Shown piece by piece: positions 1 to 58,264 of a stretch of DNA of 58,264 nucleotides (positions within the stretch are counted from its first letter, which is position 1; every line of letters starts with the position of its first letter). Origin of the DNA: Labilithrix sp. (lineage in GTDB: Bacteria; Myxococcota_A; Polyangia; Polyangiales; Polyangiaceae); assembly GCA_019637105.1 (NCBI GenBank), contig JAHBWF010000035.1, forward strand, positions 1 through 58,264, given 5' to 3'. A model generated the notes under the pieces. That model worked only from the letters and a program-made list of their open reading frames with translations, ran no database searches and was not told where the DNA came from. The position numbers were made by a program, and so were the translations under genes.

Positions 1-290
1 TGCGCTGATTTTGATTCGGCATTTATGAAACGCGCTCTAGTTTCGCTGACATAAATCACACGACGATGTCGATCCTCGAAACAACACGGGGGTCGATTCG
101 CTGCAAAGGTGCTAGCGAGGCAGGTCACTCCTTCCCCAAACTCGCCGACCGCGAAAGTTCAGCCCCGGCTTCGTCCAACTCGACGTTCGGCTGCGCGGGG
201 CACCACGACGGTCAGCTCGGACTACGCGCAGTCAACGCCTTCTGGTTTTACGAAGCGACGTGCGGGTGCTACGAGGCTCGGATGCGCTGC
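1..290. other. Leading intergenic / upstream region
   Basis: The first 65 bases are clearly more AT-rich than the rest of the window and may hold promoter elements, but no convincing -35/-10 pair can be assigned. A reading frame stays open from 66 into the DUF4920 gene, but its first 72 residues contain no recognisable domain and no signal peptide, so I treat this stretch as upstream sequence rather than as coding. Confidence 0.4.
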
Positions 291-866
291 ATGACGATCG
301 TCGCTACCTCCGCGTCGCTGCTCATGGCGATCGCCGCGTGCGATACGGGCTCGAAGAGCCCGACCGCGGCGACACCCGATCCGGCACCCGCCCCGACGAC
401 CTCGGCCGCGGCGAGCGCGACGAGCGCCGCGGAGGGCGCGCTCCGCCTCGGCGCGCCGATCGAGGCCTCGGCGCAGAAGGTGGCGCTCGCCGAGATCGCG
501 AAGTCGCCGAACGCGTGGGTTGGCAAGACCTTCGCCACGGACGGCACGGTCACGGCCGTCTGCCAGCACATGGGCTGCTGGATGGAGATCAAGGACGACG
601 CGAGCGAGGCGCACATCAAGATGGCCGGGCACGCGTTCTTCGTCCCGAAGACCGCGGCGGGCCGGAAGGCGCGCGTGCTCGCCAAGCTCGTGAAGGCCGA
701 GGACAAGGGCGCCTGCGAGGGCGAAGGCCACGAGGGCATGGCCGCCGCCGGAGGCGGAGGCGCCGAGCACGGCGGGAAGAAGGGCTGCCGCGCCGAGGCC
801 GAGGCGCAGCTCGGTCGCCCGCTCGCGAAGCTCGAGCTCGTCGCCGAAGGCGTCGAGCTGATGTGA
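291..866 (+). CDS. DUF4920-family lipoprotein
   Basis: Predicted exported lipoprotein of about 191 residues with one DUF4920-type domain. The ATG at 291 starts a short signal peptide whose lipobox (IAAC) puts the lipidated Cys at residue 17; the in-frame ATG at 282 is an equal alternative. A low-complexity Ala/Pro/Thr linker follows, then the family signature CQHMGCWMEI near residue 90 and HAFFVPK about 25 residues later. The paired Cys and His suggest metal or redox chemistry, but no activity is established for the family. Near the C-terminus is a Gly/His/Glu-rich insert. The gene stands alone, tail-to-tail with the lipoprotein operon that ends at 1014. Confidence 0.8.
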   Translation: MTIVATSASLLMAIAACDTGSKSPTAATPDPAPAPTTSAAASATSAAEGALRLGAPIEASAQKVALAEIAKSPNAWVGKTFATDGTVTAVCQHMGCWMEIKDDASEAHIKMAGHAFFVPKTAAGRKARVLAKLVKAEDKGACEGEGHEGMAAAGGGGAEHGGKKGCRAEAEAQLGRPLAKLELVAEGVELM

Positions 867-1013
867 AGCGCGCTCGCGCGCGGAGGCGAGCGCGAGGCTG
901 CACGGGAGGCGTCAACGCTCGATGAGCGGATCTGGAGTCCCGCAGCGCGCGACGCGAGGGGCAACCGCCGCGCGGATGTCCAAGGCGCGGCGACGTCGCT
1001 CCCGCGCCGGCGA

Positions 1014-2798
1014 TCACTGGATCGGGAGCAGAGGCGTGTCGACGAGCTTCCGGAGCGCCATGCCGCCGGGGTACGCGTAGCTCGCCGAGTGCGCCCAGCC
1101 CCAGATCGTGGCGGTGAAGGGCCCCTCGCTCTTCATGCGGTGAAGACCCGTCCGACAAACCTCGTCGCCGAACGACTGACCGGGCCCGCCGTTGCGCTGC
1201 AGATCGACGCGAACGAACTCGTACTCGCCGCGCGTCCCGATGGGGGTCCAGCCCTCGAGGGTGCCGGCGCACTCGAGCCAGACGTCCTCGAGCTTGCCCC
1301 GCTGCTTGCCGCGGATGACGACGAGGGAGGTCTCCTCGTACGCGGGGTCGGCGTAGAAGGAGTACGAGCTCCGCCACTGCCCCGCAGGAACGACGTTGAC
1401 GAACTCCGGATCTCCCATGCTGAGCAGGTTGGGAGTGCCGTAGTAGCCGCCTTCGGCCCCTTGCATGTAGGCGGCCACGTAGATCGGGTGCTGGGCGTCT
1501 TGCGTGCGCACGACGAAGGGCTGATTGACGCCTACGGGGAACGACGCGACGTCGCCCGCGTTCATCTCTGTCGGCGCACCAGGCGGGATCTCCGGATCGT
1601 AGTCGAGGCGCGTGCCGTCGTGCGCGGCGACGATGCGGTAGGGCATGAGCTCGTGGGGCGACGCCGTGCGCTGGCGGTAGCCGACACCGACGTACTCGAA
1701 GCCCCACTGATCGTACGACGGGATCTGCTGCCATAGCGCGTCGCAAGCCCCTTGGGTGGCCGGGACATCCGCGCACGAGCTCCCGCCGAAAATGCTCGTG
1801 GGCTTGTTCGAGAGCACGATGCTCCCTACGAGCTCCTCGGTTTGATCGATTTGAAAGTACTGTCCCTTGTCGAGGGAATACTTGAGCGGTGTCTTGGCAG
1901 GACCGCCTTTGACTTCGACGCCGTCCTGAAGCGCCTTGTTGGCGATGATCGTGATCTCCGTTCCGTCCTCCGACGCGACGATGTGCGATGCCGGGTTCCC
2001 CGAGCCGGCTCGGCCAGCCTCCCAGCCGTCGATGAGGATGTGCTCCTTGCCCCAGGTCACGACAGGCATGTGGAGCGTGGCCGTGGGAATGAAGCTCGCC
2101 GCGCCGCCGAATGGATACATCGAAACGAGGGATACGGGCGCGCTCGACTTCAAGTGAAACGCCGAGCTGACTCTCGTGCCGTACGACGAGGTCCCCGAGA
2201 GAATCGCCGGCGTGACGCCGGCCGGACACGGTGCCGTGTAGCGGCCTCTCGAAGGCAACTCGGGATCGCGGTCCGAGAGGAAGAGAACGACACTCTCGTC
2301 GGGCGGGATCGGCCCCGCGTGGGGGATCAGCGTCGCATCCCCGGGCGTCGTGCGAAACAGCGCGCCGGAGAGGTCGAGATCCGCCCCGCCGCGATCGAGC
2401 GAGATCTCCACCGGCGATGTCGACGTGTTGACGACGAACGCCGCATAACAATTGTCCGGACTCTCGTGGAAAGCCGGCGGCGATTGAAAATAGAATTCGC
2501 AGCCGTTCGAGCTCTTGTCCTCGGCCGCCGCCGCGCAGGACTCTTGGCATCTGGCGCCGCCGCACGCCAGCTCCTTCGGGCAGGTCTCGACCACGTCGCC
2601 CGTGCACGATTGAACGACCGATCGCCCGTCGAGCGAGCACTGGAGCAGACAGCTGCCCGCATCGTCGTCCGTCGTCGGCGCGACGAAGTCCGGCGCCTTG
2701 GCGAACCCGTCGCGATCACTCGCGCAGGCCCCGAGGGCGGTGAGGAGCGCAAGGCCGGTCATCGAGAGGACCACCGGCACGGCCGAGCGTCTCGTCAT
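1014..2798 (-). CDS. IgGFc-binding-like surface lipoprotein
   Basis: Predicted surface lipoprotein, 594 residues. The signal peptide ends in the lipobox LGAC with Cys25. A short Cys-rich stretch (residues about 45-85) precedes a large domain resembling the N-terminal domain of IgGFc-binding proteins. The tell-tale part is near residue 330: LSNKPTSIFGGSSCADVP, then ACDALWQQIPS and WGFEYVGVGYR. In animals this domain occurs in mucin-like proteins; in myxobacteria it is frequent in exported proteins of unknown role, plausibly adhesion. Its ATG overlaps the TGA of the upstream RCC1-like gene (ATGA at 2795-2798), so it is the last gene of the minus-strand lipoprotein run and probably translationally coupled. 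No catalytic motif was seen. Confidence 0.78.
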   Translation of the reverse strand: MTRRSAVPVVLSMTGLALLTALGACASDRDGFAKAPDFVAPTTDDDAGSCLLQCSLDGRSVVQSCTGDVVETCPKELACGGARCQESCAAAAEDKSSNGCEFYFQSPPAFHESPDNCYAAFVVNTSTSPVEISLDRGGADLDLSGALFRTTPGDATLIPHAGPIPPDESVVLFLSDRDPELPSRGRYTAPCPAGVTPAILSGTSSYGTRVSSAFHLKSSAPVSLVSMYPFGGAASFIPTATLHMPVVTWGKEHILIDGWEAGRAGSGNPASHIVASEDGTEITIIANKALQDGVEVKGGPAKTPLKYSLDKGQYFQIDQTEELVGSIVLSNKPTSIFGGSSCADVPATQGACDALWQQIPSYDQWGFEYVGVGYRQRTASPHELMPYRIVAAHDGTRLDYDPEIPPGAPTEMNAGDVASFPVGVNQPFVVRTQDAQHPIYVAAYMQGAEGGYYGTPNLLSMGDPEFVNVVPAGQWRSSYSFYADPAYEETSLVVIRGKQRGKLEDVWLECAGTLEGWTPIGTRGEYEFVRVDLQRNGGPGQSFGDEVCRTGLHRMKSEGPFTATIWGWAHSASYAYPGGMALRKLVDTPLLPIQ

Positions 2799-4201
2799 GG
2801 AAGCACCACCTCCGTCGGAGCCAAGCTCTTGCCTCGGTTCAGCCCATTGCCGAGCTGACCGCTATAGTTGCTCCCCCAGCAGTACACTTTGCCGGTCGTG
2901 AGCAGCGCGCACGTCGTGTTGACCGTGGTCTTCACTTGCGCGACCTTGGCCTCCTCGGGGAGGCCGAGCGGCCTCGCGGCGCGCGCGACGTACTCCTCGC
3001 TGCCGGTCCCCGCCTGCCCGCTCTCGTTGAAGCCCCAGCAGTACATGTTCCCCGAGGCGGCCGCGGCGCACCATCGGTAGGGCTTGAGCGCGCGTGCCTC
3101 CATCTGGAGGACCTCGATCTCCGAACGCGTCGTGGCGATCTGAACGAGGCGCTCGGGCGCGGCGACGGGTTCGGGGAGCGCCCGATCCGTCACGGTGCCT
3201 TCCATCGGTAGGACGCGCGCGCCCCAGCAGTACCCGACCCCGTTCGCAACCGCGCACGTGTTGTCGTAGGCGGAGTCGATCTGCGTGACCCTCGCGAGCG
3301 AGACGAGCTGAGGGCGCGGATCCGGAAAGCTCGGCGAGACGCGCCCGATGCCCGGGTTGCCGCCCCAGCTCACGACCGAGCCGTCCTCGCGGAGGACGAA
3401 GGTGGCGTTCCCCACTTCCAACGCGGACGAGGCGGCTCCTCCGGGGAGCGCCGCGCGCTTCGGCCCCCCGGTGAACGTCTCGGAGAGCGGTCCGAGCTGG
3501 CCGAGCGCGTTACTGCCCCAGCATTGCACGTCACCGCCGACGCTCGCGCACGCGGTCTCGAAGCTTCGCGCCACCCCCGTCGCTGGAGGGAGATCGAGCT
3601 TCACGGGCGTGGTGTGGGTCGTCGATACGGCCCCGCCGTCTTCGGTCCACGAGAATGGGCCGGTTCCCCAGCACCACACGCTGCCCTTCTCGTCGACGGC
3701 GCAGGTATGGTCGATCGACTTGACGTTCGAGAGCCCCACCACTTTGGCTGCGGTCGAGCTGTCGACGAGCGCTTCACCCTCACCCTCCCCGCGTCCGAGC
3801 TGACCGGCGCCGTTCGCCCCCCAACACGCGACGGTGCCGTCGTCGAGCAAGACGCAGAAGCCCTCGGCCTTGTCCTCGGCGCTTCTGCCGAGGGTCGTCA
3901 CGAGCGCGGTCGCGCACGGGCTCGAGCCGCAGACGACGGGCAGCGGCCGGCCGTCGAAGGCGCACGCGTCGAGGCCGCTCGAATCGGCCGCAGCGTCTGC
4001 CCCGGCGTCCCCGGCATCCCCGGCGTCCGCGAGCGGCGGCTCGCTCGGGTCATCTCCGCTCGAGCAGCTCAGCGCGGCGGCGGCGGCGGTGACGACGGAG
4101 AGCGCAAGGAGCCGCCGTGCATTCGGCACGGCGACATCTACGGTCTTCGACTCGAGCAGCCCAGGGCGATGCGGTTCAAGGAGTCTTCTTGTGGAGTGCA
4201 T
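2795..4201 (-). CDS. RCC1-repeat lipoprotein
   Basis: Exported RCC1-like beta-propeller protein. At least five repeat cores are visible, each ending in a Trp-Gly pair: VACWGANGAGQLGRG, VWCWGTG, VQCWGSNALGQLG, MYCWGFNESGQAGTG and VYCWGSNYSGQLGNG. Each carries a Cys before the WG, typical of bacterial secreted RCC1 proteins. The start is uncertain. ATG 4201 gives 468 residues and overlaps the upstream gene by 26 bases. A GTG at 4129 would give a tidier lipoprotein signal (MPNARRLLALSVVTAAAAA followed by LSC). An Asp/Ala-rich linker follows the Cys. It lies in the middle of the five-gene lipoprotein run, and its stop overlaps the next start by 4 bases. Partner unknown; RCC1 propellers usually bind proteins. 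Confidence 0.8.
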   Translation of the reverse strand: MHSTRRLLEPHRPGLLESKTVDVAVPNARRLLALSVVTAAAAALSCSSGDDPSEPPLADAGDAGDAGADAAADSSGLDACAFDGRPLPVVCGSSPCATALVTTLGRSAEDKAEGFCVLLDDGTVACWGANGAGQLGRGEGEGEALVDSSTAAKVVGLSNVKSIDHTCAVDEKGSVWCWGTGPFSWTEDGGAVSTTHTTPVKLDLPPATGVARSFETACASVGGDVQCWGSNALGQLGPLSETFTGGPKRAALPGGAASSALEVGNATFVLREDGSVVSWGGNPGIGRVSPSFPDPRPQLVSLARVTQIDSAYDNTCAVANGVGYCWGARVLPMEGTVTDRALPEPVAAPERLVQIATTRSEIEVLQMEARALKPYRWCAAAASGNMYCWGFNESGQAGTGSEEYVARAARPLGLPEEAKVAQVKTTVNTTCALLTTGKVYCWGSNYSGQLGNGLNRGKSLAPTEVVLP

Positions 4202-5615
4202 AGCGATTTCCGACTGCCCAAAGGTTCTTCGCTGACGTCCCGCGCACCTGGTAGAGCGGCTCGTCCAGATAGCCCCCCCCGAACGAGACACTCGTCTTCT
4301 CGACCAAGGCGCCGTAGCTCGTCCCCGCTTGCGCGTACGACTCGGCCGTCCCGATGCCGAGGCTGTCTTCCCACGCGTCCAGCTTGATCTCCGAACCGAA
4401 GACGATTCCATGGCCGCTGAACCACAAGCGGTCCGCCACGCGGACGACCGAGTGGAGCAGCGGGGCCGAATGCGCGGCGGGAGGCTTCACGCCGATCGCT
4501 TGGTTGCCGCGCGCGACGTTCGACGCGGTGTCGACGTAGGCCCAGGTCAGATCGTTCTGGATGATCACGAGGGCTGCGCCCGGAGCCACGGGTGTGACTG
4601 CCGTTGCCCAGCCCTTCGGTTGCCACGGAATATCGAACACGCCGAAGCCCGGGACCTCGAGCTTGACCCCCGGTTGGAGGGTGTCTGGCTTGGTCGAGCA
4701 GTTGCCGTTCGAGTAGGTGAAATCCAGGACCGTCGAGTAGCCCGACGGCGTTCGACGGAAGAGGGTCGGACATCCCGTGAAGCCTTTCGCGGTGTCGCTC
4801 GGGCCGTGTCCTCCGACGAACCAGATCTCATCGCTGCTCGCCGGCGACGCATTGAAGATGTAGAAGGACTCGCCGGCCGTGGAGCTCGGATCTTCCGTGA
4901 CGAGCTCCGAGACCCACATCGGCGGGCCGCCGTCTCCGCTCGTGCGGCGGAAGATTCGGTTGCCGTACCACGCGAAGACGTCGCCCTGCGACGTCCCGGT
5001 CACGCCGAGGGCCGTCGCGTAGCGTGTCACGTACACGCCCGGAAGCTCCACGCTCCAGGCCCGCCCCGGATCGCGATCGTCATACTCGGGTCCTTCGTAC
5101 GGAAGGTGCGTCGACTCCCACGTGAACGGCGCGGAAGCGCTCACGCGCGTCCCGTGGAAGACGACGCCGGGCGCCGTCGTGAAGTACAGCTCGTTCTCGC
5201 TCGGCGCGTACATCTTGCCGGCGTAGTGACCGGTGCCGTAGGCGTTCTGCGAGTTGTCGTCGATGTACGACCAGGCCTGCGTCGCCTCGGTCCATTCGAG
5301 CACCTTCGTCCCGAGCGTGTCGCTCTCGGCGACCGCGAACGCGCGATCGGCGAACGGCCAGACATCGATGAACGTCAGCTTCGGATCGGGGAGGTCCGTC
5401 TCACACCAACCGTGGTCGTTGCAACCCGGCCGGGGCGATACAGACGCGTCCGGTCCCGGCGCTGCGTCGCCCTCCTCCGGCGACGCAGCGTCGAGGATGG
5501 TGCTTCCGCCATCGATGAAGGGCTCGAGCGAGGCGCCTTCCCCGTCCGAGGTCGCGCAGGCGACCAGGACGGCGAGCGTCGCCGACGAACATGCGAGAAA
5601 GCCCATGCGTCTCAT
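4176..5615 (-). CDS. Beta-propeller-like lipoprotein, function unknown
   Basis: Predicted lipoprotein of 479 residues. The ATG at 5615 overlaps the upstream stop (ATGA, 5612-5615) and starts a signal peptide with lipobox LVAC (Cys20). After an Asp/Pro/Ala linker the protein has several spaced aromatic strands such as EIWFVGG, VFAWYGNRIF and, at the very end, NLWAVGNRYALHKK. These resemble the blades of the neighbouring propeller protein at 5612-6790, so I infer a related fold without a recognised family. No enzyme motif was found. It sits third of the five lipoprotein genes and was probably co-transcribed and coupled with its upstream neighbour. Confidence 0.7.
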   Translation of the reverse strand: MRRMGFLACSSATLAVLVACATSDGEGASLEPFIDGGSTILDAASPEEGDAAPGPDASVSPRPGCNDHGWCETDLPDPKLTFIDVWPFADRAFAVAESDTLGTKVLEWTEATQAWSYIDDNSQNAYGTGHYAGKMYAPSENELYFTTAPGVVFHGTRVSASAPFTWESTHLPYEGPEYDDRDPGRAWSVELPGVYVTRYATALGVTGTSQGDVFAWYGNRIFRRTSGDGGPPMWVSELVTEDPSSTAGESFYIFNASPASSDEIWFVGGHGPSDTAKGFTGCPTLFRRTPSGYSTVLDFTYSNGNCSTKPDTLQPGVKLEVPGFGVFDIPWQPKGWATAVTPVAPGAALVIIQNDLTWAYVDTASNVARGNQAIGVKPPAAHSAPLLHSVVRVADRLWFSGHGIVFGSEIKLDAWEDSLGIGTAESYAQAGTSYGALVEKTSVSFGGGYLDEPLYQVRGTSAKNLWAVGNRYALHKKTP

Positions 5616-6790
5616 CGCTTGCCTCCGAGGGACAGGAGCACCCCTTGGCCTCCGATCCACACTTTTCCAGGCTCCGGCACCCACACCGAGAGGAGCTCAG
5701 GTCGACGACGACCCATCCCGGCCACCTTCACCCGCGACCACGTCGTTCCGTCGTAGTGAAGGACCACCCCTTTGTCGCCGACGGCCCAGACGTCGGACGA
5801 GGACGAGCCCGCGACGGCGTTGAGGTGCTCCTCCGTCGGCGCCTCCGCCGCGCGCCAATCGAACGTCGCCCCCACGTTGTGGATGATCAGGCCGCGCGCT
5901 CCGACGGCCCACGCCTCCGTATCGGAGACGGCCCACACGCCGTTCAGCGTCGACCACGTGAGCGGGTTCATCACCTCGACGCTCGGCGACTCGCCGCTGG
6001 CATCGGTGATTCGAATCGCCGCGCCGGTCTCTCCGACGCCCCACACGACGTTGGGAGACACTCCGTCCAGGCTTCTCAGCCACGTGCACGGCAGATGGCT
6101 GCAGACCGACGTAGGCACCCCCGTCGTCGGCGAGAGCGTCGTCCCGTCCGCGTCGATGCGCCACACTTCGGCGGACGTCGCCACCCACATCGTGCGCGAG
6201 CCGGTCCGGCCCCACGCTGCGGTGACGTAGCTGCCCGCGCCCGACGGTGGAGTCACCTTGCCTCGCGCGGCCCAACCGTCCGGCGACGGAGCCCCTTCGC
6301 CGGCGCCGAGGCCACGCGTGAACACGCGGTCGAGGGTCCCGAACGTCAGCTCCCCGCCGTTCGCGGGCCAGACGTAGCGGAGCGACTCGAGGGTGCCGAC
6401 ATCGACGAGCTTCCACTCCGTCCCGTCGAAGTGCGCGGCCACGCCGACCGTCCCGACGACCCACGCGTCGGTCGCCGCGCGAGCGCGAATCGTCTCGAGG
6501 CGCGTGCGCCAGTCGACTCCCCCGGACGGATGGGCGCCGAAGAGGCCGCTCGGGCAGAGCGCCCCCGGCTCACACTCGGCCGGGAAGAGCTCGCAATCGT
6601 CTTCGATGCAGGCCTCGCCGCCGTCGGCGCCGTCCGCTCCCCCCGCGTCGCGCTCGGGTACGACGACCCCGACGTCGTCGGGATCGAGATTCGCGCTCTC
6701 GTCCTTCGACGCGCAGGAGGTGACGAGAGCGCCGGCCAGAGCGCACGCGAAACCCGCCCCGGAGACCAGCGTGCAGCGCCACGCGCTCAT
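5612..6790 (-). CDS. Beta-propeller-like lipoprotein with AVG-type repeats
   Basis: Predicted surface lipoprotein, 392 residues, Cys26 in VTSC. After an Asp-rich linker come repeated blades with a W-x-VG core followed by an aliphatic strand: DAWVVGTVGVAAHFDGTEW, VVWGVGETGAAIRI, AWAVGARGLIIHN and DVWAVGDKGVVLHYDGTTW. Such repeats are found in BNR/YCF48-like secreted propellers. Two Cys near residues 60-75 could form a disulfide. Start ATG 6790 overlaps the TGA of the upstream Cys-rich gene, and its own stop overlaps the next start, so tight coupling on both sides is seen directly. Function unknown; the lipoproteins of this run may form a shared surface assembly (inference). Confidence 0.75.
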   Translation of the reverse strand: MSAWRCTLVSGAGFACALAGALVTSCASKDESANLDPDDVGVVVPERDAGGADGADGGEACIEDDCELFPAECEPGALCPSGLFGAHPSGGVDWRTRLETIRARAATDAWVVGTVGVAAHFDGTEWKLVDVGTLESLRYVWPANGGELTFGTLDRVFTRGLGAGEGAPSPDGWAARGKVTPPSGAGSYVTAAWGRTGSRTMWVATSAEVWRIDADGTTLSPTTGVPTSVCSHLPCTWLRSLDGVSPNVVWGVGETGAAIRITDASGESPSVEVMNPLTWSTLNGVWAVSDTEAWAVGARGLIIHNVGATFDWRAAEAPTEEHLNAVAGSSSSDVWAVGDKGVVLHYDGTTWSRVKVAGMGRRRPELLSVWVPEPGKVWIGGQGVLLSLGGKR

Positions 6791-8010
6791 CGGGTCACCT
6801 CACCCGCGTCGACGCGATCGCACGGCTCGACCACGCATCTGCCTGCCACGCAGGCTTGACCCATCATGAGGTCACAGGTGATCCCGCATCCACCGCAGTT
6901 GCGCGGATCGCTCTTCGTATCGATCTCACATCCATCGGACTGCGAGCCGTTGCAGTCTGCTGCGCCATCGAGACAGCGGACCGCGCACTTTCCGAAGTCG
7001 CACAGCGGCATCTGCTTTCCGATACCGCCGAAGACCTCGCAGCGGTTCCCGCAGGCGCCACAGTTGGAGCTGTCGGCGCCGACGTTCGCGCAGTATCCCT
7101 GCGGGAGGCCGTGCATCTCACCGGTTTGGCAGAAGGTCCACCCCGGATCGCACATGCACATCGGCTGGCCCTGGAGATCCACGGCGCACCTCTGCCCTGC
7201 ACCACATTTCTTGCCGCAGTCCCCGCAGTCGTCCTCCGTGAAGCTCGACGTCTCGCAACCGTTCCCGAGGTCTCCATCACACTCGATGAAGGGATGCGCA
7301 CACTTCGGCGCGCCACACTGCCCCGAGCCGCAGCCGTAGTACACGTTCGTGTACTGCGGAGCGTCAGGCCCGCCCGTCGGATCGCAACGATGGTTGCAAG
7401 CGCCGCAATTGCCGTCGTCGTCGCTCAGGTCCTTGCACGACGGGCAAGCGACCTTGCCGGGAGGACATCCGCAGCCGACCTCCTTGAGATCGGCGTCCTG
7501 CCAGGTGCACCTCTCCCCTTGGGCGCAGACCACGCCGCACGCGCCGCAGTTGGTCGGATCGAGCAGGCCGCTCTCACATCCGTTGTCGATGAGGCCGTCG
7601 CAGTCTTTGGAACCAAACGCGACATCGCACTCCAGCTTGCAGGTGCCCTCGCTGCACGTGAACTGCTCGTAGCCCGTGCGCGGTGGGCAAGCCATCCCGC
7701 ACGCTCCGCAGTTCCTCGAGTCGGCGAGGACGTTGGTGTCGCACGGGAAGCGCGAGTCCGGACACGTCGTCCACCCCGGGGGGCATTGGCTCGACGGGCA
7801 GTAGGCGATGAGCCCCGCTTCGGCGTCGGCGCCTCCCTCCGGCACCGAAGTGAACGACGGCGGAGCGGGCAGGTCGTCGCCGATGATCAGGGGCTTGTCC
7901 ACCGTCGTGCACGAGACAGCGAACAGCGCCGCTGCAGCGCTGACCACCGAGGCGGCGTAAGCAACGCTCGCACGGATGCCGCGCCGGCGAACGAAATGAG
8001 CTGCGTTCAT
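6787..8010 (-). CDS. Cys-rich repeat lipoprotein
   Basis: Exported protein of 407 residues starting at ATG 8010. Lipobox VSC with Cys34 after a long basic N-region. The mature part holds at least six copies of a Cys-rich unit with core NCGACG or DCGDCG followed by x-x-C, each preceded by a segment of the type DGC-E. Such units are common in myxobacterial surface proteins and are often mislabelled in databases as EGF-like or even tryptophan synthase. The spacing suggests disulfide-bonded or metal-binding modules. First of the five lipoprotein genes, 57 bases below the TPR-like gene of the sigma-factor cassette on the same strand; its stop overlaps the next gene. Function unknown. Confidence 0.78.
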   Translation of the reverse strand: MNAAHFVRRRGIRASVAYAASVVSAAAALFAVSCTTVDKPLIIGDDLPAPPSFTSVPEGGADAEAGLIAYCPSSQCPPGWTTCPDSRFPCDTNVLADSRNCGACGMACPPRTGYEQFTCSEGTCKLECDVAFGSKDCDGLIDNGCESGLLDPTNCGACGVVCAQGERCTWQDADLKEVGCGCPPGKVACPSCKDLSDDDGNCGACNHRCDPTGGPDAPQYTNVYYGCGSGQCGAPKCAHPFIECDGDLGNGCETSSFTEDDCGDCGKKCGAGQRCAVDLQGQPMCMCDPGWTFCQTGEMHGLPQGYCANVGADSSNCGACGNRCEVFGGIGKQMPLCDFGKCAVRCLDGAADCNGSQSDGCEIDTKSDPRNCGGCGITCDLMMGQACVAGRCVVEPCDRVDAGEVTR

Positions 8011-8067
8011 GAGAGCTCTCGGAGCCCGAGTAGGGCCCAATCGTGGATTGGTGAGGGTGGCCGAGGT

Positions 8068-8829
8068 TCAGTCCCTGGTACGTTGCGCGAGCGAGCGAAC
8101 GCGGGCCGCGTAGGCGCTGCTCGGATTGGCCGCGAGGAAGCGCTCCGCGAGAGCATGTGCGCGGTCCCGCTCTCCCGAGTCGGCGAGCGCCTCGATGCGA
8201 ATGACCTCGATCTCTTCCGCGAAGAGCCCGGAAGGGAAGCGCGCCCGATAGCGCTCGACGGCGCGCAGGGAGGCGGGGGTGTCGCTCGCCGCGAGGGCCG
8301 CGCGGGCCGCCGACAGGAGCCCGAGCTCTTCGTCGAAGGTCGAGCGCTCCGCACCGGCAGATCCCCCCTGCGCCCTCTCGTGTCGGTCACCGCTCGCCTT
8401 CGCGGTCGGCGGTCGTCCGCGAGGTGCGACGGCTCGGATGGCGCTCGCCGAAGCGACGGCGAGCGGCGGCGGTTCCCGCGCCGAGGGGGCGATGCTCTCC
8501 GGCATCGTCGACGGCTCCGCGGCCGACGCGACGACGGGGCCGGCGGGCGACGCGGCCGGCGACGCGGTCCCTTCGGCGTTCTTCGCGGCGGCGCCGCCGA
8601 CCGAGGAGAGACTCGACGCGGCGATGAGGCCGAGCATCGAAGCCCCCACGACGGCGGTGCCCGCCCCCAACCACCGCCACGATCGCGGTCGCGACGCCGA
8701 CGCCATGCGCCTCGCGAGCGACACGGCTTCGTCGACCTGGGCGGGCGTGGGACCGTCCTCCTCGCTCGCGGCGACGAGGTGCGCGAAGTCCGGATCTTCG
8801 TGAACGAGGCGCGTCGGTTCGATCGTCAT
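8068..8829 (-). CDS. Single-pass TPR-like protein, probable anti-sigma partner
   Basis: 253 residues: a cytoplasmic N-terminus of about 50 residues, one membrane segment near residues 52-72 (LGAGTAVVGASMLGLIAA), an Ala/Pro-rich linker, and a C-terminal helical domain of about 80 residues with TPR-like features (YRARFPSGLFAEE, ALADSGERDRAHALAERFL, NPSSAYAARVRSL). The start overlaps the sigma factor stop (ATGA, 8826-8829). A membrane-anchored gene coupled to an ECF sigma factor suggests an anti-sigma role, but no zinc-finger ZAS motif is present, so this is inference. It closely parallels the protein at 25997-26788, which has the same layout and the same kind of C-terminal domain. Confidence 0.7.
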   Translation of the reverse strand: MTIEPTRLVHEDPDFAHLVAASEEDGPTPAQVDEAVSLARRMASASRPRSWRWLGAGTAVVGASMLGLIAASSLSSVGGAAAKNAEGTASPAASPAGPVVASAAEPSTMPESIAPSAREPPPLAVASASAIRAVAPRGRPPTAKASGDRHERAQGGSAGAERSTFDEELGLLSAARAALAASDTPASLRAVERYRARFPSGLFAEEIEVIRIEALADSGERDRAHALAERFLAANPSSAYAARVRSLAQRTRD

Positions 8830-9521
8830 TTGTCTCGGCCCCCGCCCGTGCGTGCACGATGACGCTCGAGCCGTGCACGGAAGTCGTCGCGCGCGCGTCG
8901 GAGGCGGGATGCGACCGTCCCGAGGGGAACCTCGATCACGTCGGCGATCTCCTGCATCGTCATCTGTTCGAGCTCATACATGACGAACACCGCGCGCAGG
9001 CTCTCTTCGAGCTCCGAGAGCAAGCGGTAGAGGAGCGCTCGCGCCCTCGCGCCGTCGAGGCGCTCTTCGGGCGATGCGACCGTCTCGTCGTGCGCGCTCT
9101 CGGGATCGAGATGTTCGGTCGGCACTTCACGCGCCTGCTTCTTCTTGAGGTTGGACGCGATCCGGAGCGCCGCCCCGAACAGGAACGCGCGTTCACTGCC
9201 CGGCTTCACCTCGTCGAGCCGCCGGAGCACGACGAGGAAGAGGTCCTGCGCGGCGTCGTCGATGACGTCCGGCTCGAAGCCGAGCCGCCGGAGGAAACGC
9301 CAGACGTTCGCAAAGTGAGCCCGCACGAGCTCGGGGAGGAGCTCGGCTCGTTCGCTCACGTGTTCATCCGAACGCGCCGTCGGCGAGGCGCGCCCGCGGA
9401 CCATGGATCCGGCCACGCTGGCGGCAGCCGCAGAGGCGGTCGACGTGGTGAGCACTCGGCGTAGTAGTGCCGGCTCGACGTTCTGATCACGAAATCGTCC
9501 TCGGGTCCCCCCGGGGCTCAC
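8826..9521 (-). CDS. ECF-type RNA polymerase sigma factor
   Basis: Sigma-70 family ECF regulator, 231 residues from the GTG at 9521, which overlaps the stop of the upstream barrel gene. The first 40 residues are not conserved-looking, and ATG 9404 (MVRGRAS) is a realistic alternative start. Region 2 is visible in FANVWRFLRRLGFEPDVIDD and QDLFLVVLRRL; region 4 in YELEQMTMQEIADVIEVPLG followed by TVASRLRRARDDFRARL, the helix-turn-helix that reads the -35 element. It should direct RNA polymerase to a small regulon, which may include its own operon (inference). Sequence and context match the second ECF sigma factor at 25431-26000. Confidence 0.85.
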   Translation of the reverse strand: MSPGGTRGRFRDQNVEPALLRRVLTTSTASAAAASVAGSMVRGRASPTARSDEHVSERAELLPELVRAHFANVWRFLRRLGFEPDVIDDAAQDLFLVVLRRLDEVKPGSERAFLFGAALRIASNLKKKQAREVPTEHLDPESAHDETVASPEERLDGARARALLYRLLSELEESLRAVFVMYELEQMTMQEIADVIEVPLGTVASRLRRARDDFRARLERHRARTGGGRDK

Positions 9522-10627
9522 AGTCTAACGCCGACGCCGATGCCTCCGAGCAGACCGACCGCGGGCACGCTCGCCGCAACCGTCCCGCTGGTGAGGACGA
9601 ACGGACGCCGGAAGAGCGGCGCCGTCACGAGGACGGTCGAGCTCAAGAAGACCTTCTGCGAGAGGTACACGGCGGCCCACACCGACCCGCCGAGATCGAG
9701 CCAGGTGATCGACGCTTGCCGCGCGCGGGCGAAGCCCTGGGCCGAGCTGCGGAGGATCCCGAGGTTCATCTCGGCGCACGGCGCGACCTCCACGATCCGT
9801 GCGATCGTGAGCTCGTGAGGGCATGCGCGGAAATTTCCCGCCAGCCACAGGAAGTCGACGCTCCCTCCGCTCAGCGCCCGCTCCTTCGGGAGGCTCTGCC
9901 GCAGCCCGAGCGCAAAGCTCGGCTTCCATCCGCGCATCCAGCCGGGCTCTTCCGGGGCTGGAAGGATGAGCCTCATCGAGGCTCCGACGCCGGGAAGCGC
10001 GCCGCGGATGACCGCGGACGTGGACTCGAGGCGGACGTCGAGCGCGATCGCCGGGCCGGAGGATGGGGGGCGACCGGTGGGGGATCGCTTGCGACCGACC
10101 CGCGGGGCCTCGTCGCGCGGTCGGTCGGCGGGGGCCTCCTCCGTCCGCCCGTCGGCACGCGGCTCCTCGGGCCGTTCGCCGGCGATCGGCTTCGTGTCGT
10201 TCGTGCCGGCGGCGCGGAGGTCGATGGCCACCCCGACCATGATCGCCATGGCCCGTGCCACGCCCGCGCAGGTCGGGCCGACGAGATGGCGCTCGGCGAG
10301 GGGCCCAGCCTCGTTCGCGACGACCAAGGTGCCGAGCCATTCGTCTCCGCTCCCGGACACGCGAACGCGGAACGTTCGCTCCGCCTGCGTCCCCTCGGGA
10401 ACGGCCGACCAACGACTCGTGTGCGCGCGCACCGTCGCGAAGAACTCGGCTTGCGAAGGACATCCGCTGGTCGCGTTCGGCTCGGCTTCGTACGAGAGGG
10501 CGACCGGCTCGACCTCCGGGCCCTCCGCTCGCGCGGTCAGCGCGACGAGCAGAGCGGCGGCCGCCACGAGGCCACGCCCGAACGTCACCGAGAGCCTCGG
10601 CTCGCTTCGCCTGCTCACGTCCGCCAT
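9518..10627 (-). CDS. Secreted barrel-like protein of the ECF sigma cassette
   Basis: 369 residues with a signal peptide (GLVAAAALLVALTARA, cleavage near residue 35). The mature N-terminal domain has one Cys at GCPSQAEF and another at GPTCAGVA, then AMAIMVGVAIDL. A charged Pro/Arg-rich linker (about residues 160-200) follows. The C-terminal half alternates hydrophobic residues and Gly, as in outer-membrane beta-barrels, and ends ...GIGVGVRL. The partner protein at 24381-25430 has the same order: signal, two-Cys domain ending in a hydrophobic VLVIALMID segment, linker, barrel-like part. It is the first gene of the minus-strand run and its TGA overlaps the sigma factor start. I infer an envelope sensor or porin-like protein; no named family was recognised. 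Confidence 0.65.
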   Translation of the reverse strand: MADVSRRSEPRLSVTFGRGLVAAAALLVALTARAEGPEVEPVALSYEAEPNATSGCPSQAEFFATVRAHTSRWSAVPEGTQAERTFRVRVSGSGDEWLGTLVVANEAGPLAERHLVGPTCAGVARAMAIMVGVAIDLRAAGTNDTKPIAGERPEEPRADGRTEEAPADRPRDEAPRVGRKRSPTGRPPSSGPAIALDVRLESTSAVIRGALPGVGASMRLILPAPEEPGWMRGWKPSFALGLRQSLPKERALSGGSVDFLWLAGNFRACPHELTIARIVEVAPCAEMNLGILRSSAQGFARARQASITWLDLGGSVWAAVYLSQKVFLSSTVLVTAPLFRRPFVLTSGTVAASVPAVGLLGGIGVGVRL

Positions 10628-10939
10628 CGGGCCGCGCTCGAACGTACCCTGTCGACGAGCGACGCGGGAGGGACCTCGTTCTCCGTCGATCGAAGCGAGA
10701 AGGACCTCTACGGAAGCTGGCCTGCGAACGCTCGACGAGCGAAGGCCCTAGCCCCCGGACAGTGAGCCGGGGCCCGAGGCGGTCCTGGCCTTCTTCGTAG
10801 AGTGGGTTCAGCGAGGGTCGGAAGAGCCGCTTCTCGGACGCGCCAGCGACCACGACCACGACGATCGCGCTGCGCGTCGGCACGCCCCGCACCTCCGCTC
10901 CTGCTCGGAGGAGCCTGCGACGGCGCAGCGGCGAGGCGC
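10628..10939. other. Intergenic region with a weak hairpin
   Basis: About 310 bases between the start of the barrel gene and the end of the kinase gene, both on the minus strand. It should hold the promoter of the eight-gene run and the end of the kinase transcript. A GC-rich stem (10751-10758 with 10767-10773, one bulge) could be a terminator, but no T-run follows on either side. No convincing gene was seen. Confidence 0.35.
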
Positions 10940-12733
10940 TCAGCGGCGGAGGATGCGCGCCTTGCCGACGACGGTCGGCGCCTTCGCGAGCGTCGTCCCT
11001 TCGAGCGTCAGCGTCACGGCGCCGACGAGCGAGACGTCGCCGAGGACGCGGCACCGACGGAGCGTGAGCTCTGCCTGGTTCAGCACGTTCACCGAACGCG
11101 GTCCGTCGATCACGCAGTCCTCGAGCGTCGCCTTGCACAGTCCGCTGATCGTCACCGCGGAGGTGACCTCGCGGGCCTCCCGATCCGCGCCGTAGTGCCC
11201 GCCGCGCCGGTGCTCGACGTTGTCGCCGCCGCAGAAGAGCGTCTCCATGAGCTCGCCGCGCGCGGGCTGGCCGGCGCCGCCGGACGCCGCCGGAGGCGCG
11301 TCTTTCGCGGGATCGTCGGCGGGCGAACGCACCTTCGCGGCGACGCGCGCCGCGCCGGGAGCGACGCCGCTGCCCTCGCTCGGCTCATCCGCGCTCGGCT
11401 CGCTCGCGCCGCTCGGCTCGCTCGCGCCGCTCGGCTCGCCCGCGCCGCTCGGCTCACCCGCGCCGCTCGGCTCGGACTCGCTCGTCGTGGTCGCCTCGCT
11501 CGCCGTACCTCGTCGCGCGAGGCGCGGCGCGACGACGGCCAGCGTCGACGCGGCCACGATGGCGGTGACGCCGACGCCCGCGGCGACGAAGACCCCCGAG
11601 CCACGACGCGTCGGCGGCGGCGACGCCGACCGCGCGACGCCGCTCGGCCCCGCGCTCGAGCCGAACGCCGGTCCGGGATGCGCCACCTCCGCGCGCGGCG
11701 GCGGCGCCGGCGGGGGGACGCCCGCGCTCCGCGCCAGCCCCTCGAGCAGCACGAGCCCGCGATGGACGTCGGCGGCCGAGGCCGGCCGCGCCTGCGGATC
11801 CTTCGCGAGGAGCGCCTCGACGACGAGGATGAACGCCTCCGGGACGCCGCGCGTGAGCGTCCTCAGGTCGGGCGCGGCGTGGTCGACGATCCGCACCCAG
11901 ACCGTGAAGAGGTCCTCCCCTTGGAACGGCCTCACGCCGGAGACGGCCTCGTAGAAGAGGACGCCGAGCGCGAACAGATCCGCGCGCGCGTCGACGTTCT
12001 TCGGGTCCTTCACCTGCTCGGGCGCCATGTAGAACGGCGTCCCGAGGACGGCCTGCGACGCCGTGCGCTCGAGCCCGTCGCGCACCCGCACGAGGCCGAA
12101 GTCGAGGAGCTTCGCGTCCTCGACGCGACCTCCCGGCAAGAACACGTTGCGCGGGCCGAGGTCGCGGTGCACGGCGCCCAGCGCGTGCGCGTGGGCGAGC
12201 GCCGCGGTGAGGCGAAGCCCGAGGATCCGGACCGCCTGCCACGGCAGCGGACCGCGCCGGAGACGGCGCTCGAGGTCTTCGCCGTCGAGCCACTCCATCG
12301 CGAGGTACAGCCCGTGCGGCGTCTCGCCGTGACCGATGTACCGGACGATGCCGGGGTGCGCGAGCCGCGAGAGCGTCTCGACCTCGCGGCCGAAGCGCGC
12401 GCGCCACGCGAGGTCCGTCACGTACTTGAGCGCGACGACCTGCTTCGTGCGGTCGTCGACGGCGCGGTACACCGTGCCCGCGGCCCCGCTCCCGATCGGG
12501 CGCTCGATCCGGTAGGGCCCCGCGTGGGTGAGCCCCGAGCTGTCGGCGATCGGCGTGCGCTCGGTGTCGGCCGCGCCGCCGGACTCGTCGGCGTCGGCCT
12601 TCGCGAGCTCGGCGAGGAGCTCGCGACACGCGTCGCACGACTCGATGTGACGCTCGACCTGCGCCCGCGCGGCCGAAGGGAGCCGCCCGTCGAGGAGCTC
12701 GAGAGCGCCGTTGTCATCGAGGCAGTCCGACAT
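10940..12733 (-). CDS. Zinc-finger (ZAS-like) Ser/Thr protein kinase
   Basis: 597-residue protein joining an anti-sigma-type zinc finger to a Hanks kinase. The N-terminus has Cys4 and the HxxxCxxC motif HIESCDAC (residues about 28-35). The kinase domain (about 73-330) has a Gly-rich loop GSGAAGTVY, the ATP-binding Lys in VALKY, DFG in LLDFGLV and APEQ. The catalytic loop is unusual: HRDLGPRN instead of HRDLKPxN, so the conserved Lys is Gly and activity may be altered. A membrane segment (VFVAAGVGVTAIVAAS) follows, then five EPSGA-like repeats. The extracytoplasmic tail resembles a short parallel-beta repeat (VTISGLCKATLEDCVI, LTLRRCRVLGD). It is transcribed divergently from a sigma factor gene 89 bases away, which it may control (inference). 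Confidence 0.82.
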   Translation of the reverse strand: MSDCLDDNGALELLDGRLPSAARAQVERHIESCDACRELLAELAKADADESGGAADTERTPIADSSGLTHAGPYRIERPIGSGAAGTVYRAVDDRTKQVVALKYVTDLAWRARFGREVETLSRLAHPGIVRYIGHGETPHGLYLAMEWLDGEDLERRLRRGPLPWQAVRILGLRLTAALAHAHALGAVHRDLGPRNVFLPGGRVEDAKLLDFGLVRVRDGLERTASQAVLGTPFYMAPEQVKDPKNVDARADLFALGVLFYEAVSGVRPFQGEDLFTVWVRIVDHAAPDLRTLTRGVPEAFILVVEALLAKDPQARPASAADVHRGLVLLEGLARSAGVPPPAPPPRAEVAHPGPAFGSSAGPSGVARSASPPPTRRGSGVFVAAGVGVTAIVAASTLAVVAPRLARRGTASEATTTSESEPSGAGEPSGAGEPSGASEPSGASEPSADEPSEGSGVAPGAARVAAKVRSPADDPAKDAPPAASGGAGQPARGELMETLFCGGDNVEHRRGGHYGADREAREVTSAVTISGLCKATLEDCVIDGPRSVNVLNQAELTLRRCRVLGDVSLVGAVTLTLEGTTLAKAPTVVGKARILRR

Positions 12734-12822
12734 GATCCGCGTGTCCTGCCCCTAGCCTACCGGCGTCCTGGCGCGCCGTGATAGCCTCTGCCACCGCGAA
12801 CCACGCGGCGACGCGCGTTCCC

Positions 12823-13644
12823 ATGGACCTCGATCAATTCGTCTCGACAGCGATGGCGGCCTGGCCGCCGTGGCCGGGCGTGGATCCCGCGGCGTTCGCG
12901 CGCTTCGTCGACGAGCTCCGGGCGAACGCGGGGGAGAGCGATCCGTTGACCTCGCTCCACGGCGCCGATCTGTGGCTCGCGTTCCACGCGGGCTCCGGCG
13001 TCGCGCCCGCCGTCGCCGCCCTCGAGGCCGCGTGCTTCACCGATCTCGCGAGCGTCCTCCGCGCGCGACGCGCGGCCCCGGCGGAGGCCGAGGAGGCCGT
13101 GCAGCGGCTGCGCCACCGCCTGCTCGTCGCCGAGCCCGGACAGCGCGCGCGCATCCTGACGTACGCGGGGCGCGGAGAGCTGCGCGCCTGGATCCGCGTG
13201 GCGGCGGTGCGCGCGTGGCTCAACATGAAGCGCGAGACGCCACGCGCGAACGCAGGCCCGAGCGTCGAGGACGCGCTCGTCACGGAGGCGACGAGCGATC
13301 TCGAGCTCGAGCTGCTCAAGGGGAAGTACCGCGATCTTTTCCGCCGTGCGTTCCTCGAGACCGTCGAGGCGCTCGCGCCGGGCACGCGCCTGCTCCTCAA
13401 GCTCCACTACCTCGACCGGCTCTCGATGGAGGAGGTCGGCAAGGTGCTCGGCGTCCACCGCCTCACCGTGCTCAGACGGCTGGAGCGCGCGCGCCACGAG
13501 CTCTCGGAGGGGACGAAGGAGCGGCTCGAGGTCGAGCTCCGCCTCGCGCCGCCGGAGGTCGAGAGCCTGCTCCGCCTGATCCAGAGCCGCCTCGACGTGA
13601 GCTTGCAGCACGCGCTCGCGGAGTCGCGGAGCGCCGCGGGCTGA
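12823..13644 (+). CDS. Sigma-70 family factor, Myxococcales gmx type
   Basis: 273-residue sigma factor resembling the TIGR03001-type family found in many copies in Myxococcales. Start at ATG 12823 (MDLDQF); an in-frame GTG at 12778 would add 15 residues. The N-terminal half (YAGRGELRAWIRVAAVRAWLN near residue 125) carries the region-2-like core, and LLKLHYLDRLSMEEVGKVLG followed by VHRLTVLRRLERARHEL is region 4 with the DNA-binding helix-turn-helix. The C-terminal helical tail of about 35 residues is typical of the family. It is divergent from the zinc-finger kinase, so the two probably share a promoter region and may form a sigma/anti-sigma pair. Confidence 0.82.
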   Translation: MDLDQFVSTAMAAWPPWPGVDPAAFARFVDELRANAGESDPLTSLHGADLWLAFHAGSGVAPAVAALEAACFTDLASVLRARRAAPAEAEEAVQRLRHRLLVAEPGQRARILTYAGRGELRAWIRVAAVRAWLNMKRETPRANAGPSVEDALVTEATSDLELELLKGKYRDLFRRAFLETVEALAPGTRLLLKLHYLDRLSMEEVGKVLGVHRLTVLRRLERARHELSEGTKERLEVELRLAPPEVESLLRLIQSRLDVSLQHALAESRSAAG

Positions 13645-13649
13645 CGCCG

Positions 13650-13699
13650 GCGACCGTCCAGCGCGGGCGGGGCCGCGACCGTCCAGCGCGGGCGGGGCC
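13650..13699. repeat. Perfect 25-bp tandem duplication
   Basis: Two identical head-to-tail copies of a 25-bp GC-rich unit (13650-13674 and 13675-13699; begins GCGACCGTCC), directly after the sigma factor stop and before the convergent membrane protein gene. There is no spacer, so it is not CRISPR-like. Function not evident. Confidence 0.85.
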
Positions 13700-13730
13700 G
13701 ACGTCTCCGCCCGGCGCTGCCGTCGTCCGC

Positions 13731-14150
13731 TCACACGAAGTGCAGCACGCCGTAGACGAGGGACGTCGCGATCGCGAGGCCGCCGAGCGGCACCTGGAAG
13801 ACCACGAGCTTCGAGCGGAGCGCGTCGCCCTTCGCGATCGCCATCGCGTTGCCGCGGAACACGTACGTCGAGATCAGACCGAAGCCGAGGAGGAGCCCCA
13901 CCGTGAAGTCGGCGACGCCCGAGAGCGCCCAGAAGACGAAGACGAGCGGGCTCTGCGCGAGCAGCCTCAGGTTGAGCACGCACTGGATCAGCTCCCAGAC
14001 GCCCCAGCCGAACATCGTCAGCCCGATCCAGCCCTGGTACTTCGCGAGCGTCGCCAGCTTCTCGGCGGCCTGAGCGGAGCGCCCGACGAGCAGAGAGGAC
14101 ATCGCCAGGAGCCCGCCCGCAATTCCGATCACCATCGAGAGAAGAAACAT
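13731..14150 (-). CDS. Four-helix membrane protein, function unknown
   Basis: 139-residue integral membrane protein starting at ATG 14150. Four hydrophobic segments are evident: MVIGIAGGLLAMSSLLV, WIGLTMFGWGVWELIQCVL, FVFWALSGVADFTVGLLLGF and QVPLGGLAIATSLVYGVLHFV at the very C-terminus. Short charged loops lie between them (AEKLATLAKY, GDALRSK). No known family was recognised. The same frame is open upstream to 14315 but without hydrophobic or conserved content. It is convergent with the sigma factor gene and is followed upstream by a degraded intergenic stretch. Confidence 0.65.
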   Translation of the reverse strand: MFLLSMVIGIAGGLLAMSSLLVGRSAQAAEKLATLAKYQGWIGLTMFGWGVWELIQCVLNLRLLAQSPLVFVFWALSGVADFTVGLLLGFGLISTYVFRGNAMAIAKGDALRSKLVVFQVPLGGLAIATSLVYGVLHFV

Positions 14151-14543
14151 GAGAGTGCCTCGCAAGGAGGGCGTGAGGCCGGCTCCGTGCCGGTCCTTGC
14201 CCTTCCGCGGAGGAGACACGGGCCGCGACGCAGCTGTAGCGGCCCGGACGCACGATTTTCTTTCGAGCTCGTCGCGCGCCCCCGCGGGCGCGAATTCGCG
14301 GAGCATTTCGTCCACAGGGCCTTCCCCCCGACGTCGGAGATCCGTTGGAGGAGCTCGCCCGCGACGCGGTGGAGCTCCTTTTCGTCGGTGGCTACGCCGT
14401 CGCGCTCCACGGGCGCCCGCGCGCCGCGCGGCGGGACGGCCTCAGGACCTCGCCGACGCCGCCTTCCTGGAGCGCGTCCGCGCGAGGCAGTCGTCGGGGG
14501 CCTGACGCCGAGCCTCCCGCGTGCGGCGGCTCGGACGCGGCGC
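14151..14543. other. Intergenic region with a decayed gene fragment
   Basis: About 390 bases between the membrane protein start and the end of ftsK. It contains the nucleotidyltransferase-like remnant listed separately and otherwise nothing recognisable; presumably also the promoter of the minus-strand membrane protein. No clear terminator T-run was seen. Confidence 0.4.
14345..14440 (+). pseudogene. Nucleotidyltransferase-like remnant
   Basis: A short frame from a TTG at 14345 reads LEELARDAVELLFVGGYAV then ALHGRPRA. The VGGYAV-HG-PRA pattern is the usual start of MNT/AbiEii-type nucleotidyltransferases (antitoxin or toxin partners), where T-x-D-x-D should follow. Here the sequence breaks off into unrelated Arg/Ser-rich residues, so the catalytic Asp pair is missing. 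I read it as a fragment of a lost toxin-antitoxin-type gene; chance similarity over about 20 residues cannot be excluded. Confidence 0.35.
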
Positions 14544-17500
14544 TCAGATCGCGTCGATGAGGACCTCGCGGTCCTTGGCGCCGTTCGCGGGGCCGACCAG
14601 GCCGCGGCGCTCCATCGTCTCGACGATGCGCGCGGCGCGGTTGTAGCCGAGCCCGAGCTTGCGCTGGAGCCACGAGGTCGAGCAGCGGCGCGTCTCGGCG
14701 ACGATGCGCACGGCGTCGTCGTACATCGGGTCGGTCTCGCCGTCGTCGTCGTCCTCGGCGGCGGCCTCGTCGTCGCGCGGCTTGAGGATGTTCTCGTCGT
14801 AGACCGGCTCGCCCTGCGAGCGGAGGAAGTCGGTGACCTCCTGCACCTCCTCTTCGCTGACCCACGGGCACTGGACGCGGCGCGTCTCGTTCGTGCCGTT
14901 CAGCTTGATGAGCATGTCGCCCTTGCCGAGCAGGTGCTCGGCGCCCTGCTCGTCGAGGATCGTCCGGCTGTCGATCTTCTGCGCGACGCGGAAGGCGATG
15001 CGCGTCGGGAAGTTCGCCTTGATCATGCCGGTGATGACGTCGACGCTCGGGCGCTGGGTCGCGAGGATCACGTGCATGCCGGCGGCGCGGGCCTTCTGCG
15101 CGAGGCGCGCCACGCAGGCCTCGACCTCCTTGCCCTGCTGCATCATGAGGTCCGCGAACTCGTCGATGACGATCACGATCATCGGCAAGGGCTCGGGCAT
15201 GAGCTGCTCGCCCTCGGGATCGTCGAAGCGGACGGAGAGGACCTCCTGGAGGTTGTTGTGGTCGCGCCCGATGATGGCCTTGCCGAGCGGGTTCTTGACC
15301 TCGCCCGCGATGACGCGCCTCACCCAGGCGTTGTACGTGCCGATGTTCTTCGTGCCGGCGTCGGCGAAGAGCTGGTAGCGGCGCTCCATCTCGTCGACGG
15401 CCCACTTGAGCGCCGTCGCCGCTTGCTTCATGTCCGTGACGACGGGCAGGAGCATGTGCGGGATGCGATCGAACGGCGCGAGCTCGACGACCTTCGGATC
15501 GATCATCAGCATGCGGAGCTCCTCCGGCGTGCGCCGGAAGAGGAGCGACGTGAGCATGACGTTGAGGCCGACGCTCTTGCCCGCGCCGGTCGCGCCCGCG
15601 ACGATGGCGTGGGGCATGCTCGCCAGGTCGGCGTAGACCGGGTTGCCGACGATGTCGCGGCCCAGGACGACCGGCAGCGGGACGTCGAGCGTCTGGAAGC
15701 GGCGGTCCTCGACGAGATCGCGCAGGTTGACGGCGACGCGCTTGTCGTTCGGCAGTTCGAAGCCGATGCGGTTCTTGCCGGGGATCGGCGCGACGATGCG
15801 GACCTTCTTCGCGAGCGCGAGCGCGAGGTCGTCGGCGAGCGCGGCGACCTTGCTCACCTTCGTGCCGGCGACGGGCGAGACCTCGAAGGTCGTGACGACG
15901 GGACCGGGGAGGATCTCCTCGACCTTGCCGGTGACCTTGTAGTCGGCGAGCGTCTTGACCAAGAGCTCGGCGTTCGCGCGGAGCTTCACCTCGTCGAACA
16001 CGGGGCCGATGTTCGCGGGCGCCGGCACGAGCATGTCGAGCGACGGGAGCTTGAAGGCCGGCGTCTCCTTCGGGCCCTTCTTCTCCTTCTCCTTGGCCTT
16101 CTTCGGCGGCTCCTCGGCGACCGGCGCGTCCTTCTCGAGCGCCGCCGACGTGTCGACGATCGTGATCCCCCCGGAGGCCTCGACCGATTTCGACGCGCGC
16201 GCCTTCTTCTTCGAGTCGGCGTCCCCCGCCCCGGCGCCGCGCGCGACCTCGACGCTCTCGAGCGGCGTCACCGGGAGCGCCACGGCGTCGCCCTCCTCTC
16301 CGCCGTCGTCGGTCGCGTCGTCCTCCTGCTCCTCTTCCTCGTCGCTCGCCTGCTCGATGGCCTCCTCGAGGCTCACGTCGGGCGGCGGGGCCGCCTTCTT
16401 GCGGCGGCTCTTCTTCGCGGGGGCGGGCTCGTCGATCGTCGCCTCGCGCTTCTTCGCGTCGCCCGCGGCGGGCGCCTCGGCCGGCTCGTCGGTCCTCTTG
16501 CGGCGGCTCGGCTTCGCGGCCTCGGGCTCCGGCCCGAGGCTCACGGCGCGCGACCTCTTCGGCGACGGCTCGGTCAGGACGAGCGGGCTCTGCTCGGGGA
16601 ACGCCTCGGTCGACGCGACGCGAACGCGGGTGACCGGCGGCGCGGCCGAGGGCTCCGGCGCGATGTCGTGCTCGCCGCTGTCGGCGAGCGGATCGCCGCC
16701 GAGGATCGTCGCCTCGTCGTCGCCGGGGAGCGCGATGTGCGGCTCGCTCGCCTTGCGCGACTCCTCCGCGCGCGCGCGCTCGAGCTCGCGCGCCTTCCTC
16801 CACGCCGCCGCGATCGACCGGGTCGCGCCGCGGGAGCGCGTCACGACGAGCCGCCCGATCCGCGCGAGCGCGCGCATCAGCGCGATGAACGAGAAGCTGG
16901 CGCGCCCGATCAAGATGAGGCCGACGAGCGCGAAGCCGACGAGGAACGAGCCCGCGGTCGAGAAGAGCGATCGGGCGATCTCGCCGAACAGCTCGCCCAC
17001 CATGCCGCCCGCGGCGTGGCGGCCGAACGCGACCTTCTCGGGCCAGCCCACCTGGACGAGCGAGGCGCCGATCACCACGAGGAGGATGTCGCCGGCCATG
17101 CGCGCGGCGGTCGCGCGGCTCCGGCGCCCCGTCACGAAGGGGATCCCGAGCAGCAGCGCCTCGAAGGGCACGACCCACGACATCACGCCGACGAGGCCGA
17201 CCGCGCCGCGCGCGACGAGGGCGCCGACCGGGCCGACCCAGTCCTCGCCGGTCACGCTCGGGGGCTCCGTCTGCCCGGCGACGGCCGGCTCGCCGGCGTA
17301 CGACGCGAGCGCGAGCGCGAAGAAGACCGCCAGCGTCCACAAGAGGAGCGCGGCGACCTCGCGGCCCCGGGCGAACGTCTCCGGTTGCGCGCCCAGCACG
17401 TTGGGAGCGCGCGTGTTTTGCGGGAGCGCGCGGCCGCCCCGCGGAACGAACACGGGCTCCGCCTCCGGACCGCCGACGCGAGCCAGTGCGGCGCCCTCCG

Positions 17501-17552
17501 TCAGATTCGACGAGCGCGACCGTCCCCCCGAGAACATGTCCCAGAACGCCAT
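14544..17552 (-). CDS. ftsK: DNA translocase FtsK/SpoIIIE
   Basis: 1002-residue hexameric DNA pump that clears and resolves chromosome termini at the division septum. Four membrane segments lie in the first 270 residues (for example LLLWTLAVFFALALASYAG and FLVGFALVGLILIG). A long charged Pro/Ala/Lys linker (about 270-500) follows. The motor domain has Walker A GATGAGKSVGLN near residue 657, Walker B IVIVIDEFADLMM near 795 and the motif QRPSVDVITG. The last about 60 residues (VRIVAETRRCSTSWLQRKL, then YNRAARIVETMERRGLVG) are the winged-helix gamma domain that reads KOPS-like DNA signals. Start ATG 17552 gives MAFWDMFSGG. Length and order are normal for the family. Flanked by a divergent HEAT-like lipoprotein gene. 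Confidence 0.96.
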   Translation of the reverse strand: MAFWDMFSGGRSRSSNLTEGAALARVGGPEAEPVFVPRGGRALPQNTRAPNVLGAQPETFARGREVAALLLWTLAVFFALALASYAGEPAVAGQTEPPSVTGEDWVGPVGALVARGAVGLVGVMSWVVPFEALLLGIPFVTGRRSRATAARMAGDILLVVIGASLVQVGWPEKVAFGRHAAGGMVGELFGEIARSLFSTAGSFLVGFALVGLILIGRASFSFIALMRALARIGRLVVTRSRGATRSIAAAWRKARELERARAEESRKASEPHIALPGDDEATILGGDPLADSGEHDIAPEPSAAPPVTRVRVASTEAFPEQSPLVLTEPSPKRSRAVSLGPEPEAAKPSRRKRTDEPAEAPAAGDAKKREATIDEPAPAKKSRRKKAAPPPDVSLEEAIEQASDEEEEQEDDATDDGGEEGDAVALPVTPLESVEVARGAGAGDADSKKKARASKSVEASGGITIVDTSAALEKDAPVAEEPPKKAKEKEKKGPKETPAFKLPSLDMLVPAPANIGPVFDEVKLRANAELLVKTLADYKVTGKVEEILPGPVVTTFEVSPVAGTKVSKVAALADDLALALAKKVRIVAPIPGKNRIGFELPNDKRVAVNLRDLVEDRRFQTLDVPLPVVLGRDIVGNPVYADLASMPHAIVAGATGAGKSVGLNVMLTSLLFRRTPEELRMLMIDPKVVELAPFDRIPHMLLPVVTDMKQAATALKWAVDEMERRYQLFADAGTKNIGTYNAWVRRVIAGEVKNPLGKAIIGRDHNNLQEVLSVRFDDPEGEQLMPEPLPMIVIVIDEFADLMMQQGKEVEACVARLAQKARAAGMHVILATQRPSVDVITGMIKANFPTRIAFRVAQKIDSRTILDEQGAEHLLGKGDMLIKLNGTNETRRVQCPWVSEEEVQEVTDFLRSQGEPVYDENILKPRDDEAAAEDDDDGETDPMYDDAVRIVAETRRCSTSWLQRKLGLGYNRAARIVETMERRGLVGPANGAKDREVLIDAI

Positions 17553-17706
17553 GCCTACGGTGACCTACATTGGAACCTACGGTACCTCGGCGGGTCGGGT
17601 CAACTTGGTGGAGTCGCCGGGGGCGGCCGCCCACGACCGGGGCCGGTTTATCCTTGGTTGTCCTGAGGATGTCGGCGTAATGTTCGGTGCCAACTCGAGG
17701 GAACGG

Positions 17707-19425
17707 ATGGGCGGAACGAACAGGTCGCGCGGCCTCACGTGCTCGCGGGGAGCAAGCAGAGAGTCTGCGCTTGCCACCTCGAAGGGTCACCTCCGACGAC
17801 GCTCGGCGACCCGCGGCGCGTCGGGGGTCGCCGCCGTCGCGCGCGCGCTCGGCCTCGCGATGGGGGTGGGCGCTTTGTCGCTCGCGGCGTCGGGCTGCCG
17901 CGTCAGCGAGTCGGACGTGAAGCGGTGGGAGACGACGCAGCGCGGCCCCCACAAGCTCGTCGCCGTCATCACGCACGACAAGTACCCGATCGAGCTGCGC
18001 ACCGAGGCGGCGATGTCCCTCATCCGGATGCCCGCGCGCGGCGGCGTCCGTCACGGCATCAAGATCCTCGTCGAGCGTTACAAGAACGAAGACGGCGAAG
18101 AGCGCGAAGGCGCGCTCGGGCAGCTCTCCGAGGAGACGCGCCGGCAGCTCGTCGACCGGCTCGTGCCGCAGATCGTCGAGCAGCTCAAGCCCCCTCCCCC
18201 GGCGCGGACGCCGGACGGCCGCCTGCCGCCGGACCTCACCGTCCCCTACAAGGACGCGGGCTTCGCGCTGCTCATCCACGAGCCGCCGCTCGTCTCGAAC
18301 GAGGCGACGAAGGCCGAGCTCAGGACCGCGCTGATGCACTGGGCGCAGACCGGCTTCGAGGACCGGGTCGAGAACGGCTCGCAGCAGTACGGCCTCGAGC
18401 AGATGATGCGCACGCTGGGCTCGGAGAGCGTCAAGATCCTCCCCGGGCTCGTGAACGAGAACACGGCGCGGATCGACCGCATCGCCTCGCTCATCCACGA
18501 CATCGGGGACGAGCCGACCAAGCTCGAGATGTCGAAGGCGCTCGTCGCCCTCGCCGACAAGTACGGCTCGAAGGAGTGGCTCGAGGCGCAGACGAAGATC
18601 GTCAAGGAGCACAACGCCAAGAACAACGTGACGGCCGACGACACGCAGGTCGCGGCGCAGGTCGACAAGATCCAGGAGCGCCGGCTCACGGAAGAGGTCT
18701 TCCCGGCGATGAAGAAGATCGCCGGCCGCCCCTCGGTCGAGTGGCTCATCAAGTACTCGGGCGGCGCCGACAAGCCCGCGGAGCGCCGGAAGCTCGCGCT
18801 CGCCGCGCTCGAGGGCAACCTCGACAAGAACAACAAGGACGAGCTCGAGCGGATCTTCGCCATCGCGAGGAACAACGACTCTCCGGACGCCGTCCGCGAC
18901 GGCGCGTTCCGGCGCATGGGCGAGTTCCCGAAGGAGTGGTTCGTCCCGAAGCTCTACACGCTCCACGACCCGCCGAAGTGGAAGGTCCGCTGGGTCGCGT
19001 TCGAGATCGTCCTGTCGACGATGACCGTCAAGCAGATCCCCGAGTTCATGGGGCACCTGCCGAAGACGTCGGCGACGAAGATGGGCATGACCGAGCCCCT
19101 CTCCTACGCCGCGGTCGTCCGGGACAAGATGGAGGGCGAGCCGAAGGCCAAGCTCGACACCCTCCTCCCCTACCTGAACAGCAAGGACCTCGGCCCGAAG
19201 CTCGTGGCGCTGAGCTGGTTTTGGGCCGGCAAGAAGGAGGACGTCCACCACGTCCAGCCGCTCGCCGAGGACGGCGCCCTGCTCCCGAAATGCGAGAAGG
19301 AAGACGAGTGCTCCTGGGAGTGCGACGTCCCGAAGGCCGGAAACCCGAAGGAGACGGAGCCGAAGGAGCTCAAAACGGTAGGAGACTTCGTCAAACACTG
19401 TCTCATCCCCAACATGGATAAGTGA
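17707..19425 (+). CDS. HEAT-like repeat lipoprotein
   Basis: About 572 residues, probable lipoprotein (lipobox ASGC after GVGALSLAA). Start chosen at ATG 17707 because GAGGGAACGG lies just upstream; ATG 17680 is an alternative. Either start leaves an unusually long basic N-region before the hydrophobic stretch. The mature protein is almost wholly helical with repeated segments of Leu-rich, charged helices (TKLEMSKALVALADKYGSKEW, RRKLALAALEGNLDK, AVRDGAFRRMGEFPKEWF, WKVRWVAFEIVLSTM), like HEAT or ARM scaffolds. The C-terminus has a Cys cluster (PKCEKEDECSWECDVPK). No enzyme motif; a periplasmic scaffold role is inference. Its head is close to the divergent ftsK; terminators follow its stop. 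Confidence 0.75.
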   Translation: MGGTNRSRGLTCSRGASRESALATSKGHLRRRSATRGASGVAAVARALGLAMGVGALSLAASGCRVSESDVKRWETTQRGPHKLVAVITHDKYPIELRTEAAMSLIRMPARGGVRHGIKILVERYKNEDGEEREGALGQLSEETRRQLVDRLVPQIVEQLKPPPPARTPDGRLPPDLTVPYKDAGFALLIHEPPLVSNEATKAELRTALMHWAQTGFEDRVENGSQQYGLEQMMRTLGSESVKILPGLVNENTARIDRIASLIHDIGDEPTKLEMSKALVALADKYGSKEWLEAQTKIVKEHNAKNNVTADDTQVAAQVDKIQERRLTEEVFPAMKKIAGRPSVEWLIKYSGGADKPAERRKLALAALEGNLDKNNKDELERIFAIARNNDSPDAVRDGAFRRMGEFPKEWFVPKLYTLHDPPKWKVRWVAFEIVLSTMTVKQIPEFMGHLPKTSATKMGMTEPLSYAAVVRDKMEGEPKAKLDTLLPYLNSKDLGPKLVALSWFWAGKKEDVHHVQPLAEDGALLPKCEKEDECSWECDVPKAGNPKETEPKELKTVGDFVKHCLIPNMDK

Positions 19426-19428
19426 CCC

Positions 19429-19447
19429 GCCCGAGCTCGCCTCGGGC
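19429..19447 (+). terminator. Hairpin directly after the HEAT-like gene
   Basis: Perfect 7-bp stem GCCCGAG/CTCGGGC with a 5-nt loop, starting four bases after the TGA at 19425 and followed by CTCTTGTGCTT. The position fits a rho-independent terminator, although the T-tract is poor. Confidence 0.5.
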
Positions 19448-19468
19448 CTCTTGTGCTTGGCGCTTCGT

Positions 19469-19496
19469 CAAGTCGTGGTTCTCGGAACCCGACTTG
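19469..19496 (+). terminator. Long hairpin with AT-rich tail
   Basis: Stem of 7 bp (CAAGTCG/CGACTTG) plus an inner 5 bp (GGTTC/GAACC) with one bulged T and a 3-nt loop, followed by the AT-rich TGCAATAATTTTCC. It is the strongest hairpin in this stretch, and the tail is unusual for such GC-rich DNA. Either the main terminator of the HEAT-like gene or a leader structure of the FHA gene starting at 19565. Confidence 0.5.
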
Positions 19497-19564
19497 TGCA
19501 ATAATTTTCCAAGACGGTCTCCTGACGGCGATCGTCATTCGATGAGGCACCGCCGAACGACGCG

Positions 19565-20365
19565 ATGAGCTCGGATCCCAACAAGAAGAGCGCTCGAACC
19601 TTCCAGTGCAGGGACATGCTCTGGGAGACGTTCGAGCAGATGGCGCGCGAGCTCGAATGCAGCGTCGACTACCTCATCAACGAGGCGATGAAGCAGTACG
19701 CCCGCCAGCGCAGCTACGGGCAGCGCACGCCCTACCCCGCCGGCGGCGGGCGCGGCGCGGAGAGCGGCGCGGGCGGAGGCTACGCGAGCGCGCCCCCGCC
19801 GATGCCCCCGCCGCAGTCGCTGCGCGGCGGCGGCGGGATGCCTTCCCGCGGCCAGGGCGGGCTCCCGCCTCCGCCGGCGCGCGGCGGCGGGCTCCCCGCG
19901 CCTCCGCCTCCCCCGCGCGGCATGGGCGGCATGGCGCCTCCGCCGCGGATGGGCGGCGCGGGCTCGATGCGCTCGCAGCCTCCGAGCGCTCCGCGGAGCG
20001 CGCCCCCGCCGATCCCGGGCGGGCGCAGCTCCGGCTCGATGCCCCCGATCCCGGGCGGCGGCTTCAACGGCGGCCTCTCGGCGGGCTCGGCGCTGAGCAT
20101 CATCTACCAGGGCGAGAAGCACGGCATCTCGAAGGACCGCTTCGTGATCGGGCGCGGCAAACAGTCGAGCGACCTGACGCTGAAGGACCCGAACGTCTCG
20201 CGCCAGCACGCGATGATCGAGTACCAGAACGGCGTCTACTTCATGGTCGACATGGGCTCGACCAACGGCGTCGAGTACAACGGCCAGCGCATCGCGCGGA
20301 AGCAGATCGCCGAGGGCGACGTCTTCCGCATCTGCGATCACGATCTCCGCTTCACGTACCGCTGA
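19565..20365 (+). CDS. FHA-domain protein with RHH-like N-terminus
   Basis: 266 residues in three parts. Residues about 8-50 (RTFQCRDMLWETFEQMARE, then LECSVDYLINEAMKQYARQ) resemble a ribbon-helix-helix DNA-binding fold: a short strand then two helices. A Pro/Gly/Met-rich disordered linker spans about 55-175. The last about 90 residues are a forkhead-associated phosphothreonine-binding domain: RFVIGRGKQSSDLTL, VSRQHAMIEY, DMGSTNGVEYNG and DVFRICDHDLRF, with the Arg, Ser, His and Asn of the binding site in place. It could bring kinase-phosphorylated partners to DNA (inference). The GTG of the next gene follows 7 bases after the stop, so co-transcription is likely. Confidence 0.82.
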   Translation: MSSDPNKKSARTFQCRDMLWETFEQMARELECSVDYLINEAMKQYARQRSYGQRTPYPAGGGRGAESGAGGGYASAPPPMPPPQSLRGGGGMPSRGQGGLPPPPARGGGLPAPPPPPRGMGGMAPPPRMGGAGSMRSQPPSAPRSAPPPIPGGRSSGSMPPIPGGGFNGGLSAGSALSIIYQGEKHGISKDRFVIGRGKQSSDLTLKDPNVSRQHAMIEYQNGVYFMVDMGSTNGVEYNGQRIARKQIAEGDVFRICDHDLRFTYR

Positions 20366-20372
20366 GGCGCGC

Positions 20373-21308
20373 GTGAAGGTCGCCGTCCTCGGCGCGGGCG
20401 CGCTCGGGAGCGTCTACGGGGCGCGCCTCGCGCTGCGCGGGCAGGTCGACGTCACGTTCGTCGTCCGCCCGGCGCGCGTGGCCTCGACCGAGCCGATCGT
20501 CGTCGAGGCGGTCCGCGGCGATCGGCGCGAGGTCGTCGAGGCGCCGTCGCGCGCGGACGCCGTCCCCCCCGACGCCGACGTGCTCCTCGTCGCGGTCGGG
20601 ACCTGTGACCTCGACGCGTCGACCGTTCCGCTCACGACGAGCGAGGCGCCGATCGTCGTCCTGACGCCGATGCTGCCGCCGGACTGGGCGCGCATGCGGG
20701 CGACGTTCGGCGAGCGCGTCCTCGCCGCGATGCCGAACGTCGTCGCGTACATGCGCGAGGACGGCGTCGTCCGCTACTGGACGCCGCCGGCTCCGACCAA
20801 GATCGACGAGCCCCGCGCCGGGAGCGCCGGCGCCGACGCGGTCCGCGAGCTCGCGGGGGCGCTCTCGCGCGCGGGCCTCCGCGGGCGACTCGAGCTCGGC
20901 GTCCACGAGAAGAACCCGGCGACGACCGTGTGCTTCATCGCGATCGGGATGGCGCTCTCGCTCGCGGGGAGCATCGCGGCGCTCGTCGACGACGAGCCGC
21001 TCCTCTCGCTGGCGACGCGCGCGTGCCGCGAGGGCGTGCGCCTGTCGCGGCGCATCGGTGCGCCGGAGCCGTGGGCGCCGCTCGCGCCCGCGCTGGCGGC
21101 TCCCTGGGCGCTCCGCGCGTGGCTCGGCGCGCTCGTCCGGCTCTCGCCCGAGGCCGCGTTCTACGCCGAGGAGCACTTCGGCCGGAAGCTCAGGGAGCAG
21201 CACCGGGCGATGATCCGCTCGATGATCGAGCTCGCCCGCGACCACGCGCTCCCGCGCGACGCGCTCGAAGAGCTCGGGCGCCGCCTCGAGGCCGCCCCGC
21301 CGCCCTGA
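20373..21308 (+). CDS. Ketopantoate reductase-like (ApbA/PanE family) protein
   Basis: 311-residue NAD(P)-dependent oxidoreductase of the ketopantoate reductase family, GTG start. The N-terminal Rossmann fold shows GAGALGSVYGARLA. The C-terminal half is helical, as in 6-phosphogluconate-dehydrogenase-like folds. The canonical family segment KLLxNxxxNPL around the catalytic Lys is replaced by HEKNPATTVCFIAIGMAL, so true PanE activity (ketopantoate to pantoate) is doubtful and I give no symbol. It lies 7 bases after the FHA gene and 130 bases before the Fe-S protein, with no other pantothenate genes nearby. Confidence 0.7.
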   Translation: MKVAVLGAGALGSVYGARLALRGQVDVTFVVRPARVASTEPIVVEAVRGDRREVVEAPSRADAVPPDADVLLVAVGTCDLDASTVPLTTSEAPIVVLTPMLPPDWARMRATFGERVLAAMPNVVAYMREDGVVRYWTPPAPTKIDEPRAGSAGADAVRELAGALSRAGLRGRLELGVHEKNPATTVCFIAIGMALSLAGSIAALVDDEPLLSLATRACREGVRLSRRIGAPEPWAPLAPALAAPWALRAWLGALVRLSPEAAFYAEEHFGRKLREQHRAMIRSMIELARDHALPRDALEELGRRLEAAPPP

Positions 21309-21438
21309 CGCGCAGATCGGCCGGTGGCGTCGTGGGCCGAGCGCCCGGCGCGAGGCGAGCGCTCCGGGCGTGCGCCAAAGCTCCGCGCGCGCCGAGGCCC
21401 CCAGCTCGCGCTCGACGGTCGGCCACGGGCCCTCGATA

Positions 21439-22623
21439 ATGCGCGGGATGGCCCGCCCCGACGATCGACCGCTCCGGCGGCTGCCGCAGCTCACGCCACG
21501 GAAGGCCACGCTGGAGCGCTGCGTCTTCTGCCCGAAGCTGTGCCGGAGCGCGTGCCCCGTGTCGAACGCCGAGCCGCGCGAGACGCTGACGCCGTGGGGC
21601 AAGATGAGCATGGCCTACTTCGTCGCGAACGAGAGCGTCGCGCTCGCGCCGTCGTTCGCCGCGCCGGCGTGGGCGTGCACCGGGTGCTTCGGCTGCCGCG
21701 AGCACTGCGATCACCACAACGACGTCACGGGGACGCTCTTCGCGGCGCGGAGCGCGCTGGCCCAGGCGGGCGAGATCCCCGCGCCGGCGCGCCGCGTGCT
21801 CGACCGGTTCGCCGAGCGCGCGGCGGCGCTCGGGAAGGTCGCGGCGGATCCCCGCGTTGGCTCGTCGGTGGATGCGAACGCGCGCGTCGCGGTCCTCGTC
21901 GGCTGCGAGCACGCGCGGCGGGGCACGGAGGCCGGCGCCGACACGGTGCGCGCCACGGCGCGGCTCGTCGGCGACAAGGTCGCGCTGGTGGACGTCTGCT
22001 GCGGCGCGCCCCTCCTCTACGCCGGCGATCACGACGGCTTCGTCCGACAGGGCGCGCGGATCGCCCGGGCGCTCGAGGGCCGCGAGCGCGTGATCGTCGG
22101 AGACGCCGGGTGCGCCGCCGCCCTCCGCGTCCACCACGCCGCCGCCGGCGTGACCATGCCGGCGCCGGTCGAGCACTTCTCGGAGCTCGCGGCGCGTGAG
22201 CTCGGCAAGCTCGGCCGCCTCGACGGCGCGCTCGGCGACGGCCCCGTACGCTGGCACGATCCCTGTCAGCTCGGCCGCGGGCTCGGCGTCTACGAGGCGC
22301 CGCGGCAGGTGCTCTCTCGCGCGCTCGGCCGCGCGCCCGACGAGTTCGAGCGGCGCCGGGCCGACGGCCGCTGCTCCGGCGCCGGCGGGCTCTTGCCGCT
22401 GACGATGCCCGACGTCGCGCGCGGCATCGCCGAGGAGCGCGTCGCCGATCACGAGCGCTCGGGCGGCGGCACCGTCGTCACCGCGTGCGCGTCGAGCCTG
22501 CGCTCCCTCCGGAAGAGCGGCGCGCGCGTGCTCGATCTCGCGACCGTCGTCATGCGCGCGCTCGACGCCGCGGAGGGCGCGCGCGATCCGCGGGCGGCTC
22601 CGCCCGGAGCCGGCGGGACCTAG
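21439..22623 (+). CDS. (Fe-S)-binding oxidoreductase subunit, GlpC/HdrD-like
   Basis: About 394 residues, soluble. Two N-terminal ferredoxin-type clusters are visible: CVFCPKLCRSACP and CTGCFGCREHC, enough ligands for two [4Fe-4S] centres. The C-terminal half carries two CCG-type repeats as in heterodisulfide reductase, glycolate oxidase GlcF and GlpC: LVGCEHARRG with VDVCCGAP, and HDPCQLGRG with GRCSGAGG and VTACASS. The second repeat is degenerate, since CCG became CSG. ATGs at 21439 and 21448 are both possible starts. The next gene, a histidine kinase, begins 6 bases after the stop, suggesting an operon that links electron transfer and signalling (inference). Its redox partner is not in the window. 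Confidence 0.8.
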   Translation: MRGMARPDDRPLRRLPQLTPRKATLERCVFCPKLCRSACPVSNAEPRETLTPWGKMSMAYFVANESVALAPSFAAPAWACTGCFGCREHCDHHNDVTGTLFAARSALAQAGEIPAPARRVLDRFAERAAALGKVAADPRVGSSVDANARVAVLVGCEHARRGTEAGADTVRATARLVGDKVALVDVCCGAPLLYAGDHDGFVRQGARIARALEGRERVIVGDAGCAAALRVHHAAAGVTMPAPVEHFSELAARELGKLGRLDGALGDGPVRWHDPCQLGRGLGVYEAPRQVLSRALGRAPDEFERRRADGRCSGAGGLLPLTMPDVARGIAEERVADHERSGGGTVVTACASSLRSLRKSGARVLDLATVVMRALDAAEGARDPRAAPPGAGGT

Positions 22624-22629
22624 TCGTTC

Positions 22630-24213
22630 ATGAGCCCGCGCGCGTCGCTCCCGCCGGACGTGAAGCCGAGCAAGACGCTCGCGACGCGCATCCTCGTCTC
22701 GTTCGCCGTCACGCTGCTCGCGTTCGCGGTGACGGTCGGCTTCACCGTCGCCGCGCAGAAGCGCGCCGCCGAGGACAGCGAGGAGCTCACCGACGGCTTC
22801 GTGCCGGTCGCGCTCAAGCTCGGGCGCCTCCGCGCGATCCAGTCGACCCTCGCGTCGATCGTCGACGGCATCCCCGACGAGAAGAGCCCGCAGTCGACGC
22901 TCGACATCCTGAAGACGCTCGACGGCGAGCGCCGCCTGATGTTCGAGGAGACGCGCGCGGCGATGCAGAACGAGCTCCGCTCGCTCGGGAGCGACGAGAC
23001 GCGTCAGCTCGCGCTCGTGCTCACCGGCGAGCTCGACGCGGCGGCGGCCGAGTGGGCCGGCGACCGCGAGGCGCGCGACCGCGTCTTCGCCGCGCTCGAA
23101 GAGGGCGACCGAGACGTGATCAACCGCGACCTGCTCGCCCTCGGCGCGATGGAGCACGCCGCGGACAAGCGCCTCCGCGCGCTGGCGGACCACGTCGAGA
23201 CGTCGATGAAGAGCCTCTCCGATGCGGCGCGCGCGCGCGAGGAGCGCGCCGTCGTGGAGCTGGCCCTGCTCGCCGCGCTCACGCTCGCGGTCGGCGTCGG
23301 CGTCTCGATCCACACCCGGCGGCTCCTCGGTCCGCTCGAGCGCGTCACCCAACGCGCCAAGGCCGTCGCGCGCGGGGACCTGACCCCCCAGCCGACGGAG
23401 CGCACCGACGACGAGATCGGCGAGCTCGCCGCGGCCTTCGAGCGGATGGTCGCCGCGGTCGCGAAGGCGCAGAACCGGGCGGTCGCGAACGAGCGGCTCG
23501 CGGCGATCGGCAAGATGGCCGCGCACGTCACGCACGAGATCAGGAACCCGCTCTCTTCGATCGGCCTCAACATCGAGCTGCTCGAGGAGAACCTCGTCGA
23601 GGCCGGCGCCTCGGGCGAGCCGCTGACGCTGCTCCAGGCGATCACCCGCGAGGTGCAGCGGCTCGAGCACCTCTCGGAGGAGTACCTCCGCGTCGCGCGC
23701 CTCCCGCAGCCGCGGATGGAGTCCGAGGACCTCGCCGCGAAGGTGCGCGAGATCGCCCTGTTCGCCAAGCCCGAGATGGATCGCGCCGGGCTCGCCCTCG
23801 AGCTCGACCTCGAGGACGACATCCCGCTCGTCTCGTTCGACGAGGGTCAGATCCGCCAGGCGATCCTCAACGTGCTCCGCAACGCCCGCGAGGCGATGAC
23901 GGACGGCGGCACCATCCGCGTCTACGTGCGCGCCGAGGGCATGAGCGTGGTCGTCGGCGTGGACGACGAGGGCGGCGGCATCCCGGAGGACGTCCGCTCG
24001 CGCATCTTCGATCCCTTCTTCTCGACGAAGGGCGAGGGCACGGGCCTCGGGCTCGCCATCACGCGCCAGATCGTCGAGGCGCACGGCGGCTCGATCGCCG
24101 TCGAGCCGCGCGAGGACAAGGGGACGAGCTTCCGCCTCCTGCTCCCGATCGCGCCGCCGCGCAGCTCAGGGCCGCACAGCCTCGCGCCCTCGAGCGCGGC
24201 GCGCCCCCTCTGA
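22630..24213 (+). CDS. Membrane sensor histidine kinase (HAMP)
   Basis: 527-residue two-component sensor. One membrane helix lies near residues 20-40 (ILVSFAVTLLAFAVTVGF) and a second near 210-232 (LALLAALTLAVGVGVSI), enclosing a helical periplasmic domain of about 170 residues. A HAMP domain follows (RRLLGPLERVTQRAKAVARG). HisKA has the phospho-acceptor His near residue 302 in HEIRNPL, and HATPase_c has NVLRNAREAM, DEGGGI, FDPFFSTKG and GTGLGLAI. All catalytic boxes are intact. No response regulator gene is adjacent, so it is an orphan. Probably co-transcribed with the Fe-S protein 6 bases upstream. Confidence 0.92.
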   Translation: MSPRASLPPDVKPSKTLATRILVSFAVTLLAFAVTVGFTVAAQKRAAEDSEELTDGFVPVALKLGRLRAIQSTLASIVDGIPDEKSPQSTLDILKTLDGERRLMFEETRAAMQNELRSLGSDETRQLALVLTGELDAAAAEWAGDREARDRVFAALEEGDRDVINRDLLALGAMEHAADKRLRALADHVETSMKSLSDAARAREERAVVELALLAALTLAVGVGVSIHTRRLLGPLERVTQRAKAVARGDLTPQPTERTDDEIGELAAAFERMVAAVAKAQNRAVANERLAAIGKMAAHVTHEIRNPLSSIGLNIELLEENLVEAGASGEPLTLLQAITREVQRLEHLSEEYLRVARLPQPRMESEDLAAKVREIALFAKPEMDRAGLALELDLEDDIPLVSFDEGQIRQAILNVLRNAREAMTDGGTIRVYVRAEGMSVVVGVDDEGGGIPEDVRSRIFDPFFSTKGEGTGLGLAITRQIVEAHGGSIAVEPREDKGTSFRLLLPIAPPRSSGPHSLAPSSAARPL

Positions 24214-24380
24214 CGGCCTCGAGAGCTCGTCGACGCCGATCGCCGCTCGGTGCTCCCACGCCGGACCGGCACACGACCGGCGGACCGGCGTCGGGCGAGC
24301 GAGCGGTGGCGCCTCGGGCCACGTTCGTACGCGATCCGTCCTTCAGGCTCGCCGCTCGAGGTACGCTGGCCGGGTATTCG

Positions 24381-25430
24381 ATGCTCGTACGGTCCCTTCC
24401 AGCGCGGCTCGCGCTCGCCACCTGCTTCGGCGGCGCCCTCGTCGCGGGCGGCGCGCGCGCCGAGACGCCGGTCACCTCCGCGCTGAGCTGGGTCCGGCTC
24501 CCGGGCGCGGAGTCGTGCATCACGACGCCGGAGCTCGGCGAGCGCGTGGAGAAGCACCTCGGGAGGCCGGTTTTGATGTCGCCGAGCGTGGCGGACGTGT
24601 CGATCGAGGGGCGCGTCGCGAGGACCGAGGCCGGCGGCACGCGGTACAAGGCCATCGTGGGCGGGACCCGCCGCGACGGGAGGTCGATCGGCACGCGCGA
24701 GATCACCTCGTCGACGTCCGACTGCCGCTCGCTCGACGACGGGCTGGTGCTCGTCATCGCGCTGATGATCGATCCGAACGCGCACACGCCGGCGCGACCC
24801 GAGCCGGCTCCGCCTCCCGCGAGCCCGTCGGTCGTGACGCGCGAGATCGTGCGCGAGCGGGTCATCGTCCGCGAGCTCGACCTTGAACGGAGCCCGCCCC
24901 GGGCGTCGCCGTGGCTCGTCCAGGGGGCGCTCACGGGCGCGGCCTCGATCGCCCGCCTGCCGGGGGTCGCGCCCGCCGCCGGCCTCGCGCTCCGGGCCGG
25001 GCCGAGCCGCCTCGTCGCGTTCGAGCTCTCGCTCGGCGCGGTCCCGTCGCAGACGCTCTCGGTCGGATCGCGCGCGGTGGACTACACCCTGCTCGAAGGC
25101 GGCCTCGCGATCTGCCCCACGGCGGGCCTCGGCGCGCGGGTGGAGGTCGGCGGTTGCGCGGGCGTTCGCCTGGGAGCGATCCGGACGCGGGGGCGTCGTT
25201 TCGAGACGGACAACGACGTCGATCGCGGCCTCGCCGACGTCGCCGCCGGGCCGCGCCTGACGGTGAAGCTCGCCGGGCCCGTGTTCGCGCTCGCGTCGGT
25301 GAGCGCGCTCCTCCCGCTGGTGCGGCAGGAGACGACCGTGCGGGACGCGGGCGCGCTCGTCGTGGTCGATCGGCGCGCTCCGCTCGGCGGCGAGGTGGGC
25401 CTCGGCGCTGGGATCCATTTTTCTCCGTAA
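24381..25430 (+). CDS. Secreted barrel-like protein, second ECF cassette
   Basis: 349 residues, first gene of the second barrel/sigma/TPR cassette. Signal peptide MLVRSLPARLALATCFGGAL ending at ARA near residue 27. The mature N-terminal domain has Cys at ESCITTPELGERV and TSDCRSLDD, then VLVIALMID, the same layout as the protein at 9518-10627. After a Pro linker and charged segment (VTREIVRERVIVREL) comes a Gly-rich amphipathic-strand region (AAGLALRAGPSRLVAFELS, CAGVRLGAIRTRG, GAGIHFSP at the end) typical of an outer-membrane barrel. The TAA stop directly abuts the ATG of the sigma factor gene. No named family recognised; an envelope sensor role is inferred. Confidence 0.65.
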   Translation: MLVRSLPARLALATCFGGALVAGGARAETPVTSALSWVRLPGAESCITTPELGERVEKHLGRPVLMSPSVADVSIEGRVARTEAGGTRYKAIVGGTRRDGRSIGTREITSSTSDCRSLDDGLVLVIALMIDPNAHTPARPEPAPPPASPSVVTREIVRERVIVRELDLERSPPRASPWLVQGALTGAASIARLPGVAPAAGLALRAGPSRLVAFELSLGAVPSQTLSVGSRAVDYTLLEGGLAICPTAGLGARVEVGGCAGVRLGAIRTRGRRFETDNDVDRGLADVAAGPRLTVKLAGPVFALASVSALLPLVRQETTVRDAGALVVVDRRAPLGGEVGLGAGIHFSP

Positions 25431-26000
25431 ATGAGCCCGCCCGACGCCATCACCAGGGATGTGCTGCTCGTGACCTCGGAGCCGCCCGCCGCGACGCGCT
25501 TCGCCGACCTCTACGTCGAGCACGCGTCGTTCGTGTGGCGGACGATGCGGCGACTCGGCGTGCGCGCCGCCGACGTCGAAGACACCTGCCAGGAGGTGTT
25601 CCTCGTCGTCCACGCGAAGCTCGCCGAGTTCCGAGGCGGATCGATGCGCGCGTGGATCTTCGCGATCGCCGCGCGAGTCGCCTCCGACTACCGCAAGCGC
25701 GCGTTCGTCCGCCGCGAGGCCGTAGGGGAGGAGCTGCCCGAGGCGTCGGTGCCCGAGGCGCAGACGGCCACCGTCGCGCGCGCCCAGGCGCTGGCGTTGC
25801 TCGACGCCATTCTCGCGGGCCTCGACGACGACAAGCGAGCGGTCTTCTTGTTGTTCGAGCTCGAGCAGATGCCGATGCAGGAGGTCGCGGCGGCGGTCGG
25901 CTGTCCGCTCCAGACGGCGTACACGAGGCTCCACGCGGCGCGCGAGCAGGTCAACGCGGCGATCGGGCGCTGGAAGAAGAGAGGAGGAGCGCGGTCATGA
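25431..26000 (+). CDS. ECF-type RNA polymerase sigma factor, second copy
   Basis: 189-residue ECF sigma factor whose ATG immediately follows the TAA of the barrel gene. Region 2: FVWRTMRRLGVRAADVED, then CQEVFLVVHAKLAEFRGG and WIFAIAARVASDYRKR. Region 4: LFELEQMPMQEVAAAVG then CPLQTAYTRLHAAREQV. Alignment by eye with the sigma factor at 8826-9521 is good (FVWR/NVWR, QEVFLVV/QDLFLVV, FELEQMPMQEVA/YELEQMTMQEIA), so the two are paralogues. The stop overlaps the start of the TPR-like gene (ATGA, 25997-26000). Confidence 0.87.
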   Translation: MSPPDAITRDVLLVTSEPPAATRFADLYVEHASFVWRTMRRLGVRAADVEDTCQEVFLVVHAKLAEFRGGSMRAWIFAIAARVASDYRKRAFVRREAVGEELPEASVPEAQTATVARAQALALLDAILAGLDDDKRAVFLLFELEQMPMQEVAAAVGCPLQTAYTRLHAAREQVNAAIGRWKKRGGARS

Positions 26001-26788
26001 CCGATCCCGAGCCGCTCCGGCCCCTGCTCCTCGACCCCGAGCTCCGCGCCGCCCTCGAGGCTCGCGGCGCCCACGAGCCGTCGCCCTCCGACCTCGCCCG
26101 CCTCCGCGAGCGGCTCGCCGGCGTCTTGCCGCCGGGGACGCTGCCGCCTCCGGTCGGACCGGGGGCGCCGGCGCCTCGGCCCCCCGCGTCCCCGCCGGCG
26201 CCGATCGCTGCCGCGGCGGGCAAGCTCGGGATCGGGCTCGCGCTCGCCGTCGCCGGCGCGGTGTGGCTCGCGCGCTCGGACGATGAGCCCGCGCCTCCGC
26301 CCTCGGCGCCGGCGTTGATCGCGCCGGCCTCGCCGACGGAGCCGGCGCCCCCACCGGCGCCCGAGAGGTCGACCGAGGAGGCTGTCCTCGGCGATCCTCC
26401 GACGCCTCCGCCCGTATCTTCGCGCGACCCGCGGACGCCGGCGAGGGCGCCCGCGGTCTCGCCCACGACGGCGAACGCGCCGGCGCCGACGAGCGCGGAC
26501 GCCGTCGGCGCGCCGCCGGAGGCGTCGTTGCTCGCGCGCGCGCACGACGAGCTCCTCCGAGGGGCGCCCGCCGACGCGCTCGGGACCGCCACGGAGCACG
26601 CGCGCGCGTATCCACGCGGGATGCTCTCGCAGGAGCGAGAGGTGATCGCGATCGAGGCGCTGGTCGCCCTCGGCCGCCGCGACGAGGCACGTCGACGGGC
26701 GGCGGCGTTCCACAGGAGCTACCCAGGTTCGAGCCACGCGGACCGCGTCGACCGCCTCGCGGGCGACCCTCCGGCGCCGGATCGCTGA
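25997..26788 (+). CDS. Single-pass TPR-like protein, second cassette
   Basis: 263 residues starting at ATG 25997, with a strong GAGGAGGAG ribosome binding site inside the sigma gene. A cytoplasmic N-terminus of about 75 residues (ending in Pro-rich sequence) leads to a membrane helix LGIGLALAVAGAVWLA, a long Pro/Ala/Thr linker, and a C-terminal helical domain (HARAYPRGMLSQEREVIAIE, ALVALGRRDEARRRAAAFH, RSYPGSSHADRVDRLAG). That domain matches the C-terminal domain of the protein at 8068-8829. Its coupling to the sigma factor gene and its membrane anchor suggest an anti-sigma role, without a visible ZAS motif; unproven. Confidence 0.7.
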   Translation: MTDPEPLRPLLLDPELRAALEARGAHEPSPSDLARLRERLAGVLPPGTLPPPVGPGAPAPRPPASPPAPIAAAAGKLGIGLALAVAGAVWLARSDDEPAPPPSAPALIAPASPTEPAPPPAPERSTEEAVLGDPPTPPPVSSRDPRTPARAPAVSPTTANAPAPTSADAVGAPPEASLLARAHDELLRGAPADALGTATEHARAYPRGMLSQEREVIAIEALVALGRRDEARRRAAAFHRSYPGSSHADRVDRLAGDPPAPDR

Positions 26789-27000
26789 GAACCCGTCGGG
26801 CTCGCGGAGCCTCCGCCGCGGACGCGCGCGGGCCCCGACCCGAGCGCGTTTCGCGCCGCGGACGCGCGCGCCGCGACGGACCTCCGACGCCCGCACGCCC
26901 GTTCGCGCCGCGAATTCGCGCGCCGAGAGGGCGGACGGGCCCTCGATGACGTTTTTTCGATAAAGCGCCGCCGGCGCTTCCATCGTAGAGGTCGTGATCG

Positions 27001-27642
27001 GTGAGACGTATCCTCTTCCTCGGCCTCCTTCCTCTGATCGCCGCCTGGGCGATCGCCTGCACCGTGGGCGCGAACGTCGGCGAGCTCGGCGCCAGCGCGA
27101 GCGACGCCGGTGAGGACGGGGCGGCGGCGACCGACGGCGAGCTCGTGACCGAGGCGGACGCTTCCACCTCGATCGTCGACGCCGGCCGAGACGCGGAGCC
27201 GCCGATCGACGCGGGCTGCGGCGTCTCGTTCGAACAGCGCGGCGACTTCGTGGACGTCGGCGTCGTCATGGGGCCCCCGCCGAACCTCAACGGCGGCCCG
27301 ATCGCCGCGGGTCTGTACGAGCTCACGGCCCTGCGCGTCTACTTCGGCGCCGAAACCGGGACGATGCAGGTGCGCGAGACGATGCGCGTCCGCGGATCGA
27401 CGACCGCGGGTGCGTTCGACCGCCTCACCGAGGCGCGCAACGCCGTGGGCAGCTTCGAGGCGTACCCGCTCCGCGGAGAGACGCACACGTTCGAGGTCGG
27501 CGCCGGCCCGACGATCTTCGTGGCGCCCGAGTGCCCGGCGCCGGATCTCGAACACGGGACGCGCTTCGACGTGACCGGCACTACGTTTACGCTCTTCGAC
27601 GACGTGACGGCCACCGAGCGCGTCTACCGCCGCGTCGAGTAG
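27001..27642 (+). CDS. Small lipoprotein, function unknown
   Basis: 213 residues from the GTG at 27001, with AGAGG nine bases upstream. Signal peptide MRRILFLGLLPLIAAWAIA with lipidated Cys20. An Asp/Ala/Glu-rich linker (about 25-70) leads to a beta-rich domain with sequences such as GLYELTALRVYFG, GTMQVRETMRVRG and RFDVTGTTFTLFDD. No family recognised. It follows the second ECF cassette on the same strand after 212 bases, mirroring the lipoprotein run downstream of the first cassette. A 7-bp hairpin (26963-26979) lies in its leader. Confidence 0.68.
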   Translation: MRRILFLGLLPLIAAWAIACTVGANVGELGASASDAGEDGAAATDGELVTEADASTSIVDAGRDAEPPIDAGCGVSFEQRGDFVDVGVVMGPPPNLNGGPIAAGLYELTALRVYFGAETGTMQVRETMRVRGSTTAGAFDRLTEARNAVGSFEAYPLRGETHTFEVGAGPTIFVAPECPAPDLEHGTRFDVTGTTFTLFDDVTATERVYRRVE

Positions 27643-27742
27643 CGCCCGCGGCCCCGCCACCCCTTCGAGCTCCGCGCGCGATCGCACGCGAGGCTCTTGC
27701 AGCTCGCCGCGTGCGAGCGTCCTTTACTCCCAGGAGAACGAC

Positions 27743-28243
27743 ATGAACAAGCAAGACATCTCGAAGCCGCTGAGGCTCGCGGCCGGCGCCATCTTCGTCG
27801 TTTGGGGGCTCGCGGCGTGCTCGGGCGACGACGACAGCGGAGGCGGAAGCAGCGGCGGAAGCAGCAGCAGCGGCGGAAGCAGCAGCGGCGGAAGCAGCAG
27901 CGGCGGAAGCAGCAGCGGCGGGGGCTCCTGCAGCGGCGACATCACGCAGTGCTCGATGGGCTCGCTCTCGGAGGAGCAGTCCGGCGACGTGTGTGCCCTC
28001 ATCCTCACGTCGATCGACACCCCCGCGGGCACGAAGTTCGAGTGCAAGGAGGGTTCGAACGAGGGACTCTTCATCGGCGTGAGCTCCAGGGAGGAGTGCG
28101 TCCAGCAGCGCCCTCCGGCGTCCTGCACGCTCACCGTGGGCACGCTCATCGAGTGCTACAAGGCAGCGAAGAACGACGCGTGCGCGGCCTTCGACGGCGC
28201 GTGCAAACCCCTCCTCGACCCGAGCAACGGCTGCGTCCCCTGA
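27743..28243 (+). CDS. Small Cys-rich lipoprotein with Gly/Ser repeat linker
   Basis: 166 residues. Start ATG 27743 is preceded by CAGGAGAACG. Lipobox LAAC, Cys26. After an acidic spot (SGDDDSGG) comes a tandem GGSSS repeat linker of about 30 residues, encoded by repeated GGCGGAAGCAGCAGC. The C-terminal globular part has eight or more Cys (CSGDITQCSMG, FECKEGS, EECVQQRPPASC, IECYKAAKNDACAAF, GACKPLL, GCVP), probably disulfide-bonded. No family recognised. Second lipoprotein after the ECF cassette; its own operon status is unclear. Confidence 0.72.
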   Translation: MNKQDISKPLRLAAGAIFVVWGLAACSGDDDSGGGSSGGSSSSGGSSSGGSSSGGSSSGGGSCSGDITQCSMGSLSEEQSGDVCALILTSIDTPAGTKFECKEGSNEGLFIGVSSREECVQQRPPASCTLTVGTLIECYKAAKNDACAAFDGACKPLLDPSNGCVP

Positions 28244-28307
28244 AGGCAGCGGCCCCGCAGATCCGGAGCGGCTCGACCTTCCATCGGGAGCCGGCGCGCG
28301 AGGTGCG

Positions 28308-28685
28308 TCAGCCCTCGCCGGCGCCGGACGGGTCGATCTCCGCCTCGTAGACGAAGCGGAGGTCCGGGGTCCTCTTGAGCTCGACGCCCTCGGCCAGGCG
28401 ACCGCGGAGGAAACCCGTCGCCCGGGTGAACGCGCGCTCGACCGCCGTGCGCGGCCGCGCGCGCGGCACCGCGTAGTGGACGCGCGCGAGCTTGCCGTCG
28501 GGGGAGAGCACGATGGCGGTGAGGCGGACGCCGTCGAGCTCGGGATCGGTGATGTCGTCGCGCAGGATCGAACGCAGCTCCTCCAAGATGGAGGTCTCCA
28601 CGCGCTGGTGCCGATGCGCTGCGGCGGGCGGGTCGCCTTTCACGTGCTTCATGGTCTTGCGAGACGGAAGAGCGCCACCGGCCAT
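28308..28685 (-). CDS. rbfA: Ribosome-binding factor A
   Basis: 125-residue RbfA, a small KH-like protein that helps mature the 30S subunit (16S rRNA 5' end processing, cold growth). The family core is clear: RVETSILEELRSILRDDI, TDPELDGVRLTAIVLSPDG, ARVHYAVP, FLRGRLAEGVELKRTPDLRF and VYEAEID. Start at 28685 or the ATG at 28652 (MKHVKGD); neither has a strong Shine-Dalgarno. It is usually next to infB or truB, but here it is alone and divergent from rph. Confidence 0.9.
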   Translation of the reverse strand: MAGGALPSRKTMKHVKGDPPAAAHRHQRVETSILEELRSILRDDITDPELDGVRLTAIVLSPDGKLARVHYAVPRARPRTAVERAFTRATGFLRGRLAEGVELKRTPDLRFVYEAEIDPSGAGEG

Positions 28686-28785
28686 ACCCCGCGTGGGTCG
28701 CGCCTGCCGTTCGAGCCGGAGCGCGGAGAGCGCAAAGCCTGATACCTGCCGAGGGCGCCGTCAAGGCGTGGTATCACCTCGGACC

Positions 28786-29562
28786 ATGTCGCAAAGCTCC
28801 GGCTCCAAAGCCCGCCCCGACGGCCGCGCGCTCGACGCCCTCCGCCCCGTGGAGATGACCGTCGGCTTCCAGCGGTTCGCCGAGGGCTCCGTGCTCTACC
28901 GCGCGGGGCACACGGTCGTCCTCTGCACCGCGTCGGTGGATCCGAAGGTCCCGCCGTGGATGGAGGGCAAGGGCAAGGGCTGGATCACCGCCGAGTACCA
29001 GATGCACCCGCGCGCGAGCCGGGAGAAGCGCGAGAGCCGCGACGGCCGCGGCAAGGCGCCGAGCGGGCGCACGCAGGAGATCCAGCGGCTCGTCGGGCGC
29101 GCGCTCCGCGCGGCGGTCGACCTGCAGAAGCTCGGCGAGCGCCAGATCGTCGTCGACTGCGACGTGCTCGAGGCCGACGGCGGGACGCGCACGGCGTCGA
29201 TCACCGGCGGCTTCGTCGCGCTCGCCGTCGCCCTCGGGAAGCTGAAGGCCGCCGGCAAGCTGACCGAGCGCGTGCTCCGCGAGCCCGTCGCGGCCACGAG
29301 CGTGGGCTTCCTCGACGACGCGCTCGCGCTCGACCTCGTCTACCTCGAGGACTCGCGCGCCGAGGTCGACCTCAACATGGTCGGCACGCGCTCGGGCAAG
29401 GTGATCGAGGTGCAGGGCACCGCCGAGGGCGCGCCGGTCCCGCGCAAGGAGATCGACGCGATGATGGATCTCGCGCTCGCCGGCGTTCGAGAGCTCACGC
29501 TCGCGCAGGAGAAGACGCTCGCCGCGGCCGGCGTCGATCTCGCCGCGCTCCTCGTCGCGTAG
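28786..29562 (+). CDS. rph: Ribonuclease PH
   Basis: 258-residue phosphorolytic 3'-5' exoribonuclease that trims tRNA 3' ends. Signature elements: RPDGRALDALRP at the N-terminus, VLCTASV, GWITAEYQMHPRAS, SGRTQEIQRLVGRALRAA, CDVLEADGGTRTASITG, and DLNMVGTRSGKVIEVQGTAE. Length is normal. An ATG at 28786 starts MSQSSGS. Divergent from rbfA; rdgB follows 60 bases later on the same strand, the common rph-rdgB pairing. Confidence 0.95.
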   Translation: MSQSSGSKARPDGRALDALRPVEMTVGFQRFAEGSVLYRAGHTVVLCTASVDPKVPPWMEGKGKGWITAEYQMHPRASREKRESRDGRGKAPSGRTQEIQRLVGRALRAAVDLQKLGERQIVVDCDVLEADGGTRTASITGGFVALAVALGKLKAAGKLTERVLREPVAATSVGFLDDALALDLVYLEDSRAEVDLNMVGTRSGKVIEVQGTAEGAPVPRKEIDAMMDLALAGVRELTLAQEKTLAAAGVDLAALLVA

Positions 29563-29622
29563 AATCGTCGAACCGAGCTCGCGCGCCGGAAGCGGCGAGC
29601 TCACCGCACCGGAGGGCGCCAC

Positions 29623-30288
29623 GTGAAGCACTCGCTCGTCGTCGCAACGAACAACCGGGGCAAGCTCGAGGAGCTGCGCCACCTCCTCGCCGACATGAAC
29701 GTCGAGGTCCTGTCGATCCAGGACGTCTCCAAGAAGCCGATCCAGGTCGTCGAGGACGGCGACACGTTCGAAGCGAACGCGATCAAGAAGGCGCGCGAGG
29801 TGGCCGCCGTCACGATGATGCTCACGCTGGCGGACGACAGCGGGCTCGAGGTCGACGCGCTCGGCGGCGCGCCCGGCGTCCGCTCGGCGCGCTTCGCCGG
29901 GGAGCGCGCGACCGACGCCGAGAACAACGCCGCGCTCCTCGCGGCGCTCGACGAGCTCACGGCCGACGCCGCGGGGACGCGCACCGGCGACTTCGACGCG
30001 CGCTTCCGGTGCGTGCTCGCGCTGGTCGATCCGTTCGTCCACGACGGCGAGCCCCGCGTGGTCGAGGGCACGTGCGCCGGGAAGATCACGCGCACGCCGC
30101 GCGGGTCCGGCGGCTTCGGCTACGACCCGCTCTTCCTCGTCGAGGGGACCGACAAGACGATGGCGGAGCTGACCGAGGACGAGAAGAACCGCGTCTCGCA
30201 CCGCGCCCGCGCGACCGAGGGCCTGAGGCGGATGCTCGCGCAGACGATCGCCGCGCGCGACGCGCTCACCCGCGCCGTCGTCGGCTGA
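29623..30288 (+). CDS. rdgB: XTP/dITP pyrophosphatase (RdgB/HAM1)
   Basis: 221-residue housecleaning NTPase that hydrolyses XTP, ITP and dITP to monophosphates. Hallmarks: VVATNNRGKLEELRHLL, TFEANAIKKAREVA, LADDSGLEVDALGGAPGVRS then ARFAG, GSGGFGYDPLF, and NRVSHRARA near the end. Start GTG 29623 has GGAGGG about 6 bases upstream. It lies downstream of rph, probably co-transcribed; its end is 20 bases from the convergent outer-membrane gene. Confidence 0.95.
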   Translation: MKHSLVVATNNRGKLEELRHLLADMNVEVLSIQDVSKKPIQVVEDGDTFEANAIKKAREVAAVTMMLTLADDSGLEVDALGGAPGVRSARFAGERATDAENNAALLAALDELTADAAGTRTGDFDARFRCVLALVDPFVHDGEPRVVEGTCAGKITRTPRGSGGFGYDPLFLVEGTDKTMAELTEDEKNRVSHRARATEGLRRMLAQTIAARDALTRAVVG

Positions 30289-30308
30289 GTCGGCCGCGGC
30301 GCGGCGGG

Positions 30309-31220
30309 CTACTTCCCGAAGACGTCGAAGTGGATGCCGAGGCCGAGGCTGAGGACCACGTAGGCGCGCGCGCTCTGGATGACCTGGCCGTTCTTGTACG
30401 TCGGGCCCTGGACGCCGTCGGCGCAGTTCGGCGCGCAGGTGAAGGCGACGTCGCCCTCGCTGTCGTTGAGCGCGCCGCTCGAGATGCTGAAGAGCGGCGT
30501 GAGCGCGAACAGGGTCGCCACGCGGATCTCCGCGCCGAGCCCGAGGCGGAAGAACTCGATGCCGCTCATCGAGTAGGTCTGGGTGCCGTTGCTCACGCTG
30601 ACGACGCGCTTGCCGATCGACAGATCGGTGAGGAACGCGACCGAGTCGACGTCGCCGCTCACGTAGCGGAAGCCGATGCCGTAGAAGTCGGTCGACGAGC
30701 GGGCCTGGGAGCCGTCGAAGCGGTGCCCCTGGCCCATGAACCCGTGCTCCCAGAAGAGGTACGGGATGTAGCGGTAGGAGATGCGCGCGCCGACGTCGAT
30801 CTGCGGGGCGACGCCGTTGCCGAGGTAGTTGCCCGTGGTCTCCGGCTGCCCGTTCTCGTTCTCGTAGAAGCTGAAGCCGAAGCCGACGTAGCTGAGGCGC
30901 GCGCCCGTCCAGAGCGAGTACTTCGGCGCGTGCGTCTCGGGCTCGGGCGGCGCGACGGGCACGACCGCCGCCGGAGGCTGCTGCGAGTAGTAGTAAGGCT
31001 GCTGCGGGGGCGGGTAGTACCCCGGCGGCGGCTGCCCGTAGCCCGGCGGAGGAGGCTGCCCGTACCCGGGCGCCGGCTGGTACTGGGCCGGCGGCGGCGG
31101 GGGCTGAGGTCCCTGCTGCGCGCCCGCGACGCCCGCGACGAAGATCGCGCCCGAGAGCGCGCCGGCAGCACACGCCGCGCGGCGGCAAAGTGAAGAGCTC
31201 GGCATGACGAGCTCGATCAT
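30309..31220 (-). CDS. Outer-membrane beta-barrel-like protein with Pro/Tyr-rich linker
   Basis: About 303 residues. Start 31220 is favoured by GGTGGAG upstream; ATG 31205 is an alternative. A signal peptide ending at VAGA precedes a Pro/Gln/Tyr-rich tract with repeated GYGQPPPP units (about 35-90). The C-terminal two thirds has alternating strands (ARLSYVGFGFSFYENENG, ARISYRYIPYLFWEHGF, FYGIGFRYVSGD, LGLGAEIRVATLFALTPLF) and ends VVLSLGLGIHFDVFGK with a terminal aromatic, as in outer-membrane barrels. Two Cys (FTCAPNCADG) lie in one loop. No specific family recognised. Confidence 0.65.
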   Translation of the reverse strand: MIELVMPSSSLCRRAACAAGALSGAIFVAGVAGAQQGPQPPPPPAQYQPAPGYGQPPPPGYGQPPPGYYPPPQQPYYYSQQPPAAVVPVAPPEPETHAPKYSLWTGARLSYVGFGFSFYENENGQPETTGNYLGNGVAPQIDVGARISYRYIPYLFWEHGFMGQGHRFDGSQARSSTDFYGIGFRYVSGDVDSVAFLTDLSIGKRVVSVSNGTQTYSMSGIEFFRLGLGAEIRVATLFALTPLFSISSGALNDSEGDVAFTCAPNCADGVQGPTYKNGQVIQSARAYVVLSLGLGIHFDVFGK

Positions 31221-31439
31221 AGCAGCGCAGCTCCACCTTTCGAGCGCGGGGCTCACCGCGCCCCGGCCTCGACGACGGAGCACGCTCACGACGGTCGCGC
31301 TCACGAGCTCCGCCGTCGACGAGCTCAGCGGCGCGGCGAGCTGAAGCGAACGCCGGCGGCGTGAGCGCCGTCGAGCGTCGAGAAGAGGCGCGACGACGGC
31401 GTGGAGTCGTCGAAGAGAGGCGACGAGGCGTGGACGTCG

Positions 31440-32180
31440 TCAGAAACGACACGGGACGTGCTCGACGTCCCAGCGGCCCGAGGCGCAGCGAACGAGCGCG
31501 CCGTGCTCGAACACGCACACGCCGTAGTCGCACGTCATCGGCGTCACGCAGCGATCGCCGAGCCGCGGCCGCGTACGCGGGCAGCCGACCGCCGGCTTGA
31601 CGCACGTCCACGCGTAGCGCGTCGCGCCGGGAGCGTGGTCGCCGTCGCGGGCGCCGCCGTCTCCTCGCGCTCCGCCGCCGTCGGCCCCCGCGTCCTCGTC
31701 GGCGGGGCGCCCGCCGGCCCCCGCGTCCTCGTCCTCGGGCTCGGGCTCGGGCTCGTCCTCCTCGTGCACGGGGGCGCAGCCGCACGTGCCCTCGGGGTAC
31801 GCGCACAGGAGGGTCCCCGCGTTCGCGACGTCGCAGGCGCCCGGGGCGCGCGTGTCGTACGCCTCCGGACACGTCGACGCGCAGCTCGCGCCGCTCGTCC
31901 GCTCCCACGACGGCCCCACGCAACGCATGACCTCGTTGCAGAACGGCGCGGCGTGGGCGCCGCGCTCGCAGACCCGCTCGGTCGCGGTGAGGCACGAGCT
32001 CCCAGCCTCGACCTCGCACGCGTAGGGCTCGAGCGCGACGGCCGCGTCGGGCAGCGACGCCGAGGCGCCTCGCTCGCGCCGCACCGGCGCGCCGACGTCC
32101 GCTCCGGACGCGCACGCCGCCGCGACGGCGCCGGACGCCGACGCGAGCACGACCCCGATTGACCATCGCTTGCGCTTCAT
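31440..32180 (-). CDS. Cys-rich lipoprotein with acidic linker
   Basis: 246 residues. MKRKRWSIGVVLASASGAVA and lipobox AAAC give Cys23. An N-terminal Cys-rich segment (YACEVEAGSSCL, ERVCERG, FCNEVMRCVG, SCASTCPEAY, GACDVANAGTLLCAYPEG, CGCAPVH) is followed by an acidic linker (EEDEPEPEPEDEDAG) and a Gly/Asp stretch. A second Cys-rich part (CVKPAVGCPRTRPRLGDRC, TCDYGVCVFEHG, VEHVPCRF) follows. The pattern GDxC...CxYGxCVFxxG is seen in other myxobacterial surface proteins. Function unknown. It is divergent from atpZ with about 100 bases between. Confidence 0.68.
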   Translation of the reverse strand: MKRKRWSIGVVLASASGAVAAACASGADVGAPVRRERGASASLPDAAVALEPYACEVEAGSSCLTATERVCERGAHAAPFCNEVMRCVGPSWERTSGASCASTCPEAYDTRAPGACDVANAGTLLCAYPEGTCGCAPVHEEDEPEPEPEDEDAGAGGRPADEDAGADGGGARGDGGARDGDHAPGATRYAWTCVKPAVGCPRTRPRLGDRCVTPMTCDYGVCVFEHGALVRCASGRWDVEHVPCRF

Positions 32181-32282
32181 CGAGCCGCCCGTTCTGCCCG
32201 GATCGCCTCCCTGCCCTGCGTCGCCGGCGACTCGGCCGGCGGCCCCTAGTACTTGCACGCCGGCTACGGCGGTGGAAGAACG

Positions 32283-32657
32283 ATGAAGAGGCGCATGGCG
32301 GGCACGCTGCTCCAGAGCAAGGGCATGAAGAGCTTCGGGCGCTACGGCGCCGTGGGCTTCGAGCTGCTCGCGTCCATCGCCGTCGGCTACTACCTCGGGC
32401 ACTGGCTCGACGGGAAATTCGGCACGCGCTGGATCGCCTTCGTCGGCTTCCTCGTCGGCTGTTACGCCGGCTTCAGCGCGCTCTTCCGCACGGCCAAGCA
32501 GATGCAACGTGACATCGAGCGCGAGGAGAAGCTCGAGCGCGGAGAGGACCCGTGGGGCGACGAGGACGGCGCGCGCGACGTCGACGACGAGCCGACCGGC
32601 GAGGCGCTCGAGGGGCGGACGGCCGAGGCCGAGCCCGTGACGCGGGAGCGGCCGTGA
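32283..32657 (+). CDS. atpZ: AtpZ/AtpI-type F0F1 ATPase accessory protein
   Basis: 124 residues, small membrane protein of the AtpZ (AtpI-like) family found at the head of atp operons. Two helices: FGRYGAVGFELLASIAVGYY and TRWIAFVGFLVGCYAGFSAL, separated by the family-typical GHWLDGKFG. A charged tail (QRDIEREEKLERGEDPWGDE) follows. Start ATG 32283 is preceded by GGTGGAAG. The GTG of the next gene overlaps its stop. The family is linked to Mg2+ supply and c-ring assembly; exact role unsettled. Confidence 0.85.
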   Translation: MKRRMAGTLLQSKGMKSFGRYGAVGFELLASIAVGYYLGHWLDGKFGTRWIAFVGFLVGCYAGFSALFRTAKQMQRDIEREEKLERGEDPWGDEDGARDVDDEPTGEALEGRTAEAEPVTRERP

Positions 32658-33151
32658 CCTCCCCCGACACGCCAGAGGCGCCGGAGGAGCGGCCGACGGG
32701 CGAGCCGACCGAGCCTCCCGGCGAGCCCAGCGACGACACGGGGCGCGCCGCCAAGGCCGCCGCGATGCTCGGCGCCGCGCTCGCGCTCGGGGCGCTCGCG
32801 ACCCACGGCCCGCGCGCCGCGGCGTCCGTCCTCGTGGGCGCCGCGATCGCTGTGGCGAACCTCCTGACGATGCGTGCGATCATCCGCGCGCTCATCCGGG
32901 CGCCGGCGGAGGTCGAAGACGCCCAGGCGGACACGCCGACCGACCACGCCAAGACGGGGCGACGCGGCGGCGCGGCGTGGGCGCTCTTCGCCGCCCTGAA
33001 GATCGTGATCCTCTTCGGCGGCGTCTGGATCCTTTTGACCCGAGAGCTGGTCGACCCTATGGCGCTGGTGATCGGCTACGGGGTCCTGCCGCTCGGCATC
33101 GTCGCGAGCGCCCTCTGGTCGAGCCTCGTGACGCGCGCCAAACACCGCTAA
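32654..33151 (+). CDS. atpI: ATP synthase subunit I (AtpI-like)
   Basis: 165 residues, GTG start overlapping the atpZ stop (GTGA, 32654-32657). A disordered Pro/Glu N-terminus (about 35 residues) is followed by four hydrophobic helices: AAMLGAALALGALATHG, AAASVLVGAAIAVANLLTM, AWALFAALKIVILFGGVWIL and ALVIGYGVLPLGIVASALW. This is the usual topology of ATP_synt_I proteins that assist c-ring assembly. Its position between atpZ and atpB supports the call; sequence conservation in this family is low. Confidence 0.8.
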   Translation: MTSPDTPEAPEERPTGEPTEPPGEPSDDTGRAAKAAAMLGAALALGALATHGPRAAASVLVGAAIAVANLLTMRAIIRALIRAPAEVEDAQADTPTDHAKTGRRGGAAWALFAALKIVILFGGVWILLTRELVDPMALVIGYGVLPLGIVASALWSSLVTRAKHR

Positions 33152-33307
33152 GGACTTACGATCGCAGGCAATTTCTACGGCGCGTGGCGTACGCCGGGGG
33201 TATGAAAAGCGTGGAGTCCATTCCCGAGCGCTTCGTGTTATGAGGCCTCCTCGACCATCGGGAGAGCGCGCCGTACGGTACCCACCGCGCGGCCCGTCGC
33301 GACGAAC

Positions 33308-34141
33308 ATGCCGGAGCACACTTCGTTTCTCAGCTACCTGATCGCCATGTTCCCCGCCCTCGGGGAGAACATGCACAACTTCGGCGCGACCTTCCTCGGG
33401 AAGAAGCCCGTCGACGCGCACGGCGCCGAGCCGATCGCGGCGAGCCTCCTCGTCGTCCTGATCATCCTCTTCCTCGCCTGGCGAGCGAAGGCGGCGGTCA
33501 CCGACTACGAGAAGTCCGTCATCCCCGACGAGAAGCTCTCGCTCCGCACGTTCTTCGAGATCTTCATCGGTTACTTCTACAACATGATGAAGGACATGAT
33601 GGGTCCGAAGCGGGCGAAGAGGTACTTCCCCGTCGTCGGCACCGCCGCGTGCTTCGTCTTCTTCTCGAACGTGCTCGGGATGATCCCCGGGTTTTTGCCG
33701 CCGACGGCGACCTGGAACATCACGGCCGGCTGCGCGCTCGTCGTCCTCGTCGCGTTCACCTTCTACGGCCTCAAGGCCCAGGGCACGGGCTTCATCACGC
33801 ACCTCGCGGGTCCGTGGATGGGCCCGGCGTTCCTCCCGATCAACATCCTGATCTTCGCGATCGAGTTCATCTCCACGTTCGTCATCCGGCCGGTCACGTT
33901 GAGCATTCGTTTGATGCTCAACATCGCCGTCGACCACCTGCTCCTCTCGATCCTCCTCGGCATCTTCACGCTGTTCTTGCCGCTGCCCATCATGATCCTC
34001 GGCACGCTCGTCGCGGTCGTTCAGGTCCTCGTCTTCTGCCTCTTGACCTCGATCTACATCTCGCTCGCCACCGAGGTTCATCACGGTGACGACCACGGCC
34101 ATGACGACGAGCACGGCCACGGCGAAAAGGCGCACGCCTGA
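33308..34141 (+). CDS. atpB: F0F1 ATP synthase subunit a
   Basis: 277 residues, the stator channel subunit that passes ions to the c-ring. Several membrane helices are visible, including LLVVLIILFLAWRAK, GTAACFVFFSNVLGMIPG, AGCALVVLVAFTFYG and MILGTLVAVVQVLVFCLLTS. The essential Arg is in VTLSIRLMLNIAVDHLLLS near residue 200, and the loop FLPPTATWNIT is typical. The last 20 residues are very His/Asp-rich (HHGDDHGHDDEHGHGEK), which is unusual and could bind metal. It lies 156 bases after atpI and 145 before atpE. Confidence 0.95.
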   Translation: MPEHTSFLSYLIAMFPALGENMHNFGATFLGKKPVDAHGAEPIAASLLVVLIILFLAWRAKAAVTDYEKSVIPDEKLSLRTFFEIFIGYFYNMMKDMMGPKRAKRYFPVVGTAACFVFFSNVLGMIPGFLPPTATWNITAGCALVVLVAFTFYGLKAQGTGFITHLAGPWMGPAFLPINILIFAIEFISTFVIRPVTLSIRLMLNIAVDHLLLSILLGIFTLFLPLPIMILGTLVAVVQVLVFCLLTSIYISLATEVHHGDDHGHDDEHGHGEKAHA

Positions 34142-34286
34142 CGCACCTGCGGCGCCGCATCCTCGGCCTCTGCCGTCTTCTCTCTAGCCACCCCCCAAGA
34201 AAACGACTATGAGCGCCGCGCGCGCTCGACATTTTCGGGGAGCCCTCCACTTTCCTCCCCACCGTCCCAAGAAGGAGTCTGTCACG

Positions 34287-34631
34287 ATGAGCATCCGCAA
34301 GCTGGGTCCCTCTGCCCTCGCGTTCGCCGCCGCGTTCCTCGTTCCGCTCGCTGCGTTCGCGCAGGAGACCGGAAAGGTGGGCGCCAACAAGTTCGACGTG
34401 AAGACCTGGGCGGCCGTCGGCGCCGGCGTCGCCATCGGTCTCGGCGTCCTCGGCGGCGGTCTCGGCCAGGGTCGCGCTGCCGCGGCCGCGCTCGAGGGCA
34501 TCTCGCGCAACCCGGGCGCCGCGCCCCGCATCCAGACCCCGATGATCCTCGGCCTCGCGCTGATCGAGTCGCTGGTTCTGCTCTCGTTCGTCATCGCGTT
34601 CTTCCTCCAGGGCTTCGCCTCGGCCGAGTGA
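34287..34631 (+). CDS. atpE: F0F1 ATP synthase subunit c
   Basis: 114 residues from ATG 34287 with AAGGAGT upstream. An N-terminal signal-like segment ([16 protein letters not shown] then QETGK) precedes the two ring helices, as in several deltaproteobacteria-like c-subunits. Helix 1: [22 protein letters not shown]; loop [11 protein letters not shown]; helix 2: [21 protein letters not shown] with the ion-binding Glu. Gln in helix 1 (GLGQG) and Ser after the Glu (ES) are as in Na+-binding rings, but the Thr and Tyr of the full Na+ site are Leu here, so coupling ion is uncertain. A hairpin terminator follows. Confidence 0.95.
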
Positions 34632-34677
34632 TCGGCGCGGCTCCCCCGCGAGCACGCAGCCCAGCGATGGGCCGAAG

Positions 34678-34712
34678 ACGCCCGCGCTCGTCCTCGGACG
34701 AGACGCGGGCGT
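34678..34712 (+). terminator. Probable terminator after atpE
   Basis: Stem of about 14-16 bp between 34678-34693 (ACGCCCGCGCTCGTCC) and 34696-34712, with one bulged base and a CTCG tetraloop at the tip. It lies 46 bases after the atpE stop. No T-run follows, as often in GC-rich genomes. It marks the end of the atpZ-I-B-E unit. Confidence 0.6.
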
Positions 34713-34823
34713 TCGCGTTCGTGCCCACGCTCGCGCTCGGACCGCGGGGGCGCGCGACCGCCTTGCCGCTCCGCGGCCCGACCCTAAAACGCTGGCGAGC
34801 CCGGACGAGGAGGCGAGGTCCCG

Positions 34824-35360
34824 ATGACGAAGTCGCGCGCGACGCCGTTCCCACCGCACTGGACCGTACGCGAGGCGCGCGACGCGTACCTCGCGGAGAA
34901 CGGCTTCACCGTAGAGGCCTACGACGCGACGTGGACCGACGCGTCCTTCCTCGGGATCCGGTTCAGGGTGCCGAACACCCGGCGTCATCGCTGGGCGATC
35001 ATGCTCCACGACCTGCACCACGTCGCGACCGGCTACGGCACCGACCTCGCGGGCGAAGGCGAGATCTCCGCCTGGGAGCTGCGCCCCGGCCTCGCGGGCC
35101 TCGGCCCCTACGTCGGCGCCATCGTGCTGCTCGGGGCGCTCGCCGGAGCGCTCGTCGCGCCGCGGCGCGCGCGCGACGCCTGGCGCGAGGCGCGGGCGAT
35201 CCACTCGCTCCACGACCTCGTCCCCCCCGCCGAGGACGACGCGGCGTACGAGGCGCTGCTCGACGTCACAGTCGCCGAGCTCCGCGAGCGCGTGGGCGTC
35301 CCGCGAGGGGGCGTCGCGCGCGCGCCGCGCAAGCTCCACGACTACGCGCCGGCCGCATGA
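34824..35360 (+). CDS. Coq4-like protein
   Basis: 178 residues. The metal-site signature of the COQ4 ubiquinone-biosynthesis family, HDxxHx11E, is present exactly: HDLHHVATGYGTDLAGE, near residues 73-89. This is preceded by FRVPNTRRHRW. One hydrophobic segment (YVGAIVLLGALAGALVAP) follows, then a helical tail (EALLDVTVAELRERVGVP). COQ4 proteins act in the quinone ring-modifying complex. Here it lies near, but not in an operon with, the UbiB-like gene at 36281-38029. It is shorter than the eukaryotic protein (about 265 residues) and the rest is weakly similar, so function is inferred from the motif only. Confidence 0.6.
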   Translation: MTKSRATPFPPHWTVREARDAYLAENGFTVEAYDATWTDASFLGIRFRVPNTRRHRWAIMLHDLHHVATGYGTDLAGEGEISAWELRPGLAGLGPYVGAIVLLGALAGALVAPRRARDAWREARAIHSLHDLVPPAEDDAAYEALLDVTVAELRERVGVPRGGVARAPRKLHDYAPAA

Positions 35361-35377
35361 GGCGCGCGAGGGGCTCC

Positions 35378-36223
35378 TCAGGGCCGGATCACCACCGGCA
35401 GCTCGACGCACGCCCCGCCGATGCCGAAGCCGAACGCGAGGCGGGCGCAGACCTCCGGCGCGCCGTCCTCGTCGTCGTCGCGGACGCCGAGGTGCGCCTC
35501 GGCGCCGGCGCCCGCCGCGAGCCCGCCCGTGAGGCTCCAGCCGGAGCGCTTCACGGTGACCTCCCCGCTCGCCCAGGCCGCCGACGCGCCGGCGTTCACG
35601 CCGTGACTCCCGTCCGAGTTGTCGACGCCGACGTGCGCGTTCGCCGTCAGCGCGTCGACGGAGACCGAGACGCGCGGGTCCGAGTAGCCGAGCCGCGCCG
35701 TCGTGACCTGGAGCTCGTTCTGCTCGCCGGCTTGGACGGAGACGCCGAGCGCCTCGGCCTCGACGCCCTCCCCCGTACGGCCCTTCAACGCGGCGGCCGC
35801 CGCGAAGACGCTGCCGCCGTCGTGCGTGCGGCCCTGGGCTGCGTAGGGACCCTTCGTGAAATCGCGCTCCGTCGTCCGCGCCCCGTTCCCCGACGCGCCG
35901 GCCGTGCGCGGGGGAGAGGCCCGAGCTCCCGTCTTCACCGGCGGCGCGTCGGAGCGCGGCTCGGGAGCGGAGCCGCGGCTCGTCACCGCCGCCCCCGGCC
36001 AGCCGCCGCCGCACGTTCCCCCGCCTCGATCCGCGTTGCGCGCCGCGTCGGCGGCGTTCGCGTCGCATGACGTCGGGACCTTCTCCCAATCGACGGGCGG
36101 CGCCGAGGCGAGCCGATCACGGCGCGCCGGCGCAGGGCGTTCGTTCGAAGTCGCTTCGGACGGCTCGTCCTCCGGGCGACGGCATACGGTGCGCGACGGA
36201 TCGCTCGAGATGCGCTCGGTCAT
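35378..36223 (-). CDS. Gly/Ala-rich beta-repeat protein, function unknown
   Basis: 281 residues, no signal peptide seen. The first about 110 residues are Arg/Ser/Pro-rich and disordered, with Cys at TSCDANAADA and GGTCGGG. From about 115 the protein has repeated short amphipathic strands rich in Gly, Ala and Val (VFAAAAALKGRTGEGVEAEA, LGVSVQAGEQNELQVTTARL, ANAHVGVDNSDGSHGVNAGA, LTGGLAAGAGAEAHLGV) and an acidic DDDEDG loop. This is like beta-solenoid or toxin-associated repeats, but no family was recognised. It is downstream of ubiB on the same strand with 57 bases between. Confidence 0.55.
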   Translation of the reverse strand: MTERISSDPSRTVCRRPEDEPSEATSNERPAPARRDRLASAPPVDWEKVPTSCDANAADAARNADRGGGTCGGGWPGAAVTSRGSAPEPRSDAPPVKTGARASPPRTAGASGNGARTTERDFTKGPYAAQGRTHDGGSVFAAAAALKGRTGEGVEAEALGVSVQAGEQNELQVTTARLGYSDPRVSVSVDALTANAHVGVDNSDGSHGVNAGASAAWASGEVTVKRSGWSLTGGLAAGAGAEAHLGVRDDDEDGAPEVCARLAFGFGIGGACVELPVVIRP

Positions 36224-36280
36224 GGCCCCCCGTCGGCCGGCGCCGAGGCCGGTTGCGCGCGATCCGCGACGGCGCGAGCG

Positions 36281-38029
36281 CTACTCGACCGGCTTGGGCC
36301 GACGGCGCAGGTCCGAGAGCACATGGAGCACGAGCACGGCGCCGGCGACCGCGAGCAGGACGCCGCCGAGCGTGTGATCGTGCGCGAAGGCCGTCGCGCC
36401 CCCGAGCGTCGAGGACGCCACGACGAGCCCCGAGAAGACGCGCCGGCCCAGGCGGTCGGCGGCGGCCGGCAGCGCGGGATCCGGCGTCTTGACCTGGAGC
36501 CGGCCGAGCCGGAGGTCCTCGAGGACCTCCCGCGCCTGGAGCGGGACGTCGTAGCCCGCGCGCGAGAGCTGCTCGACCCCGCGGATCAGCTCGTTGCCGA
36601 TGCGCTGCGGCGAGTAGCGCTGCTTCAGGAGCTTCACGAAGTAAGGCTGCGCCTCGCCGAAGACGTCGAGGTCCGGATCGAGCTGCTTGCCGATCCCCTC
36701 GATCGTCATCAGCGCCTTGCCGACCATCATGAAGTCGGTCGGGATCTCGAGGCCGTACTTCATCGCGCCCTGGACGAGGTCGCGGATCATCGCCGAGAGG
36801 TCGATCTCCTTGAGCGGCTTGCCGAGGTACTTCTCCGCGAGCATGGCGACCTCGTCGCGGAACTCGCGCATGTCGATCTTCTTCGTCGGGCGGCCGATCG
36901 CGTAGAGCGCGTCGGCGACGCCGTAGGCGTCCTGGCGCACGGCCGCGACCATGAGATCGATGGTGCGATCGCGCAGCTCGGGCGAGAGTCGGCCGACCAT
37001 CCCGAGATCGATGAGGCCGATCACCGGCTGGGCCCCGCCGGTGCCGCCCATGATGATGATGTTCCCGGGGTGCGGATCGGCGTGGAAGAAGCCGTCCTCG
37101 AAGATCATCTTGATGACGACGCCGACGGCGTTCCTCGCGATCTGAGCGCCGTCGATGCCCGCGGCGGCGACCTTGTCGACCTTGATGCCGTCGAAGAACT
37201 CGAGCGTGAGCACCTGCTTGCTCGACGCCTGCTTGTAGACCTTGGGGAAGCGCGCGAGCTCGCCCTGCGGCGTGCCCTCGAAGTTCTTGGTGAAGCGCTC
37301 GCCGTTCTCGCCCTCGATCATGAAGTTCAGCTCGGCGGTGATCGAGCGATCGAACTGCTGGACCAGGCCCACGGGCGAGTAGATGCGCGTCTCCGGGATC
37401 GCGCGCTCGACCGCGGCCGCCATGATGTGGAGCAGCTCGAGATCGCGCTGGACGGTGACGCCGACGTTGGGGCGCTGCACCTTGACGACGACGTCGACGT
37501 TCTCGCCCTCGGGCGTCGCGAGCACGGCGCGGTGCACCTGGCCGATCGACGCGGTGGCGAGGGGCTTCTCGTCGAACGAGACGAAGAGCTGCTCCAGCGT
37601 GTCGCCGAGGCTCGACTCGATCACCTTCTTGATCTCGTCGAACGGCACCGGCGGGACGTCGTCCTGGAGCTTCTTCAGCTCGGCGATCACGTCGGGCGGG
37701 AGCAGGTCGTTCCGCGTGGACATGATCTGCCCGAGCTTGATGAACGACGGGCCGAGGTCCTGGATGACGAGGCGGACGCGCTCCGCGGTCGACGTGCGCC
37801 CCTTCTCTTCTTCGCCCTTCGCGAGCTCGTCGACGGCCAGCACGATCGCGTCGGGGGGCGGCGCGACGCTCTCGCTCGGGGGCGGCTCGCTCTTGCCGGT
37901 CGAGGGCTTCTTCGGCTTCCGGGCGAGGCCGGCGCGCGCGACCACCTCGCCGAAGCCGTGCCTCACGAGCACGCTCGTGATCTCGCGGAGGCGCCCGAGG
38001 TCGCGTACGGCCGAGACGACGGAAATCAC
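36281..38029 (-). CDS. ubiB: UbiB/ABC1 (COQ8-like) atypical kinase
   Basis: 582-residue member of the UbiB/ABC1/COQ8 family, atypical kinases/ATPases needed for quinone synthesis. Family features: the KxGQ motif FIKLGQIMSTRNDLLP near residue 105, the Ala-rich loop ATASIGQVH, KVQRPNV, FFHADPHPGN near residue 318, and IDLGMVG as the metal-binding Asp motif. C-terminal membrane helices (GLVVASSTLGGATAF and GVLLAVAGAVLVLHVL) anchor it. GTG start at 38029. It lies 20 bases after the L,D-transpeptidase gene on the same strand, so the two and the GAF kinase before them form an operon-like group. Confidence 0.9.
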   Translation of the reverse strand: MISVVSAVRDLGRLREITSVLVRHGFGEVVARAGLARKPKKPSTGKSEPPPSESVAPPPDAIVLAVDELAKGEEEKGRTSTAERVRLVIQDLGPSFIKLGQIMSTRNDLLPPDVIAELKKLQDDVPPVPFDEIKKVIESSLGDTLEQLFVSFDEKPLATASIGQVHRAVLATPEGENVDVVVKVQRPNVGVTVQRDLELLHIMAAAVERAIPETRIYSPVGLVQQFDRSITAELNFMIEGENGERFTKNFEGTPQGELARFPKVYKQASSKQVLTLEFFDGIKVDKVAAAGIDGAQIARNAVGVVIKMIFEDGFFHADPHPGNIIIMGGTGGAQPVIGLIDLGMVGRLSPELRDRTIDLMVAAVRQDAYGVADALYAIGRPTKKIDMREFRDEVAMLAEKYLGKPLKEIDLSAMIRDLVQGAMKYGLEIPTDFMMVGKALMTIEGIGKQLDPDLDVFGEAQPYFVKLLKQRYSPQRIGNELIRGVEQLSRAGYDVPLQAREVLEDLRLGRLQVKTPDPALPAAADRLGRRVFSGLVVASSTLGGATAFAHDHTLGGVLLAVAGAVLVLHVLSDLRRRPKPVE

Positions 38030-38049
38030 TCGGGCACCGTATCACGCGG

Positions 38050-39507
38050 TCAACGCACGCGGACGACGGTCCCGCGCTCGATCTTCGTCGGCAGCGCCGC
38101 CGTCCAGCCGGCGGGCAGGTGGGGCGCGGTGAAGGCGAAGAGCCAGCGCGCGTCGAGCGGCGCGAGGTTCACGCACCCGTGGCTGTGGACGTGCCCGAAG
38201 TCGCGGTGCCAGAACGCCCCGTGGAGCGCGATCGCCTTGTCGAAGAACTGGACCCACGGGACGTCCTCGATCGCGTAGTGGCGGTCGACGTCCTCCTTGT
38301 CGAGGTTGTCCATCTTCGTGGTGAAGACCTTGACCCAGACGCGGAACGTCCCGGTGCGGGTGGCGAACTCGGAGCCGCGCGGCCCCCTCCCCGTGGAGAC
38401 GATCGTCGCGAAGACCGGCCGCGCGCCCGCGTACGCCACGAGCGTCTGCGACGCGAGGTCGACGTCGATCCATCGCTCCGCGCCCGCAGGCCCGTCGCCG
38501 GCGATCTCGGGCGGGGGCGCCGCGAGCCTCGGCCGCGCGAGATCGCGCGCGCGCATCCAGGCAGGAGGCTCCTTGTCCGCGGACACGCGGACGACGCCGC
38601 CGGCTTGCCCGGGCTTGTCCTCGAAGACGCGCACCTTCTCGAAGCGGAGGCGGTGGCCGCTGACCTTGTCCGCCTTGTCGGACGCGAAGACGTTCGCGCG
38701 CTCCGAGACGACCCAGGCGACGTCGAGCCTGGGCTCGGCCGCGCCCGCGGCGAGCCCGCCCTGCGCGGCCTCGAGCAGCTCGCCGTGGAAGAGGTTCGCG
38801 CGCGCCGGCGCGAGCTCGCGCATGGCGACCCAGCGCCCCTTCTTCGTCCGGCCCCAGCGCTCGCCGTGGGCGCTCCGCTCCTCGAGGATCGCGACCGCGA
38901 AGCCGGGCTCGAGCTCTTGATCGGGCGCGTCGTCGAGCGCGCTCGCGAGGTTCGCGAACCCGAACGCGCCGTCGCGCCCCGCGAAGAAGTAGCGGTACGG
39001 CAGGCCGTCGTCGGTCGCCGAGAGCGGGTCGATCGGCGGCAGCGTCCTCTGCGCGCCGGGCCGCGCCGGGCGCGCGTGGTCCACGGACGGCGCGCCCTCG
39101 CCTCCGGCCGCGCCCCACGGGCGCGTGCCGAGCGCGGGCGATCCCGGCGGGTCCTCGCTGAAGTCGACGACGTCCGAGCACATCCACGCGAGCGGGCCGA
39201 CGTTGAGCCAGCGCCCCATGCACCCGCCCACGCGACGCGTGGCGTAGAGCGGCAGGCGCGCGCCCGGCTGCGCGCTCCCGCGACGCGCCTCGAGCTTCCC
39301 GGGCTCCGCGTAGATCGCCGCCTCCGGCTTGTTCGGCGTGACGGAGCGCGCCCACGCCGGCAGCGGGACGTCGCCTCGATCGGTCCACGGCGGGAGCGCG
39401 TCTTCGGCGTGGAGCGGAGAGGCGGACGCCGCGAGGATCGCGAGCGCGGCGAGCGCGACGGTCGATGCGGCCCTACCGGGGCGGCGGCGCGGCGAGCTCG
39501 TCGGCAT
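38050..39507 (-). CDS. L,D-transpeptidase (YkuD domain)
   Basis: 485 residues, exported: MPTSSPRRRPGRAASTVALA then a hydrophobic core ending at PLHA. A long N-terminal region with SH3-like pieces (ARLPLYATRRVGGCMGRWL and LEPGFAVAILEERSAHG) precedes the C-terminal YkuD domain. Its active-site motif is HSHGCVNLAPLDARWLF with the nucleophile Cys near residue 444, plus IALHGAFW upstream. Such enzymes make 3-3 peptidoglycan cross-links or attach lipoproteins to the wall. The start overlaps the stop of the GAF kinase by one base (TGATG). Confidence 0.88.
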   Translation of the reverse strand: MPTSSPRRRPGRAASTVALAALAILAASASPLHAEDALPPWTDRGDVPLPAWARSVTPNKPEAAIYAEPGKLEARRGSAQPGARLPLYATRRVGGCMGRWLNVGPLAWMCSDVVDFSEDPPGSPALGTRPWGAAGGEGAPSVDHARPARPGAQRTLPPIDPLSATDDGLPYRYFFAGRDGAFGFANLASALDDAPDQELEPGFAVAILEERSAHGERWGRTKKGRWVAMRELAPARANLFHGELLEAAQGGLAAGAAEPRLDVAWVVSERANVFASDKADKVSGHRLRFEKVRVFEDKPGQAGGVVRVSADKEPPAWMRARDLARPRLAAPPPEIAGDGPAGAERWIDVDLASQTLVAYAGARPVFATIVSTGRGPRGSEFATRTGTFRVWVKVFTTKMDNLDKEDVDRHYAIEDVPWVQFFDKAIALHGAFWHRDFGHVHSHGCVNLAPLDARWLFAFTAPHLPAGWTAALPTKIERGTVVRVR

Positions 39508-41438
39508 CACTTCTCGGCGGCGGCGCGCTGCGGCAAGCGCAGCGTGAAGGTCGCTCCCCGCGACGTCGACTTCACCGTGATCGTGCCGCCGTGCTCCTCG
39601 GCGATGCGCTTCGTGATGGCGAGGCCGAGCCCCGTGCCGCCCTTCTTGCCGCTCGTCACGAAGGACTGGAAGAGGCGGTGCTCGATCTCCTTCGGGATGC
39701 CGGGGCCCGTGTCGGAGAACGTGATCACCAGCGTCGCGGGCGCGTTGCGCGTGGCCTTGGCGCGGCTCACCTTGATCGTGAACTTGCCGCCCTTGTCGGC
39801 CATGGCCTCGGCGGCGTTGCGCGCCAGGTTGTGGACGACGCGGAGGATCTTGCCCTCGTCGAAGCGCGCGGTCCCCTTGTCCTGGAGGTCGATCACGAGC
39901 TCCACGCCGACGCGCGCGAGCTGCGTCTGGAGCTGCTCCTTCACGTCGCCGAAGAACTTCGAGAGGTACACCTTGCGGACGAGCGTGTTGCGCTCGCCGC
40001 GCGCGAACTCGAGGATGTCGCGCTGCATCGCGCCGATGTGCTCGAACTGCTTGAGGGCGAGCTCCGCGTACTCGTCGCGGAGCGCGCGCTTGTCGGCGGC
40101 TTGCATCATCTGCACGTAGCCGCTGATGACCGTGAGCGGCGTCCGGATGTCGTGGATGACCCCGGAGAGGAGGCGGCCGATCGACGTGAGGCGCTCCTCG
40201 CGCTCGCGCGACTCGCGCGACATCTGCAGGCGGATCGCCGTCGAGGCGTTGGCGGCGATGAGGAGGAGGAGCGCCCGATCCTCTTCGGTGAACGCCTCGT
40301 CGCGCGCCGCGGCGCCGAGGCGCGGCGTCGAGCCGGGGAGCTTCCGCTTGTTGAAGAGGGCGATCGCGCCCATCGCGTCGCCGTCCTCGCCCTCGAGCGG
40401 CACCGCGATGCACGCGCGCGTGGGCTCGCCGAGGTGCCCGTCGAACGACGGATCGTGGTTCGGGTGCGACGGGGCGTCGTTGGTGAAGACGACCTCGCCG
40501 CCGTCGATGGCCGCCCCGGTCAAGCCGCTCGCCGCCTTGATCGTGTGGACGTGGAGCGTGTCGCTCCCCTGGAACATCACGTAGAGCTGGCCGTTGACCC
40601 CGTCGGGCCCCTTCATCGCGAAGGCCCCGGCGTAGGCCTCGCTCGTGCGCAGCGCCTCGCTCAGCACGCCCGTGAAGAGCTCCTCGAGCGAGGTGGCGCG
40701 GCCCATCGCGCTCTCGAGATCGAACAGGAGCTTGAGGTCGCGTACGCGGTGCTCGAGCTGCTCCTTGATCTCGAGCAGCTCCGTGTTCTTCTGCGTGACC
40801 GAGAGGAACAGGCGCGAGTTGTCGATCGCGATCGCCGCCTGGGTGGCGAGCGCGGCGAGGATGATCGCGTCGTGATCGCCGAACGGACCGGTCTTCTTGT
40901 TGAGGACCTGGACGACGCCGATCGTGCGCCCGAGGTGGTTCTTCATCGGGACGGCGAGGATCGATCGCGTCCGGTAGCCGGAGGTGAGATCCAGCTCGGC
41001 GTTGAAGCGCGGGTCCTTGTAGGGATCGTTCACGAGCAGCGTCTTGCTCGTCTGCGCGACGTGCCCGGCGATGCCCTGGCCCACCTTGAGGCGGATCTGC
41101 CGGACCTCGTCGCCCTGCACGATCCGCGAGACGAGCTCGTTCTTGCGATCGTCGAGGAGGTACAGCGTCGCGCGGTCGGCCTCGACGGCGTCGATGATCT
41201 TCTCGAGGATCAGCTCGAGGAGCTGCTCGAGATCGAGCGTCGTGCCGAGCGCGAGGCCGACCTCGCGGAGGGCGACGCCGATGCGACGCTCGCGGGTGAG
41301 CTCCTCGTCGAGGTCCTTGAGCTTCCGCTCGAGCAGGCCGACGCGCAGCTCCAGCTCGCGTGAGCTGGGTCGCCTCGAGGGCGACCAGGCCGCCTCCCCG
41401 CTCGAGGGCGGCGACGGACGCGTCGACTTGAGTGCCAC
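39507..41438 (-). CDS. GAF-domain sensor histidine kinase
   Basis: 643-residue soluble sensor. A coiled-coil N-terminus (ELELRVGLLERKLKDLDEEL) leads to GAF domain 1 (about 60-210; VEADRATLYLLDD, VGQGIAGHVAQT, SILAVPMKNHLGR). GAF 2 follows after a coiled linker (about 235-400; ACIAVPLEGEDG, IALFNKRKLPG). HisKA has HDIRTPL with the phospho-His near residue 428, and HATPase_c has NLARNAAEAM, DTGPGIP and GTGLGLAI. No membrane segment and no receiver domain; no response regulator is nearby. GTG start. Coupled to the L,D-transpeptidase gene, so it could sense a cytoplasmic small ligand tied to envelope state (inference). Confidence 0.93.
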   Translation of the reverse strand: MALKSTRPSPPSSGEAAWSPSRRPSSRELELRVGLLERKLKDLDEELTRERRIGVALREVGLALGTTLDLEQLLELILEKIIDAVEADRATLYLLDDRKNELVSRIVQGDEVRQIRLKVGQGIAGHVAQTSKTLLVNDPYKDPRFNAELDLTSGYRTRSILAVPMKNHLGRTIGVVQVLNKKTGPFGDHDAIILAALATQAAIAIDNSRLFLSVTQKNTELLEIKEQLEHRVRDLKLLFDLESAMGRATSLEELFTGVLSEALRTSEAYAGAFAMKGPDGVNGQLYVMFQGSDTLHVHTIKAASGLTGAAIDGGEVVFTNDAPSHPNHDPSFDGHLGEPTRACIAVPLEGEDGDAMGAIALFNKRKLPGSTPRLGAAARDEAFTEEDRALLLLIAANASTAIRLQMSRESREREERLTSIGRLLSGVIHDIRTPLTVISGYVQMMQAADKRALRDEYAELALKQFEHIGAMQRDILEFARGERNTLVRKVYLSKFFGDVKEQLQTQLARVGVELVIDLQDKGTARFDEGKILRVVHNLARNAAEAMADKGGKFTIKVSRAKATRNAPATLVITFSDTGPGIPKEIEHRLFQSFVTSGKKGGTGLGLAITKRIAEEHGGTITVKSTSRGATFTLRLPQRAAAEK

Positions 41439-41687
41439 GTTCGAATTCTAGACGGACTTTCCCCCGTTCGGACGCCTCTTCGACGTCGGGAGAGGCCAGC
41501 GGCACCCGCGCCACGGTCGACGCCATCGTGCCTCGGCCCCGCCGGCGTCCTCTCCCCGCTTCGCCGGCGGCCCGGATGTCCGGCGGATGCCGCACCGCAT
41601 CCGAAAAGTGCTATGCCGGGACCGGCTTATCTCCCCCCGGCGCATGCGCGTAGCGTCATGTCAGGGCCACGTTCGACAGGCGATCCG

Positions 41688-42407
41688 ATGCCCAGAACAC
41701 TCATCGTCACTCCCACGTACAACGAGAAAGACAACCTGCCGCGCTTCGTCGACGCGGTGCGTTCGGCATGGCCCGAGGCCGACCTGTTGGTCGTCGACGA
41801 CGGTTCGCCCGACGGCACGGGGGCGATCGCCGACGCCATCGCGGCGAAGGACGATCACGTCCGGGTGATGCATCGACCCGGCAAGCTCGGGCTGGGGACG
41901 GCCTACACGCAAGCGTTCAAGCGCGGGCTCGGCGAGGGCTACGACCGCTTCTTCGAGATGGACGCGGACCTCTCGCACGACGTCCGGTACCTGCCCGACT
42001 TCATCGCCGCGCTCGACGACGGCGCCGACGTCGTGATCGGCTCGCGCAACATCCCGGGCGGCGGCGTCGAGGGCTGGGGCCTCGGACGGCACTTCATCTC
42101 GAAGGGCGGCTCGCTCTACTCGCGGACGATCCTCGGGCTCGGCGTGAAGGACCTCACGAGCGGCTACAAGGCGTTCACGCGGCGCGCGCTCGAGGCGATC
42201 GACATCGACACGGTCCACTCGAACGGCTACTCGTTCCAGATCGAGATGACCTACCGCGCGCTCCGCAAGGGGATGCGCGTGAAGGAGGTCCCGATCGTCT
42301 TCGTCGACCGGACCGCGGGGCGCTCGAAGATGAGCCGGCGGATCTTCGTCGAGGCGATCGGCGTCGTCTGGAAGCTGCGCGCCGAGGCGCTCGTCGGGAA
42401 GATCTGA
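41688..42407 (+). CDS. Polyprenol-phosphate mannosyltransferase-like GT2 enzyme
   Basis: 239 residues. Family-2 glycosyltransferase closest in pattern to dolichol/polyprenol monophosphomannose synthase: TYNEKDNLPRFVDAV, VVDDGSPDGTG, LGLGTAYTQAFKRGL, FFEMDADLSHD with the DxD, VIGSRNIPGGGVEGW and LTSGYKAFTRRALE. The segment QIEMTYRALRKGMRVKEVPI near the end is typical. Such enzymes transfer mannose from GDP-mannose to a lipid carrier. No C-terminal membrane domain, unlike some bacterial homologues. Start ATG 41688 (MPRTLIVTPTYN). It is convergent with the next gene. Confidence 0.88.
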   Translation: MPRTLIVTPTYNEKDNLPRFVDAVRSAWPEADLLVVDDGSPDGTGAIADAIAAKDDHVRVMHRPGKLGLGTAYTQAFKRGLGEGYDRFFEMDADLSHDVRYLPDFIAALDDGADVVIGSRNIPGGGVEGWGLGRHFISKGGSLYSRTILGLGVKDLTSGYKAFTRRALEAIDIDTVHSNGYSFQIEMTYRALRKGMRVKEVPIVFVDRTAGRSKMSRRIFVEAIGVVWKLRAEALVGKI

Positions 42408-42450
42408 CGACGGCGCCGGGCGCGACGGCACGAGCGGGCGCGATCCGCGA

Positions 42451-44145
42451 TCAGTCGCGCGGCGGCTCGGGCGGGCCTTCGGGCTCGGCGTCGACCTGCG
42501 GCTCGGCGTCCGTCTGCGCCCCGGCCGCAGGCGCGGCGCTCGGCGGCTCGGCGCGCGTCGACGGGACCACCGGCGACAGCGGCAGCGGTCGCGTCGGCGT
42601 CGGCGGCAGGGCCGCGGACACGGGGGAGAGCGGCTGCGGAGGCGTCGGCGTCGACGACAGCGGCAAGGAGGACGACGGCGGCGAGGAGGGCGACGGCGAC
42701 GGCGACAGGGGCTGCGGAGGCGTCGGCGTCGACGACAGCGGCAACGACGGCGGCAAGGAGGGCGAGGACGACGACGGCGGCGAGGAGGGCGACGAGGACG
42801 ACGGCGGCGACGGCGACAGGGGCTGCGGAGGCGTCGGCGTCGACGACAGCGGCAACGACGGCGGCGCGGCAGGCGACGAGGACGACGGCGGCGACAGGGG
42901 CGGCGTCGGCGTCGACGACAGCGGCACCAATGGCGGCGGTGCCGACGCCAGCGGCGCGACGACGAGCGCGCCGCTCGCCGGCGATCCGCGGCGGCGGCGC
43001 GCGAGGACCCACGCGACGGCCGCGCCCGCCGCGACCGCCGGAGCGATCACGAGCGACCAGCCGCTGCCCTCGACGGGGCGCGCGCTCGCCGAGGGCACGG
43101 CCGCGGCCGAGGCGTCGAGATCGGCGGTGACCGGCGGCGACGGCGGCTCCGAGCTCCCGAGGGCGAGCGGCGCCGCCAGCGCGAAATCGTTCGCGGGGAT
43201 GGCGTCGACGCCGGGCATGAGGACGCCGTCCTCGTCGACCGCGATGCGGAAGCCGTTGTCGGCGTTGCGGCTCCCCGGCGGATTGCGATGGCGCGCCGCG
43301 CTCCGTCCTCGCTTCGGGCTGCGGAGCCACGAGCCCCCGCGGAGGACGCGACGCTCCGGCTCGTTCTTGTAGCGCGCGGAGTTCTCCGGATCGACCACGT
43401 CTCCCGGCGTGTAGGGCGCGTAGACGTCGCGGCACCACTCGTAGACGTTGCCGCCCATGTCGAACAGGCCGAACGCGTTCGGCAACTTCTGGCCGACGGG
43501 GTGCGTCGTGCTCGTCGCGTTGGGCTTGAACCAGCCGAGCGCGAGGGCCTCGTCTTCGCGGGTCGCGCCGTACCACGCCGTCGTGGTCCCGGCGCGCGCG
43601 GCGTACTCCCACTCGGCCTCGGTCGGGAGGCGGACGCGGCGACCGCTCTTGCGCGAGGCCCACGCGACGAACGCGGTCGCGTCGTTGAACGTGATGAGCG
43701 CGACGGGATCCTCGTCGCGCTGGCGGAAGCCGGGGTGCCGCCAGGTGAAGTCCTTCCTCTGGACGAGCGCCTTGCCGTCCCAGCCGAACCCGCCGTTGTG
43801 GCCCTTCTCGGCGTCGGTGACGAAGCGCGTCTCGGTGACGAAGCGCGAAAACTGCGCGCGCGTGACCGGGTACTTCCCGAGCCAGAAGGATCTCGAGATC
43901 GTGACGTCGCGCAGCGACTCGTCCGCCTCGTGCCCGGGCTCCGTCGCCGGCGATCCCTGCCGGAACGTCCCCTTCGGGATGCGCCGGAGCTCGACCGACA
44001 CGCCGCCGAGGTCGAGGGAGTCGTCGTCCTCCGACTCGGCGCGCGCCTCCGTCGTCCGACCGAGGAGGACGACGAGCAGCGCGGCGCCGAGCCGGCCGGC
44101 GAACGGCCGGCTCGCCCGGCCGAGGGCTCGACGCTCACGCCGCAT
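42451..44145 (-). CDS. Formylglycine-generating-enzyme-like (SUMF1) protein with Ser/Pro repeat tail
   Basis: 564 residues. Signal peptide (LGAALLVVLLGRTTEARA) then a SUMF1/FGE-type domain (about 50-300): RIPKGTFRQGS, FWLGKYPVTRAQFSRFV, RLPTEAEWEYAARAG, MGGNVYEWCRDVY, RVLRGGSWLRS and NGFRIAVD. In this superfamily some members oxidise Cys in sulfatases, but most bacterial ones are ligand-binding or unknown; the FGE active-site Cys pair is not evident. A membrane helix (VIAPAVAAGAAVAWVLA) near residue 370 is followed by a tail of about 190 residues of tandem LPLSSTPTPPQPLSPSP repeats, placed in the cytoplasm by this topology, which is odd. Confidence 0.82.
   Translation of the reverse strand: MRRERRALGRASRPFAGRLGAALLVVLLGRTTEARAESEDDDSLDLGGVSVELRRIPKGTFRQGSPATEPGHEADESLRDVTISRSFWLGKYPVTRAQFSRFVTETRFVTDAEKGHNGGFGWDGKALVQRKDFTWRHPGFRQRDEDPVALITFNDATAFVAWASRKSGRRVRLPTEAEWEYAARAGTTTAWYGATREDEALALGWFKPNATSTTHPVGQKLPNAFGLFDMGGNVYEWCRDVYAPYTPGDVVDPENSARYKNEPERRVLRGGSWLRSPKRGRSAARHRNPPGSRNADNGFRIAVDEDGVLMPGVDAIPANDFALAAPLALGSSEPPSPPVTADLDASAAAVPSASARPVEGSGWSLVIAPAVAAGAAVAWVLARRRRGSPASGALVVAPLASAPPPLVPLSSTPTPPLSPPSSSSPAAPPSLPLSSTPTPPQPLSPSPPSSSSPSSPPSSSSPSLPPSLPLSSTPTPPQPLSPSPSPSSPPSSSLPLSSTPTPPQPLSPVSAALPPTPTRPLPLSPVVPSTRAEPPSAAPAAGAQTDAEPQVDAEPEGPPEPPRD
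42620..42940. repeat. Degenerate tandem repeats encoding Ser/Pro repeats
   Basis: Four copies of a unit containing GGCGTCGGCGTCGACGACAG, spaced about 83-108 bases, separated by GAC/GGC-rich sequence. On the minus strand they encode the repeats LSSTPTPP in the tail of the SUMF1-like protein. Expect copy-number variation between strains. Confidence 0.75.
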
Positions 44146-44230
44146 GCGCGTCTTCTACACCAGCGGACGCGCCCGCCCAAGCCGGCACGGCGGGCTATGG
44201 GTCGATCCGGAAGCGGCGTATGCTGCGCTC

Positions 44231-44701
44231 ATGAGCAAGGCCAAGAAACTCTCTCTCGAGGACCACGCCGACAAGATCCGCGAGGAGCTCAAGGTCCCGC
44301 GCCAGGAGGAGCTGTTCAAGGCGGCGGTCGAGGCGGGCTACCTCACCGCGCGCGCCGACGGCGGCGTCGACGACACCGAGCGGGCCGTGCTGGTGAAGGC
44401 CGTCGAGCTGCTGAGCCAGGGCCTCGTCCTCGAGTGGGAGACGGAGAGCCTGCTCGACGAGTGCCAGAAGCTCGCGGACGACGAGGGGGTCGACGGACGC
44501 GCCGCGAAGGTCGGAGCCACGCTGAAGGACCTCGGTCAGCCCGAGGCCGGGCTCTTCGTCGCGGCCCTCGTCGCGCGCGCGACCAAGGGCGTCGAGAAGT
44601 CGGAGGCCGAGCTGCTCAAGTCCATCGGCAAGAGCGCCGGGATCGGCACCGACAAGGTCCGCGACATCGTCAAGCGCGCGACCTCGCTCGCCAGCGACTG
44701 A
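44231..44701 (+). CDS. TerB-like helical protein
   Basis: 156 residues, soluble, all-helical. The sequence AGYLTARADGGVDDTERAVL followed by VKAVELLSQ resembles the TerB/tellurite-resistance-like fold, where an acidic Asp-rich helix pair may bind metal. The C-terminal half repeats the pattern (LFVAALVARATKGVEKSEAE then LLKSIGKSAGI). Start ATG 44231 gives MSKAKKLS. Divergent from the SUMF1-like gene by 85 bases. No tellurium-resistance partners nearby, so the function is open. Confidence 0.68.
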   Translation: MSKAKKLSLEDHADKIREELKVPRQEELFKAAVEAGYLTARADGGVDDTERAVLVKAVELLSQGLVLEWETESLLDECQKLADDEGVDGRAAKVGATLKDLGQPEAGLFVAALVARATKGVEKSEAELLKSIGKSAGIGTDKVRDIVKRATSLASD

Positions 44702-44703
44702 GC

Positions 44704-44795
44704 CGCGAGCTCCCGAGCGACGAACCCGCGAGCTCCCGAGCGACGGACCCGCGAGCTCCCGAGCGACGAACCCGCGAGCTCCCGAGCGACGGACC
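44704..44795. repeat. Four-copy 23-bp tandem repeat
   Basis: Four contiguous 23-bp units (44704, 44727, 44750, 44773), core CGCGAGCTCCCGAGCGACG. Units differ only at one base (GAACC or GGACC), alternating, so the array is really two copies of a 46-bp unit. It lies just after the stop of the TerB-like gene, between convergent genes. No spacers, so not CRISPR. Confidence 0.9.
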
Positions 44796-44847
44796 CGACA
44801 GACCGATCGCTCCGGCCGGCGGGCTCGCTCGGGGGACGGTCTCTCGC

Positions 44848-45675
44848 TCAGAAAGAGGCGCCGAGACCGCTCGCGCCGAAGACGAGCCGCGGGCGGATCG
44901 ACGCCGCGGCCCTGCTCTCTCCCGCGAAGTAGGTGACGGCCGCAGCGCCGAGGGCGAGGATCCCGAAGCCGGCGAGGACGTCTCCCGCGAGGAAGAAGGG
45001 TCGGACGTCGTCGATCTGCTCGCGGGAGCAGCCCGGCTTGCAGTCGTCGAGATCGGCTCGCTTCGAGGCGCCGACGAGCCCGACCGCCGCGCCGGCGACG
45101 ACCAGGCCCGCGCCGACGCTCCCGATGACCAGCGTGACCGTCGGGACGCGCCCCATCGGGGTCGTCACGCCCGTCTTGCCGCAGGTCGCCTCGGCGCTCG
45201 CGAAGTCGACGTCGATGTCCCGGCGCTCGCCCGCCGCGAAGTTGATCGTCTGGGACTTCGTCTGTCCGCTCGCCGGATCGGTCACCTTCACGACGTGCAC
45301 CCCGGGATCGACCAGGAGCGCGTCGGCGCGAGGGTCCTTCCGCGACACGCCGTCGACCTCGAGCCGCGCGTCCGTACGCGCGCAGCCGTCGCCGCCGCGA
45401 ACGCGGACGACGAGGCTCGGCAGCTTCGGGCGGAGCGCCGTCACCCACTTGGCGCACTCGTCCTTGAGCAGCGCCGGGCACGACGCCCTCGCGCAGCGCT
45501 CCGCCGACGCGAGGGCGCCGATGAGCTCGGACCTCTGCTGCTGCCGCTGCGTCTGCTCGTAGGCCGCCGCGCACTCGCGGGTCTCGTCGCCGCGGCCGTC
45601 CGCGCGCGCGACGCCGGACGCCGCCGCGAGCGGCAGGACGACCGCGAGACCGAGCGCAGGCGCGCGGAGCGACAT
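44848..45675 (-). CDS. PEGA-like exported membrane protein
   Basis: 275 residues. Signal peptide (ALGLAVVLPLAAASGVARA). A helical Cys-containing segment follows (ECAAAYEQTQRQQQRSELI, AERCARASCPALLKDECAKW). A beta domain comes next (LVVRVRGGDGCARTDARLEV, VDPGVHVVKVTDPASGQTKS, QTINFAAGERRDIDVDF) that resembles PEGA domains. Two C-terminal membrane helices follow (VTLVIGSVGAGLVVAGAAVG and AGDVLAGFGILALGAAAVTY) with CKPGCSREQ between. This layout is common in myxobacterial genes beside Ser/Thr kinases. Start ATG 45675; 50 bases after the lipoprotein gene upstream, so likely in the same operon as the kinase at 46433-47913. Confidence 0.68.
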   Translation of the reverse strand: MSLRAPALGLAVVLPLAAASGVARADGRGDETRECAAAYEQTQRQQQRSELIGALASAERCARASCPALLKDECAKWVTALRPKLPSLVVRVRGGDGCARTDARLEVDGVSRKDPRADALLVDPGVHVVKVTDPASGQTKSQTINFAAGERRDIDVDFASAEATCGKTGVTTPMGRVPTVTLVIGSVGAGLVVAGAAVGLVGASKRADLDDCKPGCSREQIDDVRPFFLAGDVLAGFGILALGAAAVTYFAGESRAAASIRPRLVFGASGLGASF

Positions 45676-45725
45676 GATCGCCCGGGAGGATACACGAGCG
45701 CGACGGTTCATCGCTCGAGGCAGGT

Positions 45726-46432
45726 TCATTGCTCGAAGCAGTAGAGGCGGGCCTCCTGGCTGCACGAGCTCAGGCACTCGTCGGTCCAGCGGCCGTCCTG
45801 GACGCTCGACGACGATCCGAGGCGGCCGACCGCCTCGACCGACGTCCACCCGTTGCAGCTCGAGGTGCCCCTGGCGCTCCCGTCCGGCCGCGTGTTCGAC
45901 CACACGAGCCCGACGCCGGCGCAGGACGGCCCCGAGCCGTCGTCGTTCACGCTCGTCCGCAGCTCGGTGAGCTGGATCGGGACGCGCGGGCCGGACTCGG
46001 CGAGCTCGGCGAAGCCCTCGGCGACGAGCCTACCGTCGGCGAGGACGATGGGAGGTCCGGCGTCGGCGCCGAACCGCGCGAACCGCGCGGAGGGCGACGC
46101 GTTCGCGTCGCTGAGCCACGCCTTGAACGTCCTCTCGACGTACCCCGCGCGCTCGGCGCTCTCTTGGCACCGCTCGTCCGCGCCGTCGAGGCCGCCGAAC
46201 GCCCCGTTGAAGCGCCCGGAGGTGACGAACACCACCTTGGCGGAGCCGCCGGCGTCGACCGGCGCGTCGGCGCGCGCCTCCGGGGCGGACGCGTCGCCGG
46301 CGTCGAGGGCGGCGTCCTCCTCCACGTCGACCGCGGGCGGGCCGTAGCCGTCGAGCCCGAAGAGCGCGAAGCAGCCGGCCGTCGACGCGCCGAAGAGGGT
46401 CGCGGACACGACGACGGCGCGGGCGGACTTCC

Positions 46433-46436
<4 letters not shown>
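45726..46436 (-). CDS. DUF1554/endostatin-like lipoprotein
   Basis: 236 residues from the GTG at 46436, which overlaps the TGA of the kinase gene (GTGA); a TTG at 46445 is a poorer alternative. Lipobox TAGC, Cys22. An Asp/Ala-rich linker leads to a domain typical of DUF1554/endostatin-like surface proteins: VVFVTSGRFNGAFGGLDGAD then ERCQESAERAG, TFKAWLSDANASP, IQLTELRTSV, SSCNGWTSVEAVG and the C-terminal CSQEARLYCFEQ. Family members are secreted, for example in Leptospira and myxobacteria, with roles in binding inferred only. Translational coupling with the kinase is visible. Confidence 0.75.
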
Positions 46437-47913
<1,477 letters not shown>

Positions 47914-48029
47914 CCGTCGAGTCTAACGCCGACCGCGGAAGCTCCGCCATCGTCCGACGACGCTCGGAGTTCTGAAATCGCTCGGCCGCGCCAGCTCCGA
48001 CCGGCCGAGCCCGACGCCCGCGGTCTCGG

Positions 48030-48953
48030 TCACCGGCGCGGGCGCGGGCCCGGTTTCCCCTCGCCCTTCCCCTTCTTCTTCGCGTCGTCCTCGCGCTTCG
48101 GCGTCTCGGTGTGACCGCTCCCGGGCGACGCCTCGAGGATGATCTCGACGCGGCGGTTGTTCGCGCGCCCCTCGGAGGTCGCGTTGTCCGCGACGGGCTG
48201 CGACTCGCCCATCCCCTCGCTGCGGATGCGCTCGTCCGCGATCCCCTCGGTCACGAGGTAGGTGCGGACGGCGTCCGCGCGCGCCTCGCTCAGCTTCTCG
48301 TTCGCCTCGTCGCTCCCCTGCGCGTCGGTGTGGCCGACGACGAGCAGGCTCCGCGGATCGTCCTTGAGCGCCTCGGCGACCTCCTTGAGGCGCTCCTTCG
48401 CGGCGGGGAGCAGCTCGTTCTTGCCGCTCGCGAAGAGCACGCTCCCCGAGATCGTGAGGATCAGCCCCTTGTCGGACCGCTGCGCCTGGACCCCCTCGAT
48501 CCGGATGACCTTCTCCTCCGCGGCCTGGCGCGCCTGCCGCTGCGCCTCGGCCTCCTGCTGCGCGATCGTGAGCGCTCCCTTCGCGCGCTCGAGCTCCTCG
48601 CGGGTCAGCGCGGCCTGCGCCTCGCGGAACTGCTGGAACTCCGCGATCGCCACGCGCTTCGACTCGACGGCGCGCGCGGTCTCGGCCTTCGCCTGCACCG
48701 CGATCGACTTTCGATGCGCGATGTAGGCGAGGTTCTTCGCCTCCTCGACGTCGCCGCGCTGGAAGGCGCGCTCGGCGGCGTCCAGCGCGCGACGCGCCTC
48801 GAAGAGATCGGCCGTCACCAGCGGCGCCGCGGGGCTCATCATCGCCTGCTGGTAGGCGACGCGGGCGTCGAGGAGCTGGTTGGGCGGACGCGTCGACGCG
48901 CAGCCCGCCGCGAGGGTCGTCATCGTGACCAGTGCAACGAGCGTGCGCTTCAT
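48030..48953 (-). CDS. OmpA-family lipoprotein with DUF4398-like N-terminus
   Basis: 307 residues. Lipobox LAAGC, Cys18. A long helical N-terminal half (LLDARVAYQQAMMSPAAPLV, ARRALDAAERAFQRGDVEEA then KNLAYIAHRKS, QQEAEAQRQARQAAEE) is related to the DUF4398 protein next to it. The C-terminal OmpA domain holds SGSVLFASGKNELLPAAKER, VVGHTDAQGSDEANEKLSEA then RADAVRTYLV, and SEGRANNRRVEI with the peptidoglycan-binding Asp and Arg. So it is an outer-membrane lipoprotein tied to peptidoglycan. Start overlaps the stop of the upstream gene (ATGA). Confidence 0.9.
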   Translation of the reverse strand: MKRTLVALVTMTTLAAGCASTRPPNQLLDARVAYQQAMMSPAAPLVTADLFEARRALDAAERAFQRGDVEEAKNLAYIAHRKSIAVQAKAETARAVESKRVAIAEFQQFREAQAALTREELERAKGALTIAQQEAEAQRQARQAAEEKVIRIEGVQAQRSDKGLILTISGSVLFASGKNELLPAAKERLKEVAEALKDDPRSLLVVGHTDAQGSDEANEKLSEARADAVRTYLVTEGIADERIRSEGMGESQPVADNATSEGRANNRRVEIILEASPGSGHTETPKREDDAKKKGKGEGKPGPRPRR

Positions 48954-49327
48954 GATCCCGATCCCTCCTTCTGCTGCTGCACGAGCGACATCGCCTGGCG
49001 GATGGCCTCGATGGTCTGCCGCGCGTCCGTCTTGGCGACCTCGGCGTGCGCCAGGTAGAGCGCGGCCTCGGCGTCCGCCTCCGCGCGCATCAGCACCCAG
49101 CGCGCGTCTCCGTTCTCTCCCTCGACGAGGAGCCGCTTGCCGTAGCTCAGCTGATCCTTCGCGAGCTGCAGGTGCTGCATGGCCTTGGGATCGAGCGCCG
49201 TCGTCGGCATCGCCTCGGCGCTCCTCACCGTCTGCTGAGCCCGCGTCAGCGCGTCGGCGGGAACCGGAGTCGTCGCGCCGCAGCCGGCGAGCACGACCGC
49301 GGCGACCGCGATCATCGTCGTCTTCAT
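48950..49327 (-). CDS. DUF4398 lipoprotein
   Basis: 125 residues, all helical after the lipobox VLAGC (Cys16). DUF4398-type pattern: LTRAQQTVRSAEAMPTTAL, KAMQHLQLAKDQLSYGKRL and DARWVLMRAEADAEAALYLA. Often found with OmpA-like partners; here it is coupled by a 4-base overlap to the OmpA-family gene whose N-terminal half repeats the same fold. The two may form a complex at the outer membrane (inference). Confidence 0.85.
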   Translation of the reverse strand: MKTTMIAVAAVVLAGCGATTPVPADALTRAQQTVRSAEAMPTTALDPKAMQHLQLAKDQLSYGKRLLVEGENGDARWVLMRAEADAEAALYLAHAEVAKTDARQTIEAIRQAMSLVQQQKEGSGS

Positions 49328-49339
49328 GAGTGAACCTCC

Positions 49340-50005
49340 TCAGAACAGCCCGACCGCGCCGACACCTGCAGATCCCCTGCCGAATGAGGTTCCCGTCAGC
49401 TGCACCTTCACGCCGCCGGCCTGGAGGGTCGCGGCGGGGACGTGCTCCGGGACGAGCAGCGACAGCACGGTGATGACGACGCCCGCGCCCTGCGCGACGC
49501 CGCTGCCCGCGATGAGCGCCGTGTCGAGCGGCGTGTTCTTGCTGTTGGCGAGGTGCATCCACGGCCCGGCGACCGGGATGTAGATCGACTGGTCGCCGTT
49601 CTCGTCGCGGATGTTGCGCATCGAGGCGGCGGTCGCCGTCGCCGCGTACGATCCGATCAGCATCGTGCTGCCCGTGTAGAGGAGCGGGCGGTTCGGGCGG
49701 TACGACTGCGTGACGGTGATCGTCTCCCGCGTCGGAGGCGGCGTCGCCGGCGTCGGCAGCGCGGTCACCTCGGCCGAGGTGATCGTGGTCGTCGCCGTCG
49801 GGCACGGCTCCGCGCGCGTCGGAGGCCCCGACTCCGGGGGTGAGGCGTCCACGCTCGGCGGAGCTTGTTCGATCGGAGCCGCCGCCGGCGTCGCCGCTCC
49901 AGGCTCGAGCGGCGGCGGCTCGCCCTCCGTCGGCTCCTGAGCCAGGGCGACCGTGGTCGTCGTGACCACGGCGAGTGTCGTGAGAACGAGCGCTGCCTTC
50001 TTCAT
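49340..50005 (-). CDS. Small exported protein with Pro-rich linker
   Basis: 221 residues from ATG 50005, with GGAGG seven bases upstream; ATG 50011 is two codons earlier. Signal peptide MKKAALVLTTLAVVTTTTVA then LAQEP. A Pro/Thr/Ala linker (about 25-95) is followed by two hydrophobic stretches (LLYTGSTMLIGSYAATATAA and TALIAGSGVAQGAGVVITVL then SLL) and a short beta tail (GGVKVQLTGTSFGRGSAGVG). No family recognised. Its stop lies 12 bases before the DUF4398 gene, so the three genes form an operon. Confidence 0.65.
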   Translation of the reverse strand: MKKAALVLTTLAVVTTTTVALAQEPTEGEPPPLEPGAATPAAAPIEQAPPSVDASPPESGPPTRAEPCPTATTTITSAEVTALPTPATPPPTRETITVTQSYRPNRPLLYTGSTMLIGSYAATATAASMRNIRDENGDQSIYIPVAGPWMHLANSKNTPLDTALIAGSGVAQGAGVVITVLSLLVPEHVPAATLQAGGVKVQLTGTSFGRGSAGVGAVGLF

Positions 50006-50011
50006 GACCAT

Positions 50012-50336
50012 GCCTCCGGGGCCTTCGGCCTCCGAACGAAGAGGACCGACGCGACGCGGACGCCGTCGTTCAAGCGGGATGCCGTCGCCACGTTCGCGTC
50101 GCGCGAGGCCGCAGGGCTCGGCGCCGGTGTCCGTTCACGACCGAAGCGCGCGCCGAGGTCGCCGGCGCCCTGCGTCCCGAGCGCGCGCGGGCGGCGCGAT
50201 TACGTCACGCCGGGGCAGCCGCGTGGGCGCCCGCGCGCGAGCGCCCCGCGCCGAGCGAGAGGAGGCGTACCGGCGACGCTGGGGCGCGCGGGCCCAGCGA
50301 CCGAAGCTCGGCTCAGCTACGCGCGCGCCACGACGC
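50012..50336. other. Intergenic region, no gene seen
   Basis: 325 bases between the end of the GH5 gene and the start of the operon at 50005, all minus strand. It should hold the promoter of the small exported protein gene. A possible GC-rich stem can be formed at several places but none has a T-run; nothing else recognised. Confidence 0.4.
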
Positions 50337-51542
50337 TCAAAGCGTCGACTTGGTCGCCGCGAGGTGAGGATCGAGCAGCTTCATCTGCGGCTTGTCCTGG
50401 CCGCCCTCCGGGTGGAGCGAGAACGGGTAGCCCTTGCGCCAGGCCGGACCGGCGGCCCACCAGAGCCAGCCGACGAGCACGTCGCTCGCCTCCATCATCG
50501 ACGCCAACATGTCGTCGATCGCGGCGTTGCACGTCGGGTTGTCGCCGCCCGCGAACTCGCCGACGAACCCTCGCTTGCCCGTCGCGCGGAGCCAGCCGAT
50601 GAAGCCGGCGAGGCGCTCGCGGCCGATCGTCTTGCTGATGCACTGGTCGGATTTCCCGCCCGAGTCCTGGTCGAGGTACTGGTGCACCTCGAAGAGCAGG
50701 TTGTCGGCGGGGTCGACGATGTCGAGCATCGCCTGCGCGTTGGGCGTGCCGTAGTAGCTGCTCGCCCAGCTGTGAGCCCCCGTCCAGCCGTTGCCCGGCA
50801 CGTGGATGACGTTCCCCGCGCCCGCCGCGCGGACGGCGGCGATCGCGGCGTTCGCGCTGACGACCCACTGCTCGGTGGGCATGTTGTTCGGCTCGTTGAC
50901 GAGGTTGAACATGACGCGAGGGTTGTCGGCGTAGAGGAGCGCGAGGCGGCGCCACAGATCGGCGAACGCCGCGGCGGGCACGTCGGCCGAACCGACGAGC
51001 ACCCCGTAGTAGCGCGCGAAGTTGTGCGGGTTGAGGACCACCCGCGCGCCCTTCGAGGTCGCGTAGCCCACGAGCGCGTCGAGCTTCGCGAGGTACGAGG
51101 CCGTGAGCTCGCCGTAGGCCGACGGCTGGAGCCGCTCCCACTTGAAGCCGACGCGGAACGTGTTCATCCCCTTCGCGAGGAAGTAGTCGACCTCGGCGCT
51201 CGTCGGCCACTTGTAGTCCCTGCCCTCCGAGCCGGGGATCACGTCCCCGAACTCCGCGCCGGCGAGGTTGACGCCGCGGTAAGGCACGGGGATGGCCTCC
51301 GGCTCGCTCGAGGGGGGCCGCGACGGCGGGGCCGACGAGGGATCGCCCTCTCTGCCGAGGTCGACGTGGCCGGCGCGCGGCGGCACCGTCCTGTCGTCGG
51401 GGAGCTCGGCGCCCGTCGTCGACGCGCGGCTGTCCGGGGGCGCGTCGGAGGCGCCGCCCAGCGGGCCGCCGCAGGCGACGGCGAGAAGGAGGGCGGCCAG
51501 CGCGCAGCCGCGCGCGGTGTCGAGTGCTCGTGAAGCGGACAT
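50337..51542 (-). CDS. Glycoside hydrolase family 5 (cellulase-like) lipoprotein
   Basis: 401 residues. Lipobox AVAC, Cys24, then a Pro/Ser/Asp linker (about 30-90). The catalytic TIM barrel resembles GH5 endoglucanases: YRGVNLAGAEFGDVIPG, NTFRVGFKWERLQP, VVLNPHNFARYYG, FNLVNEPNNMPTEQ with the acid/base Glu near residue 217, LLFEVHQYLDQDSGG and GFVGEFAGGDNPTC with the nucleophile Glu near residue 328. Both catalytic residues are present. It would cleave beta-1,4-glucans outside the cell. Substrate not determined from sequence. Divergent from the lipoprotein gene at 51933. Confidence 0.9.
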   Translation of the reverse strand: MSASRALDTARGCALAALLLAVACGGPLGGASDAPPDSRASTTGAELPDDRTVPPRAGHVDLGREGDPSSAPPSRPPSSEPEAIPVPYRGVNLAGAEFGDVIPGSEGRDYKWPTSAEVDYFLAKGMNTFRVGFKWERLQPSAYGELTASYLAKLDALVGYATSKGARVVLNPHNFARYYGVLVGSADVPAAAFADLWRRLALLYADNPRVMFNLVNEPNNMPTEQWVVSANAAIAAVRAAGAGNVIHVPGNGWTGAHSWASSYYGTPNAQAMLDIVDPADNLLFEVHQYLDQDSGGKSDQCISKTIGRERLAGFIGWLRATGKRGFVGEFAGGDNPTCNAAIDDMLASMMEASDVLVGWLWWAAGPAWRKGYPFSLHPEGGQDKPQMKLLDPHLAATKSTL

Positions 51543-51932
51543 CGGAGTCCTCGTCGATGGGGTGAATCACACGACGACGAGGGCGCCGAACGCACCTCTC
51601 CTGCTCCGCGCAAGCAGCGCGGCGGCTCGTCAATCGCGTGCGCGACTCTATTTGCCCGGCGCCGCTTCCACAAAGCGCGACCAAGAAAATAGGGAGGAGC
51701 CGGGAGCACATGTTGGCAATGTGCCTCGACCGCGCGGACGCCCTACGTTCACGCGTCGATCGGATGAGCCTCGAGCGTGGGCCGCGCGCAAGAACGCCTC
51801 GCTGCGGCCGCGATCGCTCGCGCTGCGCGCCGCTCGAGCTTCGACGCGGCGGAGCCCGCGCGACGTCCGGTCGAGCCGCGCGGGCTCCACGAGGAGAGGA
51901 CGGCGTCCGACGAGAAGGCGTACCATCGAGGG
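51543..51932. other. Divergent intergenic region
   Basis: 390 bases between the GH5 gene (minus) and the lipoprotein gene (plus); presumably two promoters. An AT-richer patch near 51640-51730 and the perfect inverted repeat at 51851-51888 (listed separately) are the only distinctive parts. No gene seen. Confidence 0.45.
51851..51888. promoter_or_regulatory. Perfect 12-bp inverted repeat in leader region
   Basis: GGAGCCCGCGCG at 51851-51862 and its exact reverse complement at 51877-51888, with a 14-nt loop. It lies 44 bases before the ATG at 51933, so it could be an operator or a leader hairpin. Reverse complementarity is exact; function is inferred. Confidence 0.5.
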
Positions 51933-52646
51933 ATGCAGACGGTATCGAAGGGGACGATCGCGGCGCTGCTCTTCGCGGCGCTCGCCGGGTGCGCGCGGAG
52001 CCCGAGCAACACGCCGGCGGAGAGCGCGCCGCCACCCCCGACGTCGTTGCCGATCGGCGCCGTCGCCTCCAGCCCCGGGCTCGACGAGGCCTCGCCGTCG
52101 GAGTCCTCCTCGAGGCCGCGCGCCGGCGACGATCCGACCGCGGAGGCCGAGCCCGGGCTCCGCGTGCCGGCGCCGGTGACGCCTCCGGTGCCGTGCGGCC
52201 TGAGGGCGACCCTCAAGGACACCGGCGCGCAAGCGAACGGACACCGCTTCTCGCTGACGTTGACGAACACCGGGCCGAAGGCGCTCCGGCTCGTCGTACC
52301 GGGCGACGGGAGCGAGGTCGGGTGGCGGACGCCGGTCGTGACGTGGACCGCCAAGGTGAACGGCGCGCCCGCGGCGCCGACCCCGGGCGCGCGATGCGGG
52401 ATGATGAACCGCATCGAGCCGAACGAGATCATCACGCTCGCCCCCGGCGCGTCGCGGACCATCAAGGACTGGATCCCGCCGCCGGAGTTCGCGCCCGGCG
52501 CCTACGACCTCGCGCTCACTTACCGCAACGATCCGGGCCTTCAGGCGCGCAAGGGCGGCGACGAGAGCGACGTCGTCAAGCGCCTCATCGCGGAGAGCGC
52601 GGCGTGCGAGGCGACGACCAACGCGGTCCACGCCACGTTGCCCTGA
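51933..52646 (+). CDS. Lipoprotein, function unknown
   Basis: 237 residues from ATG 51933 with CGAGGG just upstream. Lipobox LAGC, Cys20. A Pro/Ser/Ala linker (about 22-85) precedes a beta-sandwich-like domain with GHRFSLTLTNTGPKALRLVV, VVTWTAKVNG, NEIITLAPGASRTIKDWIPP and GAYDLALTYRNDP, resembling intracellular-proteinase-inhibitor-like or Ig-like folds. Three Cys (PCGLRATL, ARCGMMNR, AACEATT) could pair. No family assigned. Its end is 9 bases from convergent nhaA. Confidence 0.65.
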   Translation: MQTVSKGTIAALLFAALAGCARSPSNTPAESAPPPPTSLPIGAVASSPGLDEASPSESSSRPRAGDDPTAEAEPGLRVPAPVTPPVPCGLRATLKDTGAQANGHRFSLTLTNTGPKALRLVVPGDGSEVGWRTPVVTWTAKVNGAPAAPTPGARCGMMNRIEPNEIITLAPGASRTIKDWIPPPEFAPGAYDLALTYRNDPGLQARKGGDESDVVKRLIAESAACEATTNAVHATLP

Positions 52647-52655
52647 CCCTGCGGC

Positions 52656-54173
52656 TCAGACCTCGTCGGAGGTCTCGGCCTCGGACGAGCTCGTCGCCGC
52701 GCCGCGCGCGATCTGGGGCGGGAGGAGCACGCGCCCGACGGTCAGGCCGACGATCATCGCGATCACCGACGCCGCGAGGATGGCCGTCTTCGCTTGCTCG
52801 AGCTTGTCGCCCCTCGGGAAGGCGAGCGCGGCGACGAAGAGCGCCATCGTGAAGCCGATCCCTGCGACGAGCCCGAGCACGGTGAGCTCGCGCCACCCGA
52901 TGCCGCGCGGGAGCGTCGCGATCCGCAGGCGGACGACCGCGAAGCATGCGGTGAGGACGCCGATCGGCTTGCCCACGACGAGGCCGACGACGATGCCGGC
53001 GCCGAGGAGCGACGGCGCGGCCGCGCTCCCGTTGACGGTCACGCCCGCGTTGGTGAGCGCGAAGATCGGCATGATGACGAACGCGACCCACGGGTGCAGG
53101 ATCCTCTGCAAGCGGACGGTCGGCGCGAGCGCCTCGCGGCTCGCCAGGTCGATCCGCTCGGTCTCCGCCGCGACCCGCTCGGGCGCGACCGCCCCGCGCT
53201 CGTCCGCGAGGGCGTGCTCCACCTCCTCGAGGGACCGCCGCGTCAGCGCGACGAGGCCCGTCGCTCCGAGCCAGGGCTTCGCGGGCGTCAGGAGACCGAC
53301 GACGACGCCGGCGATCGTCGGGTGCACGCCGGAGCGGCAGACGCCGAGCCAGACGACGACGCCGGGGAGCAGGTAGACCGAAGCGCGCCGCACGCCGACG
53401 CGCTGCAAGACGAGGATGACCGCGAGGCCTCCCGCGGCGACGACGAACCCCGAGGGATCGAGCGCTCCCGAATAGAAGGTCGCGATGACGACGATGCTGC
53501 CGATGTCGTCGATGATCGCCAGCGCGAGGAGGAGCACGCGGAGCGCGGGCGGGACGCGCTTGCCGAGGACGGCGAGGACGCCGACGGCGAAGGCGATGTC
53601 GGTGGCCATCGGGACGCCCCACCCCGGCCGGTCCTCCGGGCTGCCGCCGGCGATCGCCAGGTAGAGGAGCGCCGGCGCGGCCATCCCTCCGAGCGCCGCC
53701 GCGAGCGGGAGCGCCGCGCGACGGACGTTCGCGAGCTCGCCCTCGTGGATCTCACGGCGGATCTCGAGGCCGACGACGAAGAAGAAGATCGTCATCAAGC
53801 CGTCGTTGATCCAGAAGTGGAGCGGACGCTCCACCGTCGTCTCCCCGACGCGGAGACCGACCGGCAGCTCGAGGAGGTGGTGGAACGGCTCGGACCAGGC
53901 CGAGCTCGCGATCGCGATCGCGACGGCCGCCATGGCGAGGAGCACGATCCCGCTCGAGGCTTCGACCTGGAGGAAGGACTCGATCGGCGTGACGAGCCGC
54001 CGCGCCCACCGCCGGGCGACCGGTGACGCGCCGGGCGGCGCCGGCATCGTGCGCTCCGAGTCGAGCGGAGCGGTCGGTGACGCGCCGGGCGCCGCGGGCG
54101 AGCGATCCGAGTCGAGCGGAGCCTTCGGCGAGCCGGAGGGCTCCGCCGCGAGCTCGGGATCGTCTCCTGCCAT
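52656..54173 (-). CDS. nhaA: Na+/H+ antiporter NhaA
   Basis: 505 residues, about 60 longer than typical because of an N-terminal disordered extension with repeated APLDS-R units (residues about 17-55). The transporter shows the family hallmarks: HFWINDGLMTIFFFVVGLEI, then RREIHEGEL, MATDIAFAVGVLAVLG, and LALAIIDDIGSIVVIATFYS with the ion-binding Asp pair. Later helices include FALTNAGVTVNG, VVGKPIGVLTAC and VAGIGFTMALFVAALAF. It exports Na+ in exchange for H+ in the inner membrane. Start ATG 54173 with GGAGGAGA upstream. Confidence 0.95.
   Translation of the reverse strand: MAGDDPELAAEPSGSPKAPLDSDRSPAAPGASPTAPLDSERTMPAPPGASPVARRWARRLVTPIESFLQVEASSGIVLLAMAAVAIAIASSAWSEPFHHLLELPVGLRVGETTVERPLHFWINDGLMTIFFFVVGLEIRREIHEGELANVRRAALPLAAALGGMAAPALLYLAIAGGSPEDRPGWGVPMATDIAFAVGVLAVLGKRVPPALRVLLLALAIIDDIGSIVVIATFYSGALDPSGFVVAAGGLAVILVLQRVGVRRASVYLLPGVVVWLGVCRSGVHPTIAGVVVGLLTPAKPWLGATGLVALTRRSLEEVEHALADERGAVAPERVAAETERIDLASREALAPTVRLQRILHPWVAFVIMPIFALTNAGVTVNGSAAAPSLLGAGIVVGLVVGKPIGVLTACFAVVRLRIATLPRGIGWRELTVLGLVAGIGFTMALFVAALAFPRGDKLEQAKTAILAASVIAMIVGLTVGRVLLPPQIARGAATSSSEAETSDEV
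54021..54125. repeat. Imperfect direct repeat in nhaA N-terminus
   Basis: Two units of about 51-54 bp (54021-54074 and 54075-54125) sharing CGGTGACGCGCCGGGCG at the start and CCGAGTCGAGCGGAGC at the end. They encode the repeated APLDS-rich extension of NhaA. Confidence 0.75.
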
Positions 54174-54606
54174 GTCCTCTCCTCCGAGACGATCCGTCTC
54201 ACGAGGAGGATGGCGGCCCGACCAGCCTCGATGACCTGCCGTGGACGATCCGCGGCACCCGCCCGTCCGATAGACGATCCGTGCACGTCGATCAAGGTCG
54301 TTGGCTCCGCGCGAACCGTCGACACGCGGTGCCGGCGCACGGCCCGCGCCCGCCCGCACGTCGCTCGACGGCACCGCGACCGACGGGACGCCACGACGCT
54401 CGTCGGCGCGTGGTCTCGCGACGCCATAGCCGAGGTCGACGGGACGCCCCGCCGTCCGACGGCGCCGTGGCGCGCGGCCGCGCGCCACGAGGCAAACCGC
54501 CTTGCTCGAGCTCGCCGGCGCGTGCGCGTTCGACACGCGTCCTCCGCGCCGCGCCGCGCGGGTCGGCGCGGCGCGCGCCGGCACGGCTCTGGCGTGTCGA
54601 GAGCCC
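54174..54606. other. Divergent intergenic region of nhaA and the CorC-like gene
   Basis: 433 bases between two divergent transporter-related genes. A frame from TTG 54502 is open into the CorC-like gene, but its first 35 residues look unlike a protein start. No riboswitch or terminator could be recognised by eye. Promoters of both genes should be here. Confidence 0.4.
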
Positions 54607-55926
54607 GTGCTCGCGCTGCTCGGCTCGGTGCTCTGTCTGGCGTTGAACGCGTTCTTCGTCGCAGCCGAGTTCGCGCTCGTGAAGGTGCGCATCACCCAGC
54701 TCGACCGCGCGATCCGAAAGGGCGATCGCCGCGCGAGGGCCGCGAAGGAGGTCCTCCAGCGCCTCGATCGGTACCTCTCCGTGACGCAGTTCGGGATCAC
54801 GGTCGCGAGCCTCGGGCTCGGCTGGATCGGCGAGCCCGCCGTCACCGCCCTCGCCGATCACGTCGCGATGGAGGTCCGCGGCGCGCCGCTCGGGCGGGCG
54901 GGGCACATCGCCGTCGACGTGTTCGGCCTCGGCCTCCTGACGTTCCTCCATTTGCTCGTCGGCGAGCTCGTCCCGAAGTTCGTCGCGATCCAGCACCCGG
55001 TGGCGACGTCGCTCGTCTCGGCGCTGCCGCTCCAGATCGTCAACGGCGTCTTCCGCCCGGTGCTCTTCGTGCTCGAGAAGGCGCAGCGCGTCGTCCTCCG
55101 CGCGGTCGGCGTCGACCCCGACCACGTCAACGAGGGCACGCTCTCCGAGGACGAGCTCATCGGCATCCTCGCGGCGGCCGCGACGCGCGAGCCGAAGACC
55201 GAAGACAAGCGGCGCCTCCTCGAGCGCATCCTGCGGTTCAGCGCGCGCCCGGTGCGCCAGATGATGGTCCCGCGCGTCGACGTCATCGCGCTCTCGATCG
55301 ACGCCACCGGCGCCGAGGCGTACGAGATCCTCCAGCGGCACCAGTTCTCGCGCATCCTGCTCGTCCGCGATTCGTTCGACGACGTCGTCGGCTACCTCTA
55401 CGCGAAGGACTTCCTCCTCGACCCGCAGGCGCTCGAGCGCAGGTCGCTCCGCGGCCTCGAGCGGCGCGTCTTCTTCTTCCCGGAGACGCGCGACGGCCTC
55501 TCCGCGCTCCGCGACATGCAGCGCGAGCAGACGCCGTTCGCGGTCGTCGTCGACGAGTACGGCGGCACCAGCGGCATCGTCACGCTCGAGGACCTCGTCG
55601 AGGAGATCGTCGGCGAGATCCGCGACGAGCTCGACATCGAGCCCGCGCGCGTCGCGCCGATCTCCGGCGAGACGAACGCGTGGAGCGTCGACGGCCGCGC
55701 CACCGTCGACGACCTCCGCGACGCCGGCGTCCCCGTCGCCGAGGAGTGGCTCGGCGAGCCCGTCGGCCGCGTCGTGATGGAGCAGCTCGGGCACCTCCCG
55801 CAGGTCGGCGACGTCGCGCGCCTCGCCGAGGGCGTCGTCGCGAAGGTCGTGGCGACGAACCGCCGCCGCATCCAGCGCCTCGAGGTCCGCGCCCTGCCCG
55901 CTCCCGACGCACCTTCGCCGGCGTGA
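54607..55926 (+). CDS. CNNM/CorC-HlyC family membrane protein
   Basis: About 439 residues from GTG 54607, which places a membrane helix (LALLGSVLCLALNAFFVAAE) at the N-terminus, as usual. The DUF21/CNNM domain (about 1-190) includes FVAAEFALVKVR, TQFGITVASLGLGWIGEPAV and FLHLLVGELVPKFVAIQHP. A CBS pair follows (about 225-340; VRQMMVPRVDVIALSI, VVDEYGGTSGIVTLEDLVEE), then the CorC/HlyC C-terminal domain (GRATVDDLRDAGV, GVVAKVVATNRRRIQRLEV). The family is linked to Mg2+/Co2+ efflux. Substrate uncertain. Divergent from nhaA. Confidence 0.9.
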   Translation: MLALLGSVLCLALNAFFVAAEFALVKVRITQLDRAIRKGDRRARAAKEVLQRLDRYLSVTQFGITVASLGLGWIGEPAVTALADHVAMEVRGAPLGRAGHIAVDVFGLGLLTFLHLLVGELVPKFVAIQHPVATSLVSALPLQIVNGVFRPVLFVLEKAQRVVLRAVGVDPDHVNEGTLSEDELIGILAAAATREPKTEDKRRLLERILRFSARPVRQMMVPRVDVIALSIDATGAEAYEILQRHQFSRILLVRDSFDDVVGYLYAKDFLLDPQALERRSLRGLERRVFFFPETRDGLSALRDMQREQTPFAVVVDEYGGTSGIVTLEDLVEEIVGEIRDELDIEPARVAPISGETNAWSVDGRATVDDLRDAGVPVAEEWLGEPVGRVVMEQLGHLPQVGDVARLAEGVVAKVVATNRRRIQRLEVRALPAPDAPSPA

Positions 55927-56081
55927 TCCTTCTACCGAGGCCGCACGGCTCGGCCGCCTCGTACGAAGTCCGTGACGGCGCACGCTTCGTAGGGACCGTG
56001 ACCGAGGCAGCGAAGCTCGAACCGAGGAATTTTCCCGGTTCGCTCCGCGGCTCGCGCTCTCGCGAGGTATCCTCCTCCAGC

Positions 56082-56525
56082 GTGTCCCTCCTGATCCGAG
56101 AGACCTGCGAGCTTGCGGGCCTTCAGGTGCTTCACGTGCATCCGAGGAAGTCGAGCGGCGGCTTCCGTCAGCGATGGCGAGCCGAGTTCGCCGGATCGGA
56201 GGTCGACTGGCGCGGCGTCCGCTACGACTGGGAGCGGCTGGGCAGCGAGCTCGCCCCTGCGTTCGAAAAGCGGCAGGCCATCCGTGAATACCATCGGCGC
56301 CGGCCCGAAGCCGAAACCGCCCTCGTCGCACGGTGGCTCGACTCCGAGCACGTCTACGAGGTCCAAGGTGAGCTGCCGAACCATGCGTGGTGGCGCAAGC
56401 ACATCGGCGCATCCGACCTCTTCATCGTCCACGGACGTTGGCTCTGGTCCTTCGTGATGACGCACGAGGAAGAGGGACTCGGGGTAGGGCCGTTCTTCGT
56501 CGAGGGATGGCAAGCCGCCCAGTGA
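56082..56525 (+). CDS. DUF4275-like protein
   Basis: 147 residues from the GTG at 56082 (no ATG available). The C-terminal part, ASDLFIVHGRWLWSFVMTHE followed by EEGLGVGPFFV, matches the DUF4275 pattern of an acidic D-x-F/Y..., an aromatic WT/S-F-V, THE and GP-Y/F-F. Upstream parts include WRAEFAGSEVDWRGVRYDW and WLDSEHVYEVQGELPNHAWW. Base composition is more mixed than in neighbours, with less GC at third positions. Function unknown; possibly acquired by transfer. Confidence 0.5.
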   Translation: MSLLIRETCELAGLQVLHVHPRKSSGGFRQRWRAEFAGSEVDWRGVRYDWERLGSELAPAFEKRQAIREYHRRRPEAETALVARWLDSEHVYEVQGELPNHAWWRKHIGASDLFIVHGRWLWSFVMTHEEEGLGVGPFFVEGWQAAQ

Positions 56526-56716
56526 GACGGCTCCGTCGCCTTGCGATGACCGCGATGACGTTGGGAGCGCCAGCCGCTTCGACTCGGGCTCTGCGGCGGT
56601 GACGGCGCAGGCTCCGTAGGCCGACCGACTCGTCTCGACTTCTCGTTGCCGCAGTCGTCATCCCGAGCGTGATTACGCGCAGGACGACCTGCCTTGATGC
56701 TACGGCCAACGCCTCG

Positions 56717-57214
56717 TCACTCGGCGTCGGCCCCCGCGTCGATGCCGTCCACATCCGCGATGTCGAGGTGGAACGAATGTGGGTCGGGCATCGTCGAACA
56801 ACCATTCGAGTCGGTCCCGTGGATCGCCAACACGGTGAAGTCGAATGAGCCTGCCGAAGTCGGGACACCTCGGAGGACCGGCTCGGGCGTGCTCGTCAGC
56901 TCGAGTCCCGGGGGAAGAGTCTCTGCGGCGTCCTCGACGTACTCGAGTCCGTACCATCCTGGCTCGGCATAGTTTCGCAGCCGAACCTCATAGGTCGCGA
57001 CCTTCGAGGCGGAAGGGAGGGTGACGGGGCCGAAGGTGAGCGAGAAGTTCCCGCAGCTCCCCGATCCTGGTCGCTCCACGACGCCCGCATCGTTCGTGCG
57101 ATGCGCCTCCTCCTTGGGGAAAGCAGCCGAACCCGCATGCTCAATCTCCGATGCACATGCCGCAAGGACGCACGCGATGACGAGCCCAGCTCCGAGCCGA
57201 GTCTTGCGAAGCAT
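56717..57214 (-). CDS. Small lipoprotein, function unknown
   Basis: 165 residues from ATG 57214. Signal peptide MLRKTRLGAGLVIACVLA then lipobox LAAC (Cys20). The mature part has one beta-domain with GSCGNFSLTFGPVTLPSASK, ATYEVRLRNYAEPGWYG, PPGLELTSTPEPVLRGVPTS and AGSFDFTVLAIHG, like a putative-Ig (He_PIG-like) fold, and ends with an acidic VDGIDAGADAE. Lower GC than average. Convergent with the DUF4275-like gene. Confidence 0.65.
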   Translation of the reverse strand: MLRKTRLGAGLVIACVLAACASEIEHAGSAAFPKEEAHRTNDAGVVERPGSGSCGNFSLTFGPVTLPSASKVATYEVRLRNYAEPGWYGLEYVEDAAETLPPGLELTSTPEPVLRGVPTSAGSFDFTVLAIHGTDSNGCSTMPDPHSFHLDIADVDGIDAGADAE

Positions 57215-57968
57215 CGCCGCGCCGGCGCGCAAGTCTTGAGCCACATCCCAGCTCGCCAAACCGAGCGCAGAGACGCCGAGTTTGGCGAGCGGACGTGCCA
57301 TGTGTGCCAGACCACGATCATGCTGTCGCTCCGAGCTCGAGCGCGCCGTCTCGATGGGCCAGCACATGAGCGTAGTCAAGGAAGCGAACGGCGCGCGCTA
57401 CGTTACGTCGATCATCGAAGTCGTCTTTGGGACAAAGTGCGTGCGATCGCGGCGGCAGACGGACGAACCGACGATCACCATCTCACCGAGCGCGAAGTTT
57501 GACCATGGGGTCATGCCTGCTCCTCTCCATGAACGACTGCCGTCGGACCTTGCGGCCGAGCTCGTCGAGAGCGGGATGGCTCCTCACCCGTGGGCGACTG
57601 TTCGGCCACAACCGCGAAGAGTCAGCTCGTCGACCTCGGTTACCCCGCAAGCTTCGACGGGAGCAAGTTCGCCTCGCTTCTCAACAAAGGCACGCCGTTC
57701 GAGCCCGCCGTCGCCACACGCGTGAACGGCGCCGAGTGGGCTGGTCTCCGCACCGGGCCGGGCTGTCCCCGGACTGCATCCAGCGCGGTTTTAGACTCGG
57801 CGGAGCCGATGGCCCGACTGGACGCGATGGGCTCCCAGACGCTGGCTTCAGCATCGCGGAGAGCCGCTTGGTCAGCACGCCCGGTAGGATTCGAACCTAC
57901 GACACCCGGCTTCGAAGGCCCGTGATTTCGCTGGCCTGACCGACGAAATCGCGCGGCGTGACGGCGCC
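57215..57968. other. Intergenic region at element boundary
   Basis: About 750 bases without a confident gene. Short frames on the plus strand (57366-57725 and 57590-57925) have no recognisable domain, and the second one ends by reading through the tRNA fragment (GFEPTTPG, a well-known spurious translation). A perfect 7-bp inverted repeat, GATTTCG/CGAAATC (57924-57950, 13-nt loop), lies just right of the tRNA fragment. GC is lower than elsewhere in the window. Confidence 0.45.
57877..57922 (-). tRNA. tRNA-Arg(TCG) 3'-half fragment, likely attachment site
   Basis: Minus strand: anticodon arm with loop CTTCGAA (anticodon TCG) and stem CGGGC/GCCGG (one mismatch), 5-nt variable loop, a perfect T arm (stem GTAGG/CCTAC, loop TTCGAAT; 57884-57900) and a 7-nt acceptor 3' strand CGGGCGT (57877-57883). 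The matching acceptor 5' strand and D arm are absent upstream, so it is not a functional tRNA. Such 3' halves are typical attR-type scars of elements that integrate into tRNA genes; the intact tRNA would then lie to the right. Confidence 0.5.
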
Positions 57969-58121
57969 GTGACAGCGATCCGTCACGTCCTCGAGCTCAT
58001 CGCGGACCGCGAACTCGTGGTGTCGAGCGCCGTCGTGCGGGGGCTCGGGCTTGCCCTCGACGACGCGCTCGAACGCTACGCCGAGGTGGCCGGTCGGCAG
58101 GTTGACGGGGGGTCGCGGTGA
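57969..58121 (+). CDS. Small unknown protein at the element edge
   Basis: 50 residues from a GTG at 57969: a helical sequence with VLELIADRELVVSSAVVRGL and ALDDALERYAEVAGRQ. The frame is open further upstream to 57888, within the tRNA fragment, without a start codon, so the 5' end may have been cut by the integration. Its TGA overlaps the GTG of the next frame (GTGA). No family recognised. Confidence 0.35.
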   Translation: MTAIRHVLELIADRELVVSSAVVRGLGLALDDALERYAEVAGRQVDGGSR

Positions 58122-58264
58122 CCGGACGGCTCATCTTCGCCGACGCGGACCGCGCGAGCTACCGGACCGTCCAGAAGCGGCGTGAGGAGGACCTGGCATT
58201 CCTCGCGTGGCTCCGCACGGCGAGCGTTGAAGAGATCGATCGAATGCTCTGGGAGGGAAGAGAA
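58118..58264 (+). CDS. Partial small protein running off the window
   Basis: GTG at 58118 overlapping the previous stop; 49 codons to the window end without a stop. It includes RLIFADADRASYRTVQKRRE followed by EDLAFLAWLRTASVEEIDRM, a charged helical sequence. Not recognised. The coupling with the previous frame supports both as real small genes of a mobile element. Confidence 0.35.
   Translation, partial: MTGRLIFADADRASYRTVQKRREEDLAFLAWLRTASVEEIDRMLWEGRE

Follow-up and report, generated by a model that had tools for sequence, protein, structure and literature searches.

A recurring gene cassette of outer-membrane barrel, ECF sigma factor, TPR anchor and lipoprotein in Myxococcota, a candidate envelope-sensing module

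Introduction

In the RpoE/RseA pair, an ECF sigma factor is held by a single-pass membrane protein. The cassette described here is distinguished from this pair by a periplasmic TPR domain, a dedicated barrel and lipoprotein, and many paralogs per genome. The FecA/FecR/FecI system combines an outer-membrane barrel carrying a periplasmic N-terminal domain, a single-pass regulator with a cytoplasmic N-terminus and an ECF sigma factor (PMC9249621). The cassette has the same three elements, and it would work like FecA/FecR/FecI without being a member. Its barrel is predicted to be 8-stranded and plugless, whereas Fec relies on a TonB-dependent receptor; its regulator contains TPR instead of a FecR domain; and its main form has no Ton genes and adds a lipoprotein with a characteristic LG motif.

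Three further systems provide partial parallels. IutY (ECF243) is a sigma factor fused to a membrane anti-sigma factor and freed by proteolysis (PMC8999054). In one family, sigma factor, transmembrane segment (TM) and periplasmic part are similarly united in a single protein, from which release would need proteolysis; in contrast to IutY, this periplasmic part is a TPR domain and the cassette barrel is not an iron receptor. RcsF is a lipoprotein paired with OmpA and other barrels at the outer membrane (PMC4942254), a combination echoed by the lipoprotein and OmpA-type barrel of the cassette, whose genes co-occur. The cassette output is an ECF sigma factor and not the Rcs phosphorelay, and its lipoprotein heads are large and varied. 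In Myxococcus xanthus, DdvS/DdvA pairs an ECF sigma factor with a transmembrane anti-sigma factor (PMC12288465). A literature search, thin on subscription journals and without the ECF classification paper, found the cassette named nowhere.

Two copies in Labilithrix sp.

The window is the whole 58,264-nt stretch of Labilithrix sp. DNA that was analysed. The original prediction held that the same three genes occur in it twice, coding for a barrel-like protein, an ECF sigma factor and a single-pass TPR protein. Both triads lie where they had been placed, copy A on the minus and copy B on the plus strand, with the expected junctions (GTGA and ATGA in copy A; TAA-ATG and ATGA in copy B). The resemblance between the two sigma factors (39% identity, E 8e-27) and between the TPR ends (E 7e-6, with 46% identity across 59 aa) was likewise confirmed. 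Both loci are real, but "twice" is an undercount, as the fetched loci of the same genome contain 15 sigma/TPR pairs, 12 of them with a recognised barrel upstream; the TPR profile has 21 matches in this genome. A fourth gene, coding for a lipoprotein and located after the TPR gene, is usually part of the unit. The features are as follows.

Copy A
9518..10627, minus: barrel protein, 369 aa, running from a signal peptide through a two-Cys domain in the periplasm and a Pro-rich linker to a predicted 8-stranded barrel
10199..10519, minus: its N-domain, residues 37-143, predicted TolB-N-like fold with Cys56 and Cys120
9521..10060, minus: its OmpA-type 8-stranded barrel domain, residues 190-369, from the predicted structure
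9463..9495, minus: promoter-like element ATTTCGTGATCA...CAC between barrel and sigma genes, spacing 3 nt below the commonest
8826..9359, minus: ECF sigma factor, 177 aa; an alternative longer GTG start at 9521 is doubtful
8068..8829, minus: TPR anchor, proposed anti-sigma factor, with cytoplasmic helical hairpin, one TM, linker and periplasmic TPR
8695..8814, minus: helical hairpin of the anchor, residues 6-45, proposed sigma-binding part, retained in fusions
8074..8361, minus: periplasmic TPR domain, residues 157-252, BamD/YbgF-like
6787..8010, minus: lipoprotein with a Cys-rich head that is STIG1-like; its LG motif reads CTTVDKPLIIGDD
7879..7911, minus: LG motif of this lipoprotein, from lipobox Cys to Gly
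1014..6790, minus: same-strand gene run beyond the lipoprotein, possibly further output genes
5612-6790 and 4176-5606, minus: two propeller-like lipoproteins in this run
2795-4129, minus: RCC1-repeat lipoprotein in this run
1014-2798, minus: IgGFc-binding-domain lipoprotein in this run

Copy B
24381..25430, plus: barrel protein, 349 aa
25431..26000, plus: ECF sigma factor, 189 aa
25997..26788, plus: TPR anchor, 263 aa
26951..26983, plus: promoter-like element ahead of the lipoprotein gene, GTTTTTTCGATAA-N17-CAT, score 17.7 (threshold 14.5)
27001..27642, plus: lipoprotein with LG motif CTVGANVGELG at 27058-27090

Both sigma proteins match Sigma70_r2 and Sigma70_r4_2 above cut-offs and have only the sigma2 and sigma4 regions, as is typical of ECF factors; the nearest solved structures of cassette sigma factors include RpoE (1or7). 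The long copy A sigma protein, starting with the GTGA at 9521, is doubtful because a 23-nt difference in the near-ortholog locus L151 breaks its frame. The gene model begins at 9359.

Recurrence across Myxococcota

Profile searches combined with neighbourhood analysis revealed that the three genes form one unit recurring across Myxococcota. A barrel upstream and a TPR gene downstream were found at 61 of the 71 sigma-centred loci of the named genomes that have both flanks. Culturable species, Polyangium fumosum and Minicystis rosea (loci L213 and L173), share this layout. Scattering of the homologues was looked for and not seen: among merged matches within 873 kb of sigma-centred loci, 71 of 73 TPR and 69 of 74 barrel matches adjoin a sigma gene, and for this reason the objection that the genes occur independently fails. 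Counts were taken from six-frame searches because the gene caller missed the sigma or TPR gene at some loci. Outside the genome of origin, the TPR sample comprised 60 of 61 eligible matches, with 7 matches at contig starts left out.

The sigma and TPR genes overlap by exactly 4 nt (ATGA coupling) in 115 of 132 unfused unique pairs, so their pairing is not a matter of chance. Divergence of the sigma factor tracks that of the TPR protein and the barrel (rho 0.36-0.48; permutation maximum 0.14). The barrel and the lipoprotein are less constant companions. No barrel was recognised at 30 of 136 unique sigma/TPR pairs, one was recognised in 28 of the 52 unique pairs of a TPR-centred set that takes in a TonB-linked variant, and an LG lipoprotein is the next gene in only 47 of 93 barrel-bearing cassettes. 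Ton genes are confined to a side branch and were found neither beside the main form nor beside either window copy. Judged by sequence, barrel, ECF sigma factor, sigma-coupled single-pass TPR protein and LG lipoprotein are inherited as a unit.

The barrel protein

The C-terminus, described originally as barrel-like, is modelled by AlphaFold2 as an 8-stranded OmpA-type barrel (mean pLDDT 85.3 for the copy A protein). The whole protein is predicted to consist of this barrel behind a periplasmic TolB-N-like domain; a plug and a large barrel of the TonB-dependent-receptor type are absent from the predicted copy A structure. Profile-profile comparison of the N-domain with TolB gave no match, leaving the fold likeness without profile support. 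The two predicted N-terminal cysteines proved invariant in all 15 aligned barrel proteins of the genome (15/15), which places the barrels of copies A and B in one family even though they barely match pairwise (E 0.04). The barrel might be the sensor, that is, the input of the system.

The TPR anchor as partner of the sigma factor

A hydrophobic segment is present in 130 of 132 TPR proteins, with a mean charge of +1.47 before and +0.12 after it and a higher charge on the N side in 90 of 130. The protein thus has the layout of a membrane anti-sigma factor: a single TM, a cytoplasmic N-terminus and a gene coupled to that of the sigma factor. Its role as sigma partner is supported by natural fusions, in which sigma factor, TM and TPR domain lie in one open frame. 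At least 67 stop-free full-length matches of this form were found, in 19 of 26 genomes of one family; neither window copy is fused. A hairpin is visible between sigma factor and TM in 7 of 10 inspected fusion sequences. From these features we infer that the TPR protein is a membrane anti-sigma factor, which may contact the sigma factor.

Comparison of the hairpin with known anti-sigma domains gave none in Pfam and only chance-level matches in the PDB, and a search for a FecR domain in the TPR protein yielded no match among 14 members, TPR families being found instead. Coevolution was discarded as support for a contact between sigma factor and anchor: in 132 sigma/TPR pairs (effective 107), the sigma factor shared no more mutual information with the TPR N-terminus (top-20 mean 3.98) than with the periplasmic TPR domain (5.01). 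Profile comparison puts this periplasmic domain nearest to BamD (9pxg, E 1.6e-4), and its Foldseek fold matches are BamD (3tgo, E 4e-3) and YbgF (2e-2), all above E 0.001.

Promoter-like element and lipoprotein

A common element, TTTyCGTGATC-N18-CAT, stands before the sigma gene and before separately transcribed lipoprotein genes. TTT-N3-TGA occurs at 38 of 86 junctions, compared to 1.8 expected. In counts that include overlapping starts, the strict core is present at 48 of 136 junctions (129-fold over the remainder of the loci) and missing in 88; the 20 full matches elsewhere collapse to 11 separate sites, of which 2 are intragenic. A matrix of the element scored in 10 of 55 gaps between the TPR gene and the next gene vs 1 of 66 control gaps, and in none of 97 stretches upstream of the barrel; its score at 52 of 130 junctions is circular because it was trained on junctions. 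Copy B has no element before sigma, and the canonical GGAAC/CGT promoter patterns are not enriched at the junction. A motif search in 77 sequences upstream of the barrel gave AGG-N8-GAG as best result (z 8.7), unlike the cassette element. Since the element lies after the barrel gene, this gene is probably transcribed apart from the sigma gene in many copies.

The sigma site and the lipoprotein site of one locus resemble each other, to a degree reached by 0 of 10,000 shuffles at 13 loci; as these loci were hand-picked for a separate lipoprotein site, only the pairing was tested. Random stretches of the same loci gave no cognate excess (7.01 vs 6.99). The first version of this test (P 0.0034) used wrong sigma sites at some loci, the second took 11 of the 13 loci by score cut and the third all 13. 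The lipoprotein is likely a target of the sigma factor.

The gene after the TPR gene usually codes for a lipoprotein with the LG motif C-x3/4-D-V-S-L-G behind the lipidated Cys. The motif occurs in 57 of 80 first genes after TPR vs 22 of 185 background lipoproteins, which include some divergent cassette-linked ones, and becomes rare at later positions (6 of 44 second and 2 of 30 third genes). Counted by homology clusters, the figures are 29/40 vs 12/127 (p 3e-14). The lipobox rule was loosened once, identically for all groups; the earlier counts were 45/67 vs 19/163. The motif may act as a tag by which lipoproteins dock or are sorted.

A proposed mechanism and its alternatives

Taken together, the cassette is reasonably likely to be a trans-envelope, self-activating ECF module, with the TPR protein as membrane anti-sigma factor, the barrel as outer-membrane input and the lipoprotein as main output. 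The TPR protein would keep the sigma factor at the inner membrane through its N-terminal hairpin, and its BamD/YbgF-like periplasmic domain would sense the outer membrane, with the independently produced barrel as input. An altered contact between barrel and TPR domain would free the sigma factor; in the fused family, either proteolysis would be required or the sigma factor would work membrane-bound. The freed sigma factor would turn on its own operon of sigma factor, TPR anchor and lipoprotein, and the LG motif would close the loop by docking the fresh lipoprotein either on the barrel or on the TPR domain. Of the envelope-sensing module originally proposed, the three-gene unit and, by way of the fusions, the TPR protein as partner of the sigma factor have stood; the lipoprotein, the element, the extent of the family and the existence of a TonB-linked variant had been missed.

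The closeness of the TPR domain to BamD, by profile and by fold, and the lipoprotein as likely sigma target would also suit a checkpoint of envelope assembly. Here, a BamD-like TPR domain would catch a barrel or LG lipoprotein that has not been placed and the sigma factor would raise production or repair, which makes barrel and lipoprotein clients and not sensors. This is unlikely: the element was not found before the barrel, which would therefore be outside such a response, and no Foldseek match is better than E 0.001. It is rather improbable that the TPR protein is an activator or scaffold needed by the sigma factor, the latter being governed mainly by its own transcription. FecR is required for FecI, and both the missing recognisable anti-sigma domain and the absent coevolution signal fit this role, but fusion with a TM means a tethered sigma factor, resembling inhibition as in IutY.

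Little credence is given to a TonB- or Tol-powered relative of iron cell-surface signalling, where a TonB or TolA protein would pull the N-domain and energise the contact between the two membranes; no Ton genes adjoin the main form, to which both window copies belong, the predicted barrel has no plug and the TolB profile comparison was empty. The sigma/TPR pairs without recognised barrel would be accounted for if unrelated envelope genes were kept together by chance and the barrel did not signal. Given the phylum-wide recurrence, the common lipoprotein motif and the cognate promoter-like sites, this is the least probable explanation of all.

Implications for myxobacterial surface sensing

A broader extension of the self-activating ECF module is put forward tentatively, and is rather doubtful as a whole. 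Myxococcota would possess a phylum-wide, multicopy form of surface sensing, in which an LG-tethered lipoprotein docks on or threads into the barrel with its TolB-like domain, and the TPR anti-sigma factor reads the complex and frees the sigma factor to make more lipoprotein. A different lipoprotein head in each paralog would then equip a single cell with a repertoire of private surface channels.

Many myxobacterial ECF sigma factors have unknown inputs. The cassette brings a large group of these factors under one architecture and suggests their likely inhibitor, promoter sequence and target, so that a single reporter strain could serve to test both inputs and outputs. If true, it would let an OmpA-type barrel signal to a sigma factor, and it looks like an undescribed means by which myxobacteria perceive their own surface and react to it.

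The two window cassettes

Re-reading of the sequence bore out both predicted triads, each composed of a barrel protein, an ECF sigma factor and a single-pass membrane anchor with a TPR-like end, and a lipoprotein gene follows as the fourth member:

10627-8068 (-), copy A; lipoprotein gene at 6787-8010 (-)
24381-26788 (+), copy B; lipoprotein gene at 27001-27642

Both sigma proteins are of the ECF type (Pfam). The likeness claimed for them stands at 39% identity and that of the TPR ends was recovered by sequence match. The two barrels show a weak pairwise match and join one family when relatives are added; two N-terminal Cys are invariant in 15/15 members and a second Cys pair is nearly so. Three neighbours were also recorded:

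10940-12733 (-), Ser/Thr protein kinase (Pkinase, E 1.5e-42) whose N-terminus carries a zf-HC2 zinc finger (E 1.5e-5), 312 nt upstream of the copy A barrel gene on the same strand
22630-24213 (+), putative sensor histidine kinase, ending 167 nt before the copy B barrel gene
1014-2798 (-), lipoprotein-like IgGFc-binding-domain protein (PF17517, E 1.5e-96), ending the same-strand run of copy A

Recurrence of the cassette

The cassette recurs as a unit. In a sigma-centred scan of named genomes, the best 80 of 280 relatives were kept (the record titles of 73 name myxobacterial groups, those of 6 say no more than deltaproteobacteria and one says just 'bacterium'). Among the 71 loci having both flanks, a TPR gene follows sigma in 65, a barrel precedes it in 61 and both hold in 61. 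In the TPR-centred set, a barrel was recognised in 28/52 unique pairs. TPR matches (E 0.001) occur in 68/112 genomes of the phylum, the strong ones mostly from the same class. The genome itself (8.45 Mb in 334 contigs) contains 33 sigma matches to copy B (E 1e-5) and 21 TPR matches; its fetched loci hold 15 sigma/TPR pairs, 12 with a recognised upstream barrel and two of the other three (L050, L051) of a variant with a barrel-like protein of about 500 aa, and contig ends cut several more cassettes. Evolutionary distances of sigma, TPR and barrel correlate, as expected if units duplicate together, and linkage by itself could produce this correlation.

Another locus of this genome, L032, carries a second barrel-like gene at 8279-9106 (+), divergent from the cassette's own barrel. 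At L051 and three further fetched loci (L108, L119, L127), genes for ExbB, ExbD and TonB, or for a TonB_C protein, adjoin a barrel-like protein of about 510 aa, sigma and TPR anchor.

Sigma factor and TPR anchor

Sigma and TPR genes overlap by ATGA in 115/132 unfused unique pairs. In one genome (G099), a single open frame spans sigma, transmembrane segment and TPR at four loci. A fusion search gave matches in 24/26 genomes of the G099-type family, and at least 67, in 19 of these genomes, are stop-free and full-length (covering the query from residue 21 or earlier to residue 401 or later). Of ten fusion loci inspected, query included, seven hold the N-terminal helical hairpin motif of the anchor between sigma region 4 and the membrane segment; in the remaining three a different stretch was viewed. 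Such fusions fix the topology, with sigma inside and TPR outside. Fusion of a sigma factor to a membrane anti-sigma has a tested precedent in IutY (PMC8999054). Mutual information between sigma and the TPR N-terminus, calculated on a shallow alignment, gave no support for contact, which counts against the partnership that the fusions favour.

A promoter-like element and its likely targets

When 86 barrel-sigma junctions were scanned without bias, TTT-N3-TGA came up in 38 (1.8 expected) and GTGATC in 35 (3.4 expected), and the aligned sites read TTTyCGTGATC(A/G) plus CA(T/C). The commonest spacing places CA(T/C) 23 nt after the T of TGATC (15/37 training sites; absent nearby in 14), a distance usual for ECF promoters. 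The strict core is present in 48/136 junctions, at 129 times the density of the rest of the loci, where seven of the distinct sites precede genes for secreted or lipoprotein-like products. The matrix exceeded its 1% threshold in 10/55 TPR-to-next-gene gaps (copy B included; four are near-identical Polyangium loci), 1/66 control gaps and none of the 97 barrel-start regions. Across the genome that holds the window, the pattern occupies 15 distinct places (reversed control, none). Two of them lie upstream of cassette sigma genes and 4 upstream of lipoprotein-like genes; a further 4 fall within genes and 5 have no called gene. Between the copy A barrel and sigma genes, over 40 nt at about 9450-9510 (-) are almost letter-identical to about 5850-5910 of the near-ortholog L151; this stretch is more alike than its surroundings and holds the element.

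Within a locus, the sigma site and the lipoprotein site share 19.5 letters versus 16.2 (13 loci; reached in 0/10,000 shuffles). The likeness persists when only letters outside TGATC and CAT are counted (P 1e-4), and in a control comparison shared base composition failed to explain it. Element placement and cognate-site likeness suggest that sigma most likely drives its own gene, the TPR anchor and the lipoprotein, the barrel most likely being made separately.

The lipoprotein and its LG motif

A same-strand gene follows TPR in 99 cassettes, and 80 of these genes look like lipoproteins. The LG motif ([VIL]G, with the lipidated Cys 4 to 12 residues before it) occurs in 57/80 first genes, 6/44 second, 2/30 third and 22/185 background lipoproteins, and is present in both window copies. 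The heads are varied (STIG1-like Cys-rich, RCC1, others). Because the excess persists among clusters built on the remaining protein sequence (29/40 versus 12/127 for background), the motif is not merely inherited with one head; in mixed families it marks 31/46 first genes and 17/108 others. LG lipoproteins track the barrel (47/93 cassettes with, 3/25 without). An LG-like motif (CASGADVG) also occurs in a lipoprotein outside any cassette, at 31440-32180 (-).

Proposed mechanism

The literature searched, which leaves out the ECF classification, yielded no description of the cassette. The proposed analogy to FecI-FecR-receptor systems holds in part: the cassette would work like cell-surface signalling but has neither the plugged TonB-dependent receptor nor the FecR domain that define it. 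It is best read as an ECF system in which the TPR anchor inhibits sigma, and we infer the barrel as input, a step of sigma release and a role for the LG motif. The output of the system would include the LG-tagged lipoprotein.
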